Assembly: GCF_026151205.1 (NCBI RefSeq)
Contig: NC_087081.1
Span: 8,985,246 to 9,049,245 of the forward strand
Source of the DNA: Bolinopsis microptera
Taxonomy: Eukaryota; Ctenophora; Tentaculata; Lobata; Bolinopsidae
Length of the DNA stretch: 64,000 bases
Direction: 5' to 3'
Shown here: piece by piece, positions 1 through 64,000 of the stretch
Layout: each line of letters begins with the position of its first letter
Numbering within the stretch: position 1 is the first letter of the stretch
Position numbers and translations under genes: made by a program
The notes under the pieces: generated by a model
Told to the model about the DNA's origin: nothing
What the model saw: the letters and a program-made list of their open reading frames with translations, nothing else
Databases searched by the model: none

Positions 1-726
1 TTGGAAAAGAGAGACACTGGTAGCGGTTCACTCTACCCATGATTATGGGTTTTGGTCAAATTACTTTAATACTAATCATGAATTTGTACCGGTGAGCTTG
101 GATTCTGTTTATAATTGAAAATTTTCACACTATCCCAAATTAAGGAAAGCAATATAGTGAATTGTATCGCATTTGCAGTGGTACATTTAGAATCGTTGTT
201 GATGCCTCCCGTTTATTTTGCGGAGCCTCCGGAAAAGTTTCGAGAAAATTGAAGCATTTTGCCAGATTATCCGGCATCTTGAGCACAATATAGCCTTAGA
301 AACATGAGTCATATAACTAATAACAGACAATGCTAGCCGGTCGGAGGTCGGTCGGGTGCCGGACGGCGGTAGTTGAGCGCCGGTCGGAGGTCGATCGGAG
401 GTTGGTCGGAGGTCGATCGGAGGTCGATCGGAAGTTGGTCGGAGGCGGGAGGTCGATCGGGCGAGAAATAGTATTAGTATGTTAGCTTTTGGGTTATATT
501 CTCAGGGCAAGCAACTAGCAAGGCTATCATCAGGGATCCTTCGCCTGTCCTGGTGGAAACCAGGACTGGTATTTATTATATCGGAATAAAGAAAAAATAT
601 CATTTAATCAAACAATTTACAAATCTAGGGGTTGTACGTGTGGTAAAAGTGACGGAAGAGATAATTTAATGAAATCGGATAAAAATTGAATCAAGTATAA
701 GCAAGCTTTCTGTGTTTGGTGTTAAT
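1..726. other. Non-coding flank with a short GC-rich tandem repeat
   Basis: No gene is supported here. Positions about 333-467 hold a degenerate repeat of roughly 10 bp built on GGTCGGAGGTC and GATCGGAGGT. It is much richer in GC than its surroundings. The rest is AT-rich and has no long open frame. Confidence 0.6.
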
Positions 727-1662
727 TTGAATTCCAAAGATCCAAATTCAATTCACACAGAGGACCTTTATTTGTTAAATTGCAACCCGAGCCACGTTGA
801 CAATTTTTGATCGATTGAGTTAAATTACGAGATGACAATCTGTGTTTACCAACTTATCTATATAGTTTATCTTTATTCATGGTTTTCAGCTTTTGGTAGT
901 CTCGACCAACATTTCTTTTGATAGAGCAATATCTGATTGAATATTAGCATAATCATTGATTATTAATTATTAATGTAATTTCACACTCAGCAAGATGGCT
1001 TTACACATACGTACGAAACAAGAAATAAATTATTACCAAGATTTCCGGATCCTTCATTGATAATGATATCCTGATTGTTGCATATGAACTTGGGGCACTT
1101 TAAGAGCGCTACTTTAATAGCACAGACAGACATTTTGGCAGATGAACTATTAACTGTTAAGAAAGCTAACTGCTACAACAACAATATAATCGAAGATGAC
1201 GCTCGCGCTGAGGAAGACGAATTGTGATGATGAAAAGGTTGTGGCAGATGAACTAATAAAAAGCTAACTGCAAGAAAATTATATGGTGTATGGGTGATCA
1301 CCATTCACCTTTAAAGAAAATGACGAAGATGGTGATCATTACTTTCGAAAACAAAAATGTGGCAGATGAAGAAATTGTTGACAATGGTGACGAAAAGGTT
1401 GTGGCAGATGAACTACTGGGTGTTCCAAGATTAAATTTCGACTCACGACGGGGCTAATGTAGCAGTATTAACTATTAAGGATGAATATCGAGGATGCCAC
1501 TGAGGAAGATGAATTAAGTGAAGATGAAAAAGTTGTGGCAGATGAACTAATGGGTGTTCAAGACTCGTTACCAAATTTAAAGTGCCGCTCAAAATTTAAG
1601 AAACTAGGCAAACTGTTTAAATTTTTTACATCTTGCGTATAACATTTAAAAATAAGTATACA
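727..1662 (+). repeat. Dispersed ~0.9 kb direct repeat, copy 1
   Basis: This segment recurs at about 10617-11502 in the same orientation, with small indels; both start near GAATTCCAAAG and end near CATCTTGCGTATAACATTT. Internally it has a degenerate repeat around GTGGCAGATGAACTA (near 1120, 1240, 1360, 1390 and 1520). In one frame this reads as the acidic peptide DEKVVADEL, but stops interrupt it. It may be a decayed repetitive coding sequence. The two copies flank the satellite and the ABCC pseudogene. Confidence 0.75.
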
Positions 1663-1663
1663 T

Positions 1664-4600
1664 GGATACAGGCCTGGAAGTTTGATTCGGGTCGGAGGAA
1701 GCTCACAGCAGAAATCTTAACAAAACGAAAAGTTGTATTTTTAATAATCTGTCCCATTATCAGATATGAAAATTTCTGAACGCATATTTGACAGATTGGA
1801 TGATATTTTTGCCCACAAACCAATTAGTCAGTTAATTGATGATGGTATGAAACCAAATTGGGGTACTGGAAGTCAAAATCTCGAAAAAAATTGGAAAATC
1901 ATACTGTCCCATACTCTGTCCCATTTTCAGATTTTGGAGCTGAAATTTCCAGGGCCGAAATTTTACAGTTTCGGCCGATTTTTTGACCTGCAACCAATTA
2001 GTCAGTCAACTATAGATGCCAAATGACACGATCGAGGTGCTGGAAGTTTGATTTGGGTCGGAAGAAGCTCACAGCAGAAATCTTAACAAAACGAAAAGTT
2101 GAATTTTTAAAACTCTGTCCCATTTTCAGATATGAAAATTTCTGAACGCACATTTGACAGATTGGATGATATTTTTGCCCACAAACCAATTAGTCAGTTA
2201 ATTGATGATGGTATGAAACCAAATTGGGGTACTGGAAGTCAAAATCTCGAAAAAAATTGGAAAATCATACTGTCCCATACTCTGTCCCATTTTCAGTTTT
2301 TGGAGCTGAAATTTCCAGGGCCGAAATTTTACAGTTTCGGCCGATTTTTTGACCTGCAACCAATTAGTCAGTCAACTATAGATGCCAAATGACACGATCG
2401 AGGTGCTGGAAGTTTGATTCGGGTCGGAAGAAGCTCACAGCAGAAATCTTAACAAAACGAAAAGTTGAATTTTTAAAACTCTGTCCCATTTTCAGATATG
2501 AAAATTTCTGAACGCACATTTGACAGATTGGATGAAATTGTTGCCCACAAACCAATTAGTCAGTTAATTGATGATGGTATGAAACCAAATTGGGGTACTG
2601 GAAGTCAAAATCTCGAAAAAAATTGGAAAATCATACTGTCCCATACTCTGTCCCATTTTCAGTTTTTGGAGCTGAAATTTCCAGGGCCGAAATTTTACAG
2701 TTTCGGCCGAATTTCTGACCTGCAACCAATTAGTCAGTCAACTATAGATGCCAAATGACACGATTGAGGTGCTGGAAATTTGATTTTCGTCGGAAAAAGC
2801 TCACAGGAGAAATCTTAACAAAACGAAAAGTTGTATTTTTAAAACTCTGTCCCATTTTCAGATATGAAAATTTCTGAACGCACATTTGACAGATTGGATG
2901 AGATTTTTGCCCACAAACCAATTAGTCAGTTAATTGATGATGGTATGAAACCAAATTGGGGTACTGGAAGTCAAAATCTCGAAAAAAATTGGAAAATCAT
3001 ACTGTCCCATACTCTGTCCCATTTTCAGTTTTTGGAGCTGAAATTTCCAGGGCCGAAATTTTACAGTTTCGGCCGATTTTTTGACCTGCAACCAATTAGT
3101 CAGTCAACTATAGATGCCAAATGACACGATCGAGGTGCTGGAAATTTGATTTTCGTCGGAAAAAGCTCACAGCAGAAATCTTAACAAAACGAAAAGTTGT
3201 ATTTTTAATAATCTGTCCCATTATCAGATATGAAAATTTCTGAACGCATATTTGACAGATTGGATGATATTTTTGCCCACAAACCAATTAGTCAGTTAAT
3301 TGATGATGGTATGAAACCAAATTGGGGTACTGGAAGTCAAAATCTCGAAAAAAATTGGAAAATCATACTGTCCCATACTCTGTCCCATTTTCAGATTTTG
3401 GAGCTGAAATTTCCAGGGCCGAAATTTTACAGTTTCGGCCGATTTTTTGACCTGCAACCAATTAGTCAGTCAACTATAGATGCCAAATGACACGATCGAG
3501 GTGCTGGAAGTTTGATTTGGGTCGGAAGAAGCTCACAGCAGAAATCTTAACAAAACGAAAAGTTGAATTTTTAAAACTCTGTCCCATTTTCAGATATGAA
3601 AATTTCTGAACGCACATTTGACAGATTGGATGATATTTTTGCCCACAAACCAATTAGTCAGTTAATTGATGATGGTATGAAACCAAATTGGGGTACTGGA
3701 AGTCAAAATCTCGAAAAAAATTGGAAAATCATACTGTCCCATACTCTGTCCCATTTTCAGTTTTTGGAGCTGAAATTTCCAGGGCCGAAATTTTACAGTT
3801 TCGGCCGATTTTTTGACCTGCAACCAATTAGTCAGTCAACTATAGATGCCAAATGACACGATCGAGGTGCTGGAAGTTTGATTCGGGTCGGAAGAAGCTC
3901 ACAGCAGAAATCTTAACAAAACGAAAAGTTGAATTTTTAAAACTCTGTCCCATTTTCAGATATGAAAATTTCTGAACGCACATTTGACAGATTGGATGAA
4001 ATTGTTGCCCACAAACCAATTAGTCAGTTAATTGATGATGGTATGAAACCAAATTGGGGTACTGGAAGTCAAAATCTCGAAAAAAATTGGAAAATCATAC
4101 TGTCCCATACTCTGTCCCATTTTCAGTTTTTGGAGCTGAAATTTCCAGGGCCGAAATTTTACAGTTTCGGCCGAATTTCTGACCTGCAACCAATTAGTCA
4201 GTCAACTATAGATGCCAAATGACACGATTGAGGTGCTGGAAATTTGATTTTCGTCGGAAAAAGCTCACAGGAGAAATCTTAACAAAACGAAAAGTTGTAT
4301 TTTTAAAACTCTGTCCCATTTTCAGATATGAAAATTTCTGAACGCACATTTGACAGATTGGATGAGATTTTTGCCCACAAACCAATTAGTCAGTTAATTG
4401 ATGATGGTATGAAACCAAATTGGGGTACTGGAAGTCAAAATCTCGAAAAAAATTGGAAAATCATACTGTCCCATACTCTGTCCCATTTTCAGTTTTTGGA
4501 GCTGAAATTTCCAGGGCCGAAATTTTACAGTTTCGGCCGATTTTTTGACCTGCAACCAATTAGTCAGTCAACTATAGATGCCAAATGACACGATCGAGGT

Positions 4601-4962
4601 GCTGGAAATTTGATTTTCGTCGGAAAAAGCTCACAGCAGAAATCTTAACAAAACGAAAAGTTGAATTTTTAAAACTCTGTCCCATTTTCAGATACGAAAA
4701 TTTCTGAACGCACATTTGACAGATTGGATGAAATTGTTGCCCACAAACCAATTAGTCAGTTAATTGATGATGATATGAAACCAAATTGGGGTACTGGAAG
4801 TCAAAATCTCGAAAAAAATTGGAAAATCATACTGTCCAAAGGATCCAAAGTAAGTCCCATACTTTGTCCCATTTTCAGTTTTTGGAGCTGAAATTTCCAG
4901 GGCTGAAATTTTACAGTTTCGGCCGAATTTCTGACCTGCAACCAACTAGTCAGTCACAGGGG
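1664..4962 (+). repeat. 366-bp satellite with 1464-bp higher-order repeat
   Basis: About nine units of 366 bp lie head to tail; equivalent points are 1766, 2132, 2498, 2864, 3230, 3596, 3962, 4328 and a diverged one at about 4694. Each unit holds an 86-codon open frame starting MKISER. Units 1-4 match units 5-8 variant for variant, giving a 1464-bp higher-order period. Every unit contains CTGTCCCATTTTCAG, or a close variant, twice. This is pyrimidine-rich and ends in AG like a 3' splice site, and it closely resembles the true acceptor of the ABCC pseudogene exon at 5665. The last unit decays into C/G-rich sequence near 4960. I regard the small ORFs as a satellite property, not genes. Confidence 0.9.
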
Positions 4963-5078
4963 TGTAGGAAGCGGGGGGCAGGGGGGCCATTGCCCCCCCC
5001 CCGCCCCTTGAAATCTGGGCAAGGGGCCAAAAAGGGCCAACTTTTTAATTTAGATTTCTAAAAATTTTTGGGAAAAAA

Positions 5079-5437
5079 AGTACGTATCGAGAATGACTCG
5101 GACCGAACATTTTCTAAGCAAAAATTTTCTAAGTTTTCTTTGAAACTACTTTTGTTCATGTTTCATGCTACCCTGATCATTATGAGCCAAAAATATTTTT
5201 TTTCGGTTTTCAAAGTTCGATACACGATTTTGGACTCGAGGGTTCCCCTTTGTAATGCGATCTCGGAATGCAGGCCTCCCCTTCGCAATACGAGCTCGGA
5301 AGCGGAAGCTCTCTTTTCAGAGGTACGTATCGAGAATGACTCGGACCGAACATTTTCTGAGTCAAAATTTTTCAAAGTTTTTCTAGAAACTACTTTTGTT
5401 CATGTTTCATGCTACCCTGATCATTATGAGACAAAAA
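5079..5437 (+). repeat. Two copies of a ~105-bp dispersed repeat
   Basis: The sequence beginning GTACGTATCGAGAATGACTC occurs at about 5079 and again at about 5326, each followed by a T-rich stretch ending in GTTTCATGCTACCCTGATCA. A related sequence, with GTTTCATGCAATTCGATCAC, lies in both arms of the palindrome at 37305-39558, so this is a dispersed family. It abuts the first recognisable ABCC exon and has probably removed that exon's acceptor. Confidence 0.7.
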
Positions 5438-7577
5438 CGATAATCAATTGGTCCACAAAGGACACATATTTTATGGACGAACGACTATCCTACCTTTCAT
5501 TGGACTTTTTAGGATTATTTCTGATATTTTCAGGTAAAAATTCCTCCAACTTCAATTAAACATCCATACGTTTTTAATCACATTAAATTTTTGATCGTCT
5601 CAATTATCTCTCACTATCTTTGATCAACTTGAAATTGGTTTATTTAACTCTGTCACATTTTCAGCATCAGTAGGGCTAGCTGTTATTGCCAACTACTGGT
5701 TTATAATACCCCTCATTTTGTTAGTCGCCACTTTGCTATATACTGTCCGTTACTAATACTATCTTCGAACGTCTGTTGAAATACGACGAATTGAAGCTTC
5801 ACGTAAGTATTTTCATTGCAAAAACAGTAGGAGCAAAAACACTATAAGAAATAAATATAAAACAATTAAATGAAAAGATTTATCTATTTTTGATATATAA
5901 ATATAATGAAAGCAGTTTTAACTGATTTGTTTTTCAGAACGTAGTCCCATCTTGTCACACATTTCGGCAACCCTTTCTGGACTGACCACTATTCGTGCCA
6001 ACAATCAGGTTTTTACTTTAAAAGTTAAACTATACACCAGCAAATATTTTGATATTTGTATACTGTGTGGCCGGATGAAAACTATAAACTGAACTAGAAA
6101 AATAAACTAGATTATAATTATATAATAATTAATTCTGAACCAAAACATAGCAAGAACCACATTAACGTTGGGGCCGTTATGTCATTCCTTAATCGAAATT
6201 ACCGCGCATTTTTATGATAACGTTCGTTTTAGACAGAAATATTCGAATCAAAGCACTACCACGCAAGGTTTTCCTTGCGTCTCGATTGTCTTACTGTCTT
6301 AAACTGTGTAAATGTAATTGCTACATTTCTAGCTGTACTACTTAAAGAAGTCGTGGGTGCTTCAGTAGCAGGTTTAGCTGTGGTTTATATAACCAACATG
6401 GTCAACGGATTCCAGTGGTGCATACGACAGTATACCGAGACAGAAAACATGATGACTGCTGTTGAGCGGATATATATGTACGCTGATTTACCTTCAGAGG
6501 CTCCTTTAGAGGTTATAGATAAGAGGAGAACAGTAATTGTAAGTAGTAAAGTGGCTACCAGTGGTGTAATAGAGTTCAGAAAAGTTAGCTTGAAGTACGA
6601 CCCTGAGGGTGATTACATTCTCCGTGATCTTTCCTTCTTAACCAAACCATGCGAGAAGATAGGTATTGTTGGTCGAACTGGTGCAGGTGACCGTGAAAGT
6701 ACCATACTTCAAGCTCTCTTCATAATGGTTGAACCAGAAGGTGAAATACTGCTAGATGGAATGTTGACTAGAGAAATGGGTCTTCATGAACTCAGAAGAT
6801 CAATCAGCATAATCCCTCAAGAGAGTCTTTTGTTTTCAGAAACTTTGAGAGTAAATCTTGATCCATTTTCTTAGTTCAGTGATGATAACTTGTGGGACGC
6901 GCTAGAGAAGGTAGAGTTGAAATCGTACGTTTCAGCCCAGATTGGAGGTCTGGAGATGATGGTGCAGGAGGGTGGTGGGAATCTGTCAGCTGGTCAGAGA
7001 CAGCTGTTGTGTCTCGCTAGAGCTTTGCTGAAGGACAACAAGTTTCTGGTTATTGACGAGGCTACTGCTAATGTTGACGAGGTAGGGATTTTGCATCGAT
7101 TCTGAATGAATGTGTTACCGGTTACGCTAGGGATGACTCTTCATGACACTAAATCATGAATTATTTAATTTGGCTCGTTGATCAGAGTTGAATTTTTCGA
7201 AAATTGTCGGTATATCTTAGTAGCAAACTAAAATCTTATATTTTAAATATCATGTCAATTCGCTTGAATTAGGCACTTCACCTTATTTATAACAAATTTT
7301 ATAATTTCAGCTAACTGACCAACTGATCCAGCAGACTCTCCGACAAGAGTTTTCTAAATGCACTGTCCTCACCATAGCTCACAGAATCAATACCATTATT
7401 GATAGCGACCGTATAATGGTGATCGACGAGGGTAAATTAGCTGAATTTGACCACCCTGCATTGCTTCTGAAAAGACCTGAAAGTATCTTCTACGATTTAG
7501 TCAACGAAACTGGGATGTTTGAAGTTTTGTTGGATCAAGCGAACATGAGTTTTAATACATCATTAAAATCAGAATAG
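5438..7577 (+). pseudogene. ABCC4/MRP4-like ABC transporter, C-terminal half, disrupted
   Basis: Five exon pieces can be read: about 5438-5533, 5665-5802, 5938-6008, 6233-7081 and 7311-7577, with GT-AG joints and matching phases. They give the end of transmembrane domain 2 (NWSTKD, FLRTS-like, RSPILSHISATLSGL) and nucleotide-binding domain 2. That domain has signature LSAGQRQL, Walker [13 protein letters not shown] and the [12 protein letters not shown] switch region, as in ABCC4 exporters of organic anions and cyclic nucleotides. It is broken: an in-frame TAA at 5754-5756, a TAG at 6872-6874, and a Walker A reading GRTGAGDRES in which the nucleotide-binding lysine is lost. The N-terminal half is absent; satellite and repeats lie where it should be. 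The ABCC assignment is firm. Loss of function follows from the three lesions. Confidence 0.88.
6066..6180 (+). mobile_element. Fragment of the LINE 3' region inside an ABCC intron
   Basis: This stretch, from GTGTGGCCGGATGAAAACTA to CATTAACGTTGGGGCCGT, matches 61728-61831, which is the 3' untranslated part of the minus-strand LINE at 61588-63290. It is an older, more diverged copy lying in the intron before the exon at 6233. Confidence 0.7.
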
Positions 7578-8076
7578 CATAGTTCAAGTTGGTTAGTTGT
7601 AATGAATCATGAACTGGATATCATACATCATCATACATGACACGTTTTCGTTTAATAGTTCAGGTTAATAAGTGAATTATTGTACAATTTTAAGCTTTAT
7701 CATAAAAATCACGAAAATTTGTTGATACGGATAATTTTGTTGATTGCTCTGTGCTCAGTAGGAGCAAAAAACCTTTTTTTTTGGATCACCCACAAACAAA
7801 CGCTGATTTTTTTAATCAATGTAACTAACTTGATAACCATAGTAGAATCATGAGGCAACCTACTTCATCTGCAATTCACTATAGTAAAACTTCGACTATA
7901 GTCAGAGTTAATCATCACATATAGACAGCATGAGAGTAGGCCCTGCCATCTCGAAGTGATAATAATAAATGAATGTTTCGCAGATTGGCAATTGATCGGT
8001 GTAGTTGGTGTTGTACACACTGCACTGATAATAATATCATTATCACGTTGTACGTGTAATGTAAATAGTGTGGATA
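7578..8076. other. Non-coding, nothing recognised
   Basis: AT-rich sequence downstream of the ABCC pseudogene. I see no open frame or repeat that I can support. Confidence 0.5.
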
Positions 8077-8078
8077 TA

Positions 8079-9640
8079 CCTTATCGGACCTTATTTGGAC
8101 GGAAATTAAATGAACGGACATTAATATGAACGGACATTAATATGAACGCTAGAAGGCACTCAAAACCATCAAAAATCCGAATTTTTTTCATTTTTTTAAA
8201 CGTTTTTTTATTCCAGAAAATGATTTTTAGATCCATTTTTATACAGTAAGTAAGAAAAGCAGTCGTTCAGCAGTAAAAATTTTAAAAGATGTGTACATGA
8301 TCAGTGTTTAATATCGCATATCATCTTCATCAAATGGGTTTTCGTGCATGAAATAGTTCAACGTTAAAAAATTAACCTTTAAAATTAACCATGACGTTTC
8401 CCTATAAAACGTTTAAGAACTTTTCATTCACAATCTAAAATTAAATACAACGTTAAAACGCTGTTCAATTTTAAACGTTGCTCATATCAATTGTTTCATC
8501 TTTTTGGGCGTTCGTGTAGTGTTTTGTTTCCCAGTTTCAACATCTTTTCAGTTTCAACGAGTCAGCTAGAAACTTGATCTCTATTTCCAGACTTTCATAA
8601 TGATCATTAGGCTCACAACAGCTGGAATAAAATAAGTTAACCTTCTTTCTGGCTCACTTGTGGGCTGCTTCAGAAGGCTATATTATATATATCTGTCTAA
8701 TTGAATAATTGGAAGAGAACTCCATCAGGCCTAGCTGAACCAAGCGGGGAGTTGATACACCTTTTACAAACAAGAGCCACTTTGGTCTACTTGCTGTGAG
8801 GTGTCTCAGCTACGCCTACATGGGTTGGGGGTCCCCCCTTTTATTTTCTTTTGGCTTTGCTGTTTGGTCTGCACTGATCACCATTATTTAGGACTCGACA
8901 TGATTTAGTGTTTTACAGTGTGGGAGCTTGGGAGTAACTCTTAGAGGGAATATCTTCGATAAGATTTGCAAGGGTTTTGCAGTTCCCGCTCTCATTAGCG
9001 ATTCATCAAAAGCGCTTTTTCTATGGGATTTATTTTCGTTGACTCACATATTGCGTAGTCTGAACTCTGATATCATTGTGGTAATTTAATTTCCCGAAGC
9101 TGCAAAGTTTTGCAGTTTTTAATTTCCGGGTGCAGATAATTATATAAACTTAAAATATAATTAAAGTAGATTTACCAAGCGCTTAAGGGCCGTTGCAATC
9201 TATAAATCAATTTTATATTCGAGAAACTCTTTAGTCTCGTCTAATAGACAATGTCCTTTGCAACACGATTTACCGTAATATATGTAGAGGCTGGAACAAG
9301 TTTGTAATGTTGGCGGGGACTAGCTCATGAACTATGTTGTTGAGTGCCATAATTTCGTTGACTTTTTCCGCAAAGTGCCCATTGAAAACATCATATACTA
9401 GTAAAGTTTTTTGTGCCTCCGGCAGACCAAGAAGAACTTTTCCGTCGTTAACTTACGGCACAATAAAGTTCTCATAGTTGTCATATTCTGGACAAAAAGT
9501 TCGAATTTTTGAAAAAAATTCAACGGACTTTAACTTGGACGGACCTTAAATGAACGGACTTTATTTGAACGGACATTGAAATGAACGTTAAGGCCTCCAG
9601 CGTTCGAAATTAATGTCCGTCCAAATAAGGTCCGATAAGG
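8079..9640. mobile_element. Non-autonomous TIR element, TA target site
   Basis: The left end starts CCTTATCGGACCTTATTTGG and the right end is its reverse complement (at 9615-9640). Both are flanked by TA (8077-8078 and 9641-9642). Subterminal copies of GAACGGACATTAAT repeat inside both ends. No transposase frame is seen in the 1.56 kb. The TA target and simple TIR suggest a Tc1/mariner-type mobilised element; that class call is inference. Related elements lie at 13763-14386. Confidence 0.75.
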
Positions 9641-9642
9641 TA

Positions 9643-10616
9643 TGCGAATATATATTCTAATAACTGGATAAAAATTGAACATATTCACACCATATTTAAT
9701 GTTATTTCTCGGAAACGCGTATCATAAGGTAGGTTATGGAACTGCTGGAGCAACGAGTGCCGACCGGTTTTTAGTTACTCAATAACTTGTTTGAATACTC
9801 CAAACAACTTATTGAGTAACGCATTTTTTGGCAGATCTTTTAATTGAGTTTTGAGGTGAGATTGAGAGGATTAGCGTGCAAGGACCCGGACCTATTTAAT
9901 CTTTTTGTGCCAGGAATTTTCATTTATTTTGATGTCTCATCCATTACGTCTCGTGACTCCATTACGTCTCGTGACTACGCTCCTGTGTCTGGTCCTCTTA
10001 ATTATGTCAGTTTCCATTACACCTGCATCAAACAGTGTGTTGATGGTGCTTGTTCTTAAGAAATGATTAGTCGCCTTAATTATTACGAGTGAAAAAAGCA
10101 CTTTATTTAAATCCGCTTTACCAGGTAGTTAAAGTTTTGATAAATAAAACTTGAATATATTTTCAAATTATTGTTGGTGATAATTTCATGTTCAAATTTA
10201 TGAAAGTAGTTCCTTTCCGATCTACTCTAATTTAAAACGTTTAAAATGATACTTCATGCTTGACCCGTGCTGTTCTCTAGAACTATTAAGAATGTGAATC
10301 TAATCTCACATATATATTCAGAAAAACCGGTTTTACTCTGAGACGCTTGTGAATGGCCATTGCAGCAGAGTGCTGTGTCACGGGGGCATGTCTCGTGACT
10401 ACGTCACTCGAATACCACGTGCTTGTGCCGTACCATAATCTGATTTAGATCTCTTATAGGTTGGAGTGGAATGTGATAGACATGGGGTATAAATTACAAG
10501 TCAGGGTATCACCAAATATTGTAGACTGTAGTTGTACGTTTCAGAGATATCTCTAATCTCTTCCCTAGATCATTGTGACCATAAAACATTCATACTCTTC
10601 CGTAGAAAAACTGCTA
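9643..10616. other. Non-coding, nothing recognised
   Basis: No gene is supported. A 71-codon frame at 9844-10059 has no recognisable domain and starts without ATG. Confidence 0.45.
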
Positions 10617-11502
10617 TTTGAATTCCAAAGGTCCAAAGTCAATTCACACAGAGGACGTTTATATTTGTTAAGTTGCAACCCAAGCCACGTTGACAATTTT
10701 TGATCGGTTGAGTTAAATTATAATATGACAATCTGTGTTTACCAATACCAACTGTAAATGTATAGTTTATCTTTATTCATGGTTTTCAGCTTTTGGTAGT
10801 CTCGACCAACATTTCTTTTGATAGAGCAATATCTGATTGAATATTAGCATAATCATTGATTATTAATTATTAATGTAATTTCACACTCAGCAAGATGGCT
10901 TTACACATACGTACGAAACAAGAAATAAATTATTACCAAGATTTCCGGATCCTTCATTGATATCCTGATTGTTGCATATGAACTTGGGGCACTTTAAGAG
11001 CGCTACTTTAATAGCACAGACAGACATTTTGGCAGATGAACTATTAAGAAAGCTAACTGCTACAACAACAATATCGAGGATCGGATGACGCTGAGGAAGA
11101 CGAATTGTGATGATGAAAAAATTGTGGCAGATGAACTAATAAAAAGCTAACTGCAAGAAAATTATAAGGTGTATGGGTGACCTTAAAGAAAATGACGAAG
11201 ATGGTGATCATTACATACGAAAACAAAAATGTGGCAGATGAAGAAATTGTTGACAATGGTGATGACAATAGATGAATATGAAAAGGAAAAAGTTGTGGCA
11301 GATGACCTTCTGGGTGTTTTAAGACTCGTTACCAAATTTAGACTCACGACGGGGCTAATGAAGCAGTATTAACTATTAAGGATGAATATCGAGGATGACG
11401 CTGAGGAAGACGAATTGTGATGATGAAAAAATGGTGGCAGATGAACTACTGGGTGTTTCAAGACTTTGTTTGCATCTTGCGTATAACATTTGAAGATAAG
11501 TA
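10617..11502 (+). repeat. Dispersed ~0.9 kb direct repeat, copy 2
   Basis: Second copy of the segment at 727-1662, in the same orientation, with deletions and small insertions. It carries the same decayed acidic repeat (GTGGCAGATGAACTA at several points). Confidence 0.75.
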
Positions 11503-13762
11503 TACAATTTTGATGACGTGTTAAATGAATCAAATATTATTACTAAAATCGTATGTGTTACTACAAGTTGTAAGTTTTTAATTTATTTAATTATAATTTA
11601 TTAAGTTCACACACTGTATTACTTGGTTTATTGTACCACACAAACTAAGTTTCTGGTTAAGGTAGTGAAATGATGGTTACACAAAGATGATTGCTCTTAA
11701 GTCTTAACAAACCCCACAATTGTAATGACAACGTTTCATCGGGTGATAGGTTACTGTTTTACTTTCAATTCAAGTTCAACGCTCAATCATATGTTATGAA
11801 TGATCTTGCATCATAAAATTTAAAGACTGATTTTGATATATGCCGTGGTGTCAGTAAAATGGCACGGATAAACACATACCCCACATATATATCGTCTCGC
11901 TTTATATATAGTGAGATGATTACCATTAACGTTAACGCTCACGAGATTTGCTAAATTGTACGGTTCTTACTCTAAGTCAATTCTTAAATTGTAAATGCAT
12001 AAATACTATTAATAGACTTATGAACTCCGAATAACATTAACATGAATTCTAAAATGCAGGACAAAACTCATAATTAAATTAAGCAATTGCAGCTCTGAAA
12101 GTGAATTCAGAATTGAACTTTAAAATAAAATCGCCGGTTGTGTTTTCAGCGCTGTGATCTGACCAATTTTTAAAATTATTTTCTTTCATAAAATTTAATT
12201 CACTCCTAACAAGTACCTTTTGTAGTAAGTGTAACCGTGCATATTCCGAAACTCTTAAAGTTTAAGTAGAAGTGAGGGGTGAAATGACAATTGACATATG
12301 CTTACGTAATACTATTACTAATATATTAGGGAGGGGGCTCTTGCAGTGCTGGCTTATACTCGACAGAGTGTATGGGAGTTGAAAATGGATAAAATCTGGC
12401 TGACGTAATATGAATGATCCCTTATTCCATTTATCGGGAAATACTAGATAAAGCCGGATATTGATAAATTAGTACCATTCAAAATATATGATCCTCACCT
12501 GCTTTTTAAATCAGAAATCCTTTCACAAAATCAAACTTTGACCTAATAAATAGAATCAGTAAAATTGCATCATTATTCCATCTGTCATCGTTTGTCGTTG
12601 ACTTTGTATTCTCATCTACCTGCTGTATTACTTCCTTTGCTTGTCTCTCCGGGGTTCTATAAGTATATGCGGTCATGCATTTGGTTTATTGTTGTGTAAT
12701 GTTTCAAGCCTCGTATAATTCAGAGCTAGAATAGGTACTGACACACATTGGGGTAGGGAACGGCGGGCGTTGTCGTGTTCAGTGCACCGTTTAAACCTTA
12801 CAGTTGGGAGATTAAAGGAGATGAAACCATGATAATGAGTCGGGCCCAGTTCCCACCATTACCTACATCCTTATATGGGGTTGTCACGTGATAAAAACCA
12901 TTGTAAGCAACACTCACCCGAGCACTGCACGTGTCAAACCACGTGTCAAACCACGTGTCAAACCACGTGTCAAACGAAACCATCTCAATTAAAAGGGCTG
13001 TGACAATAAAGATATTCACGTGTGAAGTTGAGGTAAACTCGGTATTTCTACCTAAATTTCCGTAAGAGCCACGCCAGGCGGGGATTGTGTAATAATGGAC
13101 ACGTGCCAGACACGTGCCTCGTTTAGTCTTTATCTCGCTAAATGAGGATGACGTGCGTATCACGCCTACCCACCGTTTAGTCATGAGGTTATTGTGTGAG
13201 GGCCCGCTATTTTCTGTTCTATATAAAGATGGGAGAGGAATTACCGGTGAATTTGTATTGACAATATGGTCCCCAGCTGATTGGCTGAGACAATGGCCCG
13301 GGCGAAACGTCGGTGAATGTCTCGCCCCACTTGACAGGGACTAGCCCTGTTTAATGTCTTCAATATATGCACCCTCACTTTACTTTTAATGTCAGCCAAT
13401 ATCTGTCGCAATTCCAGTTTTATCAGTCACGGAGATCGCATAATAATTTTCGCAGCTCGGTATTTGAGTTCGAACGTCCGCTATTATATCTATTTGGAGA
13501 TTTTACACGTCATACCTACTGTGCGTTTCAGGCTGGGAGAATGAAGTCCGGAGGTCGTTGAACTAGATAAAGATTATTATTTATCCTTTAAGTTACGTTA
13601 ACTATTTACTAATAGTAATACTATCAAGGCTCGGCATTTTAGAATACAACATTAGGTCTTTATTTGATAGTGATATGATTGTGACACTGCAACTTAAACT
13701 CATACAAAATTCACCAACTTCTCAGCATTAAATTTAAAGTGCAAATTACCAGGTCTTGGATT
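11503..13762. other. Non-coding spacer with a 12-bp CACGTG repeat
   Basis: No gene can be supported. At about 12929-12976 the 12-bp unit CACGTGTCAAAC is repeated four times. Open frames at 12798-13184 and 13114-13344 overlap on opposite strands and match nothing I recognise. Confidence 0.5.
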
Positions 13763-14386
13763 TACTTCATCGGACTTTATTTGGACGGACATTAATTGGA
13801 CGGTGGAGGCCCTAGCGTTCATTTTAATGTCCGTTCAAATAATGTCCAACAAGGCGGTTAAATTATATTCATTAAAATATGAATGCCTTAATCGAGCGTT
13901 CATTTTAATGTCCGTTCAAAATTATGTCCGTTCAAATAACGTCCGATAAGGTAGCTTGGAACATAATTGTCACGGACAAGTTTCTCACGAACCAAATTTT
14001 TCACGGACATAATTATTCACGCGCGCTCATGACCACCCAAAAATTTCAAAAAATTGTGAAAATATTTGGTGAATTCAAATAAGTGTTTTACTCTTTTTCT
14101 GAATTCGTTCTAGAATCAAATGAATGTGACTGAGGAGAGATTATATTTATCCTAGTATACTTATAAGCTAATAATAATATAGTAATCGGCTACACACATA
14201 TCTACGCATATAATGTATAGTAAGGACACACACACATTAAAATTAATGGAAATTATTACCGGACTTTATTATTCACGGACCTTAATCATAATGCCACAGA
14301 CATTATTTTCAGATCGCGGACATAATTATTCACGCTAAGGTCTTCAGGGTGAAAGTAATGTCCGTAATAATTATGTCCGATAAGGT
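13763..14386. mobile_element. Two adjacent short TIR elements related to 8079-9640
   Basis: The first, about 13763-13951, starts with CGGACTTTATTTGGACGGAC and ends GTCCGATAAGG followed by TA. The second, about 13953-14386, ends ATGTCCGATAAGG followed by TA and has internal CGGACATAATTATTCACG repeats. Both share the GTCCGATAAGG terminus of the larger element but differ inside, so they look like sub-families. No coding capacity is seen. Confidence 0.6.
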
Positions 14387-15539
14387 ATATACAATATACA
14401 ATTTATATCTTAATCCAGATAAAATTGAAATATCACTTTGTCTTTACTAAAACCTGAAATAACTTATTGCGTTATTTTGATCATTATCTAATAGTAATGA
14501 GTTTTATAGAAAGTAAGTTACAGACAAAAATCATTTTCCAGGTTACGAAGGTGTTCGAAATGCCAATAAAAATAACATATATCAGTATCACTACTATAGA
14601 GCTAAAATATGTTTCATCATTCATGGATACGTATCTGAGAATCCCAAGATCCTTGGCTGTGTGTTCTAAATACTATGTATAACTATAAGTACTACGAAAT
14701 CCTAATTTTCTAGAGTTAGGATCGTTCATACATTTCGGCCAATTAGACCCACCTCCCCCAGCCCCCTACGTAATCAGTTTTAGACATGGCTATTGCGTTG
14801 AAATTACAAATTTCCAAATTCCTTCCCCCTAGGCTGGTTTACGATTGATAGAATTCGGGTCATGGCACTTCGATCACGTGTGGTAACGAACAATAGCTCT
14901 AGATCACTATAGTTCTAGATCAATAGTTCTAGATAATATTAACAAATTGTTAATGAAGTTCACTCGATCCGTTCAACTCTGTCATCGGGGCTGACTATGT
15001 CTGAAATGATTTAGACAACGGTGGTGTAAGTGCAAGTAATGATATTTTTGTTAAAATGCAATCTTAAACTTTCCAAAAAAAATGTTATCCACAATCGTTT
15101 TAGCTCACCTTGACCAGCCTTTTTGATTAAATAAAACACTATATATATGTGAACGAAACTTTATGATTGATAAAGTTGTTTCCTCTGCTGTATTAAAGAA
15201 TTGTTTGAAATGTTTTCAAACACCATTTTAATAATGAACGTCTGATATACCAGAAACACCCACTTTTCCCGAATTGTGATTATTTTGTTGTATCTAGTGT
15301 AAAACCATGACTCACCAGGAAAATTATACTAATTTTCCATTCCCAAATTATCTGGTAAATTGGGTTTCTAGATATATCTAGAACCCCAAATCCCAATTTA
15401 CCAGATATTTTAGGATATTTCTATATTTTATATTGAAATATCCCCTTATTTGATTGATACATTATACCAGGTAACTAATCACACTGTTTTAATAAATTAA
15501 TGATTATATTGATCTAGGCTGAAAGTACATCTCAGCAGA
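14387..15539. other. Non-coding, upstream of the secreted-peptide gene
   Basis: AT-rich sequence with no supported gene. The 5' untranslated part of the peptide gene probably lies at its right end. Confidence 0.45.
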
Positions 15540-16213
15540 ATGGTAGGAAAAGTGTTGTTAGTCGTAGTGATGCTGTTGTTAGTCCACAAATCCGAGACTG
15601 CTTCACTTAATAACATCAGAACAGCGCAAGTGGGGAGTCAGGAACGGAGCTTACCATTGGACGATGCAGTTCAGGTACACATTTAAACTAATTACATCAA
15701 TACAAATCTATTACATTTATTGAGTGCTATGTGACCTGGCAGTAACGTTGAAAAGGACTTTGAGGGGGTCTGTAGTCCCCCCGCATAGTATGTTTGTGTT
15801 TCACTGATTTGTAAACTGAAGACTTGTAAATACCTCACATAGTTGGTAGTTACATTTTAAATGAATCAATGGTCTCCGCTACCGTCCTCGATCAATGAGA
15901 ACAATGTAGCGTTTTTAATTAGTTTAACCATTTTAAGTGCCGTACACAGTTATTGTTATTGTATTCGTGTCACTCTATTCACAGCTACTATTAATTTTGT
16001 AGTAAACTACTGTAAAATTGCACCCATTACATCTGATTTAATCTATAGTTATCGATTTTCATGCATAATGTTACATGTTGAAAGTGACAATGCATAATGT
16101 TACAGGTTGAAAGTGACAATGGATCAGTGGAAATATCTTCCCCCAAACATCTTCGAGCAAAGAGAGCAAAGTGCCCCAAGATATTAGAAAAACGAGGATG
16201 TCGTCTTTTCTAA
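15540..16213 (+). CDS. Small secreted peptide precursor, two exons
   Basis: Exon 1 (15540-15674) starts with ATG and gives a strong signal peptide (MVGKVLLVVVMLLLVHKSETA), then ends in a GTACAC donor. Exon 2 (16106-16213) follows an ACAG acceptor in phase 0 and ends in TAA, for 80 aa in total. After the signal peptide comes a polar spacer, then the furin-type site RAKR (residues 62-65), then a 15-residue C-terminal peptide with two cysteines (C68 and C77) and an inner KR. This is the layout of a neuropeptide or short cysteine-peptide precursor. I recognise no homologue. Cleavage, a disulphide between the two cysteines and a signalling role are inference. The start is chosen because it gives a perfect signal peptide. 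Confidence 0.65.
16062..16119 (+). repeat. 29-bp tandem duplication across the exon 2 acceptor
   Basis: Two 29-bp copies (16062-16090, 16091-16119) lie head to tail and differ at a single base. The upstream copy reads TTACATGTTGAAAG and the downstream one TTACAGGTTGAAAG. The differing base is the G that makes the AG of the acceptor, so only the second copy can be spliced. Confidence 0.85.
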
Positions 16214-17147
16214 ACGCAAGGAGAACTTGTTTTTAGGTGCTACTTTGTGTGTACATTCTTAGATTTCTTTTTACAAAATTAAGCGGGAGAACTGTTCATT
16301 TAGGAGGTTTTGGAGTTGATCAGTAAAATGTTTTGAAATAGTTAATTAATTTAAATGATAATTTATTAACCATGTAAGAATTGGACTGTGTATATAATGT
16401 AGAATATTTAATAATCAATTTTCACAGGTTAAATTAATGTTAACTAAGCTAATTTGGTGTTATCAAGCGACTTGTTGCAGCTGGATCTGTTTAATTTATT
16501 TTCATGGCTTATTTCGAACAAGTAGTGAAACCACCAACGTTTCACTTTCACCCGCCAACGTTTTAATATAACGTTTTCAGTGTTTTTTTGATTGCCGGGG
16601 AGGGACTATTAATTTCAATTTCACTGTAATATTATGTACAAAATTTAGTGTTAAAAAGTTGATGTTTTACGTTTTGTAACATGGAGATGCAGGAATTGAT
16701 CGAATCTCATAAAAATTGATTCAAAATTAGTTTCTATACATTTATTAAACGATCCTCTGAAAGTGGTCTATTGAAAATAAAAACGCTGTTATAAACGGCA
16801 CCAAGATGAACTCAATCGAGGACACTATTCACAACAAATAAATATCAAGTATCAAAACTGTAGGACATCCCATACTCAAGACCAAACAACATGATGTCTA
16901 CTGACTCCCTAAGTCTCATCCCTATTTCAGATTATTGCTCGAATCCTAATACAAACCGGACTAAAGTCCCCAAGAGTCAATAGGTTTAAATGTAGATAGG
17001 TCCGGACCTCAACATATCCTCAGACAAGAAACCAACCATTAGATCCAGCCCAAGCAGGGATAGTTGCCAAGTTATGTCCTGATTCTAATGACTATGTCAC
17101 GTGACATGCTTTATGAGGAAGTCTCTTATTTGCTCTGACTCGCATAC
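16214..17147. other. Non-coding between convergent genes
   Basis: Holds the 3' flank of the peptide gene (an AATAAA at about 16777) and probably the last, unresolved exon of the ACBD6-like gene on the minus strand. No further feature is supported. Confidence 0.45.
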
Positions 17148-19416
17148 CTCGAGTGGCGAGCACCCATCCTCGTCTTTGACTGCTGGTGATGCTCCTGTAA
17201 CGTAACCATGGTAACTTACCATAAGTCAAATTATTATCGCAACTTTTAAGGATATAAGCAATGTGAATGTCTAGTACAATTTATCGATCTTCACTAAAAA
17301 TTTGCCAACAAATTATTACGTAATATGTAAATGACCCCTAAGTACACTACCGAAATTCATTTCATTGCAGAGTCGGCTCTACTTTTTATTTCGACAACAG
17401 ACTGCCTAATGTAGTTTTAAAAAGCAAGAAAACATTCCACAAACCATGTTCTAGAAGCAGTTTCACTAAGGGAAGATATTCACACGTCACAGCATAGTGC
17501 AACGCCGTGCTCCCTTCACTGTCCCGCACATCTGCTACACACCCTGAAATTTGCGTTTTAAATATAGATATGTATATTGTATATTGTATTCTGGTCTACA
17601 ATCTACTCGGTTACACACATGGTAACATACCACAACTTCAAGGTGAAGTTCGGACTAAATTACAGATAAAAATACAAAAGTTAGTCTGTTTCGTATTAAT
17701 ACAAATGCCACCAGAATAACATCTCAATACCTTGGCTTAGCAACCACTGGGTTAACTCCAGATGGTTTCTATCAACGGTCCAGTGTAGTAAAGACCGTCC
17801 CTCCTTATCAACTGTCTGTATTATATCCGGAGTAAGTAGCTCCTTGACTTTAGCAACATTTCCATGTCTGCAAGCATGCCATATATCTTTATCACTGTCA
17901 GCTTCGTCTGCCTGTGGGATACTATGTTATGTTTCTTGCGAGAACAACTTTAAAGAATCTGCTGTGTTATTTACTCCATTATTTGTTTCAAATGATGTTG
18001 GAAAATAACGATTGAAAGAGATTTAGCCAGCATTATTATGGAATATTAGTCCGCTGTCCGGTCTAGTTTTATGTTTGGCAAAGTGTAAAATTGTGTAAAA
18101 TTGTGTAAGAACTTGTTGAAACACGAACCTTGGGATCGTACAAGGTGCTCATTTTAACTATACCCTCATCTTGTTCTTTATTATTAAGATCGTCTTCGTC
18201 CAAACTGTGAATAATGATTACTGGGGTGAGCTACATGATATTCATAGAGGAGTTACCAGATATTAAAGAGTCTGTACCTGGTAAAGACTACAAGACGTGC
18301 ACTATCTGGATAATGGATAATCTAAATAATTAATTTCAATTAATTCAACGTTAACAATAAGCCGATTAAACTTTTTCACTGTGACGGTAAATTCCCACGG
18401 TGCGCACCAGTGCAGCGCGCGTAGCGCGGCCGGACTAATTATGCCTGTGGCGCTAAGAGTATAACAGAGAAGGCGATTGGCGACCGCGCCCAATGAAGGA
18501 TGTTAGAATGGCACTATTTTCCAGAGGATGTGTTCGCGGCGAGAAATTGGGGCAAGAGATAGGGGCGTGCCAAACAAATTGAGAATACGTTGCCTCCTAT
18601 TTTGTGGGCTGCTGCAAAGAGATAACACCTAATCAGCAAGACATTTACCTGTTGAAAAGATCAATGTACATCAGCATAGAGTCAGATTCAGAAAGGTCAC
18701 CTAAACTATTCCAAGCGTCATACTTAGCTTGCCCTGAAATGATTAGTATGGTATTAATTATAAAGTTACAGTTTAATAGGTATTCTTTAAATCATCTGCA
18801 ACAAGATGTAACAAGTCTGAGCTCCTTAGTTTTAATGAACATGATTTCAGAGCCTTTCTTTTCGCGAAACAACCAATCTCTAACCTTTAAAGTCAAAGTA
18901 GCCAGGTTTAGTGATGTTACATGATCCACATGTTGCTTGCTTGTACAGCCCATAAAGCTCTAACTGTGTCTCATTTGATAGACCTGGAAATGAGAGGGTT
19001 AGTATCAACATGGGAGTGACACGTGACACGTTAGTAGACACGTGACACGTTAGTAGACACGTGACACGTTAGTAGACACGTGACACGTTAGTAGACACGT
19101 GACACGATAGTAGACACGTGACACGTTAGTAGACACGTGACACGTTAGTAGACACGTGACACGTTAGTAGACACGTGACACGTTAGTAGACACGTGTGTA
19201 TTGACTTTGAAAAGAGACAAATACAAACATTGTATATGAAATGGCACCAGTAAAATGATAGTAAATACTTTTTACGGTTCTTAATAATTAAGTACGAAGA
19301 AAGTAGACAAAACAAATTAAAATAGATTAGAAACCTTTTAATTCTCTCACTTTTTCAGTATACTCTTTGAAGTCTCTCTTTAACTCATCGTCGTAAACAA
19401 TTTGATGTCGTATCAT
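17148..19416 (-). CDS. ACBD6: ACBD6-like acyl-CoA-binding ankyrin protein
   Basis: Seven exons in matching phase on the minus strand: 19335-19416 (ATG at 19416), 18885-18983, 18649-18733, 18129-18204, 17731-17911, 17445-17543 and 17148-17194, giving 223 codons before the unresolved last exon. The N-terminal acyl-CoA-binding domain shows LYGLYKQATCG, KPGYFDFKG and AKYDAWNSLGDLS. A linker with STLYDP follows, then ankyrin repeats (EGRSLLHWTVDRNHLELTQWLL, EGSTALHYAVTCEYLPLVKLLL). This order is that of ACBD6, a cytosolic long-chain acyl-CoA carrier. The C-terminal piece KDEDGCSPLE also matches the family. The stop codon is not identified; I found no convincing final exon. A 19-bp CACGTG array occupies the first intron. 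Confidence 0.85.
19016..19194. repeat. ~19-bp CACGTG minisatellite in ACBD6 intron 1
   Basis: About nine copies of AGACACGTGACACGTTAGT. It begins some 30 bp upstream of the exon 2 acceptor but does not include it. Each unit holds a CACGTG palindrome. Confidence 0.85.
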
Positions 19417-20571
19417 CCTTTAAAGTGTGTAAATTAAGACTCAAAATTTTAAATATTTTGTTTTGCAGATATCAAATGTGACAAATTTCAGATGTGAAAA
19501 ATGTCAGATGTGACGAATGTGGCAAATGTCAGATGTGACAAATGTCAGATGTGACAAATGTCAGATGTGACAAATGTCAGATGTGTGAAATGTGACAAAT
19601 GTCAGATGAGAATGTACTAAAGGTGACAATACGGTGTAAAGTAGAGACAAGTGTTCTTAGTTGTTATCGGCCCCTAAGAACACTGAAAACAGAACCGGTT
19701 TCTTTAATTTTCAGTTCTGTTCAACCTGACTCATCTCGAAGATTAGTTTAGAGTGACAACAGTATAATCATGATAATTACCGATGATGTTTCATAAAGTG
19801 CTTCTCATGATCAAGTTTCACTTTTAATATAGCACTGTCAGCAAATGTTATCATCATTATATAATAGTGCCATTAGTCAAACAAAACTTTTCAACAAATA
19901 ATATAAAATAATAAATAAAAACAGATACAATCCATGGTTATTGGTTATTGTGTTATTATTATATTCCTAGTTTCAGTATTACGAAATTTAACGTATTTTA
20001 TGTTTAGCTGCACCATCCCAATATCTGACTGTGTGCTATAAAACACACTAAATTATCATATTATTAGATAGTTTAGCTTCAATCAATCTCGTAAAAATCC
20101 CGCTAAAATCAATCAATCGATTTTTCAGCAAGTCAATTGTCTACTTAAGAATTCGAAATATTTCATAAAGAAATAAAAAGAATTATAAGAATGATAAGGA
20201 TCAAGTTTAATATTATTTTGATCGTTTTTTAAATATCATTTGAAAAATATCAATCTCAAAAACAATTTGATAGCTTTGTATGAAATAACGATAGAATACA
20301 ATATAATGATGATTGATGGGTATTGTGATATTGGTCACACAATGTTTGATTGAGTATAAGTGGTGAAGTGAAAAATTTTGGGAATTCCAGCCATGCGCTA
20401 CAACAGAAGTGTAGGTGCCACAAAGACGAAAAGAAAGAAAATAAAGTTCAAACTTTCAAAGAAATAAATCTTACAACTAAATAAAATAAAATTGTAGGAT
20501 CAAGTAAAAATCACTGAGTTTAGTCTCATAACGCTTCACATTCCGCACATTCCCCAATCTGTGTGCTAGTG
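19417..20571. other. Spacer between ACBD6 and RALGAPB, with a 16-bp array
   Basis: At about 19468-19612 a 15-17 bp unit, AATGTCAGATGTGACA, repeats roughly seven times. The remainder is AT-rich and holds the 3' untranslated region of RALGAPB at its right end. No gene is seen. Confidence 0.5.
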
Positions 20572-23500
20572 TTAGTGTTCCTTACAAAAAGCATTATAAT
20601 ACCCATTCTCCGTGTCATTTGACCTGTGTTCGTGTATTATTCTATCAGTTATATGATTGAGTCTCCTAGACCGTGGACGGAGTCTGGGAGACTGCTCCAA
20701 CAGACTGGAAGTACGAATAGCCAGACACGTCTCCCTGATCACAATCCCCAGAATCTCCTTACTCACCACCTTCTCCTTCTCGTCAACCAGCCCTACTGTG
20801 TTAAACTTATCGTTCTTGTTCAGACTTCTCACGCTCGTTTTAAACAGCCCACTTTGTAAGGGGTGTATGAAGATTACCACACAACGAGAATCCTTGTCAC
20901 AGTCGAGACCCAGGGCAAGGTTGTTGATCAGGAAGCGTCGTGTGTCGTCAAAAGATTCAGCCCAAACCACAACAATCTTACTCAGAACTGATTTTTCTTT
21001 GCCACTATCCACAGGGACCTCCCAGAGAATATTCTCTAACAAATCCCGCTGATAATAAGACCGCGCACCAGATAACGGTACACTAGCCTCACTGAACTCC
21101 TGCTCAAACAGGGGCTGGGGCTCCAGATCAGGACTACACGGGCTATCCAGATCGCCCTGTGTAGGTATTAGGTTAGGAAGGAGGAAGATCATCTCGTTAA
21201 AGCTGTCTGAGTAGTAGGGGAAGGTAGGAGCAGGGGTGTCTATGTTCTTGTTGCTCCAGTTCTCAAATGGTTGCAGTCCCGTCCAGCCTTCAAATTTACT
21301 CACGTCGACCTGGTGATTATTAAAGTAATGTTACACCAGATGGTAACACGACCTGGTGATTATTAAAGTAATGTTACACCAGATGGTAACACGAAGGTTC
21401 CACAAGCTGATAAACATAGAGGTTAACAAACATAAGCTGAAAATAACAAATATTGATTTAAATCACAGAAAAACAGAAAAGAATGTGATTTATATGTAAA
21501 ACATGTAAAATGTAAAATATAATAACAGAAACACGATGTCACATACCAACTTATCCCCCAATTCCACAACAAAGTCATGGTACGCCTTGTTGGCACTGAG
21601 GAGGTTAGTGTTTCGCAGAATCTCCTTTACACTGTTCTGTCCAGTCCTCATTAGTAGCACTACCACCGTGTGGCAGTCACGTGTAGGAATGTCGTCCAGT
21701 TCCTTTAGTCTCGCTTGTAGTGCTGGACTGAGGTTAGGTGCGGTTTATTTGAGGTTAAGTGGGGTTAGTTTGATGTTAATACGAGATTAAACTTTATGAG
21801 ATTGTACACGTCTTGATCTAAGAAACTCTCAAACTCTGGCCTGTTAATTACATGTTGACCTGAAACAGGTCAAACTGACCTGTTTTTGAGGAGAACTACT
21901 GAAGGAGACTGATCAGAATCATCAAACATCTTGGGAGTGAGAATACCAGAGTGCGCGAGGAACAAGCGCGCACTGTCAATGTTAGACACACATTGCGGTA
22001 TTTGTAAGTCCGGGGGAGGAGGCGGGTCTGAGAGGTCACGTGTTCGCTCACTTTCTCTTTTTATTTCCTGAGTTAGGGGTGTTAGTGTTGAACTGCATCT
22101 AGTGCAAGTGATCTTACTAGTTCTTATATCTATCAGCACAAATTCGTTAACCGATTTACCACTGCTAATTCATTACCTTAAATAGGGCTCCTTTCAGGTG
22201 AATTTAAGTGAAATAAATACCAATAATTTGTTAAAGCATGTTTAAAATCAAATACAAATAATAAATAACACTATTCTAATCGCTATCTCCTAAAAGAGAA
22301 TCCCATGGTAAGAGGAGGACAAGGTCGAATAAGTATCCGAGAATGTAGAGTCATGCGGAGGGTAGGCACTTGAACTCTTCTCTTCTTGTTGGAATTAGAT
22401 AAAAGATTCTCTAAAGGAGAGTTAGAATTAACCCAAATATCAGGGACACGAATGACTACTCCAGGATTTAAGAAACTAAACTTTCGACACTGAAAACATT
22501 CAGATTCTTGCCAAATATATTTCGATTGTAGTCATCTCCAGTGACATTGAACCTAAAAAATGTTAAAAGGTTAGTGAAACTCAAACCGTTACAAAATTAG
22601 GAATCCGAAAAAGGTAAAAAGATCATATTAAGGTTTATGGAATATAGGTAATCCAAAGGGATTGACAGTATTAAGGCCAAAAGGTCTAAGAGAATTAAGC
22701 AAATGTATGTAGTTATTTTCTTTTACTTCAAGTGTACTGGGACTGCAATTCTCTAAAATAAAAGTTCTAAAAGTTTCATTAAAGTCTGTATGTACTCCTA
22801 AACCGTGGTCAATCAAGTGAACTCCTAGGCTATACTCATCACTAGTAATATCAAATGCTCTACCATCAACGATTTCATAAAATTTGGACCTGTGTCCGTC
22901 CATCCTTTTATGCAAGCTATTAATAGTCCTACCCACATAGTTTTTCTTACAAATCGAACACTGTACAAGATAGATGATGTTATAGGTCTTGCAACAACCA
23001 GGGGCTGATTTGATCTTTTTGCCATTTGATGTGATGGCAAACTTATTCATGACCATTTTACAACACTTGCAGTTTCTTCTGTGACAGGGTTCAGTTTTAC
23101 CATGTTTAGCACCTAAGGCAAGCTGTTTAGATGTAACGAGGCGAGATCTAAGCGTAGATCCCGTTTTCTTCACAAACTGAAACAGTTTATTTTTTCCTTT
23201 CGGTGCTGTGGTGGAGTTTGTGGCTTGCTGACTCTCACTTTCACTAAAACTACGAGTTCGTCTCAAGTGACCTTCGTATTTCTGGACAACATTCACCAAG
23301 TCATTGTCACTTCCATAACTAGAGATGACTCTGATTGGTATGGCTGATAGCGGGGATTGTTCAGATTCTCTAAAGTAAGATCTCCGATTACTTCATCCAG
23401 CTCAGCAAAGTTCTTGTTGTTCTCTGCGTATCTCCGGTGTTGTAATGTCTTGAAGTGAGCGTCCAGATCGCTGCAAGAAACTCTGCAGTTCTCACAGAAT

Positions 23501-26500
23501 ATCTTCCGTTGGGTTGGTATGAGGCGAGGTGGGGATTGAGTTGTGAGGGATCTGTTCTGAGCAGTAGGTTTGGAGTGGTCTCCAGGACTTATCTGTTTAG
23601 CCCAGGGTGATCCAGTACAGGGGTGGTCTGGGAAGCACGGAACTTCGGTTCTTGTCAGGAACTGAGGCTTGTAGATCTTCTCTTCATCCTGAATTACAAG
23701 AGCTGCTCTCTGGGTGATGACAGGAGTAAGGACAGGGGCAGGTTTAGGTTTGGGAGGGGAGGAGTTGTGTTTATTCACAATGTTGTAGTCTTCAAGCCAC
23801 GTTATGACAGCCACAGAAGAGATCAGCTTGGCTCCGAGAGTATGGATCTTGGTGAGAAGTCTGGGACAAATTTTAGCCTTGTTGAACACCACAACATGAG
23901 TGACAGTAGAACAGAAGAAGGGACTCCAGGGTAGGGAGATTGTTGAAGTGTAGGTTGTAGTTTCCAAACATTTTTAAAGCAATTAACTGTAGATGTTTCA
24001 CTTGATGATAGTTGAAACGTTGATATCCGGTAAGAATCATAGTCACGCTATATAGTTTCTCTCAGATATATAAGAGATGTAATGTCAGACCCCTTACTGA
24101 AAGGATCAAGAAAGCAAGATGGAAGATGCTTGGGCACGTTCTCAGAAGCGGTGATGACACTCCCGCCTTCTTATCTTTCAGATTTGCATGTTTAGGATGT
24201 TTTGACTATAAAGGAAGGAGGGGCAGACCTCGTTCAAATTTATTTGATTTATTATTAAAAGACATTATGACAAAACAAATTATTGTGATTGTAAATAAAA
24301 GATTTAGTTTAAGTAATTTCAACGATTTAGTGTACAAAGCTCATGATAGACGTCTTTGGAGAGTTGGAGAAGTTATGGGTGAGTCGAGACTACTCGGCCA
24401 CTCGATTTTATGATTTAATTTCTATTATCTTGTGTTTGCTGTAAATAGTTGATTAATAATTGCAAGTTAATGACGAAAGAAGAAAAACAGACAGAGAAAC
24501 TAGAATAATTAAGACCTGGATGAGCTGTTACTCACGTACTCTATTGTATCACAAAACAGAATTCAGAAACAAAAACAAACACAGAAACAGAATTCAGAAA
24601 CAAAAACAAACACAGAAACAGAAACAGAAACAGAAACAGAAACAGAAACAGAAACAGAAACAGAAACAGAAACAGAAACGGAAACAGAAACAGAAACATA
24701 AACAGGAACAGAAAGAAGACTTCAAAAGACCGGAGTGAGCTTTTCCTCCCATATAAAAGAGAAAGAGAAAGAGAAAGAGAAAGAGAAAGAGAAAGAGAAA
24801 GAGAAAGAGAAAGAGAAAGAGAAAGAGAAAGAGAAAGAGAGAGAGAGAGAGAGAAAGAGAAAGAGAAAGAAAACTACAAACTCTCTGAGTGAGCTGTTCC
24901 TCTCGTACAAACTCTCTGGTATCACAAAATAGAAACAGAAACAGAAACAGAAACTAGAATAATAAAGACCTGGGTGAGCTGTTCCTCCCGTACAAACTCC
25001 CTGGTATCACAAAACTCTCCCTTTTGCGGACAAGCTGTCTCTTTAAGTCTCTCCTGGACGTCTTCAAATGTACTGCGGAGGAAATTGTCAGGAGACCAGT
25101 TTATTTGTGTCGCTTCTCTAGACAGATATTTGGAAATGTGAATATGTGATGTTAGCTGACGACGTGTACGTGATGAAGCTAGCTGGTAATATGATTTAAA
25201 AAGAGATATGGGATATGGTGCCAAAGTTGGTAATACGTTTAACGATAATATCTATTTTGGCCAGACCATGACATCATTGAATGTTAGAATGGCGAAAACC
25301 AGTCGGACGTCGGTTGCTGTTTCATAAATCTGCCTTTTCAATGGCACATTGTTACCTTTCTCTTACGTATGCCTTTATAAGTTTTAAAAATATATCGAAC
25401 TAATATTGCGGGGTCAATAGGATAACAGTTGTCAGATAGTTTGTGATATTTGAGGTTATTGTGATTTAGGTTTTTTAATGGGGATTTATTTTATGTCAAT
25501 ATTTCACTACTTCTGAGTCTTAAATCCGCAGTTTTTTATTTGACATTTCCGCTTTTAGTACTTATTTTAACTCTTTAATGGAGTTTGCATTAGATTTGAT
25601 TAGATTTTGCTAATTAACTCTCGTGGCTTCTCCAGAAAAAAAGTCCGGGTAACGCCATTTCACTCAATAAACAAATCTCTCCGTTACCAATAAGCAGTGC
25701 CTTAATAGCTAAATATAACTTTATGAATATGCACAACCTACAATGCAGGTATTATCATGTAGGTCACCTACATAATACATACAATAACTAAATTACCGTC
25801 ATCTTTTCCTGATTCAAGTCCGGAAGTGTCTTATAAATAACTCGGTAATTGGCAATCAGTTGTCCCGAACTTCTGTTGAGTGTTGATGGTACTAAACACT
25901 TTTATGTTGCTTTTGATAAAATGTGCATATTTTTGTGGATTTTCTTCTTTTTTTCACATTTCTTAGTCTTATTCTATGTGCAAACGTTTTATACTTTGTA
26001 AAGGTATGATAAACCTAATAATAAATACTGGACCTAAATGGAGAAATGGAAATCATTAACGATATTATCGCTAAATTTGCTGATTTTTGGAAAGATAATT
26101 GTTTTATTTTACTAATGATCATTGAAGATGTCGAGTCGAATTCTCATCATTGGAGACAGTGAAGTCGAATCTGCGTTAAAAACGTACGGTTTTGCCACAA
26201 TCTTAAATGATCGATTCAACGGAGAAGCTGATGTTATTCTAAGGTTTGATTGCACACTGAGATTGTCCCAACTTAACTTCAAAATGATTAAGATTCTAGC
26301 AGTTTTGGTTGAAGTAGTCCTTAGGTTAGGTTTGGATTATTTATACTCAGAAGTAAGCCAATCAAACATTTCCTCTACCAAAATCTCTGCCCAGGAAGTT
26401 CCCTGGCTACACAACAGAGTGGATAAAACTACTTATGAGTAGTGTGGCCAGGAACTTGGGCTCTACTCCTGACTACGTTATCATCCTGTGTGGTAGAGGC

Positions 26501-29500
26501 GATTGCTTGCGGAGTAAGCAAGATAAGAGACCTGTCACATGTCCTGATCAGGTAACTTGGCTTGGATTCACTGGTTTAGCTAGTTTTAATTGTGGTCGTT
26601 TTATTTCTCCATCTCTTTTAGGTCTTGAAGGTTTTCTCAGCTCCTTGTTCTTGAATGTGATATCTAGAAGGTAAAATTAACAATATTGAAATACAAAGAT
26701 ATGGTCAATTAATAATATAGTGACTGTTATAACTTTATAATGATTTGCCAGTTCCGAAAGAACCTCTACTCGTTGGTCGACAAGATAACAAATGAAGTAG
26801 ACATGAACTCGGAGCGTTTCCTATTGCTCTCTCCTTTACCCATACATACTATGAGATTTGAGGGGGATGCTGGAAACAATTTTGACGGTATTATATTATA
26901 ACCTACGTCAGATTCAGGATGTTTCATATTTAGAATTTTCAATCTGATTCATTTGATTGAAAGAGTTCTTAGCGAGCAGTTAAGTTAACTTGGGAAGCTA
27001 CGACTTTTATAACAGTATCAAAACTACACAATCGCTTACACCATAATTGTCAGGTCTATCAATAGATAAGAGCGCTATAAAAAAGTATACTGAAAAGACT
27101 AAAGAGGTGGCTCAAAGGGTGGGAGGACAGTTTGTGGACTCTGCAGCTCTGTTAAATAAAGCTCTTGATGCTAACGTTGGTAGAGATGGCATGACTCTAT
27201 CCAGGGATGGTGAGTTAGCTTAGAGATAAGTAGAGGATAATAATAGGGTCAGTTAAAATACTAAAATACTAAAACACAACCCACCACACCCCAAACCCAC
27301 CACACCCACCCCTCCCTCTCCCCCTCCCCCCCCCCCCTCCCTCTCCCCCCTCCCTCTCCTCCCTATACCCCCCTCCCTCTCCCCCCCACCCACCCCCCTT
27401 CCCTCTCTCTCCCCTCCCCCCCCCCTCCCTCTCCCCCCCTCCCTCTCCCCTCCCCGGCCCCTCCCCCACCCTCTCCCCTCCCCGGCCCCATTGAACAGGG
27501 ATATTCTAAATATTTGCAACCTCTCAAACCTCACAGGTCACCTCAACTTGGCTGAAAAGCTGATAGAGCTGATTGAGTTGACAGAATCTCCGTTCCCTTC
27601 TTACGATAAAGTGAGTCATCAAATATATAAAGACTTGATAAACCTAATTTTTGCTGTTATAAACGTATCCTCACATTGGATCATTTTATGCTGGTAGTCA
27701 AAAATGTTCTGACAATCTTTAAGTACACGTATTTTAATACCAATAAGGATAGGCAGAATACAACCTAATTCAAAACTTACGTCACAGCTCGTTATTAAAT
27801 CTCCTAATCCTCCCAAAGATTGGAAATGACTACGAGAAAGAGTTAGGAGACATAAGCAAGACTTTCTCTCTAGTCCAGGCTGAGAATATCGTAGCTTTCA
27901 CCCACTGCACAACAGTTGATCAGTATTCTGCGTATATGAGCAAGACTCAACGAGGCAAAGTGTGAAGTGTGAACTACGTGGTAGTATCCGAGATGCTCGA
28001 CCAGTAAGGGTAGACATTATGGTACACATGTTTTAAGACATTGGGTAAGGGTAAGGGTGGGGTTAGGGTCCCTAAAGTTTACCCTAACCGTAACCGGTAA
28101 CCTTAACCCTAAAGTTTTCTACCCTTAGTCTTCGTGCTTCTTGGAAACTGCCCGAAGACATTTTTAAAAACACGTGTTAAACCCGATAAGAGGAAGTTTT
28201 CATGAGAAGTATGATTTCTTGAATCTTGGTAGACCGATATTCTTTATTGTTTTTGGTGTTAGTCTGAAGCAATTTTATTTTTACCATACATAATATAATA
28301 TAATTAGATTTTAAAACATTTCTGACCGTGAAAATCAGATGAATTTTACTGCAACGTTTATGTAATATCTTTAAACGTGGTGTTAGGGGGTTACCAGGGT
28401 GACGTGATGATACTAGATGATGCTACCTGGTGACGTGATGTTACCTGGTGACGTGATGTTACCTGGTGACGTGATGTTACCTGGTGACGTGATGTTACCT
28501 GGTGACGTGATGTTACCTGGTGACGTGATGTTACCTGGTGACGTGATGTTACCTGGTGACGTGATGTTACCTGGTGACGTGATGTTACCTAGTATCTTCC
28601 TTCAAGTGCACGTAGTTCCTATGCAGGATATCCGGCCAGCCAATAGTACACTCCCTAACTTCAGGCTGGTTTCTGCTAGTGTTCTCTGGAACCTTCGGAC
28701 GGCACACCTAAAAACATGTCTCCTGCCAATCATATTGGTACACTAATAACTACACGTCATATATAATCGAACTTATTGTCTCACAAATAGCTAGATTTCA
28801 TTTTCTTAGTAATAGTTGCCATTTTCATTGAGAGATAACCAATCCCAAGCAATTGCATCACGTGCTCGTTCTCGTTTAAACGCTCAGATTCAGAATTTCA
28901 AAGTTAAGAAGTGCATAATTTTAGCAACATAAGTTCAAGTGACGACAATTACGTGACTTACCTTTTGTCGAGGAGAGGATTTGTCAGTGAGAGGGTCTTT
29001 CTCATACTTTAACCAGTGGACTGACAGACTAACATCAGGATCTCTCAACACGATGTAGAGGACCGGGGTTTTATTGGAGGTGTCCGTACCTAGCTCAGCT
29101 GTAATGGATTATAATTACACATTATGATGTGACGTCACACCACGTGACATGACGTCATGCTACCTCAGGATCTCTCAACACGATGTAGAGGACCGGGGTT
29201 TTATTGGAGGTGTCCGTACCTAGCTCAGCTGTAATGGGTTATAATTACACATTATGATGTGACGTCACACCACGTGACATGACGTCACGTTACATCAGTA
29301 TCTCTTAACACGATGTAGAGGACCGGGGTTTTATTTGAAATGTCCGTACCTAGCTCAGCTGTAATGGATTATAATTACACATGATGATGTGACGTCACAC
29401 CACGTGACATGACGTCATGCTACCTCAGGATCTCTCAACACGATGTAGAGGACCGGGGTTTTATTGGAGGTGTCCGTACCTAGCTCAGCTGTAATGGGTT

Positions 29501-32500
29501 ATAATTACACATTATGATGTGACGTCACACCACGTGACATGACGTCACGCTACATCAGTATCTCTTAACACGATGTAGAGGACCGGGGTTTTATTGGAGG
29601 TGTCCGTACCTAGCTCAGCTGTAAGTGTAATGGATTATAATTACACATTATGATGTGACGTCACACCACGTGACATGACGTCACGCTACATCAGTATCTC
29701 TTAACACGATGTAGAGGACCGGGGTTTTATTTGAAATGGCCGTACCTAGCTCAGCTGTAATGGATTATAATTACACATTATGATGTGACGTCACACCACG
29801 TGACATGACGTCACGTTACATCAGTATCTCTTAACACGATGTAGAGGACCGGGGTTTTATTTGAAATGGCCGTACCTAGCTCAGCTGTAATGGATTATAA
29901 TTACACATGATGATGTGACGTCACACCATGTGACATGACGTCACGCTACATCAGTATCTCTTAACACGATGTAGAGGACCGGGGTTTTATTGGAGGTGTC
30001 CGTACCTAGCTCAGCTGTAAGTGTAATGGATTATAATTACACATTATGATGTGACGTCACACCACGTGACATGACGTCACGCTACATCAGTATCTCTTAA
30101 CACGATGTAGAGGACCGGGGTTTTATTTGAGGTGTCCGTACCTAGCTCAGCTGTAATGGATTATAATTACACATGATGATGTGACGTCACACCACGTGAC
30201 ATGACGTCACGCTACATCAGTATCTCTTAACACGATGTAGAGGAGCGGGGTTTTATTTGAGGTGTCCGTACCTAGCTCAGCTGTAATGGATTATTATTAC
30301 ACATTATGATGTGACGTCACACCACGTGATATGACGTCACGCTACATCAGTATCTTTTAACACGATGTAGAGGACCGGGGTTTTATTTGAGGTGTCCCTA
30401 CCTAGCTCAGCTGGAATGGGTTGTAAACACTAAATAGTCGTGAGATAATGCTGTTTATTAGGAATGAACTATTTAAGGAAAATAATAAAACATAACAATA
30501 TGTATATAACGACACCACAGACGTCACACCACGTGACATGACGTCACACCACGTGCCCAGCTCAAGATTTATGCGAGATTGCGAGCCAGACTCATCGCAC
30601 AAAATTTGTAAATAAATGAGGAAACAGAAAAAGTTTAACTTAAAAGTTGAGGGAATTAGGAACTTAACATGTATTTTATACTCTTAACGTGTATTTTATC
30701 ACTTGTTTATAGCGTGAAAACTTCGACGTAACGCGCGCGAGATTTTTGCCAGATTTTTGCGAGTTTCGTTTAAATCTCATAGCTAGGCTCACGATATCGT
30801 GAGATTCTCCGCGAGATTTCGGCACCCTCTTTCAGCACTACATATTCGGTCGCGCGCTTGCATTTTCATCGCTTTTCATCGCTATTCAATGTACTGTCTA
30901 AGTCTTAAAGGATACTAGTTGTTATAAGATCAAGATTCACAGTGGTTAGTACTATAGTTACCATGGTTACCATTAAAGGAGGTCTAAATCTCAAGGTACT
31001 ATTCCTGGCTACAGTCTACTCTATCTTTCTCAGAATATACTTGATACTGCCATAGGCATAGTGAATATTTCTTCATTAAAAGTTTGAGAAAGGGTCTCTT
31101 CAACTGGAGAACTGACTTATTAATCCTAGCAGGTAATTAACTCTGGATCCTCATCACATTGATTCCATTCTAAATTCTAGCCATAAACAAAACAAACATC
31201 ACCAGATAACTCCGTTTACAATAATTTGACATGTTCCAGTGTGAACGAGGCCTTCCCCGGACAAATCCTTAAATGCCAGTCTTCTCTAGATGAAGTACGA
31301 ACAGTATAATCTATCGGATAACGTATATTACAAGGTGCTCTGATGATAATTTTAGTAAAATAATTAATAATTGCCAGAAGAGTGACCGCTGACGAGACTC
31401 GAACCCGAGTCTACTGCTTGACGAGCGCGCCGTAAACCGTCGTGCTACGTAAGGCTTACCAAAATAACAATATGTAACATAATAAAATTCATAAAAATAC
31501 GCACGTAAATTTTTCGTTATTTATGGATCCAATAACAGTGACATACTTACAATTCTGAGAAATAAACATCGAGCGACATAAAGCGACATACTTACAATTT
31601 CGCTTACAAAGGGACTCGCGAAATCTTTTTAAATAGAAAATAATTTGTGGAGCAAGAAATCTTGCAGGCTGGGGGGGGGGGGGGTGTTGACTGGGGAGTA
31701 AATTTCGCCACTGCACGTGACACGTGAAAATCGCACTTTTAGTGTCAAAATCCAATCTCATCGCACTTTTTTTAGAATCTTGATAGGGGACCACGTGACA
31801 TGACATCACACCACGTGACATGACGTCACACCACGTGACATGACGTCACACCACGTGACATGACGTCCCACTACATCTAACATCTGTAAACCTGCAAGTC
31901 CAGGAGGAGGGTTGATGAGACAGAGAATTGTGTCACTCTCAATAACCAAATACTGTAATCTCGCCTCGTGTCCGGGGTACAGCTTGGACCTGAGCACAGG
32001 AGGAGTTAGATATGACGTGACGTCACACCACGTGACATGACGTCACACCACGTGACATGACATCTCGCCTCGTGTCCGCGGTACAGTTTGGACCTGAGCA
32101 GAGTTAGATAGAATGAAAACATTAAACAAATTGTATTTATTAATTATATTATATAGAAATATAAACAATCATTCAATCGTTCGAAATTAAGAAATTTTGA
32201 TTTATTTGAAACGAACTAAACGTACTACGTAGTAATAGCATCCTCACGATAATTTTAATTGGTACCACTGTGATTATAAGATGCCAGTTTAAATAACGTT
32301 TTAAATGTCTACCAATGCTCCAAAAGTTGCCGTTCTGACAAATGGTGCTGCTGGTTTAGCTGATCTCTGAGCGGGTTGTGATTATGAAGTTGTTTTAAGA
32401 GGAACTGTGCTTTATCTCCCACTCGCTTAGATATGGGTAGTTTCTTCTTGTCTTCTTTCAGTACTTTCTCGTGGGAGACGTGGTTGTAAGAGCATCTACT

Positions 32501-35500
32501 TGATATACCGGACTCTATTACCTGGAGTAAGGAGTATTTTAGCAAGTAACAACCAATAGAGTTAAAATTGGACCTGGCCTGGGACAACCCAAGCAACCCA
32601 TAGATTTGTATCTAGTTTCATCGATACGAATAGATACCGTCAATAAACGAAAAATTTATAAATCTCAGAACTAAAAACCACAATCAGAATAAAATGAACC
32701 TGAAGACACTTGAGGAGACTAACCTGGAGACACTTGAGGAGACTAACCTGGAGACACTTGAGGAGACTAACTTGGAGACACTTGAGGAGACTAACTTGGA
32801 GACACTTGAGGAGACTAACTTGGAGACACTTGAGGAGACTAACCTGGAGACACTTGAGGAGACTAACCTGGAGACACTTGAGGAGACTAACCTGGAGACA
32901 CTTGAGGAGACTAACCTGGAGACACTTGAGGAGACTAACCTGGAGACACTTAAGGAGACTAACCTGTAGACACTTGAGGAGACTAACCTGGAGACACTTG
33001 AGGAGACTAGGACCGTCAGTGAAGAGCTCAGTGTAGTTGAGACACCAGACAGTGAGACAGTTGTAAGCAGCTGCTAACATTGTGTGTAACTCCTCTCTGT
33101 GCAATGTACTCGGCTTGTTAGTCAGGCACTCTATATACTTACCTGGTTAACCATTTGTTAATTTAACTTTAAGTGTTATCAGTAGTTTCCAATCGTATTG
33201 AATATTACAAGAAAAACTTTCCTGAAACATTTGAAATAAAAGAAAACACACTGGAAAAAGATGATGTTAAAAGAAGTCTTAAATTGCTGAAAAGTAAATA
33301 CATTATTTGTAGTATCGACAAAGCTTCTGGTAATTTTTCATTTATTTGTAAAAAGTTTTATGTAAAAACTCTTGTCAATGAAATGGGTTTTGATCCTAAT
33401 ACTCTAGAATGTATAGGTAATGATACATATAAACCCTGTAGCGAAGACGAGACTCATTATGTCAATAAAATATCTGAGAGTCTAAAGGAGAGATTTAATG
33501 TACAAGTTGAAGATAAAAACTTGCGACTAGCACGCATCTTCTGGAACCCTAAGCTTCATAAGAACCCTTACAAGGCGAGGTTCATTGCAGGTGCCCGTTT
33601 TTGCGTTACGAAACAACTTAACGTCCAAGTTAACTGTTGTCTGAAACTTTTGAGGAAATACTTCAAGAAATACTGCGAGGCAATCTACAACAACAGCGGT
33701 ATAAACATGTTTTGGAGCATAGATTCCTCAAGTGAATTCCTTGAAGCTATCAAAAATAGCGATGTTTATAATATACAAGTATATGATTTTACTACTCTTT
33801 ATACCAGATTAGACTTGATTGAAGTAGAGAATATGATTAATGAAGTTGTTGATTTAATATTTTCAGACCGTAATAGATATATTTGTATTTCTAAAAGAGA
33901 CAGTAATACATGTTTCTTTTCCAATAAAACCTATGATTCTCATGCCTGCTTTAGTCAAGATGACCTAAAAGAGGCTGTTAAATTTATTATTTATAACACT
34001 TATGTCGTCTTCGGTGGGATTGTATTCATACAAACCAAGGGTATTCCTATGGGTGGAAATTCAAGTTCCCCTATAGCTGATCTCACTGTTGGCAAAAAGG
34101 AATTTAATTATATGAAACGTTTACTTCAGGAAAAGAAAATGGGATTAGCAAAGATATTATCCAATAATAAACGATATGTTGACGATTTATCTATTATTAA
34201 CTACCTTTACTTTCATAAATTGATTAAAGATATTTATCCTAATTCATTGGAGATGGAGCGAGCTGGTTCCAATAATAAAATCATTAACTACCTTGATTTA
34301 AATATTAATATTTCCACAGAAGGACTAGAAATATCAGTGTATAACAAAACTGATGATTTTAATTTTCATGTTGTATCCCTTACATTTCCTCACAGTAACA
34401 TCCCAACCGAGGTTGGCTACAACGCTTTTTCAAGTCAAGTTCTTAGATATGGCAATGTTTGCACTAGATTGGATATCTTTACCTCCCATCTTCACAAAAT
34501 ATTCAAAATTCTAATTGATAGAGGATATAGCCGTGATAGACTGATTAAAGGCATTAAACGTTGTCTGAGGAAATACGATAACGTTTTCAGGAAGTTCGGT
34601 ATTCTAGATGACCGTAACATTATTAAAGAACTCCCCTGATATCTTTTGATTTATTGAAACACGGGTACTAACTCTGCTAAACTGAACAAATTCTGAAACT
34701 TAGGTGAATAAGTGTACAACGTGCTAAACCGAAGTTCAGACTGACCAGTGAAAATGGGCGAGCGTACCAAGTGTCATTTTAATTAGAAGTTTTAGTCAGT
34801 GATTTATTATTGAAGCTTGTAATTACAATATCTAATGCTCCTATGAATACTTTAATTAATTGTTTGTCCCGTTATTCTTTTTCCTTCCTCTTTTCCTTGT
34901 CATCCCCTTTAGTTTTAAGATTCTTGCTATAAATGGCTACAGCTAACACTATTAATGCTAAGTACCAAACAACAAGTGGGAGGTGGATCGTTGGTACCAT
35001 TAAATCGATTTAACACCGCAATTCCAGTCGCAAGCCTGGGACCACTACTAGCATAGTCACAACATCTACAAAGCTGCCATATAGCCTGACTGACAATTTT
35101 CTCGACTGACTGACAATGTTTCTTCTTTTTTCCCCATTTAGAATACAAAGATTAGTACATTTTAGCTTATGATTAATATTATATTTTTACCTATAGTTTA
35201 CCTAGATTATTTTACTTTACTTTTACTTCACAGAGCTAAGTGCAGTGAGTGAAACTTATAGTTAATATAAAGTCCGAGATATCAGTTTTAACTTTTTGGC
35301 TTTAATCTTGGGATTCATGCAATAAATTTTATTACTTTTGGCTTTAGGATATTTTTTTACTGGATGTTCATTTTTATAGGTTACACTGAACAAATAGAAA
35401 TAGAAAGTTAAATAATATAACTGTGACCGAATTGATTAAGTACTAACATAGGTTGCTGATGATAAGTTGATAGCCACTCTGTATCCTCATATTGTACGGG

Positions 35501-38500
35501 AAGGTATTTGCCAGTCCACAGAGAATTCCAAATGGAACATACCTAAAACGGACTCAGTTCAATTTTAAAGCTTACCTAAATAAATTACCTTAGATAAGAT
35601 ATGAAAATTAGGAAGATACAAATGACTATTTAGCATTGTTTACGAATAAAAAGCAATCAGGTCATTCCCTTTCAACAAAAAAACAATGTTATGAGATAGC
35701 TAAGAAATTACCAAAACTTGATGTCCTGTTCGCTAGTTTTATCCAATATCTCACAAATCAACTCAATCATCTTCATCCAGACCCTCTGAAGGTTATCATT
35801 GAGATCCTCCACTATACTATGGTTACTGTTGGCTTTGTTCTCTAGAGTGCATTCCACGTCATCAGCTTCCCTGCTGTACTTGGTGACGGGTGAGGTCTGG
35901 TTCGAGTACTCTTCTTCTGAGTAACCTGGGAGAGTAACCTGGTAACCTGGTAATTGGTAAAGGGTGTAACCTGGTAACCTGGTAATTGGTAAAGGGTGTA
36001 AGTTGTAACCTGGTAACCTGGTAAAGGGTGTAACCTGGTAACCTGGTAATTGGTAAAGGGTGTAAGTTGTAACCTGGTAACCTGGTAACCTGGTAACCTG
36101 GTAACCTGGTAACCTGGTAACCTGGTAATTGGTAAAGGGTGTAAGTTGTAACCTGGTAACCTGGTAATTGGTAAAGGGTGTAAGTTGTAACCTGGTAACC
36201 TGGTAACCTGGTAATTGGTAAAGGGTGTAAGTTGTAACCTGGTAACCTGCTAACCTGCTAACCTGGTAACCTGGTAACCTGGTAATTAGTAAATATATAC
36301 TAACCAGGGTAGTGGTGCCTCTTGTCAAGTAGTAGGATGTAAAGCCCTTTCATTATCTGTGATTTGTTTACCAGATCATCTTCCTGAAATAGTGTTTTAC
36401 AGTCACGTGATACTGTCTTGTAGAACAGTAGTGATGTTCAAGTGGAAACAATTAAGTCATTAATAATTAATGACTCGTTGTGCGTTTAAAGCTAATAATT
36501 ATAAATAATTATTTGTAAAGCGCTAATCATACTATACATCGATTTCTAACTCCAAACCTAAAAAACTGGAGCACAATGGATTTTAAAACTGTATTAAAGT
36601 ATTAAAAATATAATTATTGAAAAATATAATTTTAAAACTGTATTAAAGTATTAAAAATATAATTATTTTAAAATATAATTTTAAAACTGTATTAAAGTAT
36701 TAAAAACATAATTATTGAATCGGTCAGAACAAGTATTATAAAATAAACAACGCTTCAAAATAAAAAACATTCAACTAAAGATTGAGATATTATAATATTC
36801 ATTAATGAAATACTTAGAGTTGTTACCTGAATAGAGTTCTCCAAAGCCACAATCATAATCTCCACACATTTAGACCATAACTCTCCCATTGTCTTTAGTT
36901 GTGCTGATGCGCTGTAGAGCTTACTGTCCCCTGAAAGGGTGTAAGTTGTAACCTGGTAACCTGGTAACCTGGTTACCTGGTAACATGGTAACCTGGTAAC
37001 CTGGTAACCTGGTAACATGGTAACATGGTAACATGGTAACATGGTAACCTGGTAACCTGGTAACCTGGTAACATGGTAACATGGTAACCTGGTAACCTGG
37101 TAACCTGGTAACATGGTAACCTGGTTTCCTGGTAACCTGGTAACCTGGTAACCTGGTAACCTGGTAACCTGGTAACCTGGTAACCTGGTAACCTGGTAAT
37201 TGTGCTGATGCACTGTATAGCTTACTGTCCCCTGAAGAAGTTAACATTAATCCTACAACCATTGTTCTGATTAAATATTGCAGCGTTCAATCTAATATAA
37301 AGCAATTTAGTAAGGGGAAAAGTGGCATTCCGTTGGATTTGAGTGTTCACAAGGATTTCTCAACGGAATATGGTAGTTAGGACCCCTACGAACATAATTA
37401 GACTTGTTGCCAATTTTGTATCTCAACGGAAACACCACTTTTACCACTTTTTACCACCTTTGTACCACCTGTCTGGTTTGCCAAATATCTTTAGTTGTGA
37501 ACGTCGTAAAAGGTTGCAAATTAACCTAGAATGTTTATCTTATCAAGGAGTAAAACTTTTGTGTGAAAAATTTTTACATTGGACAATCAGCTAATTGGAT
37601 AATTACCAATTAGTTAATCACCAAAAAAAGTGAAAATTTTTTATTGGCTCAAAATGATTGAAATCGTTTGAAACACGGAGAAATGTAGTTTTTAGAAAAA
37701 CTTCAAAAATTTTTCACTTTTTTTCGAGACTTGGAAAAAAGTTTGAAAATTTGAAAATATTTTTTTCCGCCAAAAGTGATCGAATTGCATGAAACGTGGA
37801 TAAAAATGCTTTGCAGAAAAACTTCGAAGATTTTTAGATTTGGGAATACTAAAATCATCAATATTTGAAGTTGGAGTTCAGTAAATCTCGACATATTTTA
37901 GTAATTAGGAATAGCTTAGCGGAAAGGGCTGAACCTGAAAAAGGTTAACCACACAATATTAGAGTTTCATAACTAATTACAATACAGCTTTATCAAATTC
38001 CACATAAAGAAACAGCACAAAAGGACCATTTAAGATCGAACCGATTTTACCTGCTGTACTATCATTTTATTGATTTCAATGATCAAAACCTCTGTACCGT
38101 CAATCTTGCCAATCTATACCGGGTATCTGAATGTACCGGACCTCTTATTTACCTCTATAATTAGACCCAGTTGTGCAAGAAATGCGATTTCTCACAGAGG
38201 GGTTTCTTTTAACTGTGCACTTTTTGTCACTCTCGCAACTCGCAAGAGGCCCGGTATTATAGGGGGGTATAGGAAGCGAGTGTAAATATACCTTCCATCA
38301 TCCACTGTGGCTTTTTTGTATTGTGAATGCGCATGCCGCTTCGTTTGCTATGCCAGATACCTCGAATAACCCCCATATGTAATTGCCAGGGTCGGGATAG
38401 AGCTGGAGATAGCATTGAAAAGTTGCTAGAAATAGCTAGATTTAGAGTAAACTGGTGGTAGCTGGGTGGTGCTAGCATGGATGTAGCAGAACGTAGCTAC

Positions 38501-41500
38501 AACGAAGCGGCATGCGCATTCACAATACAAAAAAGCCACAGTGGATGATGGAAGGTATATTTACACTCGCTTCCTATACCCCCCTATAATACCGGGCCTC
38601 TTGCGAGTTGCGAGAGTGACAAAAAGTGCACAGTTAAAAGAAACCCCTCTGTGAGAAATCGCATTTCTTGCACAACTGGGTCTAATTATAGAGGTAAATA
38701 AGAGGTCCGGTACATTCAGATACCCGGTATAGATTGGCAAGATTGACGGTACAGAGGTTTTGATCATTGAAATCAATAAAATGATAGTACAGCAGGTAAA
38801 ATCGGTTCGATCTTAAATGGTCCTTTTGTGCTGTTTCTTTATGTGGAATTTGATAAAGATGTATTGTAATTAGTTATGAAACTCTAATATTGTGTGGTTA
38901 ACCTTTTTCAGGTTCAGCCCTTTCCGCTAAGCTATTCCTAATTACTAAAATATGTCGAGATTTACTGAACTCCAACTTCAAATATTGATGATTTTAGTAT
39001 TCCCAAATCTAAAAATCTTCGAAGTTTTTCTGCAAAGCATTTTTATCCACGTTTCATGCAATTCGATCACTTTTGGCGGAAAAAAATATTTTCAAATTTT
39101 CAAACTTTTTTCCAAGTCTCGAAAAAAATTTTTTAAGTGAAAAATTTTTGAAGTTTTTCTAAAAACTACATTTCTCCGTGTTTCAAACGATTTCAATCAT
39201 TTTGAGCCAATAAAAAATTTTCACTTTTTTTGGTGATTAACTAATTGGTAATTATCCAATTAGCTGATTGTCCAATGTAAAAATTTTTCACACAAAAGTT
39301 TTACTCCTTGATAAGATAAACATTCTAGGTTAATTTGCAACCTTTTACGACGTTCACAACTAAAGATATTTGGCAAACCAGACAGGTGGTACAAAGGTGG
39401 TAAAAAGTGGTAAAAGTGGTGTTTCCGTTGAGATACAAAATTGGCAACAAGTCTAATTATGTTCGTAGGGGTCTTAACTACCATATTCCGTTGAGATATC
39501 CTTGTGAACATTCAAATCCAACGGAACCCTTAAATCGACCACTTTTCCCCTTACTAATTGGTCAGGTCAGTGCTGAATATCCTATCATAGGACATTTTCA
39601 GATTTCAGCTTTCCGCGACCCAAATTTCACTGTTTTGACAAATTATTTCTTGAATGACCATCTTACAAGGTCACTGAAGATGACAGAAGACACAATTGAG
39701 GTACTCAAAGTTCTATTCCCAAAGAATGCTTTGATAAACGGAAAATCATCAGAATATAAAAAGAGATTTTGGAAGATTTTTGAAGAGGAGCTTTTCTGCC
39801 GTCCCCTTGACGAAAATTTCGCGGTTTTGACTGAAATGTTTACCAGTGACCAATCAGTGAGTACAGTGAGAGTGACACAAGTCAAGGTACTAGAGGCAGT
39901 ATATCCGGAGGGGGAATAATCCCGCAAAAAGAGTGTGATTAAAACGTAGTTAAACGGTTCCTGATTTGTCCAGGTGTCAGGATAAGTGATTACCAGTTCA
40001 GCTCTTTATAGGACTGATATCATGTATCGAACAAATTATAGTTAACCTACTGATATCACGAGAAGTAGTTGATCTGTAACACGTGATTGGGTTGAATGGA
40101 CACTGTCCTAAGAAGTGTTAGCTCGCACCTACCGCAGATGTTCTACTTTTATTGAAGTTTTGATGCCATGATAATTGTTGTGCTCTGTCGAGTCTTATCT
40201 TGATGTTGTGGGCGTGTTGCTGTTTGTCATTTTCGTAATTTAGTCCTTATTTGATAAGGATACTACTACAAGTGCTACATTTAATAAGAATACCACTACA
40301 AGTGCTAATACGCTGGGCCAAAGCCGTATGTTATTATACTTAATTATCAGATTGTTCTATTTTATTCGCAAGGCACCATCAATGCTCGACCGGGACAGCT
40401 TTTTTGGCCGGTATCGGGATTGGCACTGGCAAAAAGCGCCGAAGGACCGGCATTTTTGGGTTTTTTAAATAAGTTGTGTAAAAAAATCTTGTTAACAGCA
40501 TGTTAAATAACAGGAACCAGATCTTCAATGAAATTGATCAGATGTTACAAAAATTGATCTTTGTTAGTTTTTACCCTGATCTCAAAAAATGAACAATAGT
40601 TCTGTTTCTCGCAGAATGGGGGGGGGGGGGTCCAACCCGATCATTTCCGATCATTCCGATCCCGATTTTGGCCTCATCAACCCTCATATCGGAAAAATCG
40701 GGAAAATTTAAATCTTCCCTCTGAGGTTTCTAGGCGATATAGGTAGCTATTTCTGTACTTAAATATGACAAGAAATCGATTGGTGGTGGTCCCAGAACCC
40801 CAAAATGGTATCTTGTTCCAAACAAGAATCGTTTCGTCCGAAAAACAACACAATGTCGTATCAACTCTTGTTTGACAGAAACATCCACCCCGGTCCACAA
40901 TTGAAAGAGGTACGGTTGGTAATAACAATCGTAACAAATAGCGAACGCTTTAGTAACTTTTGATTTAAATTGTCTCCACAATTTGTAACAGGCTATCTGC
41001 AGAAATGGGTAGCACGGTTAATGACTATGGTCCTTTCTCAAACTTCCAATCCTCAGTTAGATACAAAGAATAGTCTACACAATTTTCAATAACATTAAAA
41101 GGGATGAAAATCACTTTATTTATCAAAATCTTTATTTATCATGTAACAACTTTTCCATAGTACTGGAGAGTAAAACTCTGTTAAACAAAAAAATTCTCGG
41201 GCACATTTTGAGTCAGTAACAGTAACATGTCAATATGTTACAGACTCAAATGCGTTTAAAAACATTTTAGTAACAATAAATTGTGTAAACTGATGAGGAG
41301 GAGGAGGAGGACTGAGGAGAAGGAGGACTGAGGAGGACAGAGGAAGAAGACTGAGGAGGACCAGGACGAGCACTAGGAGGATGAGGACGAGGACTAGGAG
41401 GATGAGGACGAGGACTAAGGACGATGAGGACGAGGACTAAGGACGAGGAGGAGGACGACTGAGGAGGAGGACTGATTAGGAGGAGGACTGATTAGGAGGA

Positions 41501-44500
41501 GAAGGAAGAGAAGAAGGAGGAGGAGGATGAGGAAGAGAAATGAGGAGGAGGAGGAAAAGGAGGAAGACTGAGGAGAAAGAGGAGGACCGAGGAGGAATGA
41601 GGAGGAGGAGGACTGAAGAGGAGAGGGAGGACTGAGGAAGAGGAGCAGGATTGGTGTGGAGGAAGACGAGAAGGAGGAGAAGGAGGAGGACGAGAGCGAG
41701 GACGAGGAGGAAGACTGAGGAGGAGGACTGTTAAAAAGGAGAAGGACGAGGACTGAGGAGGAGGACTGAGGACGAGGAGAAGGAGGACTGGGGGAGGACT
41801 AAGGACGAGGAGGACTGAGGAGGAGGACTGAGGATGAGGAGGAGGACTGAGGATGAGGAGGAGGAGAAGGAGGACTAGGGAGGACTGAGGAAGAGGAGGA
41901 CTTAGGGAGGACTGAGGAGGAGGAGGACTGAGGAGGATGATGAGGAGGAGGACTGAGGATGAGGATGAGGAGAAGGAGGACTGGGGGAGGACTGATGAGG
42001 AGGAGGACTGGGGGAGGACTGAGGAGCAGGAGGATGACTTAGGAGTAGGAGGAAAAGGATGAGAGGGAGGAGGAGGACTGAGGAGGAGGAGGAGGACTTA
42101 GGAGTAGGAGGAGAAGAAGGAGAAGGAGGACTGGCGAGGAGGAGGACTGACGAGGAGGAGAAGGACTGCGGAGGAGGAAGAGGACTGAGGAGAAGGAGGA
42201 GGAGGAGGACTGACGAGTAGGAGGAAGAGGAGGACTGAGGAGGAACAAGATGAGGACTGAAGAGGATGAGGAGGATGAGAAGGAGGACTGGGGGAGGACT
42301 GAGGAAGAGGAGGACTTGGGGAGGAGGATGAGGACGATGAGACTGATGAGGACGAGGAGGACTGAGGAGGAAGACTGAGGAGGATGAGGACGAGGACTAA
42401 GGACGAGGACTAGGAGGATGAGGACAAGGGCTAATGAAGAGGAGGAGGACGACTGAGGAGGAGGACTGATTAGGAGGAGAAGGAAGAGGAGAAGGAGGAG
42501 GAGGATGAGGAGGATGACTGAGGAGGAGGAGGAGGATGAGGAGGATGAGGACTGAGGAGGACTGAGGAGGAATACTGAAGAGGACGAGGACTAAGGACGA
42601 GGAGGAGGCGGAGGACGACTGAGGAGGAGGAATGATTAGGAGAAGAAAGAGGAGAAGGAGGAGGAGGAGTAGGAGGAGGAGGAGAAGAAGGAGGATTAGG
42701 ACTGGGGGAGGACTGAGGAGGAGGATAAGGAGGAGGAGGACTAAGGACGAGGATGAGGACGAGGACGATTATGAGGAGGACAGAGGATGAGGACTGATGA
42801 GGAGGAGAAGGAGGAGGAGGATGAGGAGGAGAAGGAGGAGGAGGACTGGGGGAGGATTCAGGAGGAAGAGGATGATGACTGAGGAGGAGGATGAGGACTG
42901 AGGAGGAGGACTCAGGAGGTGGACTCAGGAGGTGGAGGAGGATGAGAAGGACTCAGGAGGAGGAGGACGACTATGAGGAGGAATGTCTATTGGAATGTCC
43001 AATTAGTTCGTTTTCTCATAACAATATAGCATATGTAGGGGTTTTTTATCACTTCCTCACTTCTGAGAGGTTTTAGAGATCGATTCTCTAAAATTTCTCA
43101 ATTTTCCGATTTTTCCGATTTTTCCGATTCCGATTTTGGCCTCATCAACCCTCATATCGGACATCGGGTTGGACCCCCCCCCCCCCCCCCCCCCCCCCCC
43201 AGAATGGTACTCCTTACTTAGCTTCCCTTAGTACACTTACGAAGTTCATTTCGTTTCTTGGCGGATTCATAACTGCTTTCTATTTTAACAATAGCATGGA
43301 CTGCTGAATGATATTTTGCAAATTATAAAATAACCAATACAATACGTATCATAATATGACCAATATCTGATATTTTCGCTGCACAGAAATTTTTACTACG
43401 GGTATATGGCCCCCAGAATATAGGTGGCCCCCAAAATATAGGTCATGTTAGTGGATACAGTTCTAACCAAGATAAGCGATACTAATGGGATCTGTTACTG
43501 CTAGGTTGGAGTAAAATATGTAACTTATGTTTCTGGATAAAAATTTTGGACCTACATGAGGTATTTTGGTATATTTGGTCATGACAGCGAAAGATTTAAA
43601 CGATGTTGTCATTTTCTAGAGGGGTAAATATGGCGAAAAATTGTCATGACAAAAATCTGTCCAACACATGCCATTAAGACTACTGGTATGAGTATAAGTA
43701 TTATTTTAAGCTATCTTTTCATCGAGACATCTGCAAACTGACAATTTGGAAAAAAGTTATGGCCACCACAATTTTACGGGCCCCCAGAATATAGGTCTAT
43801 ACGACCCCCAGAATATAGGTTGGTCAAAAACCCTGAACATGCCCAAAACCATGCTTTGGGATGCTCTACTTGTAGCTACTAGTCTCCTGAACCCACATAT
43901 CAAGTTTTATTAAAATTGGATAAAAATTGGCCGAGTTATGGGATAAAAACAAAAACCATATGCCCATATTTGGGCATACGCACCAAATTTGATCGATTTT
44001 GGTCCATAAATTGGTCAAATATCAATATTTTTGAATGAAACCAACTTTATATGGAAGGTAAGCATATATTACACATTCTCTATGATTATCAGCTCAATAT
44101 ATACCTAACTGTGGATTCTGTGTTCAAATAATCGCAAAAAATGAACAAAATCGCCCATATCTCAAACTGACTTCGCTCAAAACAATAGAACTCAATAGGG
44201 TTTCAATATTTTCACATGAAATTTTCAGAATCAACGTAGAATTGTCTCATGACCTTAAGTTTTGGGACAGAATTTTGAGTTAGGCCTTTAAAAAAATTTG
44301 GCGGCCAAAAATGTCTGATTTACAGTCATTGAGGTGCACATTGTATTGATACAGATAAAAACAGCCCCCCTCAATCATATCTAGGGGCACTCCTTCAATC
44401 TTATTTAAGTATTTAGTTAAGATCCCTACTAAATGAGTTCATGAAAGCTTTTTAACAAGTAAAATTAAAGATTTTACTCATTACGGGTATATGGCCCCCA

Positions 44501-47500
44501 GAATATAGGTTTTAAAAAAAAAATAGCGACCAAGATTCTGCATTTTCTCTGTCACCCTGAGCATTAAGGAATGTGGGGTAGTGATGAGAAACAGTTAAAG
44601 AACATATGCTGAAGAGATGGCATCATCAAAATGTATGAAGGTGGAGTATTTGAGGACGATTTTTGCATACCTATATTCTGGGGGCCGTAGTTTTTGATTT
44701 TTTGCTATTAAGTATACTCTAAACCATTTCAATTTAGTATCTGGAGCCATTGGCATCATCAATACAGTCTCAGCAACATATTCTGACTGCATATAACTGT
44801 CTGTGACAATTTTAGAACAACTTAGGAACAGATGTTTGGACCTATATTCTGGGGGCCCTGTTAAAAAATGGTATTTTTACAGGTGAAAAAAAAGTACACT
44901 TAAAAACCTAATAATTATTTTCAACTACCCAAGAAACATTTAAAGGGTTATTATGTACATATTTACAGCCCTAAACATGCTTAGAAGTAGTTTTAACACC
45001 TGTTTCTAAGTGCTCAAAAAACGACCTATATTCTGGGGGCCATATACCCGTAAGAAAAACCTTTCTAATTTTTTTGTTAAGTAGATCCACCTTGTGATAA
45101 TTATTCAAATTTCACAATTCTCAGTCCTGAGAATGATCCCCTGATCCCAGCTGGCAACTATTTGATTGGCTGTTAGCTAGTGTGAGTCACGTGACTGTTT
45201 GGTGAGTCACGTGACTATTTGGTGTGAGTCACGTGACTGTTTGGTGAGTCACGTGACTGTTTGGTGTGAGTCACGTGACTATTTGGTGTGAGTCACGTGA
45301 CTGTTTGGTGAGTCACGTGACTGTTTGGTGTGAGCCACGTGACTATTTGGTGTGAGTCACGTGACTATTTGGTGTGAGTTACGTGACTGTTTGGTGAGTC
45401 ACGTGACTGTTTGGTGTGAGTCACGTGACTGTTTGGTGTGAGTCACGTGACTGTTTGGTGTGAGTCACGTGACTGAAAAAAGGATATAAAATAACAGTCT
45501 TTACAAAACTTGACCATATTTGATATTTTACACAATGATTACATTAGGAAGTGCACTAGATAATCCGCCTCATTATTTATTGGTGAATTATTGCCGGGAC
45601 CGGGATTCCAAATAAAGGCTGATTTTGACCGGGACAGCATTAAGCCTGGATTCCGGTCGAGCCTTGGGCACCATTGCACCATCTTCATGCAATGGCACTC
45701 TGCGCAATGAAATTATTGCTCACTACGCTTAAAGCAGGATATTTCACTGAACGCTTTTTGATTTAATACAATTATAGTTGATGAGCAACAATAATTGTCT
45801 CCTTAATTACGAAACAGTTTACCCAGGACAGTGTTAGCAGCTAATAATAATTGTTACAGTTTGTTGATTATCTTGTTGATACGGCGCAAATCATACATAA
45901 GGCATTCCATTAATAGCTAGACGATCAAAAGGCCGATTTAAATAAAAGCGAAGAAGGAGCTGAGTTTGTTACGTAGTGACGTAATTTCATTTTACCATTA
46001 AGTTACAGTAAAATGAATAATTGATTAATGAATAATTTGTAATAATGCACAATATGACTTGAAAGGTGATAATTGGTGAATGCTGTCACTGGTTAGATAT
46101 TAACTTTGGTATTCTGTGCTTAAATGATAAATTGGGTGCAGCTAATTTCTCAGCTGAGTTTTCATTTCTGGCGATTAGGAGCTCAACTAAACACCTTATA
46201 CCCTTGAAAGCGTCTGGGTTCTGACAACATAACGGTATTTAAAACTGTGGTTTTTGCATAATAATGTTAGCCCTTGACATCCACCTGCACCTGGCCCGGG
46301 GGGGGGGGGGGGGGGGTCAGTTAATCCGTGCGTTACCAGACCTCAAGGTGACTTAATTGTTCGTTTTTAGCGGCTCTTCAGCCTTAATATAAACAGTTTA
46401 TGGCACCATTTGTTTAAATTTTACTTATCGTATTCTGAGATATCAGTTTCATTTACAATCTCACGTTAAAAGCTGTCTGTTTATTCTCTTACGTGAGCTT
46501 TAAAGGTGCATTCGTAGTTTGTTGTGTTCCTCTGAACAATGCCTACTGTTTAACTTTAAACTGTTCAAAGTACTTTTTAAATTCATTGATTCATTCTGTA
46601 GTATTTTTCAACTAACACTTTGCAAGTTTATCATGAACAAAGAATAAATCATGGGGTACCTCATTGAGAACCACACATGTGTAACTCAAAGTCAACCTGT
46701 TTGTCTCTTCAGACTTGTTAATGTAAGTATTATTTAGGCCACTTTTTTAGTTTTAAAGAATTTCTATGGCATGTACGTTTCTTGTGCATTTGACTGTAAT
46801 CAACGCGGAAGTTATATTTATTAATATTATGATAAACTGATTCCAGGCAGAGGAACCTAATTCCTCACATTATAATATTCACTACGCATTTACCTATTCC
46901 CTATTCTCAGGGCTCGATACTAGCAGTTATAGGACTCCTCGGCATCATCTTCAGCAGCTCCGTCATCTACTTCCTCCACCCCCGGAGAATCCGCCTGTGC
47001 CAGAACCTCTTCATCATAAACGTAGCAGTCAGTGACGTCATGTTGTCTATCGTAGGACTTTTCAGAGGTCTTGGTATTATAAACAGCAAGTTTGTGGGGT
47101 CACCTGATCACAGCACCACTCCCTACTGCGCGGCGTACACTATCTTCCTCAACTCGTTTGCAAGTTCTGGTATGCCAGCGCTGCTTCCCCTCACTGTGGA
47201 CAGAGTTATAGCTATAACACTGCCACTCCGACATAATTCACTTGTGACCAAGAGGACCAGTGCGGTCATGTTTGTGGTAAATTGGTCACCTATTTTTGCT
47301 CTACTATTTTACGACACAGTGGCTTATACCACTGGTTCCATAACAATAGAGTACTACGACAAATACCACAGATGTGTGATATCAGGACGAAATAACTACA
47401 TCGAGCAAGTCTGTCTCATCTTCGTTCCCTTCCTCCTGATCCTCCTCATGTATGGCATCATGCTCTTCATCATCGCCCGGAAGAGAAGACGGTGTGGATG

Positions 47501-50500
47501 GTTCCTGATGACTTCTACTGGTATCATAGCAACCAGCTTGCTGGCCTACTCCCCTTCAGTGATTGCTAACACGTGGGATGTCCCTCTGAGTTACGAAGTG
47601 TCACAAATACTGACTGTTACTGTTTATTATATTAATGGTATCGTTAATCCTATAATATACGTCTTGACTCATCCTGTGACACGGAAATATGTTACGAATG
47701 CGAATATTTGGGGATTTGGTGTTAGAAAACGTAATAGTAATTTTGTTACGTCAAACTGCTTGGTAGTTAATACGGTGTGCTTGCCTAATACTACCACTCA
47801 AGTTTGATATTAACGACTTAAAAACTTACAATTACCTGATGCATTGAAATGATTGTTATCTAGTACAATGTCACTTATTTTTTAAATGGTGTTTGTAAAA
47901 GTTCAACTTAGGAATGCCGGTGTTTTGCTTTGGAGGGCCTGTTATTGAATTTCACGTAAAGGAAGGGCCAGGGTGAATATTACGGTGCAGTGGTTTCCAC
48001 GAGTTACTGTGTTATTTAGTGAAAAGTCCACATTTAATTTTTTGTTAATTAATCAATGCATGTAACTGTATTTTAACTACCCTAACTGTAATCTATTAAC
48101 TATTAACTATTAATCTAAAATAAATGATCTTTACTTTTGTTGACCCTAAATCAAAACATCAAAAATCGCATAAAATCAATAAGTAGCGGAAACACAAGAC
48201 TTCGTTATCTGTTCTGTGTATTTTGATGCCTCTGATCCGGATCAACTCCGTTTAAATAAGACATTGGTTTCAAAGTTAACCTAGTTGCTCATCTCTTGAA
48301 GAAGAATTGCAGTTTATATTACCCAACCTAACCACTGTTATTGAAATCCTCCTCCACTCCTTCCTCAAGTAGTCCATCCTCCTCCACTCGTCCCTCAAGT
48401 AGTCCATCCTCCTCCACTCGTCCCTCAAGTAGTCCATCCTCCTCCACTCGTCCCTCAAGTAGTCCATCCTCCTCCACTCGTCCCTCAAGTAGTCCATCCT
48501 CCTCCACTCGTCCCTCAAGTAGTCCATCCTCCTCCACTCGTCCCTCAAGTAGTCCATCCGCCTCCACTCGTCCCTCAAGTAGTACATCCTCCTCCACTCG
48601 TCCCTCAAGTAGTCCATCCTCCTCCACTGGTCCCTCAAGTAGTCCATCCTCCTCCACTCGTCCCTCAAGTAGTCCATCCTCCTCCACTCGTCCCTCAAGT
48701 AGTCCATCCTCCTCCACTCGTCCCTCAAGTAGTCCATCCTCCTCCACTCGTCCCTCAAGTAGTACATCCTCCTCCACTCGTCCCTCAAGTAGTCCATCCT
48801 CCTCCACTGGTCCCTCAAGTAGTCCATCCTCCTCCACTCGTCCCTCAAGTAGTCCATCCTCCTCCACTCGTCCCTCAAGTAGTCCATCCTCCTCCACTCG
48901 TCCCTCAAGTAGTACATCCTCCTCCACTCGTCCCTCAAGTAGTCCATCCTCCTCCACTCGTCCCTCAAGTAGTCCATCCTCCTCCACTCGTCCCTCAAGT
49001 AGTCCATCCTCCTCCACTCGTCCCTCAAGTAGTCCATCCTCCTCCACTCGTCCCTCAAGTAGTCCATCCGGAGGAAACTTTGATGCAATGAATATTTTGA
49101 ATATGTCCTACCGGTAGGATATATTCGAATTTCAGCTTTCCACTAGACCCAAATTTCACTGTTTCGACTCAATTTTTCTTGAATGATCATCTTACAAGGT
49201 CACTGAGGATGACAGAAGACACGATCGAGGTACTGAAAATTCTATTCCCAAAGAAAGCTTTGATAAACGGAAAATCATCAGAATATAAAAAGAGATTTTT
49301 TTGAAGAGGAGCGTTTCTGCCGTTTCCTCGACCGAAATTTCGCAGTTATGCTTGAATTTTTAACCAGTGATCAATAAAAATCTTTAAAGTGAATTTTTCC
49401 ACAGTTTGAATACAATATCGTTCCTGTATTTTTACAATAAATATGTAGTTATCTTAGATAGAATAAACAGTACCTTCTAGGTCCTCTAGTGTGATAGTTG
49501 GATAACGTAAAGGTAAACAGATTATAGACAGTAAGATCTCTATAGCATCCCTTCTTAGCTCCTTAGCTGAGAAATCGTTCACGTGGTTACCCAGCACTAG
49601 TTCTATCATACTGGAGTAATAGATATGTGGTTAGTTTAGAAAGTAGGTTATTAATGAATAATTATTAAAGTTTTTAGTTGCCAGCGGTTAAATATCGACA
49701 GCTTATATTATTATTACTGAGAATTTTGATTTCGATTACGCTTTAACATATTGTATACGTAATTTTTAACTTATAAATTATAATCACAGACTATATTATT
49801 ATAATATATTAATTACTATTATAGTATTATATATTATAATATATTAATTTACCTGATGTAACTGGACACGAGAGCGTTGATTCCAGGGAGATCCACTTTA
49901 AAAAGTGACCCAGACTGCTGTAGTATCTTAACAAGAATATCATTAGTTTTATCTTTAACGTGTTTATCTCTCTCGAGCTGCCTCTTCCCGCACTTCAGTC
50001 CCTGCATCAGTCTGATAACGAACCTGAGGATTATCAGTTACACTGTCAGCTATATTATCAGTTACACTATCAGCTATATTGTCAGCTACATTGTCAGCTA
50101 CATTATCAGCTACATTGTCAGCTATATTGTCAGCTATATTGTCAGCTATATTGTCAGCTATATTGTCAGCTATATTATCAGTTACATTGTCAGCTACATT
50201 GTCAGCTATATTATATATTGTCAGCTATATTATCAGTTACATTGTCAGCTACATTGTCAGCTATATTATCAGCTTATTGTCAGCTATATTATCAGTTACA
50301 TTGTCAGCTACATTGTCAGCTATATTATCAGCTATATTGTCAGCTACATTATCAGCTACATTGTCAGCTACATTGTCAGCTACATTATCAGCTACATTAT
50401 CAGTTACATTGTCAGCTATATTATCAGCTACATTATCAGCTATATTATCAGCTATATTATCAGCTACATTATCAGCTATATTATCAGCTACATTATCAGC

Positions 50501-53500
50501 TACATCATCAGCTACATTATCAGCTACATTGTCAGCTACATTATCAGCTACATTATTAGCTACATTATCAGCTACATTGTCAGCTACATTATCAGCTACA
50601 TTATCAGCTACATTATCAGCTACATTATCAGCTATATTATCAGCTACATTATCAGCTACATTGTCAGCTATATTGTCAGCTACATTGTCAGCTATATTTT
50701 CAGCTACATTATCAGCTATATTATCAGCTACATTATCAGCTACATTATCAGCTACATTATCAGCTACATTATCAGCTACATTATCAGCTACATTATCAGC
50801 TACATTATCAGCTACATTATCAGCTACATTATCAGCTACATTATCAGCTACATTGTCAGCTACATTATCAGCTACATTATTAGCTACATTATCAGCTACA
50901 TTGTCAGCTACATTATCAGCTACATTATCAGCTACATTATCAGCTACATTATCAGCTACATTATCAGCTACATCATCAGCTACATTATCAGCTACATTAT
51001 CAGCTATATTGTCAGCTACATTGTCAGCTATATTGTCAGCTACATTATCAGCTACATTATCAGCTATATTATCAGCTACATTATCAGCTACATTATCAGC
51101 TATATTGTCAGCTATATTATCAGCTATATTTTCAGCTACATAAATGTCAGGAAATGTCTCACAACTACTACAAAACGAATGAAACTATCTTCATTAGTCC
51201 ATTCTACCAATTCATTCGTTATGAATGTTACTGGGGTAATCAGTTACAATACTCTTACAGTTGGCGTACTAAGAAGTATAATAATAAAATAACGAACCTT
51301 ATCATGTACGTCTCTTCAAAGGGATCATTATTCCGATTATGAGAGAAGATGTAGCACAGTGTACCCAACGCCTCAGCGCTAGCTCCATAGAACTGGTGAT
51401 TGTGATCAATAGTCCCAATAATAGCGGTACAGTCAAACAGCCACTCTCCAAACAGACGCAGCACACTATTACCAGTGGGTATGAGTTTACTGTCCAGGGG
51501 AACGTCCCGGTGTTGTCTGGTGTTTAGTTTAGAAGGTGCGCTGTGCGCGGGGGAGGCGTATTGCTCGTATATAGGCCTTTTGTTGAACATGAGAGCTTGT
51601 GATGCGGCAAGTTTGTCCGGACTTTCTGGTCTGTCTCCGTCGTATTCAGTGTTGTGGGGGAGTCCTACTTTGAGCATGGTGTTTACCATGCAGCTTATTC
51701 CTTGTATCATCTTCAGACAGACTGCTGGGTAGGCAGGCCGGGCTTGCTCAACCCTGGGGTAGAAGTACGTTGTTAATAGGGGCGAGGTAGATAATACGTT
51801 AAAAGTTGAGGATAAAGTTGATCTAGCAATACATCGTCAGATATATCTTATCATCGTAACAAATTTCAGGTAAAATCATGTTTGAAATTATTGAAAGCGA
51901 TTTATTTAAGAATAGAAGTAGTTATATAAGTTTATAAACTACTTATAAATAAGTTAACAGGCCGATAAAGAACAGACCGACTCACAAGAATTCTCTCTTT
52001 TCAATAACGTTTTTATTCTTGTATTTACCAGCGCTATTACAGCTGCTCTCAACTCGGTACCACCTTACTGGAGAGTTGGTGTTCATCAACTCTGCTGGGT
52101 TACCTAACAGCACGATAAATCGTGCCCAACATTGCAGGAGATTCTCATATTCCATCATGGAGATTATCTGAACAAATATCTGTGAGGGGTTAGAGACGGT
52201 TGCAATGGAATGTCATAACGATATTTACCATGGCAACTACAAATAGCAATCTACAAGAATCTGCAACAAACAAGGCACTGATAAAACTGAGTTATTATTG
52301 AGTGAATATATTTCCATTTCCCGGTCTCTAAAAGTCTATTTCATACTAACAGAAGGCAACTTCATGTGCTCGTGCATCATGTAAGTGTTCCTGGCTTCTG
52401 AACCACAATGTTGGCTGCCGTACATTCTCTTTAGGTGGTGGACTGTCAGGGTCTCACATATTGCCTGTGTAGTTGCAATCAGTTTACACTCTGGCTGAGA
52501 TTAGCATATAGAAAGAAACCACTACATTAGCCTTATATAACAGTTAGTCTAGATTAATAGTCTAGATTAATAGTCTAGATTAATAGTCTAGATTAATAGT
52601 CTAGATAATACAGGGTGGGCCAAAAGTCAGTACCCATACGTTGGGTCTTATACCACCGCCGTGTTTTATATTTGAGAGTTGTTGCTTTGCAGATGGTATA
52701 CTGTACCTACTTGTTCGAGGATTCCATCACCAAAATTCTAAAATTCGATTTTTGGGGGCCACACCTAATCAACATTGAATTGCTTATACTGGTGTTTGTG
52801 AACATGTTCTTTAGAGACGGAATCTCTAAAGAGACTCCGTTGTAACATATTACAATATTATGTCATTTAATTCGGAATATAATCTGAAAAGATGTATTAT
52901 GTACTTTCCACTCGCGGCAGACCGTCTCGATGTGAATGATTCCTTTGCAAAGCAGCTCAAACTCCTGCCACAACTCAACCTCTGGAAAACTCCTAAACAG
53001 TAAAAACTTTTTACATCAGATTTTAAACCTTGTACAAAATTAAATTTGTTATTTTGAAGGAAGCTAATTGAGTAACCACAAAGGACATAATCTTTATTTT
53101 AATGTTAAAAGTTCTTCTTTATTTCTCTTACTTACTCGTGGGATGCAACAATGAAAGCGTTGATTAGCAGCTTAATTGCTTGTTCAGCAACTTTGGGAAC
53201 ACTGTTTGGATGTACGTCTGTGTAAAACCATCGGTCCACTATGTACAACAGCATCTACGAAATGTTCATTTGTTGAGTAAAAATAGAAATATCATTCAAT
53301 TAGTTGAGCAATTGACAAGATTTAAAATATCTACGAGCAAAAATGTAGATTCCGATGAATGATCTAGAAATTTTGTTAAATTTTACATATTGTATCTTTG
53401 TATGACATACCTTCAGAATATTACTCCATAGCCAAGGGAAACTTTTCCTGCACAAGTTGCTATTGATATCATCTCCAATAGATTCACCACTTTTCTGTAA

Positions 53501-54825
53501 ACGTTAAAATTGTTCATTAATTCAACATTTCATTTTATCTAGCATGTTTCGTTTTATAAATTTTAAAGTTTATTACATTCAAGCGAAACTTAGCATGAAA
53601 ATATTATATTTCGATCAAAATTTAGTTTAATTTGTCCACATAACAGTTCGATGTTGTTCAATGACAATCATTGAAAATACGAAAAAAAGTTAGCATAAGA
53701 ATTTTGGATTGTAAGGAAAGTTTTGAGGCAAAATATATAATTAAAATGATATTTACTAATGCGTCTCCAGCATCTTTGGGGATGTCTCCAACTAAAGCGA
53801 TTGTGTCAAATATGCTCTTGAAAAGTATGATGATTCTGTCTCCATGCCTAGTTTCTGCATGGGCAGTATGAGGGTAGATGTTGAACAACAACCCCAAATC
53901 CTGCAGAAAGAATAGGTTCAATAGTAGGACATTAAACTTCACGCACTGATTGAAAAGCCTTACGATGTGTGTTTCCCTTCGTGTCCAAAACATTATATAT
54001 GATTGAAAAGTCAGTATTTTGTAACACAATTTTAAAACCAAAATTGTCTCTAAATTGTGTCAGACACTTAACCATGAAAACTCACCCCTAGCATAGCTTT
54101 AAATATAGATTCAGTGTGTTCAAAGAACCACTCTGGTAAGCCATGATAAGACGTTGATAGAGAGGCCTTGTCGTTGTATCTAAAGTTAGATGCTTTCAAC
54201 TTGGTCAACCAGTGTGTGTAAATGGAAACACATCTCTCGAGGGTGTCAATGCAGTCATCTAACATGAGACCATCATGAATGTAATTCATAGCAATTTCCA
54301 GCTGAAAAAGAATTTTTTTTAAAAGAATTTTATCATCATAAATCAACTTAGTTTATGCTCAAATTTGTATTTAAGAATTTTTAAAGAATTTTATCAATAA
54401 TTTATTCCATGATTACCTCTTGTACGCTTCGAACTTTAGAATGCCAAAAAGAATTATTGCAAGTGAGAAGGGCCTTGACAGTTTCATCTGGCTTATCAAT
54501 GTGTGTCTTTTCAGAATGGGGTGGATAGGGCCAATAATTCTCAAGCGTCTTTATCTTTACTTCTTTGCTGACACCGCGAATCTTTTCTGCCCCTGTAGAA
54601 TAATGATTGTGATTTAAAACGCATAAATAAATAAACTGACTTACAAATAACATGTTGAATTCCATTTTAAGGGATAGATGTTTTCCAATCGGATATTTAA
54701 GTTAATCCTTGGCCTAATCAAAAAGTTCTCAATTAATCGATTTACTTACTAGAAACCAGGCGATCATAGGTTCGCTGCTTCTCATGCTTGTCAAAACAGC
54801 TTTCAAGAATAATTGGCTTTGTCAT
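20572..54825 (-). CDS. RALGAPB: Ral GTPase-activating protein subunit beta orthologue, 27 exons
   Basis: Regulatory partner of RalGAP-alpha in the cytosolic complex that switches off RalA/RalB. Exons in order: 54750-54825 (ATG), 54417-54592, 54086-54301, 53757-53900, 53411-53494, 53136-53254, 52905-52992, 52351-52494, 52061-52167, 51298-51753, 49853-50023, 49474-49610, 36827-36930, 36305-36383, 35712-35916, 35448-35542, 35043-35105, 32988-33094, 32313-32521, 31892-31989, 28962-29089, 28589-28707, 24970-25072, 21880-22067, 21793-21840, 21547-21727, 20572-21309 (stop). Their phases join throughout to 1460 codons, near the human length. Matched blocks include MIQGISCMVN, LFGEWLFD, LHTMLAAAYNCL, SARLFLAHSGIL, GWTGLQPFENWS and the C-terminal Rap/RanGAP-like domain (VVIFIHPLQSGLF), which as expected for beta lacks the catalytic asparagine thumb of alpha. 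Edges of exons 9, 15, 17 and 18 have alternatives. Introns hold nested genes and splice-site minisatellites. Confidence 0.92.
21310..21395 (-). repeat. 43-bp duplication of the RALGAPB exon 27 acceptor
   Basis: Two head-to-tail copies (21310-21352, 21353-21395). On the minus strand each ends ATAATCACCAG followed by GTCG, the first four bases of exon 27, so the acceptor and exon edge exist twice. Only the inner copy continues into the exon. Confidence 0.85.
22068..22627. other. RALGAPB intron 23, part with no gene
   Basis: Sequence between exon 24 and the Penelope-like endonuclease frame. It probably includes that element's 3' untranslated region. No other structure is seen. Confidence 0.4.
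22628..23299 (-). mobile_element. Penelope-like element, GIY-YIG endonuclease fragment
   Basis: A 223-codon frame. It contains a cysteine cluster (CHRRNCKCC) followed by a GIY-YIG nuclease core (YNIIYLVQCSICKKNYVGRT, then LHKRMDGHRSKF and a later EN pair). This is the cysteine motif plus GIY-YIG arrangement of Penelope-like retroelements. No reverse transcriptase precedes it, so the copy is 5'-truncated. The frame runs into the 3' end of the DBF4-like ORF, suggesting insertion there. The first codon at 23299 is GTG, so the true start is unknown. Confidence 0.75.
23293..23967 (-). CDS. DBF4-type zinc-finger ORF, partial, nested in RALGAPB
   Basis: The middle and end of this 224-codon frame resemble DBF4, the activating subunit of the CDC7 kinase that fires replication origins. 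A BRCT-like stretch (VTHVVVFNKA ... WLEDYNIV) is followed by a motif-M-like KPQF block and then the DBF4 zinc finger, FCENCRVSCSDLDAHF with QHRRYA (C-x2-C-x8-H-x5-H). No ATG opens the frame; it begins at TTG just after a stop, and no clear acceptor is visible. The C-terminus runs into the Penelope-like fragment, possibly after a frameshift. It lies within RALGAPB intron 23 on the same strand. It could be a partial gene, a retrocopy or a decaying paralogue. Confidence 0.6.
   Translation of the reverse strand: METTTYTSTISLPWSPFFCSTVTHVVVFNKAKICPRLLTKIHTLGAKLISSVAVITWLEDYNIVNKHNSSPPKPKPAPVLTPVITQRAALVIQDEEKIYKPQFLTRTEVPCFPDHPCTGSPWAKQISPGDHSKPTAQNRSLTTQSPPRLIPTQRKIFCENCRVSCSDLDAHFKTLQHRRYAENNKNFAELDEVIGDLTLENLNNPRYQPYQSESSLVMEVTMTW
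24085..24413 (+). mobile_element. LINE C-terminal fragment
   Basis: The frame reads TERIKKARWKMLGHVLRSGDD, then RGRPRS and LVYKAHDRRLWR. This is the typical end of a non-LTR retrotransposon reverse transcriptase ORF (RWLGHVLR ... GRP block). Only the terminal ~110 codons remain. Confidence 0.65.
24520..24969 (-). repeat. Degenerate copies of the RALGAPB exon 23 end with microsatellites
   Basis: The true exon 23 end (minus strand TGATACCAG ... AACAGCTCACCCAG then GTCTTT, donor at 24969) is followed in the intron by further copies of the same ~45 bp at about 24893-24935, 24735-24760 and 24520-24560. They are separated by (AGAAAC)n at about 24560-24715 and (GAGAAA)n at about 24761-24870. The copies have lost a good donor. 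Confidence 0.75.
25073..26127. other. RALGAPB intron 22, upstream of the nested IAH1-like gene
   Basis: AT-rich sequence with no repeat or frame that I can support. The promoter of the IAH1-like gene should lie at its right end. Confidence 0.45.
26128..27965 (+). CDS. IAH1-like SGNH-fold protein, probable pseudoenzyme
   Basis: Six exons in matching phase: 26128-26243 (ATG), 26395-26551, 26752-26887, 27054-27209, 27537-27610 and 27819-27965 (TGA), giving 261 aa; human IAH1 is about 248. The whole length aligns with isoamyl acetate-hydrolysing esterase 1 (GDSL/SGNH hydrolases): RILIIGDS, FPGYTTEWIKLL, PDYVIILCG, LSPLPIHTM and the DG-x-x-LS helix. The nucleophile S11 is kept. The oxyanion glycine is K40 (RKFPG instead of RGFSG), the block III asparagine is G74 (GRGD instead of GAND), and the catalytic histidine is T184 (DGMT instead of DGLH). 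The frame is otherwise clean, so a non-catalytic role is more likely than decay. It is nested in RALGAPB intron 22 on the opposite strand. The last 48 residues are not alignable. Intron 4 carries a C-rich tract. Confidence 0.82.
27290..27490. repeat. Pyrimidine (CCCTCCC) tract in IAH1-like intron 4
   Basis: About 200 bp of almost pure C/T built from CCCTCCCTCTCC. It lies 5' of the acceptor of exon 5 (27537). Its complement is G-rich and could form G-quadruplexes. Confidence 0.85.
27966..28397. other. 3' flank of the IAH1-like gene
   Basis: Contains a short stretch (28046-28115) rich in GGGTAAGGG/GGTTAGGG and its complement CCCTAACC, vaguely telomere-like but irregular. No gene is seen. Confidence 0.45.
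28398..28588 (-). repeat. 18-bp array repeating the RALGAPB exon 22 donor
   Basis: About ten copies of an 18-bp unit. Exon 22 ends ATACTAG then GTAACATCACGTCACCAG, and the next unit again starts GTAACATC, so every unit contains an AG|GTAACA donor. Using the second or later donors would add an in-frame TAA at once, so only the first donor is productive. Confidence 0.9.
29025..30420 (-). repeat. ~130-bp array carrying the RALGAPB exon 21 acceptor and exon start
   Basis: About eleven units spaced ~130 bp (for example at 29041, 29171, 29301, 29431, 29561, then to ~30352). Each has, on the minus strand, TTACAGCTGAGCTAG followed by GTACGGACACCTCC and about 59 bp of exon 21. After that it leaves the exon for TGACGTCATGTCACGTGG-type sequence. 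Only the unit at 28962-29089 continues to a full exon and its GTAAGT donor. Each unit holds two TGACGTCA sites and mostly one CACGTG. Confidence 0.9.
30421..31794. other. RALGAPB intron 20, part without a gene
   Basis: AT-rich. Contains extra CACGTGACATGACGTCA pieces near 30520-30555, a C/G-rich patch at 30725-30860 and a G run at 31672-31685. No coding frame is supported. Confidence 0.45.
31384..31458 (-). other. tRNA-like / pol III box sequence
   Basis: Read on the minus strand it has a good B-box (GGTTCGAGTCTC) and an A-box-like TAGCACGACGG at roughly tRNA spacing. I could not fold a convincing acceptor stem or anticodon arm, so this may be a tRNA-derived SINE head or a tRNA pseudogene. 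Confidence 0.35.
31795..32108 (-). repeat. CACGTG/TGACGT array and duplicated acceptor of RALGAPB exon 20
   Basis: Units of ~19 bp, CACCACGTGACATGACGT, occur on both sides of exon 20 (31795-31870 and 32010-32060). The acceptor and first ~30 bp of exon 20 (31963-31989 with its upstream tract) are copied again at about 32062-32108. That copy reads GGACCTGAGCAGAG against GGACCTGAGCACAG on the plus strand. Confidence 0.8.
32697..32987 (-). repeat. 24-bp array repeating the RALGAPB exon 18 donor in frame
   Basis: About twelve further copies of the 24-bp exon end follow exon 18. On the minus strand each reads CTCAAGTGTCTCCAG then GTTAGT. Since 24 bp is eight codons and the frame VSLLKCLQ stays open, use of any donor in the ladder would keep the reading frame. 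Confidence 0.9.
33173..34639 (+). mobile_element. Penelope-like reverse transcriptase ORF
   Basis: An uninterrupted 488-codon frame (first codon GTG). It has an N-terminal CSIDKASGNF block like the DKTG motif of Penelope-like elements (residues ~46-55) and PKLHKNPYKARFIAG. The RT motifs are VYDFTTLYT (~202-210), GIPMGGNSSSPIADL (~290) and RYVDDL (~333). No GIY-YIG domain is attached. It is inserted in RALGAPB intron 17, opposite to the gene. The open frame suggests recent insertion; the 5' end appears truncated. Confidence 0.85.
34640..35042. other. 3' flank of the Penelope-like element
   Basis: AT-rich, probably the element's 3' untranslated region and remaining RALGAPB intron 17. Nothing else is recognised. 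Confidence 0.4.
35917..36296 (-). repeat. GGTAACCT minisatellite filling RALGAPB intron 14
   Basis: 8-bp units (minus strand AGGTTACC), with interspersed GTAATTGGTAAAGGGTGTAA blocks, fill nearly the whole 388-bp intron. They run right up to the acceptor (GGTTACTCAG at 35917). The upstream donor (CCCTG then GTTAGT) resembles the unit itself. Confidence 0.85.
36384..36826. other. RALGAPB intron 13
   Basis: Contains three ~56-bp tandem copies around AAAACTGTATTAAAGTATTA (about 36584-36716). Nothing else is seen. Confidence 0.6.
36931..37231 (-). repeat. GGTAACCT/GGTAACAT array between two copies of the exon 13 acceptor
   Basis: Exon 13 starts at 36930 after CCCTTTCAG. The same exon start (GGGACAGTAAGCT, ~32 bp) preceded by CTTCTTCAG occurs again at 37199-37231, and the 8-bp array fills the space between. 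The outer copy probably held the original acceptor. Confidence 0.85.
37305..39558. mobile_element. Large near-perfect palindrome (foldback element)
   Basis: Arms of about 1.0 kb (37305-38345 and 38500-39558) are inverted copies around a ~150-bp centre. Both ends carry AGTAAGGGGAAAAGTGG. The same 71-residue frame (starting MISMIKTSVP) reads identically at 38070-38285 on + and 38561-38776 on -. No transposase is recognised. It lies in RALGAPB intron 12. It may be a foldback transposon or a palindromic duplication kept alike by gene conversion. Confidence 0.85.
39574..39919 (+). other. Unrecognised coding-like segment, copy 1
   Basis: An open frame from about 39574 to the stop at 39917-39919 reads HFQISAFRDPNFTVLTNYFL and ends VYPEGE. 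A degenerate copy lies at 49128-49378. I do not recognise the family. It follows an AG-ending pyrimidine tract (ACATTTTCAG), so it could be an exon of an unknown gene or part of a repeat. It adjoins the palindrome. Confidence 0.45.
39920..40616. other. RALGAPB intron 12, no gene
   Basis: Non-coding, ending in the CAGAATGG that precedes the G-tract element. Nothing else is recognised. Confidence 0.4.
40617..43201. mobile_element. Element with G/C-run termini enclosing a polypurine array
   Basis: The left end is a G run followed by GTCCAACCCGATC; the right end is its reverse (ATCGGGTTGGACC, then a run of ~30 C). CAGAATGG stands on both outer sides and could be an 8-bp target duplication. A direct repeat, GATTTTGGCCTCATCAACCC, lies inside both ends (~40664 and ~43132). 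The middle is the purine array listed separately. No transposase is seen. Confidence 0.6.
41290..42990. repeat. 1.7-kb polypurine minisatellite
   Basis: Degenerate repeat of GAGGAGGACTGAGGA-type units, nearly all A/G on the + strand for about 1.7 kb. Long homopurine tracts of this kind can form triplex DNA. Confidence 0.9.
43396..45053. mobile_element. TIR element with repeated 17-bp motif, possibly nested
   Basis: The left end reads ACGGGTATATGGCCCCCAGA and the right end is its reverse complement. The motif GGCCCCCAGAATATAGG occurs about five times forward in the left part and three times reversed in the right part, like transposase-binding subterminal repeats. A second copy of the left terminus at 44481 suggests a 570-bp element (44481-45053) beside or inside the longer one. 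The stretch at about 43850-44280 matches the core of the foldback element at 54915-56274. Confidence 0.7.
45176..45475. repeat. 18-22 bp CACGTG minisatellite
   Basis: About 14 copies of GTGAGTCACGTGACTGTTTG, some lacking the extra GTGT. Each contains GTCACGTGAC, a palindrome with a CACGTG core. It is in RALGAPB intron 12. Confidence 0.9.
45476..46650. other. Upstream region of the nested GPCR
   Basis: Non-coding. A run of ~18 G lies at about 46300-46317. No other feature is supported; the GPCR promoter should be near the right end. Confidence 0.45.
46651..47807 (+). CDS. Class A (rhodopsin-like) G-protein-coupled receptor, nested in RALGAPB
   Basis: Two exons, 46651-46722 (ATG, donor GTAAGT) and 46911-47807 (acceptor TTCTCAG, stop TGA), phase 0, 322 aa. 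Seven hydrophobic segments are visible. Class A landmarks: TM2 LFIINVAVSD (aspartate at residue ~66), a cysteine before TM3 (PYCAAY) paired with one in loop 2 (HRCVISG), DRV in place of DRY at residues 121-123, and NPIIY at 270-274 in TM7, followed by a short tail. The extracellular N-terminus is only about 24 residues, with an NHT glycosylation site. The ligand is unknown; short-tailed orphan receptors of this kind are common in non-bilaterian animals. It lies in RALGAPB intron 12 on the opposite strand. A possible AATAAA lies at about 48117. Confidence 0.85.
47808..48340. other. 3' flank of the GPCR
   Basis: AT-rich untranslated or intronic sequence with AATAAA near 48117. No gene is seen. 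Confidence 0.45.
48341..49070. repeat. 30-bp minisatellite, ~24 copies
   Basis: Nearly identical units of 30 bp (TCCTCCACTCGTCCCTCAAG...), with variants every few units (GTACATCC, CCACTGG). The variants recur in the same order, suggesting duplication of unit blocks. It is open in several frames on both strands because 30 is a multiple of three; I do not call a protein. It lies in RALGAPB intron 12. Confidence 0.92.
49128..49378 (+). pseudogene. Unrecognised coding-like segment, copy 2, frameshifted
   Basis: Degenerate copy of 39597-39870: shared blocks include TTGAATGA(C/T)CATCTTACAA and GATAAACGGAAAATCATCAG. A small deletion after AAAAGAGATTTTT breaks the frame that is open in copy 1, and the segment ends at a TAA near 49376. 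Confidence 0.6.
50036..51143 (-). repeat. 12-bp array filling RALGAPB intron 10
   Basis: About 90 copies of a 12-bp unit (plus strand CAGCTACATTAT, with GTC/TAT variants). On the minus strand each unit holds GCTGATAAT, which resembles a branch-point consensus. The array runs to within ~15 bp of the acceptor of exon 11 (50024). Confidence 0.92.
52548..52608. repeat. 13-bp tandem repeat in RALGAPB intron 7
   Basis: Between four and five copies of TCTAGATTAATAG. Confidence 0.85.
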
Positions 54826-54914
54826 TGTTCACAAACGTATTGAGTTTGAACAGATACATTAAGACATGAACCCTGCATTAATATAATAACATCAGAATAC
54901 CACAAATCTATTAA

Positions 54915-56274
54915 GGGGGGGGGGGGGGGGGGGGGGGGCCGGGGTTCACCCTGATTTTTTTGTGAAACTTGGTTTCGAGATAGCAGTTGACCAACAAACT
55001 AGAACCGGTGACCGAACTTTTGAGGGGGTCCCCGACCCCAACCACCAAACGGTGCCCGCGGGGCAGCCACGCCCATATTTGGTTCAAATTAGGCCCAATT
55101 TAGCCAAATACCCTGAACATGCCCAAAACCCAGATTTAATGTGCTCTACTTGTAGCTAGTGGTCCCCTGAATAAGTATATGAATTTTCATCAAGATTGGG
55201 CAAAAAATGACTGAGTTATGAGCCAAAAACCATATGACCATATTTGGGCATACGCACCAAATTTGATCGATTTTGGTCCATAAATTGGTCAAATATCAAT
55301 ATTTTTGAATGAAACCAACTTTATATGAAAGGTAAGTTTATACTACACATTCTCTATGATTATCAGCTCAGTATCTACCTAACTGTGGATTCTGTGTTCA
55401 AATAATCACAAAGAAAGAACAAAATCGTCCATATCTCAGTTCGCAATATTTGCAAAACTGATTTTGCTCAAAACAATAGAACTCAATAGGGTTTCAATAT
55501 TTTTACATGAAATTTTCAGAATCAACGTAGAATCGCATTTCGACCTTATCTTTAAAAAAATTTGGCGGCCAAATTCCAAAATTTGCCAGGCATTTTTCAG
55601 AATTTGGCCGCCAAATTGTTTTAAAGGCCTAACTCAAAATTTCAATACAAGAGATAAGGTCGAAATGCGATTCTACGTTGATTCTGAAAATTTCATGTAA
55701 AAATATTGAAACCCTATTGAGTTCTATTGTTTTGAGCGAAATCAGTTTTGCAAATATCGCATACTGAGATAATATGGACGATTTTGTTCATTTTTTGTGA
55801 TTATTTGAACACAGAATCCACAGTTAGGTAGATACTGAGCTGATAATCACAGAGAATGTGTAGTATAAGCTCACCTTTCATATAAAGTTGGTTTCATTCA
55901 AAAATATTGATATTTGACCAATTTATGGGCCAAAATCGATCAAATTTGGTGCATATGCCCAAATATGGTCATATGGTTTTTGGCTCATAACTCAGTCATT
56001 TTTTGCCCAATCTTGATGAAAATGCATATACTTGTGAAGGCCAAGGGGACCACTAGCTACAAGTAGAGCACATTAAGTCTGGGTTTTGGGCATGTTCAGG
56101 GTATTTGGCTAAATTGGGCCTAATTTGAACCAAATATGGGCGTGGCTGCCCCGCGGGCACCGTTTGGCGGTTGGAATCGGGGACCCCCTCAAAAGTTCGG
56201 TCACTGGTTCTAGTTTGTTGGTCAACTACTATCTTGAAACCAAGTTTCACAAAAAAATCAGGGTGAACCCCCCC
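54915..56274. mobile_element. Foldback element with TTAA target duplication
   Basis: Inverted arms of ~680 bp meet near 55600. The outer ends read G-run...GGTTCACCCTGATTTTTT and its reverse, and TTAA stands on both sides (54911-54914 and 56275-56278), as for piggyBac-type insertion. The left G run is expanded to more than 20. There is no coding frame. It lies about 90 bp upstream of the RALGAPB start codon, so it sits in or next to that gene's promoter. Confidence 0.8.
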
Positions 56275-56278
56275 TTAA

Positions 56279-56699
56279 GTGTAGGTTTTTCAAACAATAA
56301 ATATTTGTAGTATCGGTGTCACTTGTGGTTGTAGCTGGGTAATTGAATAATTTGAACTGTTCTATTCATTATGCTATTCATGGTACCCAATCCATGTATT
56401 GGTTTTGTATATTAGAGCTTTAGCCCCAGGTAGGTTGGTCTGCACGGAGCCCCACAGTTTCAATTTATTGTTTAACTAGCCGTACAGCAAGGATATCCAC
56501 TGTGTTCACCAATCACCAGGTTAGGCACATAACCAACACTACCTTGCCAAAGTCAGCTATATACTATGGTTTTTCCAAAGTATTTCCTTGTATTTGACTT
56601 TCGTCAAGAAAGTACTGTTACTTTCGGCTCGATGTTATATAAGCTAGCCTTTATGTGGTCCGCAGGGCGGATGAACCGCCAGCTATGTATACAATGTAT
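56279..56699. other. Non-coding between foldback element and R2-type element
   Basis: No gene is supported. An ATA microsatellite begins at about 56698 and marks the approximate 5' edge of the retroelement. Confidence 0.4.
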
Positions 56700-59600
56700 A
56701 ATAATAATAATAATAAGGCCCCCGCTCAGAACACCAGAGCTAGTGAGTAGTGGGTCCGAGGCTGATACTCGTGGTCAGCACCCCCGGGGTCGGTAACGGC
56801 AGCAGTCCATTGGATGGCTGCCGGCTAGAGCTACTCACTCCCTGGCATTGCCAGATGTCTTCTTCCTGAGGTTCAGTTATAGCACAAAGTTTAAACTATT
56901 AACACTGTTAGTTCCCCCGTTACTAGTCCAAGTAACGGGCTAGAACTTGACCAAACAGCTGGTGAAACACCTGTAGACCACCAGAACCTCAGGCTCTTAT
57001 GTCCCTTCTCAACATCACTTAATGCTATCATGAGATTTTGTACTTGCTAAATATTCATGTTTAGGAGGGAAAAAGAAAAGAAAATTACAAAAAAAAGTTA
57101 AAAAGAAAAAAAGAAAAAAAAAGCACAAAATGGAAAAACCAAGAAAAATATCTGTAACTGAGACAGCAGTATTTTAGGATTTTAAGATAATATATCTCCT
57201 GATTTTTATTCGATATCATAGCAGCACAGACTGCTGGTACTGAAAGAATATCATTCCTTTGGAAATACTACTTTCTATAATGTTACCATACCCAGCACAC
57301 TCGAATAATTATAACATTGTAATCATATTATTATATTTCATTGTATATTATATTTCATTGTTTTGTTTTTACTTGTCCCCCGGTTAATTCCCTTTCTTGC
57401 CTCTCGTTGGTGAAAATCTTTTATCCTTCTGCTCTAGCTCTTGGTTTCTTGACTAGGTGCAATTGACACCTAGTGGTTTTCTTTCCGGGCATGGACTGAC
57501 CCGCAGATGTCCCCCAATCTTAAGTTGTGGACTCGTGACAAAAGGATGTGTGGCCATGGGTTAAATGGTTACTAACGGGTCTACTACCCAGGAGGTAGCT
57601 ACCTGGGGAGCTGGGCGACGCGGGGCAACGCTCAGTGCTCTGTTTTCCCTGCCAACTCTCTAGGGGGTATTTCAAGTCCCCCAGTTATGATATGAATTCT
57701 CTCTCAAATTTTTCAAACTCTCCTACTCTCCCTACTAATGGGTCAGATCAGAGCAGGATCAACAACCTAACATCGCCCCTCCAGCTCGCCGTGAGAGGAA
57801 GGCTCGCACTGAGACTTCCACTCGTCACACGTGGAGCAAGGAGGACAACATACAGCTCATGACGCTGTATTACCAGAGCCAACCATCCCGCTCTGGTTAC
57901 AGAAGGAGACTCCGGTCACTGTGGGATGATGCCGGACTCTTCACTTGTACAGAACAAAGATTGGCAGACCAAGCAAGGTCAATCAGAAATAATAATCTCC
58001 TCTCAGACATAGAACTACTGGAGATTCGAGGTACTCTTCCACCTAGCGTAGTGGAAGAGGCTCCAACAACGACAACTCAAGCTTTACCCACAGTCTCCCA
58101 AGCAATCAGGACGTTGAGGGATGAAACTATCCCAACTGTTGCCGCCGAAGAACTCACCCCCACCGCAACGGTACCTGATTTTGACAAGGAGGCAATCATT
58201 GAGCGGCTAAAAACCCTCTTAGAAGACCCTTCAGTGATAGAAACCAAGCCCCTGAGACATGTGAACAGAAAGAAGCTTATGGAGGAAACATCTCTCATCA
58301 ACTCATGTATAGCAGAGATTCCTACTTCTTCAATCACTGAAACCAACACTTTATTGCTTGCAGGAGCACATTTAGTCAGCGAAAGACTTCATGAAAAACC
58401 TGCAAATAAGAATGCAGAGAAGCGGAAAACTCCGCTATGGATAAGAAGAATCGAAGATAAGATTACCCAGGTGAGGAAAGACATCTCTTATCTTGAGGAG
58501 AAGAAGAAAGGTATTACCCTTAAACAAAAAATACTAGAAGGGCTCAACAGACGTCACCCCCTGTTGAAGAAAAAGGGTATATCATGCATCATTGAGGAGC
58601 TCAAGCAACGTCTTCGTGCAAAAGCAGCTAAGATAAAGAGATTTAATAAAAGATGCGAACGATACCACCAGAACAAGTTGTTTGGAAACAACCAGAGGCA
58701 GTTCTACAGAAACCTTCAAACAAACCCTGAAGAACAGGATATCTCCCACCCTGAGGCTGACAAGGATTCTTGTTTGAAGTTCTGGAAGAACATATGGGAG
58801 CAGCCGGTTGAACATAACAGTGATGCTGAATGGTTACCGGATGTCAGAACAGCACTAGCCTCAGCAGATGAACAGCGACAGTTCGTTATAACTAACACCC
58901 TGGTTGCAGATAGAGTGAAGAAAATGACCAATTGGTCCTCTCCTGGTACAGACGGACTGCATGCTTATTGGATAAAGCACTTTAAAGAACTCCACAATAG
59001 GATTGCAGATCAACTTATGAATTGCTTAACCAACGCTGATATCCCAGACTGGATGACATTGGGACGCACGTACCTGCTCATAAAGGACCACTCCAAAGGA
59101 CCCATCCCATGCAATTTCAGACCTATTACACATGCTTATCAGCTATGTGGAAACTGTTCACTGGTCTAATCTCAGATTCCATATACAACCATTTAGACCA
59201 GCAAAAACTCCTCCCCACTGAGCAGAAAGGGTGCAAGAAGAAGAGCAGAGGATGTAAAGAACAGTTAATGATAGACAAACTCATTCTGAAGAACTGTAAA
59301 CGAAGGAAGCGGAACCTGAAGATGACGTTTATAGACTACAAGAAGGCGTATGATAGCGTCCCACACTCCTGGATTCTGTCTTGTTTGACCATGTGTGGTA
59401 TCTCTTCATCCATCATAGACCTGTTTGAAGCCTCCTTCAAACAATCGTATGTTAACCTGATGCTTGGTAAAGTTTCCCTTGGGAGAATTAAAATTAATAG
59501 AGGTCTATTCCAAGGAGACTCAGTATCACCTATTCACTTTATCATTAGTCTTATACCCCTGTCCATTCTTTTGAATAAGCATGATATAGGATATTCTCTG

Positions 59601-61230
59601 GACAGAAAAGATGGACCAAAAGTGTCGCATAGGCTATACATGGACGACCTCAAGTTGTATGCCGAGAGTGAAGACGAAATGCAAACACTGGTTAATACCA
59701 CAGCAGAGTTCAGCAGTGACATAAAAATGGAATTTGGGCTAGAGAAATGTGCCGTGGTGAAGGTGAAGAAGGGAGCAAGAGCCGTTTTCGAAGGCATCTC
59801 CCTACCCACAGGTGAACAGATCCATGAGTTGGAGGACGAGGGCTATAAGTATCTGGGAATACTAGAAGCCAATGATATACTACACAAAGAGATGAAAGCA
59901 CTGGTTACAAAAGAGTATATCAGAAGAGTTAAAAAGGTTTTAAAATCCCAGCTTCATGGCAGGAATAGTATACAAGCAATTAACACCTGGGCTGTACCTG
60001 TGATAAGATATGGAGCTGGAATTCTCTCATGGAATGCTGGAGAGACCAAAGCCTTAGATGTCAAGACCAGGAAACTGATGAGGATAAATGGAGCTCACCA
60101 CCCCCAAGGAGATGTTGATCGGTTATACGTAAGCCGTCAACTGGGTGGCCGTGGGCTACATAGTATAGAGGAAGTCGTAAAGAGAGAGGAGAATGCACTC
60201 ACCACTTATGTGGTGAGAAGTAGAGACCCAGAACTTATTGCTCTGAAGGACTACTTTGTCAAAGACAAGATACTCTTGGGTGAAGAGATAGAGAAAGATA
60301 TCGACCGAACACAACGCGAGGAAATCCGCAAGGAGAAGTGGACTGCTAAAGTGATGCACGGACAGTTCCCAAGGCAGATGATGGGTATAGCGGACCCGTT
60401 AACCTCTTGGAACTGGCTCACTCAACAAGACTTGAAGAAGGAGACAGAAGGATTGTTGATAGCAGCCCAAGACCAAGCACTCAGGACTAATTATGTGAAG
60501 CACAGGATTGACAAAACACCTGGCTCTTCTCCCCTCTGCAGACTCTGCAGAAATCATTACGAGACAATAGACCACATACTGAATGGGTGCCCAAAACTTT
60601 CACATACAGAATATAAGTGTCGGCATGACAAAGTAGCTGCCGCATTGCACTGGAGTCTGTGCAAGGAATACGGCTTCCCACGCAGTAAAAGGTGGTACGA
60701 ACACCGGGCAGAGAAGGTGCTGGAGAACGAAAAAGTCAAGATATTGTGGGACTTCCATGTCCAGTCGGACCACGTTATCGAACACTGCAGACCGGATCTC
60801 CTCCTGGTAGACAAGGTAACCAACGCAGCAACCATCATTGACGTTGCAGTCCCAGGAGATACCCGGATCCTGGATAGAGAATAAGAAAAGATACTGAAAT
60901 ATCAAGACCTAAAAAGAGAAATTAAGAAGAACTGGAATTTACGAAAGGTCACAATCGTCCCTGTGGTGATAGGCGCATTAGGAACTATCACCATTAACTT
61001 TCGTAAACACCTCAACGCAGTCCACTGCAATCTGAGCATCTCTAATCTCCAGAAGACAGCTTTGCTTGGATCAGCCAGAATTCTCAGGATGGTCTTAGAC
61101 ATATATGATATTATTGAGAGTATATTACACTGTAGATACTCTATATTTAGTTTATTTTTCACTGGATACTGTAATAAACACTTTTTACCTGGTCCTCTTA
61201 TATCTCTTCCCTTGCTATGCAAGCCCTGTC
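56700..61230 (+). mobile_element. R2-type non-LTR retrotransposon, inactivated
   Basis: A ~1 kb GC-richer leader is followed by an ORF from about 57760. It opens with a Myb-like DNA-binding stretch (TWSKEDNIQLM ... LWDDAGLFTCTEQRLADQAR). The reverse transcriptase shows FIDYKKAYDSVPHSW (59329), GLFQGDSVSP (~59502) and YMDDLKLYA (~59638). After it come a CCHC knuckle (CRLC ... H ... C, ~60537) and a restriction-like endonuclease motif, RPDLLLVDK ... IDVAV (~60789). This order is that of R2/NeSL-type elements. A 2-bp insertion near 59133 shifts the frame, and a TAA at 60882-60884 stops it before the last ~75 codons (to ~61120). The copy is therefore dead but young. Confidence 0.85.
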
Positions 61231-61570
61231 TCTTGTTTATACAATTTTTAACTCGTATATTGGGTAGACTGTGTATTTGTTAAATGTATTTTATATTATA
61301 CAGTTTTGAGTACAAGTAATTATTGTTATTTACTGGACTAAGGGGTATACATGTGTTGGAGTTTTTCTCTTATTTTTCTTCTCTTGCTCTGCATGCCCTG
61401 ATTCTTGTATAAACACGATGTTTGCTATATTGTATATTCTTGTATTGATTGTGGTATTTTGTGGGTCAGATTCAGCAATACCCAATGGGTACTTGCTGAA
61501 TCACTGTTTTATACACTCTGTAACCAGTTCCTGTGTTCCGTCCCTTGCCCTGCAAGCCCTGTTTCTTGAT
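61203..61570 (+). repeat. ~160-bp tandem units in the R2-type 3' region
   Basis: Three imperfect units start at about 61203, 61378 and 61536, each with CTTCCCTTGC..TGCAAGCCCTG and TCTTG. A fourth lies at 63372-63415, beyond the LINE. This shows that the LINE inserted into the tandem 3' end of the R2-type element. Confidence 0.7.
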
Positions 61571-61587
61571 TATACAGCATTTATTTA

Positions 61588-63290
61588 TTTTTTTTTTTTT
61601 TTATTTGAAAATTCAATTAATCATTATATATATAAATCAAGCGTTACATTTCAGCCATGCAAAATTACAATGACATATTTTGATATACTAAATGATAAAT
61701 GGTACTGCAATATAAGTTGCTTAATGTTTGGCCGGATGACAACTAACGAGAAAAATAAACTTGATTATATAATAATTAATTCGGCTGAACCAACACATAG
61801 CAAGAGCCACATTAACGTTGGGGCCGTCTACCAAATTTGAATGACAAACATTAACAAGAAATCAAACATATCATAAATAATTATAAGGATTTTGTTCATT
61901 ACAATTCCGTCACAACTGATAAAGAAAAAAAGAAAAGGACAAGCAGATAGGAAATTGGACGGACAGAATTGTAACCAACAAAAACAAATTTCTGAGACTC
62001 ATAAGACTGATGAGCTAATCTGGCCAGACTGTATCGGCAGCCCAGAGGTACTTGATCAGTTTGGCCTTAAAAGTAGAAATCCGCTCTGACTGCCGGATAC
62101 ATACTGGTAGACTATTCCATTTCAGCATAGATCTATGAAAAAAGCTATTTCGGAAGGCATCCGAGCAGGGCACAGTGGTACTCATGTAAGTTGAGGTATC
62201 CGACATATCAATTATTTGAGCATTGTGCCTAGTGTATCGGGTGCCCTCTGGACGGCATAGGACTATATATGTAGGGAGCGAAACTGGAATTATGCTATTC
62301 ACTATTTTATAGAAGGTCATAAGATCGTTATAAATAAACTTCTGTTTAACAGGGAGAATATTTAGTTTCTTTTGCTCTGTAGCAAGTTTATCGTCATTAT
62401 AACTGGAGTAAGGTTCACCATTGATCCATTTAATAGCCCTCTTTTGGATAGCAACAAACTGTTGAAGATGAGTTGCAGATTGAGGGGACCATATGACAGA
62501 ACAATGTTCAAATATAGACCTAATTAACGCTAAATAGAACGATCTTTTCTGCCTTTTATCAGTAGTGAAATGACATGTTCTCTTAAGTAGTCCAAGTCTA
62601 GAGGTAGCTTTGGAAACAAGCGCTTTACATTGTGCACCCCAATTAAACCTGGAGTTTATTGCGACTCCTAAATCTGACTGAGAGGGCACAAAGTCAATAT
62701 CACTTCCAGAAAGTTTATAAAAGAAGGTATTGAATGGCAAGTTATCCAGCACGTTTCTTTGCAGGGACACAGAGAGGGCTTTGCACTTTTGTGGGTGGAA
62801 CTTCATTCGATTTCTCACTGACCAATCATATAATCTGTTGATGTCATTTTGGATTATGTGATGGTCAGGGTAACCAAGGATCTCCCTCCAAATTTTAGTG
62901 TCATCTGCATAAAGGGCGATATTGGTGCCTTCAGAGACACAGGAGAACATGTCATTTATAAATATTACAAACAATAAAGGGCCAAGTATAGAACCTTGAG
63001 GGACACCAGACCGAACTGGTAGAGAAGAAGACGTTTGGCCTCCTATCACTACTTGTTGTTGTCGCCCCTCAAGGTAGGACTTAATAAATTTAAGCATTAG
63101 TCCATCGACATTAAAAATATTCTTTAATTTACTTAAAATGAGGTCATGCGAAACGCTATCAAAGGCTTTCGCAAAATCAAAATATATTATATCAGTCCTG
63201 GACCTGTTATTCAATGCAAGTGCAAGATTGTCCGTGAAAGGTATCATATTGGTAATATCGTGTATTACACTGTAGTATGTAATAAACATT
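61588..63290 (-). mobile_element. 5'-truncated CR1/Jockey-type LINE
   Basis: The minus-strand frame 62015-63289 (424 codons) starts inside the reverse transcriptase: IYFDFAKAFDSVSHDLI, VPQGSILGPLLF, then YADDTKIW near 62900, and continues through the thumb to its stop. It is followed by a ~410-bp 3' untranslated region and an A-run (T-run at 61588-61604 on the plus strand). The N-terminal endonuclease is missing, as expected from 5' truncation. Part of its 3' region is also found at 6066-6180. Confidence 0.88.
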
Positions 63291-63423
63291 TGTAGTAGTG
63301 TAGGATTGTTTGAATTTCTTTTTGCTAGGTTTTATAATATTTATTTGTATATTTTGTGATTGTTTCTCCCGGTTTTCTTCCCTTGCGTAGCAAGCCCTGT
63401 CTCTTGTAAAAACAACCTCGAAA

Positions 63424-63905
63424 GATTTGTAGATACACATAGGGGGGGAGCCAAGTGGATATTTGTAGATATTTGTAGATTAATGTAGAATGGATAATCC
63501 ACGAAAAAAGTGGATGACATTCTACAAATTTATACATTTATCTCCAAAAATTCAGTAGAATTCCTGGGCACATATTTGAGATTACATTTTTTGTAGATAA
63601 ATGTAGATATTTGTAGATTATTGTCAATGGATAATTCACGAAAATTCTACAAATTCTACAAATTTATACATTTATCTCCAAAAATTCAGTAGAATTTCTG
63701 GGCACATATTTGAGATATACATTTTTTGTAGATAAATGTAGATATTTGTAGATTATTGTAATGGATAATTCGGGGGGGGGGGGCAATGGCATAAAATGGC
63801 ATAGAATGGCATAAAATGGCATAAAATGGCATAAAATGGAGACTTTTTCTATGGAGAAAATGGAAAAACCCATGAGTAATTCTCCATTTTCTCCATTTTA
63901 TGCCA
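63424..63905. repeat. ~140-bp tandem repeat of TGTAGATATTTGTAGATTA units plus ATAAAATGGC array
   Basis: Two to three imperfect copies (about 63455-63595 and 63596-63772) contain TGTAGATATTTGTAGATTA, TCCAAAAATTCAGTAGAATT and CACATATTTGAGAT. Next come a G run (63774-63784) and a 10-bp repeat, ATAAAATGGC (63785-63838). No gene is supported to the end of the window. Confidence 0.75.
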
Positions 63906-64000
63906 TGAATTTTGTCTTCGAAATTTCATCTTTAACACCATTTAACACCTAAATTGGACATCCTAACATGTTTATTTACGCTTACTAGGGCGTAACAAGC

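Follow-up and report, generated by a model that had tools for sequence, protein, structure and literature searches.

Duplications of intron-exon boundaries are one proposed first step towards new introns, and few cases have been found in the literature. The closest described systems are the 'mirage' minisatellites of amphioxus, which are known in the globin genes BflGb6 and BflGb9 and in Adh3; in that account they leave regular splicing undisturbed and show length polymorphism, and its authors considered that they are perhaps general in cephalochordates (PMC3087553). The minisatellite of the human gene IFI6 (6-16) has been reported to provide multiple splice donors (Turri 1995, via PMC4526556), with two of the downstream repeats said to function in this way (PMC4526556). 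In human paralogues, minisatellite expansion has been described as altering both exons and introns, in some cases via cryptic splice sites (PMC2812944). Intron gain by tandem duplication is represented in PMC4974935 by the Rogers model, a boundary duplication in a potato RdRp gene and a 24 bp AGGT segment in fission yeast.

Arrays comparable to the amphioxus mirages were found in the ctenophore Bolinopsis microptera, in a stretch of 64,000 nucleotides of contig NC_087081.1 (hereafter the window, to which all positions refer unless another block is named). The window contains an orthologue of RALGAPB on the minus strand (54825-20572), whose sequence-based model comprises 25 exons and 1463 aa. 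The arrays at its junctions are probably 'mirage' minisatellites, that is, chance local duplications that are tolerated since splicing hides the copies. The exons (E) and introns (I) of the model were built from frame continuity, GT-AG sites and intron phases, with exon edges predicted in this way and the edge of E17 ambiguous by nature. The frame is open throughout, and GT-AG sites with matching phases are present in 24/24 introns. The best PDB match of the protein is human RalGAP beta (9qwp_B, E 2.2e-53), which is strong at residues 509-1461 and preceded by two weak N-terminal stretches, and homology to RalGAP beta extends over most of the protein; the RalGAP alpha-2 chain gave a much weaker match (E 1.8e-06). 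The match to 9qwp_B and the open 25-exon model bear out the identification of this gene in a first-pass annotation of the same DNA, whose exons 13, 18, 20, 21, 22, 23 and 27 appear to correspond to E13, E17, E19, E20, E21, E22 and E25 when paired by unit length. A Pfam search with the last exon returned no family. As a side observation, E17 (33142, minus strand) begins with GTAAGT and E16 (35542, minus strand) with GTATGT, directly after the acceptor AG, which we take to be the form of recursive-splicing sites.

All 48 exon edges of the gene were compared with their adjoining introns at an alignment score of at least 30. At five of the 48 edges, at least 18 exon bases together with the splice site are copied in the adjoining intron (22-67 bases), and both boundary types are affected: the donors of E17 (I17, 22 exon bases) and E22 (I22, 46) and the acceptors of E13 (I12, 35), E19 (I18, 32) and E20 (I19, 67). 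Three further arrays reach a junction and take in 4-5 exon bases (I14 acceptor, 5; I21 donor, 5; I24 acceptor, 4), the I10 acceptor, I11 donor and I14 donor gave matches without exon bases, and two arrays end short of the acceptor, by 6 bases in I10 and by 1 base in I23. When exon bases only were compared in a separate analysis, the edges of E13, E17, E19, E20 and E22 scored above all 46 edges from other introns, as did the short match at the I14 acceptor. The first-pass annotation had proposed seven exons whose edges are included in a repeat unit; five of these hold with 22-67 exon bases, and the other two, E21 and E25, share only 4-5. It had also placed arrays at the splice sites of introns 10, 14 and 16, which was recovered for I10 (6 bases short) and I14 (meeting the acceptor), but not for I16 (33143-35447), where no array was present at a score of at least 50 and where the earlier numbering may differ.

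The copies vary in their arrangement along the minus strand. In the region of E13 (36827..37236), the exon itself (36827-36930) is accompanied by a single copy of its first 35 bases with the acceptor at 37197-37236 (37/40 identical), and a (GTTACCAG)n array lies between the two at 36948-37199 (array listing and edge scan). The edge scan revealed a similar arrangement at E19 (31892..32110), in which the exon (31892-31989) and a copy of its acceptor with 32 exon bases (32062-32110) are separated by CACGTG 20-mers (32013-32061). At E20 (28962..30426; array listing and edge scan), the exon (28962-29098) is flanked on the acceptor side by an array with a 130 bp unit, which consists of the acceptor, the first 67 exon bases and CACGTG sequence and has 10 upstream copies. 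At the donor side, the end of E17 together with its donor forms a 24 bp repeat unit (32697..33009; array listing and edge scan), and three copies of the end of E22 (24970-25117), comprising the last 46, 45 and 27 exon bases, lie among hexamer arrays in I22 (24486..25117), with the donor GT present in two of the three. The arrays with little or no exon sequence include I14, which is almost entirely a (GTTACCAG)n array whose end lies 8 bp from the acceptor (35926..36304), and an 18 bp array with unit GTAACATCACGTCACCAG that starts at the E21 donor (28418..28590), both from the array listing and edge scan. They also include a 43 bp unit in 2.1 copies up to the E25 acceptor, with 4 exon bases in common (21306..21394), and a 21 bp unit whose end lies 1 base before the E24 acceptor (21729..21779).

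The arrays at E17 and E20 have properties that could be read as functional. Counting the exon's own donor, the E17 array offers 13 candidate sites, 10 of the form CAG/GTT and 3 of the form CAA/GTT (slash at the junction), with GT in 13/13, and all units are open in frame with 8 aa per unit. The upstream copies at E20 keep AG in 10/10, and each leads to a stop after 24 residues in the phase of exon 19. These arrays might therefore provide tunable splicing, with E17 lengthening the protein in steps of 8 aa and the E20 copies serving as decoys whose use leads into a stop. However, the spliced form without E17 array residues aligns gap-free with human RalGAP beta across this junction, and near-identical copies need no selection, so that a functional role of this kind appears extremely improbable.

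The first-pass annotation had described the repeat units as unrelated and independent in origin, which applies to some of them. The repeats of E17 and I21 were found at their own locus only: 22 bases taken from the E17 repeat have 12 matches with at most 1 mismatch at a single locus in the assembly, and a 29-base piece of the 18 bp I21 repeat has 8 exact matches, all at I21. These two arrays are therefore probably local in origin. On the other hand, GTTACCAG units are common to the last array of I12 and to I14, and the CACGTG 20-mer is present in both I18 and I19. Both families are dispersed genome-wide, with 1547 occurrences of a 16-mer of GTTACCAG units (reversed control, 0) and 219 of the CACGTG 20-mer (control, 0), whereas a 20-base composite of GTTACCAG has 6 exact matches in the genome, all in I12 and I14. 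Tandem repeats account for 19% of the window, 10% of a 200 kb block and 5% of a 40 kb block.

Several other features were observed in and around the gene. The sequence GTCACGTG occurs 56 times in the window on both strands, versus 0.8 expected, mostly inside arrays of different units (19018, 29032, 31790 and 45180). A 366 bp unit in 8.9 copies with 96% matches is located at 1674-4956, near an ABC-transporter exon (6233-6874), and I12 contains a further array (48346-49069), of a 30 bp unit repeated 24 times, with long open frames on both strands. Also in I12, on the opposite strand to RALGAPB, an uninterrupted rhodopsin-family receptor ORF (46836-47807, plus strand; 7tm_1, E 1e-13) is likely a nested gene; in the ctenophore Hormiphora californensis, many nested intronic genes have been reported, at a rate called similar to primates (PMC8527503). 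ORFs nested in I21 (26119-26674, plus strand) resemble a GDSL/IAH1-type esterase by eye, and Pfam assigned no family to the piece at 26119-26442. By eye, the ORFs at 33173-34639 (plus strand, I16) and 22628-23392 (minus strand, I22) resemble a Penelope-like reverse transcriptase and a GIY-YIG part, and Pfam gave no family for either. Beside the gene, reverse-transcriptase ORFs lie at 57739-60884 (plus strand) and 62015-63331 (minus strand); RVT_1 was matched at 59040-60884 (E 1e-23) and 62015-63331 (E 2.8e-20), and Pfam gave no RVT_1 match for 57739-59169.

Tandem duplication of AGGT segments had also been put forward as a source of new introns, and this was examined by comparing 47 introns of RALGAPB and POLR3A, the latter gene from another contig, with mismatched donor-acceptor pairs. 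I10 (50015..51299, minus strand; 12 bp array inside at 50030-51141) has an 11-base exact direct repeat, AGGTTCGTTAT, running through both junctions (51289-51299 and 50015-50025) and reading AG/GTTCGTTAT, and I17 has an 8-base exact repeat across its junctions. Introns with a repeat of at least 8 bases numbered 2 versus 0.24 expected, and those with at least 9 bases 1 versus 0.00, no mismatched donor-acceptor pair sharing 9 or more bases. By its sequence, I10 may be a gained AGGT intron, and it alone gives this origin clear support. Apart from I10 and I17, the 47 introns resemble mismatched pairs (repeats of at least 5 bases in 9 versus 7.4 expected).

A wider reading would regard the arrays as new introns in the making, either through tandem duplication of AGGT segments or through the spread of the GT-to-AG GTTACCAG repeat. 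The repeat at I10, the 8 bases at I17, the nearly complete occupation of I14 by (GTTACCAG)n and the genome-wide occurrence of the GTTACCAG family are in its favor, but the remaining introns behave as mismatched pairs, and what is copied at the edges of E13, E19 and E20 is a single boundary of an intron that is already there; as a general explanation it is very unlikely. A particular form of this idea concerns GTTACCAG itself, whose 8-base unit runs from GT to AG, so that its arrays would be removable by splicing in any whole number of units. This family might be a dispersed, spreading minisatellite that, together with the boundary-copying arrays, keeps adding introns or lengthening them at almost no cost in fitness, a proposal that we regard as very improbable indeed. 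If true, GTTACCAG would be a repeat whose form keeps it out of sight of the mRNA.

Tolerance through splicing, the reading preferred here, could operate as follows. Local tandem duplications would arise at many places in a repeat-rich genome, and one that spans a junction would leave the outermost original splice site present. As this site could still be used by the spliceosome, the normal mRNA would still be makeable and the change would be close to neutral, so that junction duplications would outlive exon-internal ones. The array would then grow via slippage or unequal exchange, giving the intron extra copies of the exon edge with its GT or AG. Selection would be expected to remove exon-internal duplications and to spare intron-internal ones, with junctions intermediate. 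Moreover, the interleaving of the edge copies at E13, E19 and E20 with dispersed minisatellites is suggestive of template switching, or of a break having been repaired with such DNA.

A gradient of this form was observed. In RALGAPB, the share of 40-mer windows that have a near copy is 21.9% in introns, 7.5-12.5% across junctions and 1.3% in exon interiors, and the repeat cover rises from exon to intron, reaching 35-45% at 100-400 bp and then 27-29% at 400-1000 bp. Junction-centred windows are covered at 3/48 junctions versus 8.0 expected if junctions behaved as their own introns; because arrays expand inside introns, this test may overstate the expected number, and a test of junction-spanning seeds was added. 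The same order of exon, junction and intron is found in POLR3A and around 92 predicted exons (below), and the suggestion of the first-pass annotation that only such duplications persist, their copies being hidden by splicing, fits this gradient.

Its other suggestion was that junctions are preferred substrates for duplication, which might be promoted by AG/GT or donor sequence or by co-transcriptional structures at splice sites. RALGAPB itself shows a mild excess that keeps this idea alive, with P values that are optimistic because the gene was picked for its pattern. Arrays within 10 bp of a junction numbered 9/26 versus 4.5 expected when each array stayed in its own intron but could extend 70 bp into exon sequence (P 0.005), and versus 2.4 or 1.8 under two other nulls. 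Covered intron ends numbered 9/48 versus 5.0 by circular shift (P 0.005). Seeds with at least 18 exon bases numbered 5 versus 1.49 expected (P 0.005) and those with at least 5 exon bases 7 versus 2.63 (P 0.004), in a test for which the observed counts, as well as the lengths assigned to three of the RALGAPB edge duplications, were entered manually. For arrays crossing a junction (4/26), the expected number was 3.8 within the own intron when 70 bp of exon entry was allowed, 1.9 gene-wide and 0.16 if arrays were confined to introns. As the outcome of array placement varies with the null, the permutation was not relied on alone.

A second gene came from a different contig, in a 200 kb block that had been chosen before its content was known. 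In this block, a complete POLR3A gene was modelled (24 exons, 1383 aa), a 260 aa piece of which matches RPC1 (E 3.9e-111); the gene was noticed via its donor-word arrays and so leans towards the pattern. The end of its exon 16 with the donor is copied four times (51, 51, 36 and 31 exon bases), and introns 5 and 12 each have an array that begins at the donor; the arrays bearing splice sites in introns 16 and 12 lie at 19196-19537 and 31906-32708 of the block, respectively. Near-copy 40-mers again decrease from intron (14.7%) to junction (4.3%) and exon (0.7%), and junction-centred windows are covered at 2/46 versus 7.9 expected if junctions were like their own introns. Despite the way in which the gene was noticed, POLR3A has no excess of covered intron ends (6/46 versus 5.6) or of seeds (1 versus 1.99, or 2 versus 3.17 at 5 or more exon bases, leaving out a 21-base copy near the intron 4 acceptor that lacks the junction), which argues against a preference for junctions. 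Its repeat cover starts at 12-17% over the first 10 bases of the intron, climbs to about 40% between 100 and 200 bp from the junction and drops to 0-5% between 400 and 1000 bp, so that junction cover exceeds deep-intron cover. Repeats are concentrated near exons, within 400 bp of them in POLR3A, or in short introns rather than at the junction as such; this crowding counts in favor of junction preference, and it also means that the deep intron is not a uniform baseline.

Beyond these two genes, 141 exons were predicted ab initio in 240 kb of the 265 Mb genome outside the window. Of these, 92 entered the analysis; the other 49 lay in the POLR3A region, had a repeat-rich middle or were shorter than 60 bp. 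The exon finder is rough, with 28 predictions in the reversed control (roughly 1 in 5 false) and recovery of 5/24 RALGAPB donors. Inside these exons, whose selection required a repeat-poor middle, repeat cover is 0-1%; it is 1-2% over the 25 bases at the exon ends, 2% over the 10 intron bases next to the junction and 3-10% beyond. No junction peak was seen around the 92 exons, the cover forming a slope instead. The overlap of arrays with splice sites, which had been proposed as a check, thus points to chance in this sample.

The content of the repeat units bears on the same question. With the window included, the donor words GTAAGT/GTGAGT are present in 13/149 arrays versus 4.3 for random non-repeat stretches, an approximately threefold enrichment, and reversed donor words are not enriched (1 versus 4.8). 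CCAGGT is the top hexamer (10/157 arrays versus 1.55). Without the window (240 kb, 108 arrays), donor words are found in 10 arrays versus 2.9, five of the 10 being in POLR3A, and CCAGGT, GTGAGT and GTAAGT rank 18, 20 and 32 of 2080 hexamers. Nevertheless, AGGT is not enriched in the 149 arrays (28 versus 23.3, P 0.14), and the top hexamer without the window is AGTTAC/GTAACT, which is not a splice site. These data suggest a donor bias in the repeat units, though not a specific one. Given the absence of a junction peak in RALGAPB, POLR3A and the 92 exons, a preference for junctions as substrates is unlikely to account for the arrays, and chance duplication with tolerance through splicing remains the best explanation.

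In comparison with known systems, the RALGAPB arrays share with the amphioxus mirages, as these have been described, a minisatellite-like duplication of the intron-exon boundary at the 5' or 3' edge, unit lengths that differ between genes, and AG or GT in many, though not all, units (13/13 at E17, 10/10 at E20 and 2/3 at E22). They differ from the published mirages in lying in a different, smaller genome, in affecting five edges of one gene and in the interleaving of some edge copies with genome-wide minisatellite families. The E17 array is like the reported IFI6 minisatellite in that each repeat unit offers a splice donor, here a predicted one, whereas the 24 bp repeat with 13 candidate donors was found in RALGAPB only. 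As in the Rogers, potato and fission-yeast cases summarized above, a duplicated boundary or AGGT segment could supply splice sites, and I10 has the expected repeat. The human internal repeats described in paralogues sit in recent segmental duplicates, whereas the RALGAPB arrays are at the edges of a conserved gene. Genes with edge arrays carry a warning for gene predictors, since many of the splice sites they present are equally good. With several recent, readable cases in a second animal genome, direct measurement should become feasible of how often such duplications arise, how well they are tolerated and how they may lead to intron gain. The kind of array is thus already known from amphioxus; what is new is its occurrence in a second genome, with five clear cases in one gene and with interleaved dispersed minisatellites.
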